Source: Triatoma infestans
Lineage: Eukaryota; Arthropoda; Insecta; Hemiptera; Reduviidae
NCBI GenBank assembly: GCA_011037195.1
Contig: JAAEAF010001993.1
Coordinates: forward strand, 62,001-126,000
DNA length: 64,000 nt
Direction of reading: 5' to 3'
Both the position numbers and the translations under genes were made by a program. Shown here one piece after another: positions 1 to 64,000 of the stretch (within the stretch, counting starts at the first letter, position 1; each line of letters begins with the position of its first letter). The notes beneath the pieces are model-generated. The model searched no databases. It worked only from the letters and a program-made list of their open reading frames with translations, and was not told the DNA's origin.

Positions 1-789
1 TTCATATTTTTTTGTTTTTTTTTTTTTGTTTATATTTTTTATTTAAATTATATATTTTATAATTTATTTATTTACATATAAATAATGTTAACCTCTAAAA
101 ACAGCGTTGAAGTTAAAAATTCATTTTCTAAACCAAAAACCTTGAAATCATATACGATAATTAATGGATTATTTTACATATATATATATATATATATAAC
201 TTACTATATAATCTGTATGTGAGTTCATTTCGCAGGTGGTTTGTTAATGATATTTTTTTGTTTTGATTGGTTGTTTTGATTATATATAGTAAGGATCAAA
301 GCAGCAAAAGATTTCTAGCCAAAGGCTGAAACCTTGTCAATCAGGTTTTAATGCACCTCACTATTTAGTAGAATTTACACGAATTCTTAGGCCGGACTGT
401 TAAGGTCACTTGTATTAAGGTGGCCTTTATTGCCTTGATTTCTTTATTCTATCTTGTAATTATTATTCATTAAGAAATTTGTACGTGTGTATGTGTATGT
501 TAATATTTATTAATTAATTTTACACTGTAACGGTGTTTTGCGTTCGAGTAAAATTTTCAAAAATAAATAATTTTAGAGATTTACATGTATTGAAGAAGTC
601 CCTGGAATAAAAGAAATTAAGTTATTCAAGTTTACCAAAATAACTGATAGCATGTTGGCAACAAAACAGAGCTGCAAATAGGTAATTCGTATTAAATATT
701 ACCTTTCGTTTGTAAAAAGTAGTTCAAGCTATTCCAAAAAAGAAGCAAAGCATAAAGGTGATTAAATTATGTTTACAACCAACAAGTGT

Positions 790-965
790 GAGTGTAACAG
801 AAACATTGAGTTGAAGTGAACAACTCTCTACACAAACTTGGTGAATTTGCTCTAACGATGGATGAAAATCCGAAACCGGTCAGGAACAATATGAATATAA
901 AATACCGGATATTATGCAGCATTGCGGACCCATCCACATATTCATAAATATATAGAAGTGATGGG
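790..965 (+). repeat. Dispersed repeat carrying a hammerhead-like motif (family 2)
   Basis: This segment is similar along its length to 45850-45985 (+) and to the reverse complement of 44930-45080. All share an upstream arm containing AACAGAAACATTG and CTACAC, then a hammerhead-like core. The copies at 790-965 and 45850-45985 also share a downstream arm containing ATAAAATACC and CAGCATTGCGG. Here the core at 849-886 reads CTAACGA, T, GGAT-GAAA-ATCC as stem II, then GAAA-CCGG-TC. One core base is changed from the CTGANGA consensus (G5 to A), so this copy is probably catalytically poor. Confidence 0.6.
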
Positions 966-1190
966 AAATATATTTTAGTTGGCATTTTAGTATGAAATGA
1001 TTGCATACTAGTTCTGAAGAAGATCTCATTTTAAACAAACGTCGACTTGGAGATCTCAGATACAGTTGTAACATATCAGTTGACTACCAAAATGTTGGAG
1101 ATTAGGAAATTAATCTGCTGTTTCTAAAGTTTCATTAAAAAGAATTTTTTTTAAAATGGTATTCAAATCCGTCAGGCTTAAAATTACAAT

Positions 1191-1597
1191 GATATGTTTG
1201 TATGGCGGCCAATGGCCAGTGGAGTTATTAAAGAAAAAGAATTCTTTGTTGCTCTACGTTTCGGGTACGATTGGTGCACCGTCTTCGGAGCTCGTAAAAA
1301 TTTATTGGAGAAAATACGATATTTTTTACAGTATAGTAGTTATGAAAAAGTGCATAGATTTTGTATTTACTGTCACTTCTGTTTTATACTTTCTTCTGTA
1401 AATATTTTTTTGATTTAAATTTTTCTTTTTTGGTTATAAATCTATGCACTTTTTCATAACTACTGTACTGTATTTTCTCCAAGTAATAAATTTTTACAGA
1501 GCTCCTGAAGAAGGGCACCAATGGTACCCGAAACGTAGAGCAACAAAGAATTCTTTTTCTTTAAAAACTCCTCTGGTCATTGCCATACAAACATCTC
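1191..1597. repeat. Foldback element with paired hammerhead motifs
   Basis: Two arms of about 160-170 bp (1191-1361 and 1438-1597) are near reverse complements around a 75-bp spacer. The left arm starts GATATGTTTGTATGG and the right arm ends CCATACAAACATCTC. Each arm carries a hammerhead-like motif on its outward half: a degenerate one on the minus strand (1251-1293) and a nearly intact one on the plus strand (1501-1541). There is no coding capacity. Inverted terminal repeats containing hammerheads are known from Penelope-like elements; assignment to that class is inference. Confidence 0.7.
1501..1541 (+). ncRNA. Hammerhead-ribozyme-like motif (type I, family ACGT)
   Basis: In order: GCTC (stem I, 5' strand), core CTGAAGA (1505-1511), one extra A, stem II GGG-C-ACC / GGT-A-CCC with an AAT loop, GAAA (1530-1533), CGTA, then GAGC (stem I, 3' strand), a perfect 4-bp match to GCTC. 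The ACGT around GAAACGT is self-complementary, as in dimeric hammerheads with minimal stem III. The expected cleavage triplet is GTA, allowed by the NUH rule but weaker than GUC. The extra nucleotide before stem II recurs in most motifs of this window. Confidence 0.6.
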
Positions 1598-3821
1598 AAA
1601 AGAATTTTTTGTTTGTCCTTCTCCTATTTATTGCAAAAGTTACTGTTGTATTCATCTTAGATTTTCGAAATTGAGTTTTCCCAAAAAGTTTCCTGAGCAA
1701 GAAAGTGTTTTTTTTTGTTTTGTTTAGAAAATGGTCTCTTCCATTCTCTCAAAAACACATTTTCCTGAATAGATTTTTCATTTTTAGCAATTTTCACGAA
1801 CGTCTCTAAATATTCCTTTTAACCTTTAATATTCTTATGACTTTAGGTTTTACCTTTAACGTGTCATTCCAGTACATTCTCTAGTTTTAACCTTCATAAA
1901 AGCTTAAGGTCAATAAAAAATTTCTTTAAAAATTCCAAGTTTGAAGAAAAAGTATAAATTGGAAATTAAGAAACGTCACGCAAAGTTTTAATACCATATA
2001 ACTTAAGTCCTATATTTCGTCGCCAGATTGCAGCATGTACTAGAGCCATGGCTGTCATTTTGCCCAATAAAAATGGAAGTTTGATTTCTCTTATAACCTT
2101 GAATGCCCTAAATACTTCTTGCATAGTGAGTCAGGTTACATTTATTTATTTATTTATTTAAATGTTTGGTGTTTTAGAATGAAAGTGTATCAAAGGAAAG
2201 AGATAAACGGTCATAAAGTATGTCAAGTATGCATCCTAGGTTTTGAATATTTGTTATATTATTGTCTTATTATAAATAATTTAGAAATATTAAAAATTCG
2301 TTTATTTAAACCTTTTTATTTTCTTTATTTAAAAAAAAAATTGACTTTTAAGAGCAAGCAAATCATTTGGTTGTATTTAGGAGTTTTGCAAAATAAACAG
2401 ACAAGGCACCATTTTATTATTATATGTTTAAAACCTTTTTTAGAATTTGTAATAAGTTCGAATTGTGAGGAATCAGAACAAGAATGAGATTGAAGAAAGT
2501 ATAGAAAATAATCCAAAAAATTCCTTCCTCCAGGATGGAAGTCTAACTTAATAAAAAAAACTCAATATAACATTTTTTTTTTCTTATTAATTTGTAATAT
2601 ATAAATGTTTTAGTAGGAATTGTCATAATAAAAATTAAAAAATAATTTTTGTTAAACATTCTTTTTTGTTTAATAATGCCTAATATAGTTGGCCATACTG
2701 GTTAGTAATTTAGAGTAAATTATGGGTGCGGATTGGGAAATTATTTTAAAATGCTATATACACTACAGTCAGTAATTTGCTCCACTTATAGAAATGACCC
2801 GCAACTAATCAATGCCTAACAAGATTTCTTTTTATATACGAAGCTTAGCTTTGCATTTCACTTGTAGCAATTATTATATAATTAAATAACTAAATAAAAT
2901 CAACTTGATGAGATTTTTAACTAATACTCATTTGTATGTAGGGAGTAAAAAATATTTACTTTCCATATATTCTATAAAATAATTTGTATCTGTACTTCGA
3001 GATGAGTTACATGTGGACCGAATTTTTTTTTTTTTAAACAAATTTCAAGGATTTTATAGAAAATTTTCCTTCACGTACATTTTTTTAACTATGATCGTTT
3101 ATTCTTATTTTCAACAGAAATATCTAAACACAAAAGAGAATACAGTATTTTAAGCTAAGCTTCTTATTTTTTATAAAATTCAAAACAATTACCGTTCTTG
3201 GTTTTATTGAAATGGTAATTAGTTTTAAGTCTTTTGTTCTGCACATAGCATTTAATTAAAGAAGAGGAAATTTTCGAAACAAAAAGATTGGATATGCTTA
3301 TTAAAAAAATCTATTGTAGTTCATGGAAATCCCAAGAGTTAAGCAGTAGTTCAGAATTTTTCCGTTGGTGACTTACTTGCCGTGTATAACAAGGGTCGTT
3401 AGAGACTTACTTCGTATATAGAATAGAGGACTTACTTCATATATATATAGAGAAGTCAATTTTCATATATAGGCTTTGTTTTTAAGAAGAAAAATTGTTT
3501 TTCATTGTCGCTTTTTTTTTTGTTAGTGATCGATTATAAAGGATGCTTCAGGGTTAAAAGCCCCATAAAAATATTTTCTAAAATGATTGCAAAGCCTGAC
3601 TGCTTTATTTAAAAATGGCAGATTTTGAAAAATGGAAAAGCTTAAAAGTTACCAAAATGAATTTGCATTTAAGGCATCAAAAGCCACAATTTATCACAGT
3701 AATTTCTTCAACTACTTTTGAGCTGGCGAGGTTCAGATTTGTACTTTCTATTTTAACTTATGAAGAAAAGAATCTCTCCTCTAGTTATTGTGGTTGTGTC
3801 CGCAAGCTGGAAAGAGTCAAA

Positions 3822-4064
3822 GATATTTTCCATGATAGCCTACTTTTCGTGGTCATCGACCGGTTTCGGGTGTTTGCTCATCATCACGATTTTTTTTTTA
3901 AATAGTGTGATAACATAGACTTGCATAGATAGAAGCGCATAAACTAAATTTGCTTTGTGCAAGTCTATGTTTTCACAGTTTTGACAAAACATCCTGAGGA
4001 TGGGCGAACGCCCAAAACTGATCGATGACCGTGGAAAAAAGCAGGCTTTCAGGGAAAATATCTC
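3822..4064. repeat. Foldback element with paired hammerhead motifs (family CCGG)
   Basis: The arms 3822-3928 and 3957-4064 are near reverse complements: AGATATTTTCC on the left answers GGAAAATATCT on the right, and the inner ends share CATAGACTTGCA/GTGCAAGTCTATG. The plus-strand motif at 3990-4030 has CATC, CTGAGGA, T, GGGC-GAAC-GCCC, then AAAA in place of GAAA, and GATG closing stem I. The minus-strand partner (3849-3889) keeps GAAACCGGTC but has a decayed CTGANGA box. Both look inactive. Confidence 0.65.
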
Positions 4065-4824
4065 TAAATCTCTCCTCTACTTTGGTGCCGCATTTCAAAT
4101 GAATCACTAGAGATCAATTGGTATCAGTGGATTTAAAATTTGTCTCTGTAGAACTTTCCAATCAATATCCTTTTTGAAAAAGATAAAACAATTAAAAAAA
4201 ATTGGAAAAAGAGAACGGAAAATCAGAATTTTTCGGGCATTTGAACAGAAACTTTTCGGGATTTGGATATAGAGATTTTATTTCTCTAAGGGGTCAAGCT
4301 TACTTAGAGTAGCAACATCGAAACATATGAAGAATGTAAGGCGGTATTTCCAAATCCATTTCAGGGAAATTTTCTTCTTTTACCCTTTTCTTTCTCCATT
4401 GAACTTTGGACTTTTTATCTTCAGATTTCTTATTTGCTTCTGTAATGTGTGTACTTAATTGCTCATCGCCACTTACAATCTTTCTGCGAGCCGTTAGGAT
4501 ATCAGATTATTTTAAAATAAAAAGCTACCGAAAAACCTAATGATGATTCTCAATATATTCGACCATTTTTTTTTTTTTTTAATAATAAATGAACTGAATA
4601 AAAGAGTATTGAGTTTTTACGTTCACACTAACATATATAAAGATAAACAAAAAGTAAGTTTTAGGCTGATTATCCTATTCTGTGAAACAAATCAATTTCA
4701 TTAATATTATTCATTGATTGAAAGCGATTTATTTAGAAATTATGAATATGTCAAAATTGTCTCAATTTACTTATCTTTTTTGTAGTTAATATTATTCTAA
4801 TATATTTTTTTCTTTTTGTTTCAG

Positions 4825-5940
4825 ATATTTTCTTCTAAATCTGAACTGCAGTTACATTCACAATTACACATGAGAGAAGTAAAGCCTTACAAGTGCAATC
4901 AGTGCAGTAAAACATTCGCCAATAGTTCGTACCTGAGCCAACATACCCGCATCCATCTGGGTATTAAACCTTATCGATGCGAAATATGCCAACGTAAATT
5001 CACACAGCTGTCACACCTACAACAGCACATCAGGACACATACAGGCGATAAACCTTATAAATGTAGGCATCCAGGTTGTAATAAAGCGTTCAGCCAATTA
5101 AGCAATCTACAATCGCATTCCCGTTGTCATCAAACGGATAAACCGTACAAGTGTAATTCATGCTATAAATGTTTTAGTGATGAACCATCTTTACTTGAAC
5201 ATATTCCTAAGCATAAAGAATCGAAACATTTAAAAACTCATATTTGTCAATATTGTGGTAAATCTTATACGCAAGAAACGTATTTAACTAAACATATGCA
5301 AAAGCATGCTGAACGGACGGATAAACGACCGCCAATAATCGGCATACCAAGGGTTGGTTTGGATAATCCACATTATTGGCCGAAAGTATCTCCGGATACG
5401 GCTAATAACTTAGTTGATGTGATGCAACAACATGAGGCTTACAACAATCAAAATGGTCTCACTTCTGAACATCTACATCATAGGACTGATATGAATGGTA
5501 CAACGGATGACCATAGCAGTGTTATGCGTGGAGGTGGTACCTTACAACCTCCAGCACCGCCTCCAACACCTTCAGCCACGGCATCCCCGCTAAATTATCA
5601 TGATACAATAAAAACGAACACATCATCAGCGTTCACACCAATACAATCATTCACACCAACACATCACCATAATCATTTGAATCACCATCAACTACCTGAC
5701 CACCATCGGCCACCATATCTTTCTTACAATGCTATAGCATTTCCTGGTGCTAAAATGAGCCAACTTGGCGGTGTACAAACATCCGTTGGAATGGAAATGC
5801 CAAAAGCTCCGGTTACATCTAATGGTTTTCCAAATCAATTGATCTCATTACATCAAATCAGGAACTATGCCCACCAACCGGCACCTACACTGATGACCAC
5901 AGAGCACTTACTACAAGGTCTTAAAGAAAAAGGACAATAA
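4825..5940 (+). CDS. rn: Rotund/squeeze-type C2H2 zinc-finger transcription factor, last exon
   Basis: Last coding exon (371 codons and stop) of a Kruppel-like DNA-binding factor. It opens at a TTTCAG acceptor inside a zinc finger, so only that finger's two histidines (exon residues 11 and 15) are present. Five whole fingers follow: C24-C27-H40-H44, C52-C55-H68-H72, C80-C85-H98-H102 (spacing C-X4-C), C110-C113-H126-H130 and C141-C144-H157-H161. The linkers and the last finger with its KSYTQETYLTKHMQKH block match the Rotund/Squeeze family (vertebrate ZNF384/ZNF362). The remaining 200 residues are His-, Pro- and Thr-rich with no fold I recognise. In flies rn acts in leg and wing patterning and sqz in neuron identity; which paralogue this is cannot be settled from this exon, so the symbol is tentative. 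Upstream exons lie outside the window. Confidence 0.85.
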   Translation: MFSSKSELQLHSQLHMREVKPYKCNQCSKTFANSSYLSQHTRIHLGIKPYRCEICQRKFTQLSHLQQHIRTHTGDKPYKCRHPGCNKAFSQLSNLQSHSRCHQTDKPYKCNSCYKCFSDEPSLLEHIPKHKESKHLKTHICQYCGKSYTQETYLTKHMQKHAERTDKRPPIIGIPRVGLDNPHYWPKVSPDTANNLVDVMQQHEAYNNQNGLTSEHLHHRTDMNGTTDDHSSVMRGGGTLQPPAPPPTPSATASPLNYHDTIKTNTSSAFTPIQSFTPTHHHNHLNHHQLPDHHRPPYLSYNAIAFPGAKMSQLGGVQTSVGMEMPKAPVTSNGFPNQLISLHQIRNYAHQPAPTLMTTEHLLQGLKEKGQ

Positions 5941-7213
5941 TATTACATGACTACTGAATTTGTTTAAATTTTTATGGTGCTAAGTGACACTTTTGTTTTA
6001 ATTATTGACACATCAATGTAATTTACACAAACAAACAAAATAAAGAATCGTGTCATTCGTAGTGAACTTTTTGTGAACGGAATTTGGTTGTGTTTAGGAG
6101 TTTCAGTGTTTCTTGGTGTTTTAAAAAAGTAAAACTTGCAAAACCTAAGGAATTAACCTTGAAAAACACAAAATCTTCACCATTATTTGCTCGAACAAAC
6201 AATTTAAAAAAAAAAAAAACTGTAATATATCAAAAACTAAATGTGGTGAACTAAGTTACACAAAATTCACAATATTTCCAAAATTTGAATATTAAAAGAA
6301 AAAATAAAATAAAAGAAGGTGAAGAAAATATACGTTTCTGCTTTTTAATATATTTTAATTTTGTGTTATTTTTTTTTTTTATTAAAGTGTTTTGTTAATT
6401 TTTATAATCATAAGTACTATGTACTTGTAAATTGCACTTTTTACATAATGTACTTAGTAATGGTTGCTATATGAAATGTTTAAGTTTTGGAAAAGAAAAA
6501 ATAATATGTTTGATCTTTTTGTTCCTTTTTGTTAATTTTTTTTCTTTTTTTCTTCTTTTTTTGGAATTGTAAATACATTATTCGAATTGTTCTCTATGTA
6601 CAGTTTCAATTTTACTTATAAGTTTATAAATGTAGAGTAAAAAAAAAAAATAATTAAACAAACAAATAAGAAAATTTTAAACAAAAATTGTAATATAAGT
6701 CGGTACTATGTTTAGAGAAAAATGTTTGTAGTTGTTTTACAAAAGTAACCATGGGCTTAACTCTCGAAAAAAAAATCATAATAATAGTTATTTTACAAAA
6801 ATATAAATGACAAAAAAATTATTTGCCAAAACAGGGTATAATCTGTTAATTTTTGTTCAACAATTTACCTTTTTACTTTTTGTACCACCAAGTTTAAGTA
6901 TGATTAATTGAAAAACTAAAATTGTATTTTCCAAGCTAAGCAAAAATACTTAATTTTATCTGTACTTAAAATGTTTTAATTTAATACAGTCCTAGAAAAC
7001 AAAATTGTATTTTTAATTCATGTTCTTCTTAAATTTGTACACAAAAAAAAGATCTATCAGAGTGAGTTGCCCATAAAATAAATAAAATAAAGTGTAGAAA
7101 TTTTCAAAAAATTTTAAAAATTTATTTCTGGTTTCAAAAATGAATTTCCCTACTAGGATAAAAAAAAATACTCATTTCAAATTAATTCCCCCTCAAAATA
7201 AATATAAATAAAT
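5941..7213 (+). other. 3' UTR and AT-rich flank of the zinc-finger gene
   Basis: There is no open frame of note. The first poly(A) signal, AATAAA, lies at 6039-6044, about 100 bases after the stop codon; further AATAAA-like hexamers follow, so longer 3' ends are possible. The rest is homopolymer-rich AT sequence with no recognised repeat. Confidence 0.5.
6039..6044 (+). terminator. Poly(A) signal AATAAA, zinc-finger gene
   Basis: First canonical AATAAA downstream of the stop at 5938-5940. The context is AT-rich, so chance hexamers are common and use of this site is not proven. Confidence 0.4.
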
Positions 7214-9480
7214 TAGGGATGCACCGATTGGATACGGGTGGATTACCCCCGATAATCAGCATATTTCTGGATTCTGGTTTCCCTATGTTTGTGAACCCAT
7301 GGCTATTTTATGGATTAATTCTTTCTAAATTAACGTTTGTCCATGAGTAATAATCATTAGATTTCATTTACTTACTGATTATTATGCTGTATTTAACCTT
7401 TAATCATCAGTTCAAATTTAAGGCCTTATACACCGAACTTTCAGCGCATTCTATGCGATATCAAAAGATTCAAAAGTAAATGTATAGCTAGAAAAATAAT
7501 AAAATTAAATACACTTATTGTTTTTAGCAGAGCCGGGGTCAAGTTTGAGCAATGCAGCTAAATGCTCGTGATTTTAGAGCGCCAATTTTTTTTTTAATAT
7601 ACTCTGATTCACTCTTTTTTACGGCACCCCGAATATACTCGGATTCCTCGTCACCCCTTTAAGTGTACCCAAAGCCCCCTTTAGTTTTACTCAATGTTAT
7701 TCATCCATTTCAAATCCATACAGAATATTTACTGTTGATTTAAAAATCTATATTTTGCTACTGATTTTATGACGTGAAAAAAGTAGTAGAATACAGGAAA
7801 TTTGTTGTAAATGTAAGAAATCCTTGAGTGATGGATGAATGATGCATTTGCAACAAAAATTCTCGTTTGAATTTTAGAAAAAAAAAAAGTTAATGAATTT
7901 TGGACTTACCTTAAAGCTGCTCTTCTTAAAAGTGTATTGATAAAAATGAATAACATAAAATATAAATGTTTCAAGCTTTGTGCTTGCTTCTTACACACTC
8001 CAATTTTATCAGAGGTACCAGTTTCTCAAATTCATATGACCCAAGCTTGCCAACCACGCACAAATCTTCAAAAGTTTTATGCACATCGTTTCAGAACTAA
8101 TTTGAACAATCTCAACATTCCATGAAAAATTCCTTTGTTCGATATCTGAAGAATTTATTAACACAGCTAGCACAAAATCAATAAACACTTTCCTATTCTT
8201 TTTAATGCTCGAGACCATCGTTTTCATACCTGATTCTTGCTGACAATAATCTTCCCAGACATTTCAAGTGGCCTCGTGACTAAACCACAAATGACATTTT
8301 TTTTTTTAAAGGTGTATTTAATTCTGGATAGCTTACCCCAAATTTATTTATATAAATCGTCTGTGTCAGCTTTACTTAAAAGAATGGTCCACATATTTAA
8401 TATATAATGAAAAAAAAAAATGTTTTTACTGAAGTTATCACAGATCATTTTCGTAAAAAAAAAAAATTACAAGCCACAATTTTTCAGGAATGAAAAAATG
8501 CCTTTCTTTTGTATTTTCTAGCCTGAAAGTTCGATAATACTTATTGCTTATTCCAACAAGAATTTTGAGTTTACTATAAAATTCTCTTCTATTTTCAATT
8601 GAAACGGATCAATTCTAGCTTAATATTTTTTTCAACATAAAATGGGCTCGCCAAGAGAAAGTAAATAGTGAATATGAATCATTTCTGTTAAAAATTTGAT
8701 GTAACCCATGAGAACCTGTTCTATTTTTTTTTTTAATTGAAGCTGCTTGTAATATGTAAACCATTGTGTTAATAATACTAAATAAATGTTTTGAAATGGA
8801 AAATTCTTTTTTGGGGGGATTAAGAGCCAAAGGATGAATAAATTCTGAAAAGTGCGCTGAAGATTTTCGAGCTGGCGTGATTGATTACATATATATAAAT
8901 TGAACGCAGTTTATTCCTTTCTCTTGATAAAAAGTAAAAATGTTTAAAATAATATATGAATTTGGTTTCAAGTCACAGAATAAAAAAAAAAAATATCATA
9001 TATAGGATAGCAAATATTTAGAGATTAAAATAAAATTGGAAATATCAATTAAATTCCTCATCACTCAGCCCAAAATTCTAAACTACACCTATCTCTCAAA
9101 AATGTTATATATTCCATTGTATTTAAAGAATATTATTTAAGAAAAAGCAACAAATGCAATATCACTAATTACCATTATTTTTCTTCTGCTTCTGAAAAAT
9201 TAAAGATATTTTTGTGAAGATGTAAAGCTTTGTCTTATAAAAATAACACTCAAGCTCCAGCCATAATTTATTCTCATACTTATGTTTTGGAAGTTTTCCT
9301 ATTTTTATGTTTTGAGATGTTATAAAATTTTGTGAAATTCAATTTTCCAGAAACATTCTTTTGGAATCAGATTTGTGCAAATTCTTTATTGATTTTTTGA
9401 CTAAAAAATAGTAATGTAAAACTTTCTTTTAAACGATTAATCGATTAATTGCAAATTTTCAAATTATCGGTGCATCACCA
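7214..9480. mobile_element. Possible DNA transposon relic with 15-bp terminal inverted repeats
   Basis: TAGGGATGCACCGAT at 7214-7228 is answered by ATCGGTGCATCACCA at 9466-9480, matching at 13 of 15 positions. The right end is preceded by the palindrome TTAATCGATTAA. Short TIRs of this kind occur in hAT-type elements. No intact transposase is present, only short unrelated frames on both strands. I see no convincing 8-bp target duplication. The pairing could be chance or two solo relics. Confidence 0.3.
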
Positions 9481-12400
9481 AATTATAATTTAATTTTTTA
9501 TAAATAACAATAAATATGAAATGTGCATGATTATTACTTAGTTTTGTTAATAATTTAAAAAAAAAAAAAAATACTCCTTTCAAATTTTTTCAAATATTGT
9601 TCTTTTATATATATATATTTTTTTTTATACATAAAAAAAGAAATAATTTTGTAAATTTATTGAGGAAAATTAAAAAAATCTGATGTAGAATTTTTTTTGT
9701 AACAATAAATTGTAAATACTTAAAATATTGCATTTTTTTTTTTTAGTTCACAACTGGTCACTGTAAAAAAAGGAAAGAAAGAAAAAAATATATAATTTTT
9801 TTCGTAGCCTCCATTATTTCCACCGTTAAATGTTATTAAAAATTACCACAGTTTTATAAAATTAATAAAAATAAATAAATAAATTGTAAAAATAAAAAAA
9901 ATTTGTATATGTATATGATACATATTTGTAAATGTTTTATTTTGTATGCATATAATGTGTATACGGAATACTATATATTCTTATAAAAAAGTGTAATAAT
10001 AAACTTTTTCTCATTATGTGCCCGATTAAAAGTAGCATCTTTTAAATAGAAAATTTTTTTTTAAAAAAATCACAAATGTATTTTGTTTTAATTTAATAAA
10101 AATTGTGGAGATAGATGATAATATAAATAAATTAAACAAAAACTAAACTTGCCATTTAATTATTAATAATAAAAGAAGATAAATTGTAATTTCTTACAGT
10201 AAACTTTTATTTTAACATTCCTTAAAAATTTCTAGAAATAAAAGAATATTTATTATGCTCTGTAATTACTGATACATATCTCTAAAAATTGAAGTGCTAT
10301 ATTTTTATTTGAGCACATATTGTGTGAAAGAAAAAAATTCATTTGAAAAAAAAGATCCATTTCATATATATATATATATATATATTGCTTAGCAAGCTCA
10401 AAAACAGTATAATCAATTTTCAATACAAGAAATACAAATTACAATAAAATAAATAAATAAAATAATGTAATATGTCTTTCATTGTTTTTGAAAAAGAATT
10501 TTTTGTTTTCCTTTTTTTTTTTTTTTTTACTTTTTAATTAGTTTGTACCTTTCTTGCTTTTTTTTTTTTTGTAATATGTTCATTTATAAATAGTTCTTCT
10601 TTAAGCCAAAACAACACAGCAGGGCCTAAATTATTTTGTTTTTGTACTTTTTTGTTAATGAAAAAAAACCTTGCAGAAAAGTAAAGAAAACATTTAAAAA
10701 AAAAAAAAGTTATGTAAAAATAAATAAAAAAACAAAAACTTTAAAAATTATTAAAATCCCTATCTTGTTGTTGTACCATTAATATTTTATACCTTATATT
10801 CCCAACAAATCTTGAAATACATTAAAAGAGATGGCTTCTTTAAAAAATTTAAAATAAATAAAAAAAAATTCTCAATATAAAAGAAAATGATAAAAAAATT
10901 TACTTTTATAATTATAACATTATTGACTTTTTTTTTTTAAAAAAAAAAAGAGTTCAATATAATTTTTATCTAAAAGGACAAGGTGCCATATGTGATAGAT
11001 CTCTGAGGGGGCAAACAATACAAGGTCAAGGAAATTAAAAAAGATAATTTATCTCAAGTATGGTGATTGACAAGATATTTTAATATCATTAAATACATTC
11101 TCTTTTTTTTTTTTTTATTAAAAGAAAAATTATTGTGACATTTTCTTTAAAAAAATAAAAATAAGCCTATTTGTAATGTAAATAAGTTAAGTGCTGAACA
11201 AACCTATTTTTTTGTTGCGCTTTTTAATTATTTTTATCGTAATTAATATAAAATAAATTCTAATAAAACTTGTGTGAATCCGTCGTCACACGACAGTCTT
11301 ATCTACAAAATGGAACTTTCGTTAAGATTTTGACCGAAAACTTTTCAGTGCTGCCATATACATAGATAGATCTTGATAAGACCCTACTACATACATGTAT
11401 CAGATATGACCTATCCAGCATCAATTTTTTTTTGAGTTTCAAGAAATCAAGAATTCATGAAAAGAAGAAAGTTTTTTTTGGAGTTTCAAGAAACTGGATT
11501 AATAAAACGCACATTATATAGAACTTGTAATTGGGCTATTTTGTGTAAATTAAATGATATAATTTCTGGGTTGAGCATTTTTATTAATTCGAAGGTTTGT
11601 GATTATAATAAATTATTTAGATGCTAAAACAGAATTTGAAGTATCTTCTACTAATTAGCTCAGCTCTGTATTTTAATCAATCATTTCCAAAGACAAGGAA
11701 CTTCAAGACATATTTTTGGTCGAAATTGTTAGGAAAATAATTGCAATAAACCCTTGCATAAATTTTTTTTGCCAACTTTTAATAAAACAAGTAAGTAAAA
11801 TAAAATTAGTAAGGAAACCTTGAATATTATTACAGTATCTTGGTTTATTCATAACAGCTATTATAATAATTGTAAACTGCCCTGCAATTCAAGAAATAAT
11901 CTTTGATCTGAAACTGAAAATCTAGTAAAAAATTTTTTTCTCTAACTGCCTAGTCCAAAATTCCCTTAAAACTTCGAATATTTACAACAGGATTAATTAA
12001 TCTTGATGTTTCGTATATGCATGCATATATCGTGGGGCTATTAGAAATATAATGAACACATTAGAGAAAAGCTAGTTTAATTTCACAGTACACAATAAAT
12101 CTCTTTTGATCACTGTGCACTAATTCTATATCCTCCGCCCCCCCAAAATTAACTTCATAATTCCCGCAGAAATGTTTATATATCAATATATTCTTGAAAA
12201 ATATTTCAATCAAAAGTTCCTCTATACATGTGCATGTAAATAATGAAAATCGTGAAAGCCTTTTTCAAGTAAATCACCAACAACTTTAGCCTTGATGACT
12301 GACTTATGCATCCCCTTGACATTCAAAAGTAACATCACATTTGAAATATGTGATTTATAATTTTTTTTTTTTTAATAGTGCCTCTTAGCATACATATATA

Positions 12401-12772
12401 TATATACATCATTCTCTAAAAGCATTTTCAGCTGTTATTTATAGGAATTATTACAAATTTTTGCAATTGTTACCAGCAGAAATATGCTTTGAGAAATAGA
12501 ATAAAAAAAGGATTAGGAAGATTAAAAAGGAAAAAGAAATTAAAAAAAAAAAACGAAGTCAATTTCAACAGTTTCAGTATGGCTGCAAATAATAATCTTG
12601 TAAGTTACCAGGATCCCAATCTTTTATAAAAAGCAATGACTTGATATTTTCTTTGATAAAATATACAACAAAGACATTGCTGCGTTATTATATTTATAAT
12701 TGCATAATAATCATTGAAAAAATTCACTATTTTGAAGCATATGTATTACTGAGTGAATTTTTTTCGAAAAAT
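9481..12772. other. AT-rich intergenic DNA, nothing recognised
   Basis: Homopolymer runs and (AT)n stretches (for example about 10367-10384) dominate. I see no coding exon, RNA gene or repeat that I can relate to others in the window. Confidence 0.5.
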
Positions 12773-13314
12773 TGCCATAATTTCTGCAGTATATTGGTGA
12801 GATCTTCTGCAGTATATTGGTGAGATCTTTTAGATACTTTGTATGCTTAGCATGTACGACATCTCTCTTAAGAAATACATAGAAAAATTATTATTATTTG
12901 TCTGTGGGGAAGGAAACCCTACGCTATCCAAAGCCTCATTGGGCCCATATAGCTACCCCAAGAAAAACAACAACAAACCGGGTCTAGAACAAATATCCAG
13001 ATCCGGATCTAATCCATCTAAGATTCACCGCAGTCCGAATAAATCGGACAATAACCTTAAGCGGAAATAGCCTATGCTCTTCCACAGACATCCTATTCTG
13101 ATCCGGGTCTGGATTTTTGTTCTAGACCCGGTTTGTTGTTGTTTTTCTTGGGGTAGCTATATGGGCCCAATGAGGCTTTGGATAGCGTAGGGTTTCCCTC
13201 CCCACAGACAAATAATAATAATTTTTCTATGTATTTCTCAAGAGAGATGTCGTACATGCTAAGCATACAAAGTATCTAAAAGATCTCACCAATATACTGC
13301 AGAAATTATGGCAG
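12773..13314. repeat. 540-bp foldback element
   Basis: The arms 12773-13010 and 13100-13314 are almost perfect reverse complements, from GCCATAATTTCTGCAG at the left outer end to CTGCAGAAATTATGGC at the right. The inner ends read AACCGGGTCTAGAAC / GTTCTAGACCCGG. The left arm holds a 21-bp direct duplication of CTGCAGTATATTGGTGAGAT (about 12785-12828) that is single in the right arm. Arm identity is high, so the structure is recent or kept alike by conversion. No hammerhead motif is visible. It abuts the 3' end of a LINE on the minus strand. Confidence 0.8.
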
Positions 13315-13331
13315 GACCAAAGGTCCTGAAC

Positions 13332-14386
13332 CTAATTTCCTCTTTCCTCACAACCCAAACAATCAGTCATAAGATGGATGGGTGTTTCCTCCTCTGTCTC
13401 ACAGACTCTACAAAATGGATCTGGCATGAGCCCCATTATGTAGAGATGTCTCCTTAAACCACAATGTCCAGTAAGAGATCCAACCAGATGCCTGAGAGCG
13501 CTCCGTGAAAAACACAGCAACGTCTCACTAATGGCCTTGTCCGGACCCCCGATGAGCATTTTGGACTGCCGAAAACCAACTAAGCTCATCCATAAGGATG
13601 AATGCTCTGAAGCTGTCCATGTCTGGAAGCCTGACAGACATGTGCCAGAAGACACGCCAACAGCAGGCTCGGGACCAATGAAAGGAAGAGAGGCGCCTAA
13701 TTTGGCAAACCTATCCACTCCTCATTCCCAAAAATTCCCATGTGACCTGGCACCCAGACTAGAAGCACATCCTTCAGAGAAGAAAGCTCTTCCAGTCTTT
13801 TAGAACATTCTAACACCAACCTGAAGACACATGAACTCAGCGCCTTCAGCGCAGCCTGGCTGTCCGAGCAGATACAAACACCTTTTAAGTTAGTGTTACG
13901 TACCCTCTCATCCAAAACACAACAAAGAATAGCATAAACCTCAGTCTGGAAGACCGTGGTCCATTCACCAAGAGATACTGTCAAATGATCTCCGGTCTCA
14001 AAATAGACCGCAGCTCCAGACCTACCATCCATTCTGGAACCGTCCGTGTAACACCGGAAGTAATTATCAGGTATCACGCCAGACGGACCCAATCTTGACC
14101 AATCTTCCCTAAAGGGTAACCTGACACTGTAAGAATGCTTGAAAACAAAAGTCTTCAACATTCTATCAGAGGGAAAACCTGTAACAGGAACCTTCAAAAG
14201 CATCTCGCGATGAATGGTAGAGTGACCATATTGCTTATCCTGCCAAAAACCTGCCTGTTTAATTCTATAACAGGTTTTCATTGCCATAGTTTTCACCTCT
14301 ACAAAGAGCGGTGGAATTCCTAATAAAGTCTCCATTGCAGCTGTAGGTGTGGTCAGCATCGCACCGGTAACTGCCAAACAAAACAA
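13332..14386 (-). pseudogene. Non-LTR retrotransposon C-terminus: RNase H and Cys finger
   Basis: Minus-strand LINE fragment in two frames (14386-13697, then 13718-13332) with one frameshift near 13710. The first part carries an RNase H domain: YTDGS with the first catalytic Asp, TEVYAI with the Glu, SDSQAAL with the second Asp, then WVPGHMGIFGNE. The second continues with ADRFAKLGA-like sequence and ends in a Cys-rich finger (CRVC, then HLMTDC). RNase H followed by such a finger is the tail of ORF2 in I/R1/LOA-like insect non-LTR elements; the exact clade is not decided. The endonuclease and reverse transcriptase parts are missing, so this is a 5'-truncated, dead copy. Confidence 0.8.
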
Positions 14387-14389
14387 GCC

Positions 14390-17300
14390 AAGCGTTGAAC
14401 ATAGAAAAATTAAGTATTTAACAATATTTCTTCAATTAGTTCAGAACTATTAGCAAATTTATTGTCAAAAAAAGTGTGGAAGGAGGTCCCAAGAAGTGAT
14501 GGAAATCATGAAGAAATATGTGGAAGTTAATTATTTTATTGTGTATGAAACCGCAAAAGAAAGAAAAGTAGAGAGAAGTAAATTCAGGGTACCGAATGCT
14601 TGTTAAAATTATTGACTCTGTCTGTATATAGGTTCTCAAAACTCTTTGCATATATTATTTATATACATGTATGGAACATTTAAAAAACAATTTTTATGAC
14701 AAGAAAGATTAGTTTAAATATATTTTACCATTTTTAATTGTTTCAATGATGCAACATTTTTAGAATAAAATAAGTATAACCAACGACTTTGTCACAGACC
14801 CGAACTTTGGATCTGATTGTAGGAAAGATTAATGCCTTCAGATATAGGTTTACTTCTAAACTTGTAACTTTATGCATCACAAAAAAAAGAACTTGCATTT
14901 TGTTCCTCAATGATTAATATGAACTTTTTTTTAAAAAAAAAGAAAGAAAAGGATTGAATAATTTGTAAATTGCACTCATAGAATTTATTTAATAATATCC
15001 CATTTATTTGAACAATCAATGAATTTAAATCTTTCAGGAACTCTTAAATTTTACCTTACTCTATATACAAAAAAAATTGTTTCGCATCAATTTATTGCCA
15101 AAAAAAATACAATAAAATAAATGGGAATACATAATTTCTAAATTTGATGTAAATATATATATAATATATATAGTTCTTTATTTTTAATGACTAATACATT
15201 TCGAGAGTAAATATCTTTTCATAAATATAATCAATTTTTATTTAAAACTAAAAATACATTTTGTTTTTCATTTAATATATAATATATATAGTTTTTCTGA
15301 ATACTTTTTAAGTAAAAATCCCCAACTACATGGCACCTATATAAAAGCATAACTAAAGCTAAGCCAACAAATATAAACCATATACATAAAAATAAAAAAA
15401 AGAGTTCTTATTAAATATACAATATATAAAACTTGAGCTTATATCATTTTTAAAATAGTCTTGAAATTGAAAGATAAATTACAAATAAAAAAAAAATAAT
15501 CATAATGACAATAAAAGGAAACAAATCGGATCTTTCATATATTTATTTTTCAAAAATTAAGTAGTAATCTTATGAAATTAAATTTGTTCTTGGATTTCCA
15601 TTTAAATAATTTAAAAATATAAATTACGTTCCATTGTTTTTAATATGTATTTAAGCAATAAGTATTTAAGCATATGTAGTTTATGAAATAATAAGAAAAG
15701 CAAAAATTCCATTTATCACAGAATATAAAGTCAGTATTTACGCGTTAATAGTCGTTGCGTAAACTACATCATTTTTAGTAATTTTATTGAATAATATTTT
15801 TCAAAATTGTATGTATTTTTAAGAGTTAAAATTGAATTGCATAATTAATGTATTTAGAATGATCTATAAATACTACACAATTAGTTTAAAGTTTTTTTTT
15901 TTTTTTAAATCGCATTAATTTCAAGTAGTGGGCTAAAGAAGACTTGACTGCCTCCTTAAATGTAAAAATTCAATTTCATATTTTTGGGTAGTTAGAGCCG
16001 CCGGAGCTCGGTAAAAATTATTAGAATAAAGGATTTAAAAAAATTTCAAATCACGAATAATTATTTCATATAAATTAATTGCAATAACCGGATATGAATT
16101 TCAAATAATTTACTAGAAATAATACCCAGCCTGACTGATTACAGCTTATAGCATATAGGACATTTTTTTTTTTACTGTAACTTGACAGTTTAGAGGCACC
16201 ATATCAGGCAGTGACAATATATCATTCATTCTAGCTAGATGCATTTGGTGTAGTTCGGTATCTGAGAGCGTGGGGCTTTTAGCTGAATAAGGACTGGGCA
16301 AGTACTTTGTATGTTTTTAAGGTTTTGAGAGTTTTTTTTAAGGGGAATATTTGTGGTAAATTGATTCTTCCTTATATATTCCTCCTCTTAACATACAATA
16401 AAAATGAAATAACTTAAAACTAGTTCACTTTTAAATAATTGACTATAGCTGAAAAATGAAGAATGAAAAATTTTTTAGCTTTTTTTTTTTTTTTAGTTTC
16501 TCCGCCATTGGCACTTTTTCAATTTCTTTTTCTTATAAACCCTATTTACGAAATTATTTTCTGCAATCCGTAACCCGCCAGATCCTCCTTAACCGTAGAG
16601 GGGCCAAGCTAGTAATCTCTCGACCAGCCGCTTATCTTCCTCCCGATCAGTTTCCACTGAAGAATTTATTGGAACAATCTTTTGGAACCATTCTCTTAAT
16701 ATGGTTAAACCATTAAGTCATCTTTTGCATATAACTTCTATTACTGCTTTTTTTACCCACATAATTTCCTCTTGTTTTAAGTTTTTTTCACAGAACTATC
16801 TAAAAGTCATTTTGGTAGTATTTTTATACATTGATTTTTCAACGTTTCGCATATTTTTAGTAAAAAAGTACTTTTTGCCAATATTTCATTGATTAACTTT
16901 TTGGTGAAATCAAAATCAGAAGCCAGGAGCTCTAAATATTGGATTTAAAGTGAAACTACGGTAGTTCTCGATTTTCAGCAATCCTCTTCTTTTATTATAT
17001 CTTTCTTGGAATATCCGTTTAAACCTAGCACCGATTCCTCCTCCTTCTATTGTCAAGTACTGACTTTTATGAAAATTTATTTAGAGACTCCACTTTTCAT
17101 TTTCTTCTAGCGATATGGTGCACACAGAGTCATTTATATTCTGTGTGACGATAATCGGTTTTAAATTCTGAAGAAATCTTTGTTTTCTTACGAAATTTTT
17201 TATATAAAAATACATCAAAATTAAATTTAAGCGTAATTCTAAAATTGTTGAACTAGCATCATCATCATCAACCATATGATAATTTATCAGTTAATTTCTT

Positions 17301-18301
17301 TGATATGGAATTCCATTAATTTGTTACTGAAGCCCGTGGGATTGGTAGCGAATAATTTCTAAAAGGTGATAATTTCTTCAGATTATAAAGATATATCCAG
17401 TTTATACAAAATTTGTCGTATGAAGTAGCTTAATTCATTTATTTCAGAACTTTAAGAGCATTCTAACCCTTCCGATTAAGATCAAGCATCTAAGTATTTT
17501 TAATAGACGTTTCAAAGCTGACGCTCTTTCAAAGCGTTAAGGTCGTTAAGGAGTTAAGGCTCCCTTCCGATTAAGATCAAGAATCTAAGTATTTTTAATA
17601 GACGTTTTAAAGCTGACGCTCATTCAAAGCGTTGGCATTTTTATATCTTTCAAACAATTTTGGGTAAAATTATGAACTAATCCTTGAGCAAGATTTCAAA
17701 CAAACCATAACGCCAACAACCAGCTACTTTACCAAAAAATTCAGATGGGTAATGCTTAGCATGTCAATCATCGCAGAAGCAAAAGCTTCCCCCACCCCCA
17801 CAACTACAATTCAAATCTAGTCCTAATATGATGTTTTTTTTTTTCATTTTTACTGCTTTTTCAGGTTCTATAATTCGATTTTTCAACGAAAATGCAACAT
17901 CGGAAGCTTAATTCTTTTTAGCATGTTCTTTGCTTGATGCAATTTAAGTTACCCAAATTGTTTTAAAATGCATCTCTTAATTATGAGACCAGCCGACTAA
18001 ATTAATATTCCTTATTCAATACTGAGAATCGCTGATTTGAAGAATCAAAATTATTATTTTATGCATAATATCCGAGGAATTTTCGGAGTTAAGAAAATTA
18101 AAAGATTTAGAAAAAGAAAAGAAAATCAGAATGGCATAAAACAGGTGGATATGAAATATACAAGTCCCCATAAAAGAACTCATAGAACTTAATTAAAACA
18201 ACAACGATCTCACAGCCTTTGGCAAGAAACTTACTTTTTTGGCACATTAAACTTTCATTTCGGTTGGGAAATTATTATTGAAATGGCTTCAAATATCCAG
18301 A
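14390..18301. other. Intergenic DNA between the convergent zinc-finger and zyxin genes
   Basis: Mostly AT-rich sequence without recognised genes. It holds one 105-bp tandem duplication (17467-17640) and will include the zyxin 3' UTR next to 18302. An open frame at 16456-16716 has no family features and is not called. Confidence 0.5.
17467..17640. repeat. Tandem duplication, 105-bp period
   Basis: CCCTTCCGATTAAGATCAAG at 17467 recurs at 17572 with only a few differences through AGACGTTT(C/T)AAAGCTGACGCT. There are two copies, the second cut short. Confidence 0.85.
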
Positions 18302-21300
18302 CTAGAGTTCGGTGGTCATATGCGAAGTAAGCCTCTGTACTCTTTCAGCATTACAGCTCTTGCACAACACATGATCATCCAATGGGTAACATCCTCTACC
18401 CTCTGCTTCTGAAGACAATAGAAGACCACAATCCTGAAATATAAAAGGAAATAAGTTCATGGATATCAGAATATGGATAAGAAAAACAAGGTAAGAATGC
18501 TGAGACAGCTCCATAAAGAGAAATATCTCAAGTTAAGTGCTTGTAACTTGAGGCATAAGAATAAATGCGGTGCCTCAGATGTTGGACTTGACTTATGTCA
18601 AGGAAAAGAATCCAATAGTATATTGTATCAATGTGGCTCTAACTTCTGAACTGTACCAGAACAAACTTAAGTTAGAAAATATGAATTCTTATAGGTGACC
18701 GATGGTGAAGACCCCAAAGAAAAAATGCAGGCTAGTTTATCTGTTTATTTTGGCAACCGGTTTCGGGTCTTACTCAAAACCTTCGAAGACAACAACAGAT
18801 GTTTAGTACCATTAACAAAATGAAACTGATAAAATAACATAAAGAAAAAACCGAATGCAAACCAATGGTTAATTATAAATATCTATCTGAATTACAACAG
18901 TGAACAGATTTAAAAAAATTAGTAGTCATTAAAATAGCTATGAATGAAATATTTACAGGGACTTTGTTTAGTTAACATCTATTTCAATAATATTATTAAA
19001 AATTCGTCTGAATGATGGCATGGTCCTGAGCTGCGAAAAGTCCTGCAAGACATTATCCTGCAGGTGTGGCAAAATGAGGTTATGCCTAAGGATTGGAACA
19101 AAACTATATATATAAACTATATATTATATGTCCCATTCATAAAAAAGGGGACATCCTGGATTGCAAAAATTATCGAGGGATACACTACTTCCCAGTATCT
19201 ATAAAATCCTGTCAGGCATACTCTGCAGAAGACTGCTTCCATACGCTGAGAGAGGTATAAAACAATACCAAGCTGGTTTTTGCAGGAATAAATCAACGAG
19301 TGATCAAATCTCTACACTCAGGCTTATCCTGGAGAAGGCTAAAGAATTTAAGATAAAGCTACATATCTTATTCATTGAATACAAAGCAGCCTACGACATT
19401 CTGAACAGGGAAGCGCTATACTAAGCTCTGTTGGGTCTAGGAATTCCCCCAAAACTAGTTCGCCTAGTAAAAATGACCATGACCGAGGTCTAATGTGCAG
19501 TAAGGGTGCAATCTAGCCTCAGTGAATTCTTTAAGACGAACAAGGGTGTTCGACAAAGTGATGGATTGGCCTGTATAATGTTCAATCTCGCGTTTAAACA
19601 TTGAAAGGATTAAAAGTCAATCTCGGATTAAAAGGCTTTAAGAAAGGCTGATATCCAGACTAGCAATAATATATTTCATAGGACTGTTCAATTGCTAGCA
19701 TATGCAGACGACGTTGCTCTGTTGGGTAAGTCCTTCGAGGTAATGACTGAGGCCTTTGTAAAATTAGTGGGCATTGTGAGAGAAATTGGGCTTGAAGTAA
19801 ATCATCAAAAGACAAGATACCTGTGCACAGAGTCTGGCGGTGAGAGGCAGGGAGAGATGATAACAGTTGGGGAATATCGTTTTGAGTGGGTAAGGGATTT
19901 TATATACCTCGGCATTCAAATAAGTGCGAAAGCAGTGTGTAGGAGGAAATAAAGCGTAGAATCCTCGTTGCCAACAGATGCTATTATGGCCCAGATATCT
20001 TAAAAGTCGAAACTTATCCATATTTACGAAGACGATGACCTACAAAACACTTGTACGCCCGGTCCTAAAATATGCCTCAGAATGTTGGACTCTGAGGAAG
20101 GCGGATGAGATCACCCTTTGCACTTTTGAAAGGAAAGTTCTTCGGAAAATTTATGGAGCCAAACTAGATGGTCAGACATGGGGGCGAAAGACAAATGATG
20201 AATTGAAGGCCATCCATAAAGAGGCAGACATCTGAGCCTCATCAAATTGGGTAGACTGCGTTGGGCTGGACATATTGCCAGGATGGATCCTAGCCAAGCT
20301 CCTTATAGCGTGCTAGTTGAACGTGTTTATGCAATCGCAGGAAAGGAAGGCCGAAATTACGTAGGTTGGATGGCGTCAATGAGGATGCACGAACCCTGCT
20401 TGGAGTGCGTTGCTGGAGAATGGCAGCGCAAGATAGAGACGGATGGCGAAGTTTGTTGGCGGGGGCCAAGACCCGCGCTAGCGGGTTGTAGCGCCATAAA
20501 AAAAAATTATGGCATGAATTCAGACTTTTAAAGAGGATTTCATAATCCTCAAACCACTTAGTAGACTTAAAATAATTGGAAATTCTTAATATATCATCAA
20601 AAAGCAAGGGATTACATTGGCCATAATGGTTTGAAATGCACAAAATAACAACAAAATAAAGGACTACTAAACGAAATAATTTAATTTGATAATCCTCCAA
20701 TTTTAGAAATGTTCCTAAATACCGAAATGAAAGAATCGCCCTTTGTGAAACATAAGATAATATGAGTCAGTTAAACTTGGGTTATAATATCCGGCATCAG
20801 TCCAACAGTTAAGTAAGTAATATAATAAACAGATGTTAATAAAACTATAGTTCCTGTAAATATTTCATTTATAGATATTTCAATAACTTTATATACTATT
20901 TTTATAAATCAATTTACTGTTGTAATTCAGATAGATATCTATTATTAATCATTTGGTTGTAATTCTAATTTTATTTTTATGTTATGTTATCAATTTCATT
21001 GTTTTCGTTAATTCTAGTAAAACATCTATTGGCTTCCAAGTTGGTTCAGCAAAAACTAAAACCGGTTGCCAAAATAAACAAACATTTTTTCTTAACATTG
21101 TTACATTTTTTTTTCTGCTAAAAACTTAAGTTAGGTTTCCCTTTCACGTCACCCTTGGCCACATATCTCCTATCCTATTTCCTGAAAATATTGTCATACC
21201 GTGATTTATATAAAACAAATTAAACAATTCTAATTATTTATTCATAATAATTATAATTTTTAATATATTCTTTTGTCCGCAGTTATGTTTTTTATAATCA

Positions 21301-24300
21301 GCGAGAGAGTTCTGCTGGGCAGATATTAAGAGACTTAATAGAAAGCTCACAGCTTGTAATTTTAGATTTATGGGAGAATAGAAATCCATGGCTGAATAAA
21401 TAAGAAATGTATCTTCAAAAATTACTTCCGCAATCATTCAATTTATTGGTTAAAATCAAAATAGTTACCTCACATTTATAGCAAGCAATATGAAAACTGC
21501 GATCGAGAGCTACAACCCTAACAGTTTCATCTTGTCCAGGTTCAGGCATGATTGGCAATTGGCATACACAACAGCGGGGAGCAAATTTCCTTTCAAAAGG
21601 AAATAAAACAAAAAAAAAAGAATTAGAATTTACTGAGAAAAATTAAGACCACTTTTATTTTTTTTATATAAATATCTTACTTATGAAAATCCTCAATGCA
21701 ATGAATCTGATTAGTTGCATCAACAGTAAAAGGTATTCCATCTAAACTTTTTCCACAAACCACACAACAAAAACATTGAGGATGATATGGTCTTCCAGTT
21801 GCTCTCAATATTCTATCTAATATGGGACTCAGGCAAACTGAACATTTTTCTAGAGTAGACTGTAAAAACAATTATTTTTAAATAAAATCAGCTGTACTTA
21901 AATCTAGATATTAAAATGAAGTAAATAAAAACTTAACTTACAAGATAACCAGCTTCACAATAAGGTTTGCCTTCCAAAGTGTAAAATGGCTTTCCTTGTA
22001 ATTGTACAGCACAATGATCACACGTAAAACATTCTATATGATACACTTGATCCATTGCTGTACAACCGTTGCCTTCCCCAACCACCTTTTCCCCACATTT
22101 GCAACAATCTCCTAAAAAAAAATTAGAATAAGAAATAAATGACTAAACTTGGACTTTGTCAAACTCTGTGCTTACTATGGATATCATCTAATCATCTTGA
22201 GCTAAATGACTAAATATTATTCCAAGGCGAGAAACCGCTCATAAATGAGACTAAAAGCCAACTTCATTTGGTATATTTCTAAATCTAACTTCACATCTAC
22301 TGCCAACACAATGCTTATGACCTTGGTCATGCTTTTCAGAATCCACATACCGAATACAAAGAATGTTACCACTTACTAGCATGACTGCAAAAAAAAAAGT
22401 ACAAAATTAACAATAAACTACTAAATACAAAAAATATCCTACCCAGTTTGATATACAATATAAACCCAACATTTAAGTGTCAAACTCACAACCTGCATGA
22501 GGCCACCGATGTTATGTTTTGTGGCCTGCAAAACCCTTCAAATAATTCTTTTCTAGCCAAAAACTCTAACTTGACTAAATTCTTCTCTAACTTAAAAAAC
22601 TCTTTTCTAAACTAAAGACCCCACACCCACAACTTTATTATCAGATATAATTTATAAAATAAATTGTTTACAATGCCCAGCTACATACATAGGACGAACA
22701 TCTCAATATTTAAAAAATAGACTGTACCAACATAAATACGACTGTAAAACTAAAAAAAAAACCGACTGACATGACTACAGCACTAACGAAACACTGCATA
22801 CAATACAAACATGAATTTGACATAGAAAACACTAAAATTCTCTCCATCAACAATAATAATAAAAAATGAAATATATTGGAAATGATTCATATTAAAAAAG
22901 ATAAATTATCTATCAATTTTAGAACAAAAACCTATCCCTTAGTTATAACAATCTCCTGGAATTTCCAAAACAACACACAGACTAAGACACGGTTTTCCCA
23001 TTCGCTCTCCTAGCCCTTTATAAACCTAAACCTTGACTCATCCAAGGACCGTAACATTTGGTGATGATATATCAAAGGTTAAACTAAATTAATTACTACT
23101 AGAATTCTAACTGAAAATTTTTGTAAGTACATTTCCTAAGTCATTTCCATATTTTACTCTTATATATGCCACATATTTTCAAAGTTTTAATAGTTGTGAT
23201 TTAGTTTAGTACTGATCTGTTCTACAACAATAGTTTAATAAAAAAAATTTAAATGTGCTACATATATCATACTTTTTATTTTGTTTATTTATATAGTTTA
23301 TTTTATAAAATTTTTATTTTAAGTTCATATTTTATGTTGTTTCTATTTTTTATTGATTTGTATTAAAACCATTGTACAGACCCTGAAGAAAGCAATAAAT
23401 TTGCCGAAACGTCGGTAGAAATTTAAAAAGAGTTCTTCTGTATGACCGAATCTCAACCTCCAATTTACAACCTTCAAATAATATTGCAACTCTACAATTT
23501 ATCATACTTTCTTTCAGCAAGTTTTGTATAAAAATTGACTGTTTAAAAGCCGTTTACAAGAAAAAGTTTTGATTTATTTTCCTAAATACAAACTTGAAAA
23601 CACAAAATCAGAATTATACTTTTGCACAATATTTTGAACATTGAAGAAACCCTAAGAGGATTTGATAAGCGGCTTAAGATTTCAAAAGACTATAAGAAAT
23701 GTTTTCTCTTTTCCTTTTTCTTTTGAAGGACCTTTTTCTTTTGAAGCGTAGGAATTCCAAAAATATATTTTTATTTAGAGAAAAAAATATCCAGCAGTCA
23801 ACAAATTTTTCGCTGCTTCGGGACTAATATTCATGTGTACAATTAGTTTCATGCAGGTACAACAATTTACAAATCAAGATCAACTAATAAACATATTTTC
23901 TCCATCAGACAAAGATCGTTCGATCATAGTTTTTAAATCCAATTACTGGAAAATTTGATGCAGCAAAGGCTGACAAGTTTCCGGTAAGAAAAATTCATTT
24001 TATAAAAAAGCGTTCACAGAAATGTAAATAAATAATAAATTATTAAATCAAAATGTAATTATTTCCATTCTATTAATTCGATAGAATTAATTATCCATTC
24101 TATTAAAAATAATAATAGTTGCAAAATAGTTTTAATTATCCTATATTCACAAATCCTTAATATGATGGGATGTATAAAAATTTTGTCCGTTGACCGTTTT
24201 TCTAACTGAAGAAGTTCCATGGACTCTTAAACCCATTCAAACGCTTGATGTTTACAATCAAGATATTTTTCATCTTTACTGTCTGTAGAGCTTTTTATAT

Positions 24301-26972
24301 ATATTTATTTCGCCTTCAAATATTGTTCACTTGTGAGCTTTCTTAGAAAACCATGACTGTATTAGTAACTTTACATCACTAGTGGAAAAAAAATTGTTGT
24401 ATGTGAAATCGAAAGGGAAGATATCCTTGTCAGCGTACTGCCTGGCATTGGTTTCAAAAATTTAATACTGGTGATAAGACCTTAGAAAAAAAGACAGATA
24501 CAGGGCGCTCATCTGGTGACGTTGATGACGCTTTCGAGTCAAATCCAACAACAAGTACCGGTACTTGCTGCAAAACTCATAGTGTCTAATGTCACCGTTA
24601 GCTGCCATCTCCTTATTATGGGAAAAGTAAAAAGAAGACGCAAGATAGTGCCCAATGGGCTTACACCCCAGCTGGACACCAGGAGAATGAATACTTGCCA
24701 ACATCTATTAAAGTCCATCTGATGTGCGCTTCTACAAAAGAATAGTGACATGTGATTAATAGTGGAGTTACTAACGAAATCCTGAGACAGGTGATCAATG
24801 GTTAGATCGCGGTCAAAAGCATTTCCAGTTGGTGCAAGAGGGCAATTAGAGCAAAAGTCGATGTGCATGTTCTGAACTTATGAAGGAGTATAATTCATCA
24901 CGAATGTGTTACCGACGGATTCCAGAATTCCCGACCTGTATGCCAATAACAGATAGAATGTGTTATTGTGGTTTATTAGCAATATTGTGGCTAATCAAAT
25001 CTCGTAAATAGAAAAATGAGAAATAATCGTTTAAATAAATTCACAAAAGAAATTTACCGAATATATCTGAATCAGTAGAAGGTGAGTCCATGGATTGTAC
25101 AAGAAGATCTGTAAGTGCATCAACTTCTACTTCATGTGGTGAACGTGAAGTTACCCTGGAAGGTGCATATAAGGAATAATTGGATCTTGAAGACATTCCA
25201 CTAGGCGGTCTTGGAGTGATTGGTTCATAAATAGAATCGTAAGCAGATGAACCCTGAAGTAATCAATTTGATTAATTAAGATATAAATTGAAAATTTTAA
25301 TTTTAAGATACATTTAAATGAAAACAAAAATTAATTAAAAGAAGGTGATTATAAATAATAGAAAGCAAAACAAAACAAATATAGCAAACCTGAGAAGAAG
25401 GCGCATAGGTGCCGTAATCAGGAAGTGTGTTACTATGAGTTGCTCTTCTTAATTCTGAATAACTAGAACTGACTGGTGATGGAGGTGGTGGAAAATCGGC
25501 TGGCGGCGGAGGGAAATCACTGTAATCCACAATCTCTGGCATTGGAGGTATCTCATCTAATATAAGAAAATATTTTCCATAAGTGACATTAATAACATTT
25601 TTAATAATTTTTTTAAGATAAAAATTAAAGTTTTAATAGGTGATAAAGATTTACCAATGTTGGCATAACTTGGGACATTGTTGTACGTGTTATTACCAGA
25701 AACATTGCTGTAAACAGGCGCCTGCGGTTCTGCCTTCCTGTACAGTGAGTTTTTACTGAACATTTCTGCATTACTGTATGTTACATTTGATGGAGGTTCT
25801 TGCTTAGGATTTTGATGAGGATAACCTACGAGAAAACAATAAAGCAATAATAAATTCTGACCAGAGTAATCGTCCATACTAAGAAACTTTTTTTGTAACA
25901 TAAAAGAAAAAGTACCAGATATATTTGAATAAATTGGCCCACTTGGAGGGCGTTTTTCTGGACTAGTGCTCTGAAGTGGAGTTGTATAAGAAGGTTCACT
26001 AGGCCCATTCAGCGCATAGCTCTTAGGAACCTTTAAAAAAAAAAAAAATTGATGCTGAGTAAAAGTTATGAGAATTAATTTTAAATATCTCGTATACTTC
26101 AAGATTTCCCGAAATTTAAATAAATCCGTATACGTAAAAGCAAGTTTTAATTTAAAAAAAAAAACAACTACATTTCAGTCCAATCAGTACTTAAAAACTG
26201 CAGTCAATTTTTATTCTAAACGGTGCAATGTGTGAAAAATTGCATTTACCATTAAGCATTTAAAACATAGTAAAATATTGTAATTAAATATATACAGGTA
26301 ATATTGTAATTTATAGTATATGTACAGGTAATAATAACTTCTAAATTATTGGTCTATTACGCTGAAATGAAGTACTATGAGAACAATAAATTCAAGCTAC
26401 AGGGATAGAAACAGTGCATCACTCCCCAAGAATGCATGAGTAATAAGGATTTTACGGGTGCATTTACTTTATTAAGAAAACACTTCCTTTCTTACTTTTA
26501 CAACCTGAATACTAAACTATCTGTCATGATTTACAACATTTAATCATGAGGTTGAGTAAATTTGCTGCAATGATTGTTAAAAAAAAATGTAATATTGAAA
26601 ATCATTTGAATCATATTATTTTCCAGCATGTATCAAACAGTGATATCTTCCTTGATATTGAAAAAAAAATAAAAAATGTGTTATTTCAGTTTCAAAATTA
26701 AGTAATAAGAAATGTTCAAAAAAGAAATAAGAATGTATACTACTTTCCACCCTGACTCAAACAATGAATGAAATATGAGATCAAAAATAGATTATTTCAA
26801 ATTCAAAGTCAACTAAAATCATAAATTACTGATTACCAATGGTTGAGATTTTTTTGGTTTAGGAGGCACAGCAGGGCCAATTTTTTTGGTGGGTTGTTGG
26901 CCTTCTGCACCACTTATTTTCAAACCTGCCAATTTCTGATCTAAATATCCAGCCATTTCAAACAATTGTTCC
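18302..26972 (-). CDS. Zyx: Zyxin-family LIM protein, nine coding exons
   Basis: Coding exons on the minus strand: 26956-26837 (ATG at 26956), 26030-25916, 25825-25655, 25556-25390, 25253-25058, 22111-21942, 21859-21681, 21589-21469 and 18433-18302. All junctions are GT-AG and in phase, giving 456 aa. The first coding exon begins at an acceptor (26972), so a non-coding 5' exon lies upstream. The N-terminus is Pro-, Tyr- and Ser-rich, with two FPPPP Ena/VASP-binding motifs (residues 150-154 and 157-161), several Y-x-N motifs, and a Leu-rich segment [11 protein letters not shown] that may be a nuclear export signal. Three LIM domains (about 259-313, 319-372, 379-447) carry zinc-binding Cys/His at each finger. 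Zyxin, LPP and TRIP6 proteins sit at focal adhesions and actin fibres, recruit Ena/VASP and shuttle to the nucleus; fly Zyx also acts in Hippo signalling. The two 3-kb introns carry transposons, but the exons are intact. Confidence 0.92.
18738..21084. repeat. Inverted-repeat pair around a LINE in a zyxin intron
   Basis: TGTTTATTTTGGCAACCGGT at the left end is answered exactly by ACCGGTTGCCAAAATAAACA at the right end. Similarity continues inward through the arms (about 18738-18990 and 20815-21084), for example ACAGATGTTTAGTAC / AACAGATGTTAATAA, which align on opposite strands. The ends keep ACCGGTTTCGGGTC, the reverse complement of a GAAACCGGT hammerhead box, but the CTGANGA boxes are decayed. 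A non-LTR element fills the loop. Confidence 0.65.
19023..20508 (+). pseudogene. Non-LTR retrotransposon (reverse transcriptase), 5'-truncated
   Basis: Plus-strand reverse-transcriptase relic split by frameshifts and stops. It begins near a palm region with [18 protein letters not shown] sequence (about 19140-19185). It continues with [33 protein letters not shown] and an FIEYKAAYD block (19161-19424). After a gap come [10 protein letters not shown] with the catalytic ADD box (about 19694-19720), then a tail with [15 protein letters not shown] and GHIARMD (20247-20300), typical of LINE ORF2 C-termini. There is no apurinic endonuclease. ATGGCATG occurs at both 19015-19022 and 20509-20516 and may be the target-site duplication; a short A run precedes the right copy. 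It lies inside the foldback at 18738-21084, in the last zyxin intron, opposite to the gene. Confidence 0.82.
22640..23060 (+). pseudogene. Penelope-like element GIY-YIG endonuclease relic
   Basis: Reading from 22644, one frame gives [20 protein letters not shown] and then [13 protein letters not shown] before a stop. This has the I-Y-K-I, CxxC, Y-I-G-x-T and L-x-x-R-x-x-x-H pattern of the GIY-YIG endonuclease at the C-terminus of Penelope-like retroelements. After a frameshift, sequence including [20 protein letters not shown] and [18 protein letters not shown] continues in the order expected for that domain's tail. Several stops and shifts make it dead. I did not identify the matching reverse transcriptase upstream. 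It lies in the zyxin intron between the Pro-rich and LIM exons, on the strand opposite to the gene, and is followed 320 bases later by a hammerhead motif. Confidence 0.75.
23380..23416 (+). ncRNA. Hammerhead-ribozyme-like motif downstream of the Penelope relic
   Basis: ACC (stem I), CTGAAGA (23383-23389), stem II GCAA / TTGC with an AT-rich loop, GAAA (23406-23409), CGTC with a canonical GTC cleavage site, then GGT closing stem I. ACGT at the GAAACGTC box is self-complementary, as in dimer-forming hammerheads with minimal stem III. An A·C mismatch or bulge lies at the base of stem II. Its place after the endonuclease fits a hammerhead within the terminal repeat (pLTR) of a Penelope-like element. 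Confidence 0.6.
24390..24940 (+). pseudogene. Mariner transposase relic
   Basis: Across three frames the sequence follows a mariner transposase: [20 protein letters not shown] and a [10 protein letters not shown] block (24430-24545), then [40 protein letters not shown] and NTCQHLLKS (24560-24720), then RIVTCD where the catalytic RIVTGDE Asp box is expected (about 24740), and [14 protein letters not shown] further on (about 24780). These are the helix-turn-helix DNA-binding part, the linker with the WVPHEL-type motif (here IVPNGL), and the start of the DDD catalytic core. Stops and frameshifts, including stops right after the first Asp, make it dead. It lies in the zyxin 22111-25058 intron, opposite to the gene. 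Confidence 0.82.
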
Positions 26973-27750
26973 CTGAGAAAATGCGAAGATTCCAAAAATG
27001 TATAATCAAGTAGGTAACAAATCAAAGAAGGTAACAATAATTTTCTTATAAAACTCACCTAATAAACCATTAATTAAAAATAAGTAAAAGATTAGTACAC
27101 AAGAACACTGAAAATGGTTTTAAATTGATCGAATACACACCCCCCTTTAGTATGAAAACTTACAAGAATGAAACCGAATAACTTTGTTTTCTGACGAACT
27201 CTACCAGATAGCAAATGCTACGTTCTCTTCAATGAAGCCCATCCTTTCACACCCAAGTTTTCTAGTAAGTTACAAAAATCCTCTCCGGGTTTTAAAAATA
27301 TGTAAAATAATCATGAAAATACTTGTATTTTAGAAAATACGGCATAGTCTTTAAGGTGAATAAGTAATGTAGTATATAATAACATAATAGACATAACATC
27401 GATAGAAGAAATCAATGAGTGTGGGATTTATAGAAATAATAAATCTATATGTCATTTACAGCTAAATTTTCTTTTTTTTTTAAGAGATATAAAGTAAAAT
27501 AATACCTATATAAGAATATAATAACAGCAAAACCAAAACATTCTCAATAAGTTTTGCTGATGATTTCAATAACAAAAATCGATAACTAAGTAAAGTATTA
27601 AAGTAGGTGGAAATTGGCAACATGTGTTATCAGGTTTGCTTTGGTTTGAAATAAAGAGTGAAGTTCAAACATGGCGGGGTGAATTTTTTATTTAATATTG
27701 TACAATATATTTTTTAATGAACATTTTAAGTAGAAAAGTTAATTTAATCA
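26973..27750. promoter_or_regulatory. Head-to-head promoter interval of the zyxin and TAK1 genes
   Basis: Less than 780 bases separate the first recognised zyxin coding exon (minus) from the TAK1 start codon (plus), so the two 5' ends and any zyxin 5' UTR exon must sit close together here. Two DRE-like ATCGATA cores (27398-27405, reading ATCGATAG, and 27578-27584) match the DREF-binding motif common in insect housekeeping promoters. AAACATGGCGGGG at 27668-27680 resembles a YY1/Pho-type ATGGCG element. No clear TATA box was assigned. Promoter use is inferred from layout. Confidence 0.5.
27671..27682 (+). other. Tiny upstream ORF (M-A-G-stop) before TAK1
   Basis: ATG GCG GGG TGA, with a fair context (AAC before the ATG), lies 68 bases before the TAK1 start. 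If transcription begins upstream of it, it is a three-codon uORF. The same letters form the ATGGCG promoter motif, so either reading is possible. Confidence 0.35.
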
Positions 27751-30700
27751 ATGGCAGGTGGTGATACAATCATTCCCCCACATGCATTTGTAGAAAAAAT
27801 CGATATCAATGATATCCAACGTAAAGAGGTTTGTTGTCTAAAATAGTTCTCATATTAAAACTTACTTCAACTTTGGCATCACATAATTTGTTCATTTTGG
27901 AGAATTATAATTTACAAAGAGCTGCTTTATGATAACTCCGTATATATTTTAAAGATATATAATGTTAAAAATTTTATTCAATACTTGGAACAGTAACCTC
28001 TCTTTTATTGAAATTTAGATACTTGGGAAGGGAAGTTTTGGTGTTGTTTATAAAGCTCGATGGAAAGGAATAGATGTAGCAGTGAAATCTATAGAAACAG
28101 AAGCAGAAAAAAAAGCATTTGCTGTTGAAGTTAAACAACTTTCTAGAGTATCTCATCCAAATATAGTTAAACTGTATGGAGCTTGCGAGAATCCAGTTTG
28201 TTTAGTTATGGAATATGCAGAAGAAGGTTCCTTATATAATGGTAAGTCGGTACATATTTATATTTTACTTGAACTCATGGTTTCATAATATTCATATTTT
28301 ACGAAGTATTTCAAGGTCTATCAGAAGTTAATATAGGTAATCAATCAGTAAACTGACATATCTTTGAGAAATATTACAATTGAATTATAAATGAATTATT
28401 AAAAAAGAATTTCCTGTTAAATCTATCGAAAATATGTACTAACTTTAATTTCTTCAATTAACTTTAAGATCTTTCAATTGTTACGTATTTTTTTGTTTAA
28501 TATGGTAAATATGTAGTAACTCCGTTACCAAATAAGCAGTACAACTAAATTGGGTTATAATTGTTTTTTATTTTTTGCCATTGGAAAAGATGAATTTAGT
28601 GATTTGTTCACAAAAATGCATAATGAGCTGAAAGATAGTAAAAATATATATAATTTATACATTTTCGCCTTAAACTTACGAAATCTTTGTTTTTCAGTTT
28701 TAAACAATTGTGTAGGATAGTAGATTACGTTAACTGAAAGAAATCTTTAAAATATGAATAACCTTTCAATAGTTCATAAAGTATTTTCCCTTTTTTTATA
28801 AATTTATTACACTGACGTCATTAATGTTATAGTTCTCCATTCTGCACCTTACAAAAAGTACACTGCTGGTCATGCGATGAACTGGGCTCTACAGTGTGCT
28901 AAGGGAGTTGCATATCTTCATGGTATGACTCCTTCTCTTATACATAGGTACAAATCATATAAATTACTTAAATATTTAAGTATTTTATAATATATTTATT
29001 CTTAAGTGTAAATTCGTTCTAATTAAAAGCAGGGGCCCCTAATCTTTTTCAAGCATGATCCCCTTTTTTTAAACAATTTTACATTTTTTTTTTTTATCGA
29101 CCTCGTCAATAAAAAGAAAATTATTAGGATTTATTTTCAGTGATTTAGTGAATCAGCTGCGTTTGTCCAGTTTTGTCGTCTTATTTAAATTTTTGAAGAA
29201 AAGAAGCTTTCTTTTCTAGAAGTTGTTTATAGTATGAATTACTGGAGATAAATCTTGATTTATGCAATCATTGGATACATTTATTTCTTTCAACTTTTAT
29301 TCGAATGTACTTTTTGAAAAGGTGGAACGATTTTTTTTTTATAATTTGAATAAAATCAAAACTATTTTTCGAATGACTGCGAATTGAAATTCTTTAAAAA
29401 GTAGTTTTGTGATTTCCATAATTGATTTGTTTGTTTTTTTGGTAAAATTATTTATAGGGACCTTAAATCACCTAATTTACTTTTGGTTCATGGTGGTAGA
29501 GTTTTAAAAATATGTGACTTTGGTACAGCTTGTGATAAGAAAACTTATATGACTAATAATAAAGGAAGTGCAGCGTGGATGGCGCCAGAAGTTTTTGAAG
29601 GTATGTTTGAAAAAATATTTCAACCGGCAAATTCTTTGATGCAAATTACAGATCATTTTTTTCCTTAACCTTATCATTCCATTATTGTCTCCCAATCTTT
29701 TTCCTTTGGATTTCAGGAATCTTTTTAGCCTCGGGCATTTAGTTCATATAGTCATGCATGTTTACAAGTTATTTCGAGGACCTATGCCAAAGATCTTTCC
29801 ATGACTTTCATCTTTTTTTTCTTAGCTTTCTGCTTTATGGTCCTCTTTCAGATGCCAGAGGGAAGGATTTTTGAAAGGATGGAATAAAAAGTACAGTTTA
29901 AATTTCCTTAGACAATATCAGAACTGATTTATGATAAAAATATCTACTAATTTTCCTATGTAATATTTTGAAACGTTTTCATTTTCAAATCCATTATATC
30001 TTCATAGATATTTAATAAAATCAGTTATATAAGTAAAGTTTAGGATAAGTTAACATATAGAGGTAAATGAATAGAAATAAAACGACTATTTTCGATTTCA
30101 TTTAGGTTCCAAATATACTGAAAAATGTGACATATACAGTTGGGGAATAATTCTATGGGAATTAATTGCAAGAGAGAGACCATTTAAAGGAGATCGAAGT
30201 ACAGCGTACAGCATTATGTGGTCAGTTCATAAAGGACTACGTCCGCCAGTTATCAGAGGCTGTCCTCGACCTATTCATGTGTTGTATACTAGGTACGTTT
30301 CGTGCTATTAGTCGTTGAGGCGTAATATATCGAATCCTAAATTAAAATTATTACTATACAAGGTGCTGGGATAAAGAACCAAAAATACGTCCGTCAATGG
30401 AAGAAGTCGTTAGTGTAATGGACAAATTAATGCCATATTTTAGTGGATTCGATGAACCAATAAAATCTGATGATGAATCTATGCGTGAGTAATTATTTTG
30501 AAATTGTTTGTACAAATTATTTACATTTTTATTTTTCTTGTTGTTGCAATAAATGTACTTCGAAGTTGTCTATTTCCAAATAGTCTATTCACATAAATTT
30601 TTTGATGTCTTCTTTGGCCGATAACGAGATGTTATAAACTAGTCTTGTAGGAATCGTAACTCTTATGATAAGTCAGAGAGCAAACAAAAATAATTAGTGA

Positions 30701-33700
30701 GGATCCCTTAGCTATGCATGGATCAGATCTGAAGAACATGATCTAACAAGGAGTTTATTTTGGATCTTTTTTTTATATTATACCAACAAAACGACAAAAG
30801 TTAGTGATTTACTGAGCAGACTCCACGATCAGTGGATCAATGGATGTGGCATTTTCGCAAAGAAGTTCGTCATCAATCTCCATCTTTTTGGCAGTATTCC
30901 ATCAGACTTCCAGCTGAAACTTTTACCTTTGGTTAAAAAGGTACCTAGTTTTTCCAATTTGATGCACCAAAAGTTGTAGAGGCAGCCTATAACAGGCAAA
31001 AAGTAATGATAATAAATATCGTAAATACTTGAAGACTTTTGCGAACCAGTAATAGCTTACCGCTAAGTTAGGTACCGGGTTTGAAGGTAACGAAGAAGCT
31101 ATCGGTTCACAAAAGATCTGGATCAGTTAGTCCTGTTTTTTTTTAAGCATCTCGAATAAAACTAAGAAATGTTTACCAGACACGAACGATACACTCCTGG
31201 ATGAGAATTTCGGTGTAAAAAATTCTTGAATGTTCGTACCTAATACGTTCAGTTCACAATTATCTTTTCGAGAAGGGAAAGATGAGCTAAAAAATTTCAT
31301 TAAAATATTAGCGAGTATTGCCTTCTAATGGTAGTCATTCCAATCCTGTGACAAAATCCATAACAGGAAGAAAACAGAGTAGGCTTTCGTCTTGCCTTTC
31401 GTAGTGCCGGAATTTACAGATGCTCGAAACACCCGGCAATACTGTTCTTATCAATTTGCAGTCCGCACAATGAGCGGGTTAGCATCCTACCTACATTTTT
31501 TTTAAAGTGAGTAGGGTGACATTCTACTTGCAACTGGCGGTTGGTACTTATTCTCATTCTGTAGAATAACATCTTCGACACCCAATTTTGCCGTGCAATG
31601 AAATCTTTATGAAAGCATCTGTCTCTATAATGTTTATGAGCCCATCAGCTTGTTTCGAGTATATTAATTCTTCCTCAAAACTGCTTTTTAACTCATATTT
31701 TCTTCTTTTACTTTTCCTTACTCCCTTAAAGAGGAAAGATTATAATCGTGTCGAATTTTCGATATCGAGTTTTCACCGGAAATATACGTTTTGAGGTCCC
31801 CTGAGTTCTCATTGGATGGGGTTGGGGGGGGTTGAAAAACGCAAAAACATATTCTACGCATGATGCAACTGTCATATGGCAGATACCGTTTGAATTTTTT
31901 CCGAGAAATTCGTTTAAAGAAGTTTAAGGGAGATGAGGAGATTATTCCTCCTAAAACAAGTCATATAAGTTTCAAGAAAATTTGTCAGTTATAACTCTAT
32001 AAACCACAGTAAGGGAAAGTCGTGTATTTCATACCAGATTTTTTTTTATTCATAGACAAAGTACGTCGGTCTTCTTTTTTGTTAAATTATCGAATGCAGG
32101 ATTTGTGAAAAAAAAAGAAAAAAATGTGGCGAAGCAAAATACATTGCAGTAATACCAGGACTGATGCTGCGTGGCGTCATGCGTGGAATATGTGGATGGG
32201 ACCGCATCTTTGATGATGAAAAATCCGAAACCGATAAGGAACATCAAAAATATGCATGCTACGACAGATGAAATCTCAGATGTTATGTTGTGTAGCTTAA
32301 GAAAAAAATATCACAAATATGTGTTTCTTGGATCCAATTCGTAAGCAATATAGCATAAAGATAGAATTCTCTTTTCTTTGCACGTTCCGCATATTCTTCA
32401 GATTGGTCCTAAATATCTAAATGCTCTTCATTTCAAAGGTCGCGAATTCTAGAATTAAAATTATTTCCTAATTTGTAAATCTTCTGTAAGAAAGTAAATC
32501 CCCATAGAAGAAAATAGACAAGCCTCTCTTTAGGGATCTTAGTACCCCTACGATCCTGCATAGGTAGTTGATGGGTGTAAACTACATGGGCAATATACTT
32601 TAGTTCACCATTGCAATGCCTTTTTTTTTTAGGCGGGCTTAACGTCCAACTACCTAATTAGGTGTCGTGGGCGAGAGCGGAAGCACCAACTTTACTAGTA
32701 ACATTTTTTAAACAAATATAAAATTTAGCAGCTATACGCTGGACTCGAACTGGGGTCCTCCCACTTACAAGTCCATGCTCATAACCACGACACTAAAACC
32801 CGCCTCAGTATATACTCGTATATATGGATTATATATATATATAATCTTTATATTTACACTTTCCAGACGATTACGAAAAACTAATAAGAGCCATGAAAGA
32901 ACTTTCGTGATACAATAGGTATAATTCTAGTGACCCTTAAACATCTAGGGAAATAAATGAAATAAAATGGCTGCAACTTTAGACTGTCTTTCTGGTCAGT
33001 TAGCAAAACTGATAGCGTTTAAGTTTAACAAATACTTAAAAATTCAAACCTCAGTACAAGCCGGTACCTTCTAACTGTTAACAAGAGGAACAGCGAAAAC
33101 CTAGGAACCTTCCAACGAACCTAGATTCATTTATAGTTTCGTAAAACTTCTTCAATGATATTATATTTCTTAATATTTAACTGGTGCTTTTTACTTTTTT
33201 AAATTGTACTCGCTAAAAATTCCATTGGAAATTCTTTTTTAATCTCGGTATTTATTACAGCTGAACCTGATGACTGCACAGACTGTACAGACGATGAAGA
33301 AGAAGAAATACCGGAATCTTATGTTGAAAGTCTAAGTAAGAATTCTCTGATATTCTCTAATTTTTTTTTTGCTATCCTTTCTTATACCAAGTTTTAAGAA
33401 ATACTATATAAAATTAATTTAATAATTTAATCCATTATTTTTGTTTTCAATGGTTTGTTTTTTTTAAATTAATATATACAAAACTGTTCAGGAAAACCAA
33501 CGAATGGAATTAAATATGCATCAACATTACCAGATCCACAACTATGCTCAAGCCTCTCTGTTCAAGTAGATGAAGAGGTTAGTCTTTGGTTTATTAGATG
33601 AAAATCAATCTAATTCAATTTAGAAACTGTATTAGAAAATTACTAATTTTTATTTTTTTCTAATTACTAATTAGAAATTAATTTTTCTAATGTGTATTTC

Positions 33701-36700
33701 GATATTATGCCCATTTAAGATAATGGTTTAAAATATAACCATATTATGCGTAATATTTAACTCTTCAATTTCAGCCACCAAAATGGGAGGAAGCGAATGG
33801 TCTAACTTTATCAATTGTAACTAGTAATAAAGAAAACAATAAAAAAATGGATCACCATAATGAAGCATTAAATGCATATCAGCGCTTGAATCATGATTCG
33901 GATTACTCTAAACTACCACCTTCCATTCCAAGAGCAAAGTCGAAAGGTAAAGAAAAAATCTTGTGTGAAACACTCACACAACTTTCTCTTACTCCTGTTC
34001 TCAAAATTATAATTGACAAATGTTATAGTTTGTGTACCAAATATAACGAAATTCGTCGAAAACTGAAAAGCTGTTCAGTATAAGCGCACTTCCGGCTTAC
34101 AATTTCTTAAAACTTGGAATTTTGGCCATCTGTTTATTTCTAATTAATTTTTTGGATGATAGAATTGTATAATCAACTATGATACCACTTTAGGGGAAGC
34201 TGCAACCCCACCCCTCCCTTAAAACTGCCCTTACATGAATTTTTCCAGAGAAATGTCTTAAATAAAAGATGTAGATCTTTGCATTTTTATTTTGTATACG
34301 AAGTTTCAAGAAAATCGACGGAGCCATTTTTGAGAAAATCGCGAAAAAATGAAAGAATCATTTAGTAAAGTGTCAAAACAAACGCACTTCCGTTATCTGA
34401 TTTTTTTCGAACTCGGAATTTCAACAACATTTAATTCTAATTAACATTATTTAGATGACAGAATTGTCTAATATACTGAAACAGCAGTTAAGATGAAAAC
34501 CTAACCCCACCCCTCCCCTAGAAGTGCCCTTAAATGAATTTTCCTGGAGAAATGTTTCAAATAAAAGTTGTAGCTCTTTGTATGTGTAGTTGATATAACA
34601 AGTTTAAAGAAAATCTTCGGAGCCATTTTTGAGAAAATTGCAAAAACGTAAAAAAAACAACTAGTAAAGTGTACTTCCGGTTGAGGAATATTGACACATA
34701 ACGCACCGTCAGATCCCATGCTGATACCTAAACGTAATATCAAGTTTGAACTTTCTACGATTTTTTGTTTTGTGAGCTATGCTGTTCACATAATACACAC
34801 ACAGACCATTTGCTAAAAACCACTTTTTTGGACTCAGGGGACCTCAAAACGGATATTTCCGGTGAAAACTCAATATCGAAAATTTGACACGATTGCAATA
34901 CTTCCTCTTACTAGGAGTAAGAGAAAGTAAAAAAATATTGAGTGAGTCGATTTATAGACTTATAAAAATATTTGCTAATTTCTTTGATAAGATTCCCGTT
35001 CTTTACTTAATGCTTGCAGTTCAATTATTTTTACCAAATGTGCACGAAAATTAGCAAACTAATTGCAAATAGTAGCCTTTAAAGAAATGTTTGACCACGG
35101 TAAACCATGGTTGATGTAATTTAGAATAAATTATGATTAATTATTTCCTTGGCGATTGTAAAGAGGATATTAAATATATTCAACACTATCCAGAATACCA
35201 CGCTTGAAAAAGTAAATTTTAGAAAGAGAGTCATGAGTTCTGGAAAAAGGTATATTTTGTAATTGTTCAAAATAAGATAAATTAGAAAAAATTAATTTAT
35301 ATTTTTCAAAACAGATAAAACTTCGTTTTAAATAATGTCACTTTGGAAGTGACAGTTTTGAACTAAGAAAGCTAGTTAACTCTTCCTAAAAAAAATTCCA
35401 TCATCGATATCAAAGAATCCCTTAAAAAATTATTTTATCATCCCTTTTAGCGATTAAATGCAAACACTTATGCATAATTCATATATAATATTTATGCATA
35501 TATATGAGAAACCTGAAATAACAAATAGACAAATTTCATCACATATATTTACTGGGATGAAAATTATTTCCACAGCTTTAATTTGTGGTCATCGACCGGT
35601 TTTGGGCGTTCGCCCCTCACCAGAATGTCTTGATAAACATGAGCAGAATTAGTTTGCCATAAATTGTTTTGATATGACCACCTAACTCGTTTAAGAAGAG
35701 CTTTACATCCGACTAAGGCCACATGTTGCAACCATTTTAGAAGGCCTTTTTTATTTTTGGTTCTTTAAAAATGGAAACATCAATAACTGGAGATGTGCAC
35801 CCTAAATTACATTATTAGAGAATTATTTAAACCCACTTCTAGTAAGAGGAAGTAATGCGATCGTGCCAGATTTTCGAAATTGAGTTTTCACCGGAAATAC
35901 ATGTTTGTATTTTTGTCTTCTGAATATGAAAATATTGTTTTTAGCTAATAGTCTGTGTGTTAACTCAGAATTACTCAAAATTGAAAAGTTGCAGTAAACT
36001 CAAACTTACTATTCCATTTTGGTACTTCCAGCACAACAGACACGAAGATTTAGAGCAAAACCATCAACCGGAAGTTGGACTTTACTGAATGGTTTTTCAG
36101 TTTTTCGCGATTTCTTTAAACTTCGTATACAAAGTTTTTTAATTTTGTAATTTTCTGGAAAACGATTATAATTGAAACCGACAGTGGGAACTGAGGCGCA
36201 ATCTGACTCAAGACCGAATAACGTCAGTTTAAATTTTATCGAAACTGAGAGGCCCCCAAAACCCAACTAAAATAATTTGTTTGGAAAAAAATATTTAAAT
36301 GGTACGTTTTTTAGTATACAGTGGGCATTTCAAATTTAAAGTAAATTGTTGCAGCCGATTTCAAGAAATTTCAAAAAACTCAAAAATCTAGTCTGTAAAG
36401 TGGTACTTAATGGATTTTCTTAATATTTGGAATTTATCACTGCTTCTAATGTAGGTGGTGAAGTGGTACTTCCAAGGTAAGCATAGTGTTACAGTGGCCT
36501 GAGTACCCTCTAAAATACATTTTCCCGGGTAAATTTTTCAAATAAAAGTGATAGGTTTTTATCTATATATAGATTGTATACGAATTTTAAAGAAAATTCG
36601 TAAAATAAAAATAAAAATTCATACAAAATAAAGAAAATTAAAGAAAACTCTGGTAAAAATAGATACTGGAAATTGAGAAATCTATTAATTAAAGTTATGT

Positions 36701-39700
36701 GCTGTTTCACTTTTCTTTTTTTTTTTTGTTTAAGTACAAAAAATTAAATAGTTCCTATTTACCAGCTAGGTGCACTCTTTTTTAGTAATATTTATATAAT
36801 TTTGGATAATATTAATATTCAATAGATATTGTTTCAGGTTAGAGCTGAAATGATTTTATATGTTTCATAGAATTTCTTTCATGGAAATTCAAAAATTATT
36901 CTAATGTTATTTTGGCTTTTCTAAAGGTGGATAGATAATAGTAGATTTTGTGTTAAGCCATATATTTATTGTTACCTAATACTATGACAAATTATGTATA
37001 ATAATATCATACAATGCTAGTGAATGCACCCATCTATTACAAATCTTTTTGTTACTTATCTAAAAGATGGCCCAGTTAGAAGGGAAAACATGCGTGCAAT
37101 ACTTGAAATACATAGATGGGTAAATAAAAATGCTCCCACACACAACCTATAATTTATTAATCTATATTGAATAAAAAAATGATAAATATAAAATAATTAT
37201 ACTTCTACTTAAACATACAAAACAAAAAATCGGAAAAACTACAATTATATTTATATGGTGTAGATTTATGGCTGTTTTGTATTATTTACTTATATAAGAT
37301 GGTTTGCTAATGAACCTTAGTTACAGCCTCAAATTATTTTTATTTTTCTGGAATGAAATTACATTTTTTTTTTTTTCTTTCTATTATATCCCGACGTTTC
37401 GACACAAAGGATGCGTGTCATTTTCAAGGGACAAACTCTTTTTTTTTGTTTTTTGAATTTTTACAGTCTGAAATTTAACTATGTATTGTACATATATAAA
37501 TATTTTAATTATTCTATAATTAAAGTGTCCAACAAATTAGATGTACCAACCTTCTATGATAGCAAGTTGCCATATATTTTCATCAGGACCTACCTTAACA
37601 GTTGGTTTCAAAATTATGAAAATATATGACAACTTGCTACAATAGAAGGTTGTGGACACTTTAATTATAGAATACTTAAAATATTTATGTATGGACAATT
37701 AAAACTTACATATTGCTAAATTTCAGATTGTAAAAATTCAAAAAACAAAAATAGAGTTTGTCCCTTGAAAATGACACGCATAGTGTCGAAACGTCGGGAT
37801 ATAATTTAAAAAAAAAAAATGTAATTTCATTCTAGAAAAATAAAAATAATTTGAGGCTGTAACTAAGGTTCATTACTAAACCATCTTACACTACAATTGT
37901 ACTTAAAACGATTACGATTAACAGCTTTTAGTTATTTAGCAGAACTGATTGATTACTTATAAAACTTATAAATGAATAAAAACTTTTTTCTTTTTTTTTT
38001 AAACATTAAAATTCAAAGTATTATAAATTAGAAGACGACACTTACAAAAAATAAGAATCCATAAGTGATAAAGTAGAATTTTTTTCTCAACACCAAAATT
38101 CGATTGATTGTGTGATCATGAAAATACCGCACAGTATTGTTTAATAGAAGCAATATTATATATATATGATTTGCGAATTAGGAATTTTACTTCTCTGATC
38201 TAGAAAAACGTTAAGAGTCATATTTTGATGAATTTGTTCATTTTGAGAAGTAGAACGTAGAAGTTATTCGTTGAGGATAAGTGACTGAAAAAAGTAACAT
38301 TATGTTTTGTTTTCCAACAAACTAGAACATTTTGATTTAAATTCATGTTTTTTTTTTAAAAAAAAAAAAGGCTTTGTTATCCTTTGAGTTTATTACTTAA
38401 AAATAATATCCTATTTCTTTTAATTTATTAGTAAACATATATTTTTGGGTTAGGAGTTGGGAAGGAGGTGAAATTTTACTTACTATATAATTCTAAGTGT
38501 GACTAAAATAGCATTGCTTAGTAGAGTTTGTGTTAGGACATTAAACCCGTCAAGTTTAGAAAGTAGAGAGGTTAGATTATGTTTACTGGACAGGCTGTTT
38601 TATATTTACACTATACTTTATTCTCTCATCACCAACTATTTTAGTATTCATTATATCATTAATTACTTAATCATGTTTATTTTTTTTTATTATCTATTCT
38701 TTAATATAAAATAATGTTTTTTTCATTTTTCAAAATCTCCTCAAAAATTGGTTGCAACTTTTTAACCTGCCTCTTCTTTTTTATTGGCAGAAAAAACATT
38801 TATACATTTTAGTAACGGCTGCATTCTATTTAAACAGTTTTGAAAAGTGAACCTTCATTTATCACTTTTGTTTGGGCATTTCAGTCAAAACGTGTTCCCA
38901 CTTTTTAAACGTAAAAATCTCTCATCCTATTGGAAAAAAATATTAAATAAAATCCATCTCTCCTGCTTTTAACTTCAACTTTTAACAGATTCACAGTCAA
39001 ACCTAGGCTAAAATTCTGTCAAGTAAAAATACCGAGAACTTGATAGATGGTTTTAATGCTTGTTAAATTTTATCAAATTTTGACAGCTTCTAGGATTTAA
39101 ATTTGTTTTTTTTTTTCTTCAAATTTTGGGTTAGTACAAATGATCTCTCAATAGTTTGAGATATGAAAATAATATTTTTCAAAATAAAGACTGCTCAATG
39201 TTAATCAAATTATTTTATTTTATGGTATTGGTTTAATCAAAGATTAAAAGCAAACAAATAAAATCGGGTATTAAACACTCACAAGAATTTATATTAATGG
39301 AAGAATCAAAACTTAATCAAACCATTTTTTTTTTTTTTTGTAGACTTGCTTAACCTTACCCTTCACCCAACCCCTTTCAAAGAAATCCTTGGGAAACGTT
39401 TCCAATAAAAATGATAGGTTTTCTGTATATTTAGGCATTTAATGTAATTCATTTGGGAGATAAATCCCTGTAAACTAAGAGAAAAAAAAAAAAGAAAAAA
39501 ACTGGTCAGTAAATACGCAATTCCGGTCATAAGAATTTTTTCAAACTTAGAATTTTGACAGACAACTTATTCAATTCTAATTGATGTTATATAAAATGAA
39601 GGAATGATATATTTAACTAAATTAGCATTTTAAGGACAACATAACAACCTTCTCCCAAAAGCCCCTTAAATGAATTTAATTTGTATAATTGTTATATCAG

Positions 39701-42700
39701 GTTTAAAGAAAATGTTGGAATCATTTTCGAGAAGATCGCAAAAAAATGGAAAAAGAAATCGATTCAGTAAAGTTAACCCCTTCCGGTTGAGGAATTTTGA
39801 CAGATAATTTACTATATAGGATCTCATGAAGATACGACTAAAAGGAATGTTATGTTTGACTTTGTAAGATTTATCGTTTTTCAGCTATGCTGTTCAAAAT
39901 ACACATACACACGGACCCACTTTTTCGGATTTGTATTTCCGATGAAAACTTGAAAATTTGACACGATTACAGTAATTTCTCTTATTTCTAGTAAAGAGAA
40001 AGTAAAAACTTTCTAAATCAGTTTATATATATGAAACTTTTGTTTTTAATATTATTTAATGTGATGATTGAAAATTTGTTATGTAAAACGCAAAAATATT
40101 GCTATGAACTTTCGTTATATATTCGTTATGTTAGATGTTTCTTAAAAATTCATATGTTAAGTTGTTTTTCGATTTCACTCCAAGGTACTATTTTTTTATT
40201 TTATTTGATGTCTTAATTTACATATACCTGTATACTACTATATTATGGCAGATTGGGTGTATTTAATCCCTAAATTTTTGTCATAATATGATAATAAATG
40301 CTGATGTTAACATAAAGTCTGAGCAGGTTTTCTCCAAAACTCTGGAGGCTAGAGCTATATGCCAAAGTTTTTTTTTTTTACTTTCCCTTCTAAGGAGAAC
40401 TGTAATCATCACAAATTTTAGAAGTTGAATTTCCACTAGAGATATATGACTTAAGATTACGAAAAAACAGTTTTTTAGCGAATGGTCTCTTACTTTGTTT
40501 GCGCGCGCGCGCGTGTGTGTGAACAAATGAACTCAAATAACTCAAAACCACATAACTAGGAAATGACGTTTAAGAGTAATTTGGGAAACCGAAATGAAGA
40601 TTTTGGTGAACATCCGTCAGTTTTGTGCGATTTAATTTTGTTTTTTTTTTTTCTTCAGTAAAATTAGTTTTACGTGTGATTTGAGGATGCCAAGAGAGGG
40701 GTTGAAAGGCTTTGACTTTTTTTTTGTATTGTCACTTTAAATGAATAATATATAGCAGTTCTACCGTGTATGTAACACATCAAGGTAACTTGAAATTTTT
40801 AAATTCTAATTTTGAAGAATATTTATTATTAGAAATTGCATAAGAAAAGTCGTATTATTGTTTCAAATCTCTTCTTTTTTTTTTTAATGAAATTTTTTCT
40901 ACATTAAATTGTGAATCGTGCAAATTAGAAAAATTATTTTTTAAATGAAATTGCTATTAATAATAATTTCCAACAATGAATGATTTGTTTTTTGCCAATT
41001 TCTTGAAAATGTTCGCACCAATTTCATGTACAACTTTTATTTGAAAAAAAGTTTCTCTGAGAATTTAGGGTGTTGTGAGAGGAAGGGTTAACTTTTTTTT
41101 TATTCCTTCTTAGAAAGTGCCATTTTAATATGTTATATTTTTTCTACGTTTCAGCATTTTCATTGTTTCAATGAGTTTTTTTTTTTAAAATATGCTATAA
41201 ACACAATTAATAAATATAGTCTCAGTATTTAATATTTTTCTTGGGATCACGATGGTGTTATGGCCCAGTTTACAACAAGAATGCCATTTGAATATAGAGT
41301 ACATCCTAGCCCTTTTTAGTAGTAGTAATGGAAATAAAATTTGCAATAGGTATAAAAGCAAGTTTTTTGCATTAGATGTTGGAGAATGAATTAAGAGAAA
41401 CTCATGTCAGTGTTTCCTAACAGTTTTTTAATTCTAGAAATTTATATTGATTTTTTTTTTCTTTTCATATTGTAAGTAGGTAAACAAATCTAAATTAAAT
41501 TATATTTATCTTTAGAAATACTTATATGTATTCTCTGTTTAAAAAAGATTCTGGCCATTGCCACAATTAGTATGAGTCACAGCCAATATGATTCACTCTC
41601 TAGCACTAGTTGGTGTGTTAGTTAAGGAGGGGAATTGCAGCTGTTCCAAGTTGTCAAAATTTTTTTTTCCTATCTCACTCGTCCCTTTTTTTTTTTCTTT
41701 TGGCATTCATTCAAAATTTTAAAAACCATTGTTAGTCAGATTTTATACTTAATAAGTCAGTTTGAAATTTAATTGCTAGTTAATGTTGGAAAACAAAATT
41801 TACACTATATAATATAAAAAAAAAAAGTTGACAAACATAAAAAACTCATTTCTTAAATTCTATTTGACAACTTTGTACAAATTCAAAATTGTTTACAACT
41901 TACTTAATTGCGCTTAATATAATGTGTCTGGTAGAGGTACGCAGTTCTATCAAATGGTCCGTTAAATGAAAAGAGATTACTAACTAACCCGCCCAAAAAA
42001 AAACCTTCCAAAATTTTTTCTTCGTTAGAATTTTACAAATAAAAAGTCTCGGAACTGTATATATATGCATTAGAAAAATTAAAGAAAATAATTGCAGCTG
42101 TTTTTGAGAAAACCCTGAATTTTTTTGAAAAAAGTGATTCAATAAACGGCAAAAACAGGTTGATTCCGACTTCTAAAAAAATGTTGTTTTTTTTTTAAAT
42201 TGTGCTATTCTAAAATATACTGTTTCATTTTGTGTTCATCTACTGGTTTTCGGGCGTTCGCCCATTTTCAGGATGAAACAGTGTGTAAAGTATAATTGCC
42301 CTGTGGTAGTATGTGATATGATGACATCCTATACACTGAATATGATGACATCCTGAAGATGGACGAACGCCCAAAAAGAAAAATCTTTGTTATTAGTATT
42401 GTAATTGACAAATTGTCTTCATTTTTTGTTTTATATTTTAGTTGAACTTATTCTACATATATACTTATTGCTTCCATCATCTATCAGCAAACTTGTCTAG
42501 GCTTCAGCGTGTGAATTCAATTCATTCATTCCCCCCCCATAAAATCAATTTCTTTTTTGAAAAATGTTTCAAATGAGTCCATTTTCGAGAAAATCCCCCC
42601 CCCCCAATACCTAAACCTGCAAAATTTAGACTACCAGTTAACCGATTTTCTTCAATCAAAGAATTCTAACCAAGCGTAACTTTACACCACTGAAGTGCCA

Positions 42701-45700
42701 CATAAGAATGCTTTAAAAATCAATCCCTGGGAAAAATGTTTTAAATAAAAGTGGGTGATAGATCCTTAGATGGTGTAGATTGTTGTAGGGGATTATCGCA
42801 TTGCGACCTGAAAGATCTATTGTGCTCTCCGAAGCTTTCTCAGTACACTGCCGGCCTCCAAGCAGTGTTCTCTAGCTATAGACAACAGTGCTCATCTCCA
42901 TACAGTGAGCTGTAGAGGCTCCTTGGAAGAGAAAATCTAAGGGCAGCCTGCTGGATTCAAACCCGGGACCTCCAGCGCGCTACCACTGAGTTAATCCCTT
43001 CCTTCTCCCTAGGCTTACGCCAATTAAATAGGGAGGGAGACTATGTACTGTGTTTGTCCTTGTCTGTAAAGTGTAGAGTGTATGTATGTAATTTAAGTGT
43101 ATTGTGTATTGTTCTGACGAAGTGCATGGAGTACTGAGCTGTGGTAAACTGTGGGGTCGCTACTCGCCAAGTAACTGCATGCAACAAATACCTCTTGCGG
43201 GCAACCTCAAAATATGTAATAAAATATATTTAATTTTTTTTTTTTTTTGCGGCTTTTACTAAGCATTTTTGCCGCATCTCAAAGCATTTTTCTTTCCAGA
43301 ACATTCTATCCTTCCAATGCTCCTCTCTTAGCCCTCTCTCCGCCATACTCTCTAAGAAATCCTTTATCCATCTCTTCCTGGCTTGCCCTTGTTTCTTCTC
43401 CGCTCAGCTGGTTCGCACTCTAGCTTTATTTTGAGCCACTAATCTTCTCCCGTTCTCTTGGTATGGTCACACCACGACAGTCTCCCACGATCTATAATAT
43501 AAAGGATTGTTTTCTGTGCACCAATAATTGCTTTTATCATTATTACTAAAGTCGTTGAATCCTAGAGATATTATAACTTTGCCTCCAACTCCATCCATCC
43601 ATCTCCAGGGCTAGTAGTTTCTTTGAAACCCTTTCTACTAAAATCAAAAACTCTGATCCATAACTGATGCATAACTGCATGCATCAGATACCCCTTGCGG
43701 GCTGATAGATCCTTACTTATATAGATAATATTTGAAGTTTAAAGAAAATCTTTAGACCTATTTTCGAGAAAATGCGAAAAACTCAAAAAAAAAAAAATTC
43801 TTTAAAATTGCACTTCCAGTTTGTGGATTTTGACTAAAATCTTCGAATCAGGTAAAATGTTGGTGGCACCCAAACGGAATATGAAGTTTGAGCTTCCAGC
43901 GATCATTCGTTTTTGAGATGTTTTGTTCCTCACCCACATGCAGATCATACGATAAAAACCATTTTATCATACCTCAGAAGCCCTAAAAACATGTATTTCC
44001 AGTGAAAACTCAATTTCTAAAATTTCTTCAGCCATAAGAAAAAGTAAAAAGTATAAATCATTTCAACTTAAAATTTAAACTGAACTTTTATTCACCACCA
44101 AAGTCATTTATTAAAGAGGATTTTGTTCACATTTAATGATTAGGATTATGTCTCTTAATTATTTCCTTCTTATTTTATATAAAAACTCAAGTGCTTTATA
44201 TAAATTCTCAAACCAGTCATTATCTATCTTGATGAATTATTTGAAATTGTGTTAAATGAATTATGCAATAAATACTTCTAGCAGCCAATTTATTGAGAAC
44301 TCTATACATATTTAAGTTCAGTAATCCATCTAATCGAATAGAAATCTTTTGTTTTGTCATTTTCAAGCAAGCGCAGTACATCCAAGAGAAAAAAAACCTG
44401 TGTGAAACACTCTCTTGACTAGCTCTTACTGCTGTTCATAGGAGTTATAATTGACAAATTTTCTCAAACATAATTTTTATTAATTTTTTTTTTTCTAATT
44501 TAAGGCGCGTCAACATCTTTGGTCATTGGCGCCCGGAGCCTTCTCATTTGCACTGCCGGCCTCCGGACAGTGTTCTCACGCTACAGATAACACTGTCCGT
44601 CACCGAACGGTGAGCTGTAGAGGCTCCTAGGAAGAAAAAATCTAAGGGTAGCTCAGCCGGACTCGAACCTAGGGTCCTCCGCGTGGGAGTCCAACACACT
44701 AACCTACTAAATGTTTACTTGCACTCTATTTGATACCAATAGGAAAGTCTGAACTTAATAAAATGACTTGTTTGAGGAAAGCATAACCTTCCACCTCCTT
44801 CTAAACTTCTTTATATGAAATTTCTCGGACAAAAAAATAATTTCAAACAAAAGTGAAAAAAATATCTTTATAAGTACCGAATTAAATATCTGGTACTTTA
44901 ACCGTCGTAGCCTGCATATTCCTTTTATTCCTGACCGGTTTCAGATTTTCATCCATCGTCAGAGCAAATTCACCAAGTTCGTGTAGAAAGTTCACTTCAA
45001 TGCAGTGTTTATCTTACACTAATATTTGTTCAGAAACATTCCACATTAATTGTTGTGGTAGAAACACAATTACCAGTGCAAACAATTTTAGTTTAGGTTT
45101 AGTTTTAAATCTACTAGGTATATATAAATTTACTAGTTTATTTAAATTTACTAGTTTAGGTATATATATATATATAGGGGGAAAAAAGTGCGTATTTGGA
45201 TGATGTATGTGAGTGATGATGTGATATGGTTGTGGGATGCACAATAAAAAACTTAATTATATAAAAAAACCGTAATTAGGTATACATGCTTGCGAGGATG
45301 TGAAGGTTGCGTGAAAAAGTGAAAGAATGACTGGAATTTCTTAATTCTTTGGAACTGGAAAAACTTAATTATATAAAAAAATCGTTCAATTTTAAACGAA
45401 TGAATGAATTTTAAATGTTAGTTTAATCGTTGTTTAATTTTATTTAAATTTATTTTGTGTATTTCTTATATTCTTTATATTTTGGTTAGTTAATTGTAAA
45501 GTAAATCTCCCTCCAACAACAGAGTTTAAAGATTAGAACCCCACGTGTTGTGTCCACTGTAAGAAAAAATTTGCCCTTTAACAACCCAAACACGTGTTTT
45601 CCCACCCATCTGGCCACATCCCTTGACCTAGTTTAAGAGTTTAGTTTTTTAAAAATACGTCTCAGTTAGTGTGAAACTAAGTTAGCTCTGTGCGAGTCTG

Positions 45701-48700
45701 TGTTGTCACACTGTCTAAAAAACGCATCCTGAAGATGGGCGAACGCCCGAAACCGGTCGATGACCACAAAATGAAGCAGGCTACCACGGAAAATGTCTCT
45801 GATTCCACATTAAATTTGTCATTCATATTTAATTCTAATATGAATACATTCACAGTGTAAGTATAACAGAAACATTGCGTTGAACTGAGCTTTCTACACA
45901 AACATAATAAATTTGCTCTGAAGATGGTTGAAAATCCGACGCGGATAAAATACCAGATGTTATCCAGCATTGCGGGACCCCCATAAACATATATCCATTA
46001 AACTTGTTGCAATAGTTTTGTGTAATATGAAGAAAATTTTTGCTTTTGAAATTTGAGTAACCGTGAAAACTCTTGTATATATTAAATCAGATTTTTATTG
46101 TCTTTATTTTTTTTTTTTTGTGTCAATCTTTTTTGTTTTAATATATACAACATAACTCATACCAACTTCTCTCATTTATTTTAAAATGTATTTTATCTTT
46201 TAGAATATGTTTATGACTGTGTGTGTGTGTGTGTGTGTGTGTGCGCTATCTTATATATACATATGTTTTTAGTTTGAATGTATATATACAGAGTGTTATG
46301 TGTTGGAGGATGGGACAAGGGGTTAGTAGAATCTATGTTAAGAAAGTTGACTCATACGGGCAGATTTAGTGTGCTCTCAGCATTAGTTGTAGTAGCACAA
46401 TGTGTGATTTCAAATGGTTCTCAGTTGAAACAAATACTATCTATGTTTATGATAACAGTGAGTGTGTAAATAATTTATCTCAACAACAACAAAAATAATA
46501 AAAATTTAAAAAATTTTATTTCAAAAAAAACAATAGAGAATTTGTTATGAACGGCAATTATTCTCAGGTGTTTCCCTGAGATATGATGGGTATTTTTCTT
46601 TCAATTCATGTTTTTTACAACATGAAATATGTTAACTTAACCATACAGTAAATTCAGAAAATATTCATAAATAAATTGTAATATTTTTATAGAATTATAT
46701 TATGTTTGTAAAAACGTTTATACGAATATGTCGCATGACTAGGAATTTTAAGAAATTTATACAATAAAGATGATCCAATTTTTAAATATTAAATTTTCTA
46801 TATTAATAATTTTTTTTTTGTTTTATTCATTTTTTCAGGTAGTACACATAATAATGAATTAGATAATATTTACTTGATGCTTGAACCAAATTTACAGCCG
46901 ATACCACCTGATCCAAATATTAAACAGTCTGTTGAAATATTTGAAGAGCACAAGCAGGTGAGTAAATCTTACAACTTTTAGAAACATGTAAATAAATTTA
47001 ACGATGGCGAACAAGTTTTTTTTTTTTTTTTTTTTTTTTTTAATTGGTGGTTTTATGTTTGCAGTGAACAATGTTTCCTGCAAAAAATCCCTTTGCCTAT
47101 TTATCAGTTTCAGTTTTTCTAAAATTTCTCTTTAAACTTCGCTAAAAATCAGTTTTTTGCGAAAAATATGCAAATAAAAGTAATTGGAAGCCTTTCAAAA
47201 AAAAAAAAAAAAAAAAAAAAAATGGTAGGAAACAGAAAAAAAAGCGAAGAAGTAGGACGGCGGCTGTTTGTTTTGTTTTGTCGATATATTTTTGCTTATG
47301 TTATTCAAATGGAAATCAGATTCATGTTTATTGTTACAATTCACACATATCGAAGCTGAATTGCAAGCAATTTTTTTTTTTTCTAATAGCAATAAGAGAG
47401 ATTTAAAACAAATCTATTGTGATAGCGCACGACTTCCTTTTTTTGTCATTATGGCATTTCAATAGGCAAATCTTAATCAAACTGAATTTTGTACAAGCAT
47501 TTAATTTTTTTTCTAAGATTTCTATAATAGCAGGACCAATAGTGTATTGATTAATAGGCACTTTAAAATACTATATAGTTATGAACATCCGTCAATAATC
47601 CTTTTAAGATTTCCGTTAAATCACTTGCTTCTAACTAAAATATAAGGCTTCATGCATATAGAAATGTTATGAAGTTTAAAGTCAATCTAAAATTTATTTC
47701 AGTAAATAAAGTTATACCCTTAACAATCTTCTAACATTCTTAATATTCTATAATCCTATAATAATCCTTTAAGATTTCGGTCTTTTTTTCTTCCGATTAA
47801 AACAAAACTTTTTAAGATAGCAAAGCTAAGGTAACAGAAGATCATGTTTGAAATTCTTGTTTCTAATACTTGCGACGAAGCCCAAATTCGAAACTATACA
47901 TTTATGCAAATTTTTGAATTTCTCTCGTAGATGTAAGGGAAAGTATTGTGATCTTGTCAAATTTTCGAAATAACATGTTTTGAGGTCCTCCGAGTCCAAA
48001 AACTTGGTATTTAGAAAATAATCTCTCTGTTTGTGTACATATGTACGTAATATGTATTTATGTATGTGACCTGCACAGCTCAAAAAAAAAAACGAAAAAT
48101 TACAGGAAGTTCAATGTTGATATTCGGTTTAGGTATCACCATGGGATCCGACAGTAAGTTAACTGTCAAAATTCCTCAACCGGAAGTATCACTTTACTGA
48201 CGTTTTTTTCAATTTGGTAAATGACTTTTAACGATATCTTTTAAACATGGTAATTCAATCACACATATTAATATGTGCTGATTAATATTTATTTGAAACT
48301 GCAACTTTTATTTGAAACTTTTTTCTGAGAAAATGCATTTAAAGCTGCTTTTAGGGAAGTTGTGGGGTTGTTTTTGCTTTTAAAGTACTATTTCCGTTTA
48401 TTATACAATGCTATCATTTAAGTAATATTAATATAATTAAATCTGTTGCCAAAATAACGAGTTTGAAGAAAAATCGATTGACCAGAAGTGGGTTTTTACT
48501 GAACAGTATTTTCATTTTTCCGTTTTTTTCTCCATAAAAATACCGTCGGATTTTTTTAAAATTTGAATTTGAATATGTGGACCTATAAGTTTTGTTTAAA
48601 ACTTTGTTCCGAAAAAGTTCATTTAAAGAAGTTTAGGGGAAAGAGGAAAGTTTTGCTTTCCTCAAACAAGTCAATATATGGAGGAGATTGTACTTTATTA

Positions 48701-51700
48701 ATTAATTATTTATTCAATTAATAATTTACTAATTAATTATCATTACATTAATTTTATATATTAATTTGACAATTTTATTTATAATATTTGTTTTTGTATT
48801 TTTCTGATGCAAGAATAATAATTTGTTTAAATGATCCTTTTAAAGTTTTCCATGATTTGTGTCCAATTAACATAATTATGATTGGAGAAGATAAAAATAT
48901 TCTAAAATTCCATGTGTTTTTTTTGTTGTTATATATTTTATGACAATTAATGTTTCAGTTAGCTCAAGAATATTTAAGAGTACAAACAGACATGGCTTTC
49001 CTCTCTACAAAATTAAATAAACTCAGTGAACGATTGACGTTATCTGAAGAAAATGAAGAAGAGGAAATCAGAAAAATGGAAAGTGAAAAGGTAAAATTAC
49101 AGTTTTTACTTCCTCTTACTTCTAGTGTAAGAGGAAGTATTGTAATCTTATCAAATTTTCGATATCTAATTTACATCGGAAATACACGTTTTGAGGTTCC
49201 CAAAAAATTTTGTTTTAGAAACCTCTCTCTGTGTGTGTATGTATGTGTGTAAACAGTAAACAAAAAATCGCAGAAAAGTTCAAACTTGACATTCCGTTTA
49301 ATCACCTTGGGATCCGGAAGTTATCTGTCAAAATTTCTCAGTCTGAAGTGGCACTTTTACTGTGATTTTTTTTTCACTTTTTTGCGACTTTCTTTAAACT
49401 TTTTATATCAATAACACATACTAAGAGCTACTAAGAGACTTTCAAATGTTTATTTGAAACATTTCTCTGGGAAATTCATTTTTAAAGCAACTTTTGGGAG
49501 AGATGTGGGTTTATATTCTTCTGTAAAGTGCTAAATAAGTTTATTGTACCGCTCCTTCATCTAAATAATATTAATTAGAATAAATTTGTTGCCAAAATTC
49601 TTAGTTTAAAAAAATTCTGTTGACCGGAAGTGTGGGTATTTTCTTAATAGTTTTTTTTTTTTAGTTTTTCTGCGATTTCTCCATGTAAACAACAACGGAT
49701 TTCATTAAAATTTGTTTTGTAATAACTATAAATACAGAGGCCTCCCCCACACACTTTTATTAGAGACTTTTCAAGTTCATTTGAGGAGATCTTGGGTTAG
49801 GAGTGAGTTTAAGCTTTCCTCAAAAAAGTGGTGTTATTAAGTTTAGATTCTCCTACTGATATAACATTGAAGACAAATAAACATATAACAAAAAAATTAA
49901 GTTTGAAGAAAATTTGTCAGTTTGAACTCTATAAATTGCAGTAAGAGACAGATGTGTGTGTGTGTGTGTGTGTATATGTGTTTTTTCACAGATTCTTACT
50001 TAAAGTAGGCTGTTTGTACGGATTATAAAATAGAAACTTAATACTTTTCTAATGCTGACCGGAAACACTTAGCTTAAAAGAAAAAACAAAAGATATTCAC
50101 TACATTAAGAACTTTACTCAATTCGACATTGTTGAGTGACCTATTTGGTGGAAAATAAAATTGAGATGACTTGACCTTGACTTATTCTTGCACAACTCTT
50201 TTTCATCCTATTTAATTAAATCATTCAGTACTTTTAAACAAAGAACACTCTTAATTGATGAGTCAGCTGACCGGGAGTAAGTCCTTTATTTTTTATTTTG
50301 TTATTTTTTCTATCAGTGATATAATTTGCTTTATATTGATAAATAAAGAGGCATTCTACTTCTACTACTACTCTTAATTCAGTTTAGAACAAAGTTAATC
50401 GCTCCATAGATCTCTTAAGTTTTTCAAAACAATTTAAAAAAAAAAAAATAGTGTTGTAAATTTGTTAAATTTATTGGAAACTGTTGCACCTACTCCTACT
50501 AAGAGGAAGTATTGTAATCGTGTCAAATTTTCGATATCGAGTTTTCACCGGAAATATCCGTTTTGAAAAGTGGTTTTTAGCAAATGGTCTGTGTATGTGT
50601 GTGAAGAGCATAGCTCAAAAATGAAAAACCGCAGAAAGTTGAAACTTGATATCTCGCCTCAACCGGAATTACCACTTTACAAGATTTTTTTTTTTACTTT
50701 TTTGCATTTTTCTCAAAAATAGTTTCGACGATTTTCTTCAAACTTGGTATATCAACTACACATACAATGTGCTATACAACTTTTATTTGAAACATTTCTC
50801 TGGGAAAATTCATTTAAAGGCACTTTTAGGGCAGGGGTGGGGTTATGTTTTTCTTTAAAGTGCTATCATGGTCGATTATACAATTCTATCATCCAATGAA
50901 AATTAATTAGAAATAAATAGATGGCCAAAATTCCGAGTTTCAAGGAAATTAGTAAACCGGAAATGCACTTTTACTGAAGTTTTCGGCGAATTTCATTAAA
51001 TTTGGTATACTAACTATAAAATTTGTCAATTATAATTCAACTAAATATAATTTGACAATTATAATAAATTGAGAACTGGAATAAGAGAAAGTTGTGTGAG
51101 TGTTTCATACCAGATTTTTTTTGGAAAATAATCACGCTTATCTTGGGAAAATGAAATCTTTAAAGTGGTTCTTGACCGATTTTAAACGATACCTTTGCCT
51201 GAAAACCTTAGTAAAAGTGATTTTCAATTTGGATTTCCTGATCATGCTTCATCTCTATGTTCAAATTTATATCCGTACAATGAGAAATAAAAATAGTGAC
51301 TATAAAAATTTCCTAGCCAACAAGACTTCTAATATGCCCAACACCACACAACTAGTTTCAAAATCCTAAAATGCCTGATAATATTCTTGTATTTAGAGTC
51401 TGAGTTACATCTAATTAGAATAACCTGTCTTATGCAAATTATTCTGTATGAAACCACTTTCTTACAGTAATATTACAGACGATTGTACAGTGGCATAATC
51501 TGGCAAATAAGGATAGGGGTCGGGAACGAAAAAAAATTGGACCCTTATTTCTTCAGTAACAGTCTTTGAAGCCAACAAATTTTTGGGTCCTAATATCTAA
51601 ATAATTAAATTTTAATAAAATAAGCCTTAAAAATTGTACTGCGGTTTCAGATTTTCTAATAATTAGTTTATTAGGAGTAATGATGTATGTATAAATGATT

Positions 51701-52692
51701 AAATAAATAGATAAATGATTTGTATTGCAATTTTAACAATAACAGACCATAAAAGTCCATAATAGTCAATGCAATATAAAAATGTCTATTATAGAACAGC
51801 ACACGACTTACTCTTACAGCAGTTATGAAATATCCACCATGTATTGAGTATTGGCATTATCATACATTTAGATTGGGAGGATTATAGTTGTTGGAATAAG
51901 TTACTCCTGAATATGACGCATTGTATCGATCGAAGTGCTCTGTTATCCCTCTGCAAACTCAACCGCAGTTTGAAAGTTAACCTTAATTCATAGATTCCCC
52001 CGAAATGAAATCGCTAAAAACCCGGAAAAATGTCAGCTGATAGACTTAAGTTTATTGAATATATAGTTGGGTCCGCAATGCTGGATAACATCTAAGTGCC
52101 CTCTTACCATTCCAACTGGGATTTGGAGTTCAGGGATATTTTAAGATATTGTAGTCAGACCGTTAGACTGCTGGGGAAGTCTTCTTAGGAGTCGATATTA
52201 TTTCCCATTGGAGAGATAAGAACCATATTTGGCTTAGTCCCGCGTCTTCAGCCACCCATCATTATTATTAATAATAGAAATAATTCCAAGTTTAAGGAAA
52301 ATCTTTCACGCCATTTTCTGATCCGGTTAACTGATCTTCAGCAGCGCATTTATTTTATCATCACATTATTTTGATAGTAGCACTGTTGTACATTGTATTG
52401 TAGTGAATAGACCCTTCAGGATCTCCCAAGTCAATTTTGTCGAAAAAAATGTTTCAAATATGAATCTTAAGTTGGTATAAGTAAGCAAGTTTGAAGAGGA
52501 ATATTTCTTTTGCAAATAAATAGGCAAACTTGCGATTTAACTGTAATGTTTACCATTTTAACCAAGGCTTACTGTTTTTCTTTACAGAAAAGTTTAGTTG
52601 ATTTACGAAAATCTTTGCAACATCAGCTAGAAGTTATACGCAATCAACGTGGTAGAGAGTGTCATCCACATCATCATGCACATCCCACATAA
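27751..52692 (+). CDS. Tak1: TAK1 (MAP3K7) protein kinase, twelve coding exons
   Basis: Coding exons: 27751-27828, 28019-28241, 28833-28947, 29458-29600, 30106-30292, 30363-30484, 33261-33335, 33492-33577, 33775-33946, 46839-46957, 48959-49090 and 52588-52692. All junctions are GT-AG and phases agree, giving 518 aa (human TAK1 579-606). The kinase domain has the P-loop GKGSFG (29-34), ATP-binding K49, HRDLKSPN (138-145), DFG (159-161) and an activation loop with T168, T171 and S176 at the positions of the human autophosphorylation sites, in [14 protein letters not shown]. After an acidic linker (DDEEEEIPE) the C-terminus (about 401-518), from [17 protein letters not shown] to LEVIRNQRG, matches the TAB2/TAB3-binding coiled coil. 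TAK1 with TAB proteins activates JNK and IKK in IMD, TNF and stress signalling. It ends in a His-rich [10 protein letters not shown]. Start chosen because [10 protein letters not shown] precedes the kinase domain in phase. The 12.9-kb intron 9 is repeat-filled. Confidence 0.95.
31705..32050 (+). repeat. Rep-A copy, internally deleted
   Basis: It starts TTACTTTCC...AAGAGG, then ATTATAATCGTGTCGAATTT and TTTTCACCGGAAATATACGT. It jumps near 31830 to the distal third, with TCCGAGAAATTCGTTTAAAG, and ends in GTAAGGGAAAGTCGTGTA followed by TTTCATACCAGATT. Both termini match full copies, so these are likely the real element ends. Confidence 0.75.
32208..32240 (+). repeat. Degenerate family-2 hammerhead motif
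   Basis: TTGATGA, TG-AAAAA-TCC, GAAACCGAT at 32208-32240. The 5' flank holds GACTGATGCTGCG and GGATGGGACCGCATC, related to other family-2 repeats. The C3 core base and the stem III palindrome are both changed, so it is probably inactive. Confidence 0.4.
32631..32805 (-). repeat. tRNA-derived SINE (family C)
   Basis: On the minus strand a tRNA-like head runs from GGCGGGTTTTAGTGTCGTGG through an A-box-like stretch to a B box AGTTCGAGTCC (near 32745). The body ends in AAGCCCGCCT, and the ends AGGCGGG/CCCGCCT are inverted. No full cloverleaf is kept, so it is not called a tRNA gene. Confidence 0.55.
33960..34937 (-). repeat. Rep-A copy, near full length
   Basis: Best full copy, about 980 bp. 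Read on the minus strand it starts with a short hairpin (ACTTTCTCTTACT / AGTAAGAGGAAGT), then TGCAATCGTGTCAAATTT, CACCGGAAATATCCG and GACTCAGG-like sequence. Two homologous internal units follow, each holding a CGGAAGT box, TTTTCTCAAAAATGG, ATTTGAAACATTTCTC and a GGGAGGGGTGGGGTT box. It ends AGTAAGAGAAAGTTGTGTGA then GTGTTTCACAC. It lies 13 bases beyond the exon 9 donor of TAK1. There is no coding capacity. Confidence 0.85.
35586..35626 (-). repeat. Degenerate hammerhead motif (family CCGG)
   Basis: Minus strand: CTGGTGA, GGGGC-GAAC-GCCC, AAAA in place of GAAA, CCGGTC, GATGACC. Two core changes (A6 to G, G12 to A). No inverted partner is obvious nearby. Confidence 0.5.
35845..36700. repeat. 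Rep-A segments in both orientations
   Basis: 35845-36130 reads forward (AAGAGGAAGTAATGCGATCG, TTTTCACCGGAAATACATG). 36520-36620 reads in reverse (TTTTCCCGGGTAAATTTTTC, AAATAAAAGTGATAGG). This looks like two diverged, partly opposed copies. Confidence 0.55.
37295..37888. repeat. 594-bp foldback with hammerhead-like termini
   Basis: The arms 37295-37582 and 37614-37888 are near-perfect reverse complements around a loop of about 30 bp. The outer ends read TAAGATGGTTT / AAACCATCTTA. Each arm carries, facing inward, a motif that reads CCC, TTGAAAA, T, GACAC-loop-GTGTC, GAAA, CGTC, GGG (plus copy about 37761-37798; minus copy about 37390-37430). Stem I (CCC/GGG), stem II and GAAACGTC are intact, while the CTGANGA box is altered to TTGAAAA. 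There is no ORF. Confidence 0.8.
39350..40012 (-). repeat. Rep-A copy
   Basis: Reverse copy ending at 40012 in the terminal hairpin (TTTCTCTTATTTCTAG, AAGAGAAAGTAAAAA). It contains CCGGTTGAGGAATTTTGACA and a diverged distal unit from about 39370. The far end is missing. Confidence 0.75.
40372..41130 (+). repeat. Rep-A copy, diverged
   Basis: It starts TACTTTCCCTTCTAAGGAG, then TAATCATCACAAATTTTAG and a GCGAATGGTCTCT box. It contains a (GC)n(GT)n run at 40501-40521 where other copies have TG repeats. Distal parts align only in patches (TTTGAAAAAAAGTTTCTCTG). Confidence 0.6.
42230..42380. repeat. Inverted pair of degenerate hammerhead motifs (family CCGG)
   Basis: Minus motif 42236-42276: CATC, CTGAAAA, T, GGGC-GAAC-GCCC, GAAA, ACCAGTA, GATG; stem I and stem II are intact and one core base is changed (G8 to A). 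Plus motif 42348-42375: CATC, CTGAAGA, T, GGAC-GAAC-GCCC, AAAA, then truncated. The two point towards each other across about 70 bp. Confidence 0.55.
42640..44050 (-). repeat. Rep-A copy split by an insertion
   Basis: Reverse Rep-A sequence at 42640-42768 (CTGGGAAAAATGTTTTAAAT) resumes at 43703 (TTTGAAGTTTAAAGAAAATC) and continues to a terminal AGAAAAAGTAAAAAG near 44050. The break is flanked by TGATAGATCCTTA on both sides (42756-42768 and 43703-43715), marking the 934-bp insertion at 42769-43702. Confidence 0.8.
42769..43702 (-). mobile_element. Insertion with 13-bp target duplication: SINE A and LINE tail
   Basis: Flanked by exact 13-bp copies of TGATAGATCCTTA. On the minus strand it includes a tRNA-derived SINE head (about 43005-42810; A-box-like TTAACTCAGTGGTAGC and B box GGGTTTGAATCC) and a degenerate LINE ORF2 tail (about 43690-43250; GRDG and [14 protein letters not shown] sequence). 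AACTGCATGCA followed by TACC(C/T)CTTGCGGGC occurs twice (about 43173-43202 and 43672-43702). Whether this is one composite or successive nested insertions is not resolved. Confidence 0.65.
44395..44870 (-). repeat. Rep-A distal end interrupted by a SINE
   Basis: 44390-44475 matches the Rep-A distal end (TGTGTGAAACACTC, GTTATAATTGACAAA). The element resumes at about 44712 with ATGACTTGTTTGAGGAAAGC and ATATGAAATTTCTCGG. The gap is filled by a SINE A copy. Confidence 0.65.
44530..44710 (-). repeat. tRNA-derived SINE (family A)
   Basis: Minus strand: head with TTAGTGTGTTGGACTCCCAC, B box AGGTTCGAGTCC, then body GGAGCCTCTACAGCTCACC shared with the copies at 42810-43005 and 53245-53425. Confidence 0.65.
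44930..45080 (-). repeat. Family-2 repeat with near-intact hammerhead motif
   Basis: On the minus strand the core at 44962-44931 reads CTGACGA, T, GGAT-GAAA-ATCT (one G-U wobble), GAAA, CCGG, TC, with AG/CT as a short stem I. All catalytic core bases are present. The upstream arm matches 790-850 and 45850-45905. Stem I is only 2 bp by simple pairing, so activity is uncertain. Confidence 0.6.
45724..45765 (+). ncRNA. Hammerhead-ribozyme-like motif (best example, family CCGG)
   Basis: CATC (stem I, 45725-45728), CTGAAGA (45729-45735), one extra T, perfect stem II GGGC-GAAC-GCCC (45737-45748), GAAA (45749-45752), CCGG, TC (cleavage after the C), then GATG (45759-45762) closing stem I with 4 perfect pairs. 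CCGG is self-complementary, the form expected for dimeric hammerheads that share stem III. All conserved core residues are present except for the extra base between A9 and stem II. Similar flanks (AAGCAGGCT, CACGGAAAATGTCTCT) occur next to the motif at 3990. Confidence 0.65.
45850..45985 (+). repeat. Family-2 repeat, degenerate hammerhead
   Basis: GTATAACAGAAACATTGCGT, TTTCTACACAAAC, then CTGAAGA, T, GG-TTGAAAA-TCC, GACGCGG in place of GAAACCGG. The 3' arm ATAAAATACCAGATG and CCAGCATTGCGGG match 890-935. Inactive by sequence. Confidence 0.55.
46202..46238. repeat. (TG)n microsatellite
   Basis: A run of TG/GT dinucleotides inside TAK1 intron 9. Confidence 0.9.
47014..47222. repeat. Poly(T) and poly(A) tracts facing each other
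   Basis: A T run of about 28 (from about 47015) and an A run of about 27 (from about 47196) lie 155 bp apart in TAK1 intron 10. The sequence between shows no recognised family; opposed retroposon tails are one explanation. Confidence 0.5.
47935..48700 (+). repeat. Rep-A copy
   Basis: Forward copy in TAK1 intron 10: GTAAGGGAAAGTATTGTGAT, GAGGTCC near 47990, ATGGGATCCGACAGTAAGTT, CCTCAACCGGAAGTATCACT, then the second unit with GACCAGAAGTGGG and TCATTTAAAGAAGTTTAGGG. Confidence 0.8.
49107..49960 (+). repeat. Rep-A copy abutting the exon 11 donor
   Basis: It starts 16 bases after the GT at 49091 with the terminal hairpin ACTTCCTCTTACTTCTAG and TAAGAGGAAGT. Both internal units follow (CAGTCTGAAGTGG; TTGACCGGAAGTGTGGG), then a third partial unit (AAGTTTGAAGAAAATTTGTC) and a terminal GTAAGAGACAGATGTGTGTG that grades into (TG)n. 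Confidence 0.85.
50490..51110 (+). repeat. Rep-A copy
   Basis: Forward copy: AAGAGGAAGTATTGTAATCG, GATATCGAGTTTTCACCGG, CTCAACCGGAATTACCAC, CAGGGGTGGGGTTATG, AACCGGAAATGCAC, then the intact distal end GAATAAGAGAAAGTTGTGTG and AGTGTTTCATACCAGATT. Lies in TAK1 intron 11. Confidence 0.85.
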
Positions 52693-52931
52693 TGATGGAA
52701 ATGAATCCAATTTTTATATATATATATTTTATGCATTTGATACTGACCTAGGTAAATTAACTTTTTTAAAAAGTTGTGGTCAAAAACCAGATAATATTTT
52801 TTTAATATTCCGTTCGTTTTTTTTTTCTTCTATTTATTTCAGTGTATATGCCGCAATTTCTACTAAATAAGGTTTTCCTACCACGGATTTAAATTAACTT
52901 TATTTTCTTCACTATTTTTTTATGAAAAATG

Positions 52932-52937
52932 AATAAA
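52932..52937 (+). terminator. Poly(A) signal AATAAA, TAK1
   Basis: Canonical AATAAA about 240 bases after the stop at 52690-52692. Fits a short 3' UTR. Confidence 0.45.
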
Positions 52938-53244
52938 AATAATTAGACTAAGACTTATTATATAGAGCAATATTGTCAGATATTCTCTAGTTTCAAATTG
53001 TCATCACACAAAAAACAAACGTAGGTTAAGCCAGTAGAGGTTGTAGTCATTTAAAGTGCTTGTTCATAACTTCCATTCAGTTTTTGAATTTTGTAATTTA
53101 CCAAAAATCAAATTTGAACGAGATTCTCTTGATTATTTTTTTTATACACACGACATTGGGATATTATGTATTTTATAAAGCTACCAAAAGAAAGTAAGAG
53201 TCCTTTTTCCTGATTTAGAAATGCCATTGATAAAATCAAAGGTC

Positions 53245-53425
53245 TCTGGAGCCTTTTCAGTGCAATCCCACCTCTGAGCAGTTTCTCTGCCAAAGACAAC
53301 TTTGTCCGTCACGTACAGTGAGCAATAGAGGCAGCTAGGAAGAAAAAATCCAAGAGGCAGCATGGTGTATTCGAACGCGAAACCTTCGCGTTCCTAGTCC
53401 AGTGCTACCACCGAGCTAATCCCTT
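53245..53425 (-). repeat. tRNA-derived SINE (family A)
   Basis: Minus strand: GGGATTAGCTCGGTGGTAGC (A box) and GCGTTCGAATAC (B box near 53375), then the shared body CTGCCTCTTGGATTTTTTC and GCCTCTATTGCTCACTG. Clear homologue of 42810-43005 and 44530-44710. Confidence 0.7.
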
Positions 53426-53474
53426 CTCTACTACATGCTTACACTACATAATATTATTTATCCTCGCATTCTTC

Positions 53475-53650
53475 TTTGGTGCGAGAATTCAGGCTTCGAT
53501 TCTCATGAGCATCTTGAGAAAAAGTGGAGGGGGCAACAGTTAGTCAGAAGAAACTGCGCTGGGAACCACAGCGTGCTTGCCACAAGGCGCCCAATTATAA
53601 TTGCCGTTTAGCAAGCCTTGGCCCTTCATAGGTTGCGTCCTAGGTTTATT
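53475..53650 (+). repeat. tRNA-derived SINE (family B), partial
   Basis: Plus strand from TGGTGCGAGAATTCAGGC and TTCGATTCTCATGAG through AAAAAGTGG, GCGTGCTTGCCACA and AGCCTTGGCCCTTCATAG. It is the same family as 54166-54410 in the opposite orientation and lacks the A-box end. Confidence 0.65.
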
Positions 53651-53781
53651 TCAGTTATTGATAAGAATGAGTTGGCGGAATTTTTGGTATATTTGTCGCA
53701 AAGTAATTCCTCTTGAACTCTTAGGTCCAAAATTATTTTGGCAATCCCAACTTGTCGGCCTAGTAGCTGTTTGGCAGACTA

Positions 53782-53921
53782 CTATCCCTGAGACTAAAAA
53801 TGGCCCTATTTAATGAAAATGTTACTTTTTTTTGTGAGAGGCAGGTAACAACTATCCCTGAGACTAAAAATGGCCCTATTTAATGAAAATGTTACTTTTT
53901 TTTGTGAGAGGCAGGTAACAA
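53782..53921. repeat. Tandem duplication, 70-bp period
   Basis: CTATCCCTGAGACTAAAAAT at 53782 recurs at 53852. The two copies are identical through GTGAGAGGCAGGTAACAA. Confidence 0.95.
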
Positions 53922-54048
53922 CTTTCTCTTATTTCCTCTTTGATTCATCCAATACAATATTGAAGAATAAATATAAATTATTGTATTTTTTCCTTAGATT
54001 ATTGGTTACAGTTGATCATATTCTAAATTTTTTAGAATATTCTTGAAT

Positions 54049-55818
54049 TTGGTTTGTAGTACTTATTTACTCCTGAGCGCTGCGGTCCTCTAAGGACTGG
54101 GTCTCCTCAGTTATCCTACGCCATTGGTCGCAGTCCAACTCAGTGGTAGGCCCTTTCTTAATCCTAAAAAAAACCTATGGCGCAACAGCACATGAAAGAC
54201 CAAGGCTTTCCAGACGGCGTTTGTGAACAGGGGGCGTGTGGTAAGCATGCCGCTGTTCCCACGCCGATTAGTTCCGGCCTTCGCTACTAACTGTAGCTTC
54301 CCACTTTTTATCACGATGCTGGGTCAACACCGACTGCCCTCATGGGAATCGAACCCTGAATTCTCGCACGAAAGGCGAGTGCGCTAGCCACTTAGACCAA
54401 CGCGTGAGGACCCTTTCTTACTCCTATCTTCCGCAAATCTTTTTCTAGGTCATCCAGCCACCTGAGACAGGGAGAAGAATCCATTCTATCCATACGTCTT
54501 AAGTGCTGTGTTATTCTTTCTTTCTTAATCCAGGACACCAAATCCGCCCTACAGGATGCGGAGTTCCTCATTTTTTCTTATTCTCCACACATCTCCCTCG
54601 TTTACCGGGCCATATAGCCTACTTTAAACCTTCTTTCCCATAAGTTTAAGGCCCGAACATATCCTTAGTAAGTACTCCGCTTTCACTTGCATTTGTGATT
54701 ATTGGTAGAGTTGTGTGATCTTATAGACGACCAGTTTAACTTCCGAGGAGTGAATTGAAACAAATTATCTTTTGAACAACAAATAAGCATCTTTCCAGCT
54801 ACTACTCTCGCTTTTATTTCTATACTCACCTCATTCCCAGCTGCCACCAATGTTCCTAAGTATTTAAAACTGTCTGATGGAGGGAAGGAATATTTTCTTA
54901 TTTGGATATTTCTTGAATATTGCTTGGGGTTCTCTGGTCTTTATGCATTAGTTTTCTTTTTAATTATTTCCAGGCTCGTACTTGTTGCTGCACTCTCAGG
55001 CTCCTCCAATGCTACCGATAGTACAGCTTTATTCCGCGCAATCAAGGCTATGTCATCGGTGCACGCGAGGTATTTAGCCAACCTGTTGTTATGGTTCCTC
55101 ATAGATTTTAATGGCTCTCATCGCAAGATCCATATTAAATTAAACAGTACTGGAGAGATTGGATCACTCTGTCTGAGATCAAGGCTTACTGGAGTTCTAC
55201 TGACAATTGGTTGTGAAGCATTCTTCGGCACTGTTCCATTTAGCATCATTTCATTAAATTGGGCAATTTCTTTGATATTTCCAGTTTCTTTAAGCCTTCA
55301 CTCAAGGCCTTCTTATTATCATAAGCCTGGCGGAAATCTATATAAATGTGATGGAGATCTATATCAAACTCATAGGCCTTCTCCAGCATTTGCCTTAGTG
55401 AGAATCTGTGGGTCCAGCATGGATCTTCCCTTCGGAATCAATTTGGTATTCTCCTAGTGTTCTCTCCGCCTTCGTTTGCAGTCTGTTGTTGACAACAACC
55501 GATTATATTTTGTAATCTTGAGTTAACGAGACAATACCCCTACAATTGTCAAAATTCAGCTTGTCACTTTTTTTTGTATATTGGATAGATACGCTGCTAC
55601 TGCTTAATCTTTTCGCTTTTTTCCCTTACCATAGAAGCCTACAAAGCTCCTCCGACATTGGCAATCCTCCAGATTTCAGAAGCTCACTCGGAATTCCGTC
55701 CTCTCCTGGAGACTTGTTATTTTTATAAAACTTCTATGATTCCTTCTAGATCTGGAGGCACCATTTCGTCTTCCAAAACTTCTTCCCTAGCGTGGGTGTC
55801 TCTCTTGGTTTGTAGTAC
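54049..55818 (-). pseudogene. RTE-like LINE copy with 14-bp target duplication, interrupted by a SINE
   Basis: TTGGTTTGTAGTAC flanks the copy exactly at 54049-54062 and 55805-55818. On the minus strand, from the high end, broken frames show KNNKSPGEDGIPSELLKSGG (about 55735-55670), IDFRQAYD (about 55345), DPISPVLFN-like sequence (about 55175), CTDDIALIARN (about 55063-55030, the catalytic box), RRMDRMDSSPCLRWLDDLEK (about 54505-54440), and after the SINE a short end DCDQWRRITEETQSLEDRSA with a stop at about 54070. This is the order of reverse-transcriptase and C-terminal parts in RTE-type LINEs. Many stops; no endonuclease, so a 5'-truncated dead copy. The plus-strand open frame 54924-55457 is its antisense shadow. 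Confidence 0.85.
54151..54425 (-). mobile_element. SINE (family B) nested in the LINE, 15-bp target duplication
   Basis: CCCTTTCTTAATCCT (54151-54165) and CCCTTTCTTACTCCT (54411-54425) flank the SINE at 54166-54410. On the minus strand the head keeps most of a tRNA: a TTGGTCTAAGTGGCTAGCGC A box, CTCGC-CTTTCGT-GCGAG as an anticodon arm with TTC, and a GGGTTCGATTCCC B box. It most resembles tRNA-Glu. The body runs to CGCCATAGGTTTTTTT. LINE sequence continues across the duplication, so the SINE came second. Confidence 0.85.
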
Positions 55819-55819
55819 A

Positions 55820-57348
55820 TTATATTAATAAAAAAAAAATTCTATAACAATCCTTCTATGCGACAACTAGCAACGCTTAATTAAATGTTGCATTGGTCTG
55901 GATTTGCAATTTTAAGTTTAAGAAGTTTACTTGTAGCGTATTTTTTTATCAAAGAACAATTAATGTAAACAATGAATAATATGCAACGGGAGTTTTTTTT
56001 GTTTTTTTTTAAATTACAGGTGCAATTATCTGGTTTTACCACTGACAGACTTTTAGTTATAATAATACTTCAGATTATTATAGATACTAAAAATAACTCA
56101 TCATTTTAAATAAAGTACTTTTAAAATTTTTAACATTCAAATTTAAAAGAAAAAAAAAAAAATAGAATTAAATGTACATCTTAAAAATATCAAAATATAT
56201 ATTTGGTATATCAACTATATTTGCAGTTACAAAATTCTTCTTACTTTCTATTTATTTTTTATAAAATAGATTGTTTTTAAACAATTATATCATAAAAGCA
56301 TCATAACCAAATGCTATTTTATTATTAAATTCTCTCATAATTATCAATACTTTTTTTTATTTAAAATGATTGTTAACTGTGATGAATTTTAAATGTTTGT
56401 TATATTATATATATTTTTTTTATTTTGTAAATATTTTACTTAAATAAATAAAAAAATTATTAAAAAAATTTTTTTTTAACAAAAGAAATTGCAAAATTTT
56501 TAATGTTGTATTTTCACCAGAAATACAAGTTTGGACATGCCCCGAGTACGAAAAAATATTTTTAGTAAATGATTTCTCTCTTTCTCTTACACTTTCTCGC
56601 TGTGTGTTGTGTTTTTCTCCCGATAATGCCTCTATCAAGAGGGATTATATTTAAATAGAATTTGTACATGCTCTACAAAGAGTAAAGAGATATTACAGAA
56701 TAGATTTTCGAGTTTTTTTTTAATTTTCTCGAAAACGACTGTAACGATTTCCTTTAAAACTCGGAATACTAACTGAACAGATGTAAACTTATCACTTTTA
56801 TTTGTAACATTAAAAAATATTTCTTAAGTAGTTCTAGGAATTTGAGACGTTAGTATTCAAATGTGTTTGTTCGGAATTATTGGCAGTCTCGACAGTGCAA
56901 TCATTCCTATACTGACTTTAAATACGGCCTCAACAACAAGTAGTCCGATGTTTTAGGCTAGGCTAAAGGGATCTGTTGAAAGACTCGAAACGACAAGAAT
57001 GCAAAATTGTAAGACTATTAGACAGACGATCCAAACTTGCACTAAACAGCAACACACACTCTTATATAAAACGCACTACCGAAATCTATATGGACCTAAG
57101 GGTTCGAACTGTTGGCTCAGCAAAGCATTATTCATCTACTCTAATAAGTAATAATAGAAGAACTATACAAGAAAGAGACGGGGTAAACCCATCCTGTTCT
57201 CAGTACGTTTTTTAGAGTGCTCCGAAAGCTGCATCATCTTATTTATATAAGTTAAAAACAATAGAAAATTTTGTTAAATTTTTCTTATAATATTTTTAAA
57301 AATGCAATTTCAAAACAAAGATTTCTTTGTTAGGCCGGTTATTAAAAT
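55820..57348. other. AT-rich intergenic DNA with a diverged Rep-A piece
   Basis: A diverged Rep-A segment (about 56500-56830; TTTTCACCAGAAATACAAG, TCTCGAAAACGACTG) is the only recognised content. An open frame at 56976-57215 has weak LINE-like character but no motif I trust. Confidence 0.45.
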
Positions 57349-57560
57349 CTATGGCGCAACACCCATGATGGCTGGGCAAGGCTTACCAGACGGCGATTTT
57401 TATTGGAGGCGGGCGTGTGGTACGCATGCCGCTGTTTCCTTAAGTTTTTTTTAGTTCTGATCTGGGCTTCCCACTTTTTCTCACGTTGCTGGATCAACAT
57501 TTGACTTTGCCCTCATGGAAATCGAAACCTAAATTCTCGCAACAAAGGCGAGTGCGCTAA
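57349..57560 (-). repeat. tRNA-derived SINE (family B)
   Basis: Minus strand: AGCGCACTCGCCTTTGTTGC, GGTTTCGATTTCC (B box) and GTACCACACGCCCGCC, ending in GCGCCATAGATTTT. It directly abuts the foldback at 57563. Confidence 0.7.
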
Positions 57561-57562
57561 AC

Positions 57563-58524
57563 CACAATGCATTAATAATATTGTAAAATGCAGAATAATA
57601 ATAATAAAAAATTAAATAGAAATAATATTGAACTTACATATATAGATAGTCGTGAAGATGTGGAGAAAGAATTTTTAAACATACATATTTGTTACATTGC
57701 AGAAACATAAAAAAAGAAAATTACAAGTTACTTTTTGCTTGTCTTGAATCATCTAGAGAAATGGAAGTGGGTTGGATAGGCAAAGAAGTGAAAGGGATTT
57801 GAGGAAATTGGGGGGTGGGGGGTAGGTGAAAGAAAATTCTTTAAGGTCATGTTGTGAAAGAACCGTTATACATCCCAGACAAATTATTGGTATCATTACG
57901 CGAATTAACAAAAAATTTATTTCTTTTGATAAATATTATTTCTAATATGTTTCTTTTTTTCCTGTTAGTTTCTTTTGCTCGTATCTGGTCGACCTCGTTT
58001 ACCAGATAGACCGACAGCAAAATGACTAAGACAACATTACTGCACTGACGAAACATTTTAAGGAAAAAAAAATCATAAATTTGATTTTTCTAAAACAAAA
58101 ATTCTAGCAAAAGAAACTAACAGGAAAATAGAAACATATTAGAAATAATGTGTATCAAAAGAAATAAATTTTCTGTTAATTTTCGTAATGATACCAATAA
58201 TTTGTCTGGGATGTATAACGGTTCTTTCACAACATGACCTTATAGAATTTTCTTTCACCTACCCCCCACCCCCCAATTTCCTCAAATCCCTTTCACTTCT
58301 TTGCCTATCCAACCCACTTTCATTTCTGTAGATGATTTAAGACAAGAAACAAGTAACTTGTAATTTTCTTTTTTTATGTTTCTGCGATGTAACAAATGTG
58401 GATGTTTTAAAAAATTCTTTCTCCACGTCTTCACGACTATCTATATGTATGTTCAATATTATTTCTATTTAATTTTTTTATTATTACTATTCTGCATTTT
58501 ACAATATTATTAATACATTGTGCT
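57563..58524. repeat. 960-bp foldback element
   Basis: The arms 57563-57979 and 58104-58524 are near-perfect reverse complements around a 125-bp unique centre. Outer ends: CACAATGCATTAATAATATT / AATATTATTAATACATTGTG. A G-rich block GGGGGGTGGGGGGTAG in the left arm is answered by CTACCCCCCACCCCCC in the right. There is no ORF in the arms. A hammerhead-like motif lies 29 bases past the right arm. The left outer side is replaced by a SINE. Confidence 0.85.
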
Positions 58525-58552
58525 TCCTCATTGTATTGTTTTTTTAGATTAA

Positions 58553-58592
58553 AGCCTTGATAAAGACAGGAAACTCTGTCGAAACGTCAGCA
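58553..58592 (+). repeat. Hammerhead-like motif beside the foldback, altered core
   Basis: GCC, TTGATAA, A, GACAG-GAAACT-CTGTC (perfect 5-bp stem II), GAAA, CGTC, AGC. Stem II and GAAACGTC are intact; the CTGANGA box reads TTGATAA, the same kind of change as in the foldback at 37295-37888. Confidence 0.55.
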
Positions 58593-58713
58593 CAATTGAA
58601 TGTTTCTATCTCGACCGATCCTCACCAAATATCTTCATAACATTGAAATAAATTATATACTTAATGAGTTATACAATATGGTTGTAATTTTTTCTTGTAA
58701 TCTAAACTGCATC

Positions 58714-58719
58714 TTTATT
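58714..58719 (-). terminator. Poly(A) signal AATAAA, ankyrin gene
   Basis: TTTATT on the plus strand, 55 bases beyond the ankyrin stop codon at 58774. Confidence 0.5.
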
Positions 58720-58773
58720 AAGAAGAAATAAGCTTCCTTGAAAAAAATGTAATTTTAATTTTTTGAAATAATT

Positions 58774-60787
58774 TCAAAATATATCATCTTTTAATGGAAA
58801 TCCTAAAAATGTTAATTCTTGATAAGTGTATTCATCTTCTAATTCTTCTAATATTTTAATTGCATTTTTATTTTTATGAATTACAGCTATACACATTGGC
58901 GTTTGGCCCCAAATATTTTTATCATAAAGATTTGCACCATTGTTTACTAAAATATTTATCAATGGTGGGTAACCACTTAGAGCAGCTTTATGTAAAGGCG
59001 TCTCTTGCTTTATATCTTTATCATTGATATTAGCTCCGAAATAAAGTAATGTAGCTATTGCATAAACTTGTAGCATAGAATGAGCACCAATGCATGCTAT
59101 GTGAAGCAGCGATAGACTTGATTTACTTTTAAAATTTGGTTCAGCACCAGCTTTTAATAGTATATAGGTTATTGATTCACTAGGATGTGATATCAGTGAC
59201 ATATAAAGGGGCGTACGATCAAAGCAGTCAACAACATTTACCTGTAAAGAAATTTCATTAGAAAAAAGATAAAGCTTTATATTCTTAAAATTCATTAACA
59301 AATAAGCATACTATCAGAAAATATTAACTTTATTATGGTGGGGCATTTATTGTATTTTATATTACTTTCATTAAATATTATTTTATATTAGGGTCGTCGG
59401 AGCCTGAATTATAAACTTTTGGAGCCCGAGATATAAAAAAATTATGAGGCCCCAAAAGAAAACAATATATTTCTTCAATCAATTCAAATTATTTCTTTCT
59501 ATTTTAATTTCTTTGTAGACCTTAAAGATTCATGTTGATAACATAATAATATCACAACTGCATTGGGATAGAGGCGTAATAATTTTCAACAACTTTCCTA
59601 AATTATTTTCGGAATGAAACAATCTGTTATGGAATCTAACTTTCTCTGATTTTCATCTTTTACACTGATTTAATTATTCTTAGTATTATGAAATATCTTA
59701 GTACACTTATGGTAATTTAGAAGGAACCCCAAGTCACCCCTAAATTCAATATACACAATTTGAAAAACATGATTTGAAAAATTAATTAAATACAAAGGAC
59801 ATATGCGGTAGAATGTGGACCAAAGCGTGGGAGTCATATTAGAAAAAAAATCATGAAAATGATAATGTGATTTATTTTATGTATAAACTGGGTAAGTAGT
59901 TCATTGGTGTTGGAACCACAAACGATACCCTTAAACAGAACATGAAGTTACAGCAAGCAATGCTATATATGTTTTGAGTAACGCAGTTCATAACATACAC
60001 ACACTTCACTTTCGATTTCAGGGCCAAAGGACTTATTTCAGGCGACAATTAAATTTCGGAAATCTCAAAAAGGAAAACAAAAGTTTCTTAAAAGCAGTAA
60101 GGAAAAAAACAGCAAAAAAATAACCTTTTTTTTTGACTTGATTCTAACACTAATTCAAAGTTCGTAATTTATTGAGCGTAATGTATCTCAACCTGGAAAT
60201 AATAACGGTGGAGGACCTGTTTTTTTGTGGTATGTGTTAAAGACGTCCATACGAAATATTTCAATAAAAAAAATTTACAAGCCTATAGTCTTTATATTTA
60301 TGGCTTGCGCTGAAGGGCTTTCACTTAAAAGTATACTTGGCTCTTTTAAAACTAAGTCCCAGATATTATAGTTAATATTTAAAAATAAGTTCTCTAATTT
60401 TGCAATTGTTTTTATGCATTTGTTTGATGCCCCGCTTGCATCTATGGCCTGCAAAACAACGGCTCTAATTACATGGTCCATAAACGGCAAAGATGACATA
60501 AACCTGAATTATAATTATATTTTACTTAATCCTTACACACCTAAGAAAGCAAAATATGAAAAATATAAAACAGGAAATTCAACAAATTTTCATATTAATC
60601 ACACTATATAGAAATAATTTTTTTTAAATATTTGAAAACAGTTTTATAATCTCACATTTGCTTTATATTCAATCAGAGCCTCAATAAATCGTAGACGCCC
60701 ATGGAATGTAGCAACATGCAGCGGTGTCATATCGTACAGTGATAATGCATTTGGATCTGCGCCAGCTTTCAGAAGAATAACTGTTAT
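58774..60787 (-). CDS. Ankyrin-repeat protein, two 3' coding exons (partial gene)
   Basis: Minus-strand exons 60787-60656 (44 codons, acceptor TTTTAG, donor GTGAGA) and 59241-58774 (155 codons and stop, acceptor TTTACAG) join in phase 0. Together they encode 199 residues with at least four ankyrin repeats: VILLKAGADPN with MTPLHVATFHGRLRFIEALI, then DRTPLYMS with YILLKAGAEPN, then SLLHIACIGA with LLYFGANINDKD, then ETPLHKAALSGYPPLINILV with NNGANLYDKN, and a final partial QTPMCIAVIHKN. The protein ends in EEYTYQELTFLGFPLKDDIF-like acidic and aromatic residues with no domain I recognise. The first exon opens mid-repeat, so upstream exons lie beyond or unrecognised before the window end. Family and partner are unknown; a SOCS box or other C-terminal module is not evident. 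Confidence 0.85.
60275..60448 (-). CDS. Possible alternative last exon of the ankyrin gene
   Basis: Between the two ankyrin exons a TTGTTTTGCAG acceptor opens a frame at 60448 that runs 57 codons to a stop at 60275 (AIDASGASNKCIKTIAKLEN, later NIWDLVLKEPSILLSE). The phase is the same as that of the next ankyrin exon, so either could follow the exon ending at 60656. Composition looks protein-like, but I recognise no domain. It could instead belong to another transcript. Confidence 0.4.
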   Translation of the reverse strand, partial: AIDASGASNKCIKTIAKLENLFLNINYNIWDLVLKEPSILLSESPSAQAINIKTIGL

Positions 60788-60976
60788 CTAAAATTATTGA
60801 AGATTTTAATAAACTTTTTTTTTTCGATGGCAATTATCAAAAAACTTTAGCAACAAAAAAACAGCTTCTATAAAATGCCCACTCTAATCTATAGAAATTT
60901 AAAGTCAGTCTTATAAATTCATAAGTTTTCTCGACTCTAGTTCATATTATCATTCCCATTTTAATTAACAGAGTTA

Positions 60977-61170
60977 GGGGCACAGTGATAGCGCAGCAGT
61001 GCCATGCGGAGAAACCGGGTTCAAGTCTAGCAGTGCTGCTTTTATTTTTCTCTTAGGATCCTTTACAGAACTCGTCTGAGAGATAGGCAATGTTGTTTCA
61101 ACATTGTCAGGAAACCAACATGCCTGAGAAGGCTCCGGGTACCAATGACCGGATAAATTAGACCAGAGCT
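60977..61170 (+). repeat. tRNA-derived SINE (family D)
   Basis: Plus strand: GGGGCACAGTGATAGCGCAG (A box region), GGGTTCAAGTCTAGC (B box), then a body with GAACTCGTCTGAGAGATAGG and GAAGGCTCCGGGTACC. Single copy in this window. Confidence 0.55.
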
Positions 61171-61664
61171 TTACTATTACTATAAATGTAGGTAAAAATA
61201 TGTTATATTGGATTTTAGCAATGGTGAAACATGAAACTTTTAACAAATGGCTGGCTCGCATCCTCAAGAAAAAAGCTGTATTTTACACAGTACCATATAT
61301 TAATGCAGCTTGCCTACAATTGCCAGTTCCTTATAGAAGAGGTGAAACTATAATTCTAAACGATCTGTACACGGCCGAGGGGACTTATTTTTGTTACGTT
61401 ACCATTGACCACATATTTCAATTTTTTGTTTTGTATTTTTACTAAAAAAGCAGACAAGGAGCTCGCTAATTTGAGAAAAATTAACAATAGGTTCACAGGA
61501 GCTCTCCTGACAGATACCATAGGACTTTCGGAATAAGTTCTACACATAGCGAATTTCTTCAACCGCGGAATTCTAATTCTGTATTATACAGTATTTTGTA
61601 ACCAGTACATAATTAATTTTTGGAGGACCACCTGCAAAATCATATTTTGGCCCCATAATAATTA

Positions 61665-62420
61665 CTTTCTCTTAATCCTAGTAAATTCTCTTACTTCTGC
61701 TAAGAGAAAGTATTGTAATCGTGTCAAATTTTCGACATGGAGTTTTCAGAGGAAATACATATTTTAAGTCCGAAAAAGTGCTTTTTACAAAAAACGCTCT
61801 GTGTGTCTGGCAGTGCGCCTATTTGAACAGCTTAAAAACGAAAAATCGCAGGATATCACCATAGGATCCGACAGTAAGTTGTCTGCCAAAATTCCTCAAC
61901 CGGAAGTCTGGCAGTGCGCCTATTTGAACAGCTTAAAAACGAAAAATCGCAGGATATCACCATAGGATCCGACAGTAAGTTGTCTGCCAAAATTCCTCAA
62001 CCGGAAGTACCACATTACAGAATTTTTATTTTTTGCGGTTTTCTCAAAAATGGTTCAAATGATTTCCTTTAAACGTTTACATCAACTACATATACAATAA
62101 GCTATAACTTTTATATGAAACAATTCTCTGGGAAAATTTATTTAAGGCGGTTTGTGAGTAGGGGTGGGATTATGTTTTCCTCTAAAATGCTATCTTAGTT
62201 CCGGAAGTGCGCTTTTACTAAATTTTGCCAGTTTATTGCGATTTTCTCCATAAAACACCGAGCGGTTTCATTACATTTGTTAGAACAACTATGAGTACAG
62301 ACAATAGTTGTTTGAAACTATTTTCCATGAAAATTCATTTAAAAAAGTTTTGGTGGAGGGGAGGTTATGCCTTCCTCAAAAAGGTAATTTTATTAAACAG
62401 GCAAATAATATTTGTTGGCT
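61665..62420 (+). repeat. Rep-A copy with a 101-bp internal tandem duplication
   Basis: Forward copy from TACTTTCTCTTAATCCTAGT and AAGAGAAAGTATTGTAATCG to TCATTTAAAAAAGTTTTGG. Inside, CTGGCAGTGCGCCTATTTGA at 61807 recurs at 61908, and the 101-bp unit to CCTCAACCGGAAGT is repeated without change. Confidence 0.85.
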
Positions 62421-62927
62421 ATTTGGTAATTTTAAGACGTGGTATTATATAGATAATATAATGGGGAGAGAAATGAGGTTTGATTAAATGAACGAGATAT
62501 GAAGACACTAATATAATGTAGCTAAGTTTACACTACCTGCACTGGATTTTATAATGAAAATGATAGAATGAATGGTGAGAGTTCTCACCCCAATGAATGG
62601 TGAGTACACAGGTTCTCCCACTGTAGCCTGCCTAAGTCAGAGAGTAATCTCTGTTAACCAGAGAGGGCCTCTCTTCTCTCTGCTGTGGTTGCGTTATCTT
62701 TGCGGTACCATTACAATAATATTTGATATTTATGACACGATGCGATGTACAGTTGTATGGTTGTATCTGATAGATATCCTCTAGATAGATTCCCACTGGC
62801 TTATATAAACAGGTTCTCCCACTCTAGCCTGCATAAGTCAGAGAGTAGTCTCTGTTAATCAGAGAGGGCCTCCCTTCTCTCTGCTGTGGTTGCATTATCT
62901 TTGCGGTACCAATACATCATCGGATAA

Positions 62928-63326
62928 TGTAACAGCAAGAGAGCAAACAGCAAAGAGAGCAAGAGAATCTCAACAGCAAGAGAGCAAACAGCAAAGAGAG
63001 CAAGAGAATCTCAACAGCAAGAGAGCAAACAGCAAAGAGAGTAAGAGAATCTCAACCGCTCTCTCGGGCTGGAGTGGGAGAAGCTGTATAAATATAACGA
63101 CGGACAGTCCATAAAACACAGTTAAACAGTAAAACACAGTTGAGAATTCAGTTCAATACATCCAATCGCTAGGTGTCATTACTCTGACCACTCTACCTTA
63201 AACTTTCTTTATTGTAAAGTCCAGGCAGTCTGTCTCTACTTATTAATATATTTAACCAGTGTTAACCAAGTCTTCTTCTTAATTCATCAACCACACAAAT
63301 TCTCTCCACCCTACACAACCATTACA
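62928..63326 (+). mobile_element. Possible solo LTR
   Basis: It starts TGTAAC and ends TTACA, giving the TG...CA ends and 5-bp inverted TGTAA/TTACA typical of LTRs. A TATAAATA box (63087-63094) sits about 160 bases in. No matching second LTR, primer site or target duplication was found. Three 41-bp tandem units occupy 62931-63053. Confidence 0.35.
62931..63053. repeat. Tandem repeat, three units of 41 bp
   Basis: AACAGCAAGAGAGCAAACAG begins units at 62931, 62972 and 63013. The units are nearly identical (one G to T change in the third). Strong purine bias with alternating AGAG/CAAA blocks. Confidence 0.95.
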
Positions 63327-63494
63327 TTATATCCTCTAGATAGATTCCCACTGGCTATTATACACAGGTTCTCCCACTGTAGCCTGCCTAAGTCAGAGAG
63401 TAATCTCTGTTAACCAAAGAGGGCCTCTCTTCTCTCTGCTGTGGTTGCGTTATCTTTGCGGTACCATTACAATAATATTTGATATTTATAAATA

Positions 63495-63575
63495 AAAATA
63501 AATATCATAAAATCAATAATATAAATAATCATAAAATCAATAATATAAATAATCATAAAATCAATAATATAAATG
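63495..63575. repeat. AT-rich tandem repeat
   Basis: ATAAAATCAATAATATAAAT followed by AATC, repeated about three times, then decaying. Confidence 0.8.
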
Positions 63576-63626
63576 ATAGTAATAATAGTAAAAATCAATA
63601 GTATCAATTATACATGACATTTATAT

Positions 63627-63962
63627 ATGGTATTATATAGTATAATGTTGGAGTCTGTCAGTTACGTCTGGCTTCCAAACATCATACCAGATTATATTAA
63701 AGGAGAAAAATGTGTTTTTGGTAAAGAACGTTGTTTGTGTTGTTCCCGAGAATGTAAAGAGGATGTTGCTCACTTTTTATTAAATTGTCCTTTATACTCT
63801 AGTGTTAGATCAACGTATTTAAGCAGATATATAAAGAACTTAGATGATTATAACAACAATATTAACATATTAGACATTGTTTCTAATGAAAAATTAGATC
63901 ATGTCTACTTATATATCTTAAACAGTCTCAACTTGAGGAAATTGAAATTAAGTATGAATTGA
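63627..63962 (+). pseudogene. LINE ORF2 C-terminal finger, 5'-truncated
   Basis: An open frame ending at 63962 contains CLCCSRECKEDVAHFLLNCP, a C-x-C/C...ED-x-x-HFL-x-x-C pattern of the zinc-finger-like tail of non-LTR ORF2 proteins, followed by LYSSVRSTYL. No reverse transcriptase precedes it, so it is a short 3' remnant. The Met at 63627 is not thought to be a real start. Confidence 0.6.
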
Positions 63963-64000
63963 TCAATTTAATTTTTATTGTGAATTTTACTATATGATCG

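Follow-up and report, generated by a model that had tools for sequence, protein, structure and literature searches.

Type I hammerheads with a near-absent stem III have been reported for Penelope-like elements (PLEs), and in the parts of this literature available to us these minimal hammerheads are attributed to Cervera and De la Pena (2014) and Lunse, Weinberg and Breaker (2017) (via PMC7761336, PMC6155905, PMC7229834). For the Penelope elements of Adineta vaga, the available sections of PMC3846280 describe terminal repeats (pLTRs) that are inverted head-to-head, one of them with a 31-bp tail, target-site duplications (TSDs) of 8-10 bp, and a pLTR that extends into the first 12-22 codons. In the Poseidon element PAc of Anolis, the start codon is located at the start of stem II and an optional 30-40 bp tail lies between two reverse-transcription start sites; cutting of both target strands followed by extension was seen in vitro and left open for real insertions (PMC11167929). 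Metazoan non-LTR retrozymes also carry hammerheads; those in the available text of PMC7229834 are canonical and sit in 150-450 bp repeats arranged in tandem.

The 64,000-nucleotide stretch analyzed here as a whole (the window) contains hammerhead-like motifs that we take to be the pLTRs of several PLE families in an animal genome, some present as solo fragments and others in compact head-to-head pairs, with a probability of roughly 0.8. Their type I layout and near-absent stem III fit the minimal hammerheads published for PLE terminal repeats, as the earlier note on this DNA had proposed. Such PLE-terminal hammerheads are already established and the window mainly adds members; the only extra interest beyond known PLE ends lies in the palindromic inserts and in a U3-A8 core.

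The earlier note counted about fifteen hammerheads. All 16 strings it claimed were found on the strand given for them, at or a few bases from where they had been placed:

781-941 (+): solo F2 terminal-repeat fragment with motif at 842-891 (G5A)
1243-1298 (-): F3 hammerhead-like motif, U4C, degenerate
1495-1549 (+): F3 hammerhead-like motif, intact core, ACGU stem III, N17 = A
3848-3897 (-): F1 hammerhead-like motif, C3G
3984-4033 (+): F1 hammerhead-like motif, G12A
23373-23425 (+): F5 hammerhead-like motif, intact core, stems I and II weak
32199-32246 (+): F2-like remnant, damaged core, in-frame 25-residue reading begins here
35584-35633 (-): F1 motif, A6G and G12A
37381-37437 (-): F4 motif, paired U3/A8 core
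37755-37807 (+): F4 motif, paired U3/A8 core
42231-42281 (-): F1 motif, G8A; with 42343-42392 it makes up a fourth head-to-head pair, now eroded, of which it is the left half
42343-42392 (+): F1 remnant, G12A, no stem III left, the right half of the eroded fourth pair
44923-44972 (-): F2 motif, intact core, weak stem I
45674-45805 (+): solo F1 terminal-repeat fragment, holds the best motif (45719-45768)
45854-45992 (+): solo F2 fragment with motif at 45908-45957 (A14C)
58547-58600 (+): F5-like motif, paired U3/A8 core, poor stem I

The F2 fragment at 781-941 is similar to 44916-45030 (85%) and to 45854-45992 (71%). Stem III of the motifs is a self-complementary stretch of 4-6 nt. By the conserved core of hammerheads (CUGANGA ... 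GAAA with stems I and II), 4 of the 16 copies qualify, 3 more do so with a paired U3/A8 change, and 9 fail. The intact four, 45724+, 1501+, 23380+ and 44931-, have CUGANGA, one base, stem II, GAAA and a self-complementary stem III, and are the same four that had been ranked best. Three of them have flawed stems: in 23380 stem II has an A.C mismatch at its base, in 1501 a C.A mismatch lies inside stem II, and stem I of 44931 has just two contiguous pairs. As monomers, 23380 and 44931 are predicted to fold into structures other than the hammerhead. The paired U3/A8 change is found in 37390-, 37761+ and 58553+, and stem I of 58553+ is poor. Single changes damage the core in 849 (G5A), 1251 (U4C), 3849 (C3G), 3990 (G12A), 42236 (G8A) and 45903 (A14C), and the damage is larger in 32208 (core deletion), 35586 (A6G and G12A) and 42348 (G12A with stem III missing). 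The hammerhead-like motifs are real, but the count was too generous, and fifteen functional units were rejected given damage to 9 of the 16 cores.

Damaged cores in 9 of 16 copies could also mean that the strings are chance matches spread by ordinary repeat copying, with no ribozyme ancestry. The silence of Rfam fits this reading: the search with curated hammerhead models that had been suggested gave 0 hits at gathering, and the 11 matches at E<=10 included no hammerhead. These models may presuppose a stem III and leave no room for an inserted base. Background was also high under a looser additive score, which did not discriminate (8 observed vs 0.97 expected at >=18, with shuffles up to 21.25), and several unrelated sites in the window equaled claimed ones. 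Strict descriptors, in contrast, rose above shuffles. With one core mismatch allowed, 3 matches were found (852+, 45729+, 44962-) vs 0 in 200 dinucleotide shuffles. The insertion-permitting descriptor that had been called for, which required CUGANGA or UUGANAA and permitted 0-3 inserted bases, found 4 sites (37765+, 37427-, 45729+, 44962-) vs 11 matches in 500 shuffled windows. Exactly one base was inserted at all four sites although 0-3 were permitted, which bears out the consistent extra base reported earlier.

A custom covariance model built from six F1/F2 copies recovered two held-out claimed copies, 42231-42278- (E 1e-5) and 45908-45950+ (E 0.002). It reached only E 0.28, 0.66 and 1.3 for 1501, 32208 and 42348, and unclaimed sites scored in the same range; 42348 is 93% identical to F1 across 29 nt. 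Between F1 and F2, 5 of 8 stem pairs are altered on both sides (6 copies), and such compensatory changes argue against chance, as does the recurrence of the design across unrelated families. The stem II covariation reported earlier is genuine between these related families, but it amounts to effectively a single evolutionary split, and 2 of 5 covariation measures were not above shuffles (double-change pairs were as high in 57/500, further pair types in 498/500). The selection for RNA that had been read from it is not supported: the copies resemble decaying transposon pieces and not selected host RNAs.

Pattern scans of viral contigs returned 46, 0 and 19 loci with no convincing relative, a scan of genome contigs returned at least 120 loci with no convincing relative among the matches listed, and no plasmid matched the F4 element. 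By reading of the table, two of the 46 viral loci are foldable, and so, by count, is one of the 139 further viral and genome-contig matches listed. That viral and prokaryotic pattern matches so rarely fold also counts against chance, which was rejected as the main explanation on the strict descriptors, the F1/F2 compensation and the recurrence across families, and which we consider very improbable.

In seven of the nine translated F1/F2 copies, core residue A9 doubles as the A of an AUG and the extra base as its U, and a conserved N-terminal reading frame follows the AUG (three 18-residue readings). The solo F1 fragment at 45674-45805, for example, has its AUG at 45735 (A = A9), which opens a 24-residue reading. 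A pLTR that reaches into the start of an ORF where the hammerhead lies is seen in F1/F2 only and not in F3 or F5, and in F4 the two arms do not share a conserved reading frame. The extra base is also present in F3 and F5, but there it is A and not U, with no AUG; therefore the AUG cannot account for every extra base. The extra base, described earlier as unusual, is less odd in F1/F2 given this overlap, while in F3/F5 it is not explained by it. The A9/AUG overlap suggests a reason to keep the extra base in ORF-bearing families, in which one stretch of letters would have to work for the ribozyme, for stem II and as the first codons.

The best evidence for the identity of the motifs is their head-to-head pairing together with flanking duplications. 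Self-comparison of the window shows inverted pairs and solo fragments. Four motif pairs are head-to-head, and three of these are compact palindromic inserts (447, 283 and 636 bp) with putative TSDs of 13/13 (F3), 13/13 (F1a) and 14/16 bp (F4):

1138-1150: putative TSD, left copy of F3, AAAAGAATTTTTT, 13-bp exact match with 1598-1610
1151-1597: palindromic head-to-head insert F3, 447 bp, self-complementary 86.7% over 375 columns
1598-1610: putative TSD, right copy of F3
3771-3783: putative TSD, left copy of F1a, AATCTCTCCTCTA, 13-bp exact match with 4067-4079
3784-4066: palindromic head-to-head insert F1a, 283 bp, self-complementary 77.8% over 239 columns
4067-4079: putative TSD, right copy of F1a
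37238-37253: putative imperfect TSD, left copy of F4, 14/16 identical
37254-37889: palindromic head-to-head insert F4, 636 bp, self-complementary 91.9% over 555 columns
37890-37905: putative imperfect TSD, right copy of F4

Random placements scored >=13 in 12/2000 and >=10 in 76/2000. For this null test the right edge of F1a was set to 4068 rather than 4075 after the TSD had been noticed, and the score is 13 either way. The F3 duplication is weaker than that of F1a because it is A/T-rich. The search covered twelve places, and the eroded fourth pair gave no convincing duplication (10, from a T-rich stretch inside the arm, and 7 in null-test scoring). Other scores, for which no duplication is claimed, were 11 at 32208 (a T- or A-rich run), 9 at 45903, and 7 or nothing at the remainder. 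In the same three of four pairs, the left arm is longer by a one-sided extension, or tail, of about 40 (F3), 34 (F1a) and 40 nt (F4). In the predicted folds, 314/447 (F3), 198/283 (F1a) and 510/636 (F4) bases pair with the other arm, core included. The earlier note mentions neither the head-to-head pairing nor the flanking duplications. The window also has two more palindromes, at 12805-13304 and 57560-58525, which contain no claimed motif.

Palindromic inserts with flanking duplications would also be expected of DNA transposons of the foldback or MITE type that hold a hammerhead-like string in their terminal inverted repeats by chance, and palindromes free of the motif fit the same idea. However, those two palindromes have no comparable duplication (7 each in the duplication search, 6 each in null-test scoring), and the same hammerhead design occupies the same relative place in three different sequence families. 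The arms also differ by 34-40 nt on one side only, and F1/F2 have a conserved reading frame. Foldback transposons were rejected as the main explanation on the shared design, the unequal arms and the F1/F2 frame, and we hold them to be unlikely. Metazoan non-LTR retrozymes, i.e., small tandem repeats with type I hammerheads that spread as circular RNA, would match the animal genome, the short AT-rich elements and the hammerhead type. From the available text of PMC7229834, head-to-tail repeats with canonical hammerheads are expected of them, whereas the pairs in the window are inverted, and the only same-strand neighbors (45724+ and 45903+) belong to different subfamilies, with A14 lacking in 45903. 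Retrozymes were rejected as the main explanation since self-comparison showed inverted pairs and solo fragments, and their probability is very low.

If the motifs are PLE termini, the hammerhead of a live element would span the ORF start. PLE RNA would be cut only if two motifs paired their self-complementary stem III halves or if PLE protein helped, and the latter is suggested by the published Anolis case (PMC11167929). For insertion, the PLE protein would cleave both target strands 13-16 nt apart, and reverse transcription would be primed from both sides at internal positions of the RNA. It would begin at the nearer start site on one side and 34-40 nt further away on the other, so that one arm acquires a tail and the other does not. 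The two cDNAs would then join at their 5' ends and fill-in would yield the TSD. With one cDNA per internal start site, each of the 283-636 bp palindromes would have exactly one tailed arm. One-tail palindromic inserts fit a model where both cut strands prime reverse transcription, and a genome-wide count of such inserts would test two-strand priming without bench work. If priming is indeed two-ended, a genome census of these inserts records the integration mode of PLEs.

The F4 copies and the 58553 copy have U3-A8 in place of C3-G8. Its presence in both F4 arms means that U3-A8 was probably already in the parent element. The association between positions 3 and 8 has a Fisher p of 0.011 over 14/16 copies and of 0.038 by locus, both post hoc. 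By analogy, the U3-A8 core may still be active, because in the Anolis PLE cleavage is partly rescued when the 3-8 pair is swapped (PMC11167929). An exact-term search of open-licence PMC for U3-A8, C3U and G8A hammerheads returned no paper, which does not prove their absence from the literature. That the inserts are stand-alone two-ended TPRT products and that U3-A8 is a natural, maybe still active core is a tentative combination that we find possible, though somewhat doubtful.

In coding content, the window has generic RT (RVT_1) fragments at 19143-19421 and 19632-19949 (region 19143-19952), and no GIY-YIG endonuclease domain was found in the ten ORFs scanned within it. Because the canonical ORF that combines RT and GIY-YIG was not among them, the motifs are filed as PLE-derived ends and not as complete PLEs. 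The inserts resemble non-autonomous PLE ends whose decay came after insertion. The copies are probably inert, because the motif is predicted to be locked in a long hairpin and most copies are mutated. The sequences, the stems, the one-base insertion, the palindromes, the one-sided extensions, the putative TSDs and the conserved frame after the F1/F2 AUG can be read directly from the window; PLE origin, two-ended priming and any ribozyme activity are what we infer.

Compared with metazoan retrozymes, the likeness is a type I hammerhead within short AT-rich repeats, but in the available text of PMC7229834 retrozymes are tandem and canonical with loop-loop contacts, while the window pairs are inverted. 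With the minimal PLE type I hammerheads, as far as the accessible parts of those reports describe them, the motifs share the core, the stem II hairpin, a self-complementary stem III implying dimers, and dispersal in animal genomes; unlike them, the window copies are mostly degenerate. Poseidon PAc of Anolis is alike in a start codon placed where stem II begins, in ends 30-40 bp apart that define an optional tail, and in that both target strands were cut and extended in vitro for PAc (PMC11167929). It differs in that no PAc-like protein was found in the window and that PAc loci are tandem while the window pairs are head-to-head; the ORF-proximal ends of F1a lie 67 and 98 nt after A9, compared with PAc start sites 111-118 bp into the ORF (PMC11167929). 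Penelope of Adineta vaga, in the available sections of PMC3846280, usually encloses an ORF or captured DNA, whereas the window insert is a pLTR pair alone, and its TSDs are 8-10 bp compared with 13-16 bp for the putative ones in the window. Its TSDs thus have only putative counterparts here, whereas inverted head-to-head pLTRs, palindromic junctions, a one-sided tail and captured or solo pLTRs are shared by the two (PMC3846280, same sections).

All 16 strings that the earlier note described as hammerhead-ribozyme-like motifs were found in the window. They are given by start, strand and family (F1-F5), F5 being a label of convenience only:

F1: 45724 (+), 3849 (-), 3990 (+), 35586 (-), 42236 (-), 42348 (+)
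F2: 849 (+), 32208 (+), 44931 (-), 45903 (+)
F3: 1251 (-), 1501 (+)
F4: 37390 (-), 37761 (+)
F5: 23380 (+), 58553 (+)

The count of about fifteen hammerheads stands only in part, as the core is intact in 4 of the 16 but damaged in 9, and 3 carry U3 with A8. A strict descriptor matched 3 sites in the window and none in 200 shuffles. A second, which permitted 0-3 inserted bases after A9, gave 4 sites, above the shuffles (11 matches in 500). A loose score did not place the window above shuffled background, and none of the Rfam hammerhead models matched in the window. Our covariance model, built from six F1/F2 copies, recovered two held-out copies (E 1e-5 and 0.002), and three claimed copies scored within noise.

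The supposed constancy of the extra base before stem II was borne out, as exactly one base is inserted in all four strict sites though 0-3 were permitted. The inserted base of F1 and F2 is a U lying directly before G10.1, and A9-U-G10.1 therefore reads AUG. An AUG at A9 was found in 7 of the 9 F1/F2 copies translated; the exceptions are 35586, where the triplet is AGG, and 32208, whose core is damaged, though an in-frame AUG lies close by. The following reading frames agree among 45724 (24 residues), 44931 (24) and 32208 (25). AUG thus accounts for the extra base in F1/F2 but not everywhere, because F3, 23380 and 58553 carry A instead and the F4 AUG opens different frames in its two arms.

Between F1 and F2, both sides changed in 5 of 8 stem pairs, and 89.6% of cells pair, versus 22.9-41.7% with partners slid. 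All double changes trace to one split, and two of five covariation measures were no better than shuffles. The proposed RNA selection is upheld only in a narrower form: the covariation supports an RNA or RNA-plus-coding constraint in the ancestor, not in the present copies.

The UUGANAA core occurs in both F4 arms and at 58553. Across 14 of the 16 copies, the base at position 3 is associated with that at position 8 (Fisher p 0.011; 0.038 with F4 counted once), a post hoc result based on two loci. Omitted were 3849, which has G3, and 32208, which carries a deletion. An exact-term search of open-licence literature matched no paper on a U3-A8 hammerhead core. In an Anolis element, a paired swap restores part of the cleavage (PMC11167929).

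The window is 69% A+T by base count and, outside the motifs, contains the following, of which the zinc-finger ORF and kinase exon are animal gene fragments:

4801-5940: C2H2 zinc-finger ORF (domain scan of ORFs)
13332-14431: RNase H, retroelement-like frame
19143-20531: broken reverse-transcriptase frames (RVT_1)
28019-28288: kinase exon, best solved relative TAK1/MAP3K7 (E 1.2e-32), within TAK1/MAP3K7-like exons at 28019-30311
33953-34935, 35835-36024, 39480-40008, 43706-44025, 48054-51120, 61686-62396: dispersed repeat family with members of about 100-680 bp in either orientation, 66-93% similarity
58774-59310 (-): ankyrin repeats
62573-63471: tandem-like copies of a 143-nt unit
62931-63059: 41-nt repeat, three copies
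63618-63962: weak zf-RVT match, retroelement-like frame
12805-13304: palindrome, 500 bp, 87.5% self-complementary, no hammerhead motif
57560-58525: long inverted repeat whose arms measure about 420 bp and are 94% identical; none of the claimed hammerheads falls inside it, and motif 58553 lies directly outside its right arm

Four pairs are ordered head-to-head, minus then plus (1251/1501, 3849/3990, 37390/37761 and 42236/42348), and the first three each lie inside a palindrome, referred to as the F3, F1a and F4 inserts. Aligned with its own reverse complement, each has a one-sided arm excess, or tail (40, 34 and 40 nt, respectively). Putative target-site duplications (TSDs) flank F3 (AAAAGAATTTTTT) and F1a (AATCTCTCCTCTA), and the F4 flanks match at 14 of 16 positions; random placements reached a score of 13 in 12/2000 and 10 in 76/2000. 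No clear duplication was seen around 42236/42348 (score 7) or the motif-free palindromes 12805-13304 and 57560-58525 (6 each).

Two-ended target-primed reverse transcription that uses each start site once might give rise to such inserts; it would leave a palindrome, a single tail and a TSD. In PMC11167929, both target strands are cut and extended from identical start sites, and a 30-40 bp tail is the spacing of two internal start sites. Alternatively, the inverted structure could come from self-priming on an antisense template, which PMC3846280 prefers. The core pairs with the opposite arm in the predicted folds of all three, which makes cleavage of run-through transcripts unlikely; the ribozyme may cleave when dimeric or when assisted by a protein.

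No GIY-YIG gene was present among the ten ORFs scanned, and we therefore do not class the inserts as complete Penelope-like elements (PLEs). The motifs are of a known kind and ordinary in the main part; the palindromic inserts and U3-A8 core would be of greater interest if a census or assay agreed. PMC3846280 describes PLE copies with head-to-head inverted terminal repeats (pLTRs) and palindromic junctions, one pLTR with a 31-bp tail, TSDs of 8-10 bp, and pLTRs extending into the first 12-22 codons. We read the inserts as probable PLE ends, since their anatomy agrees with this description and with the tail and two-strand account in PMC11167929. At their far ends, F1 and F2 have in common a C- or AC-rich stretch (TTGCGGACACAACCACAATAAC; TTGCGGACCCATCCACATATTC) that is reminiscent of the AC-rich start site in PMC11167929.
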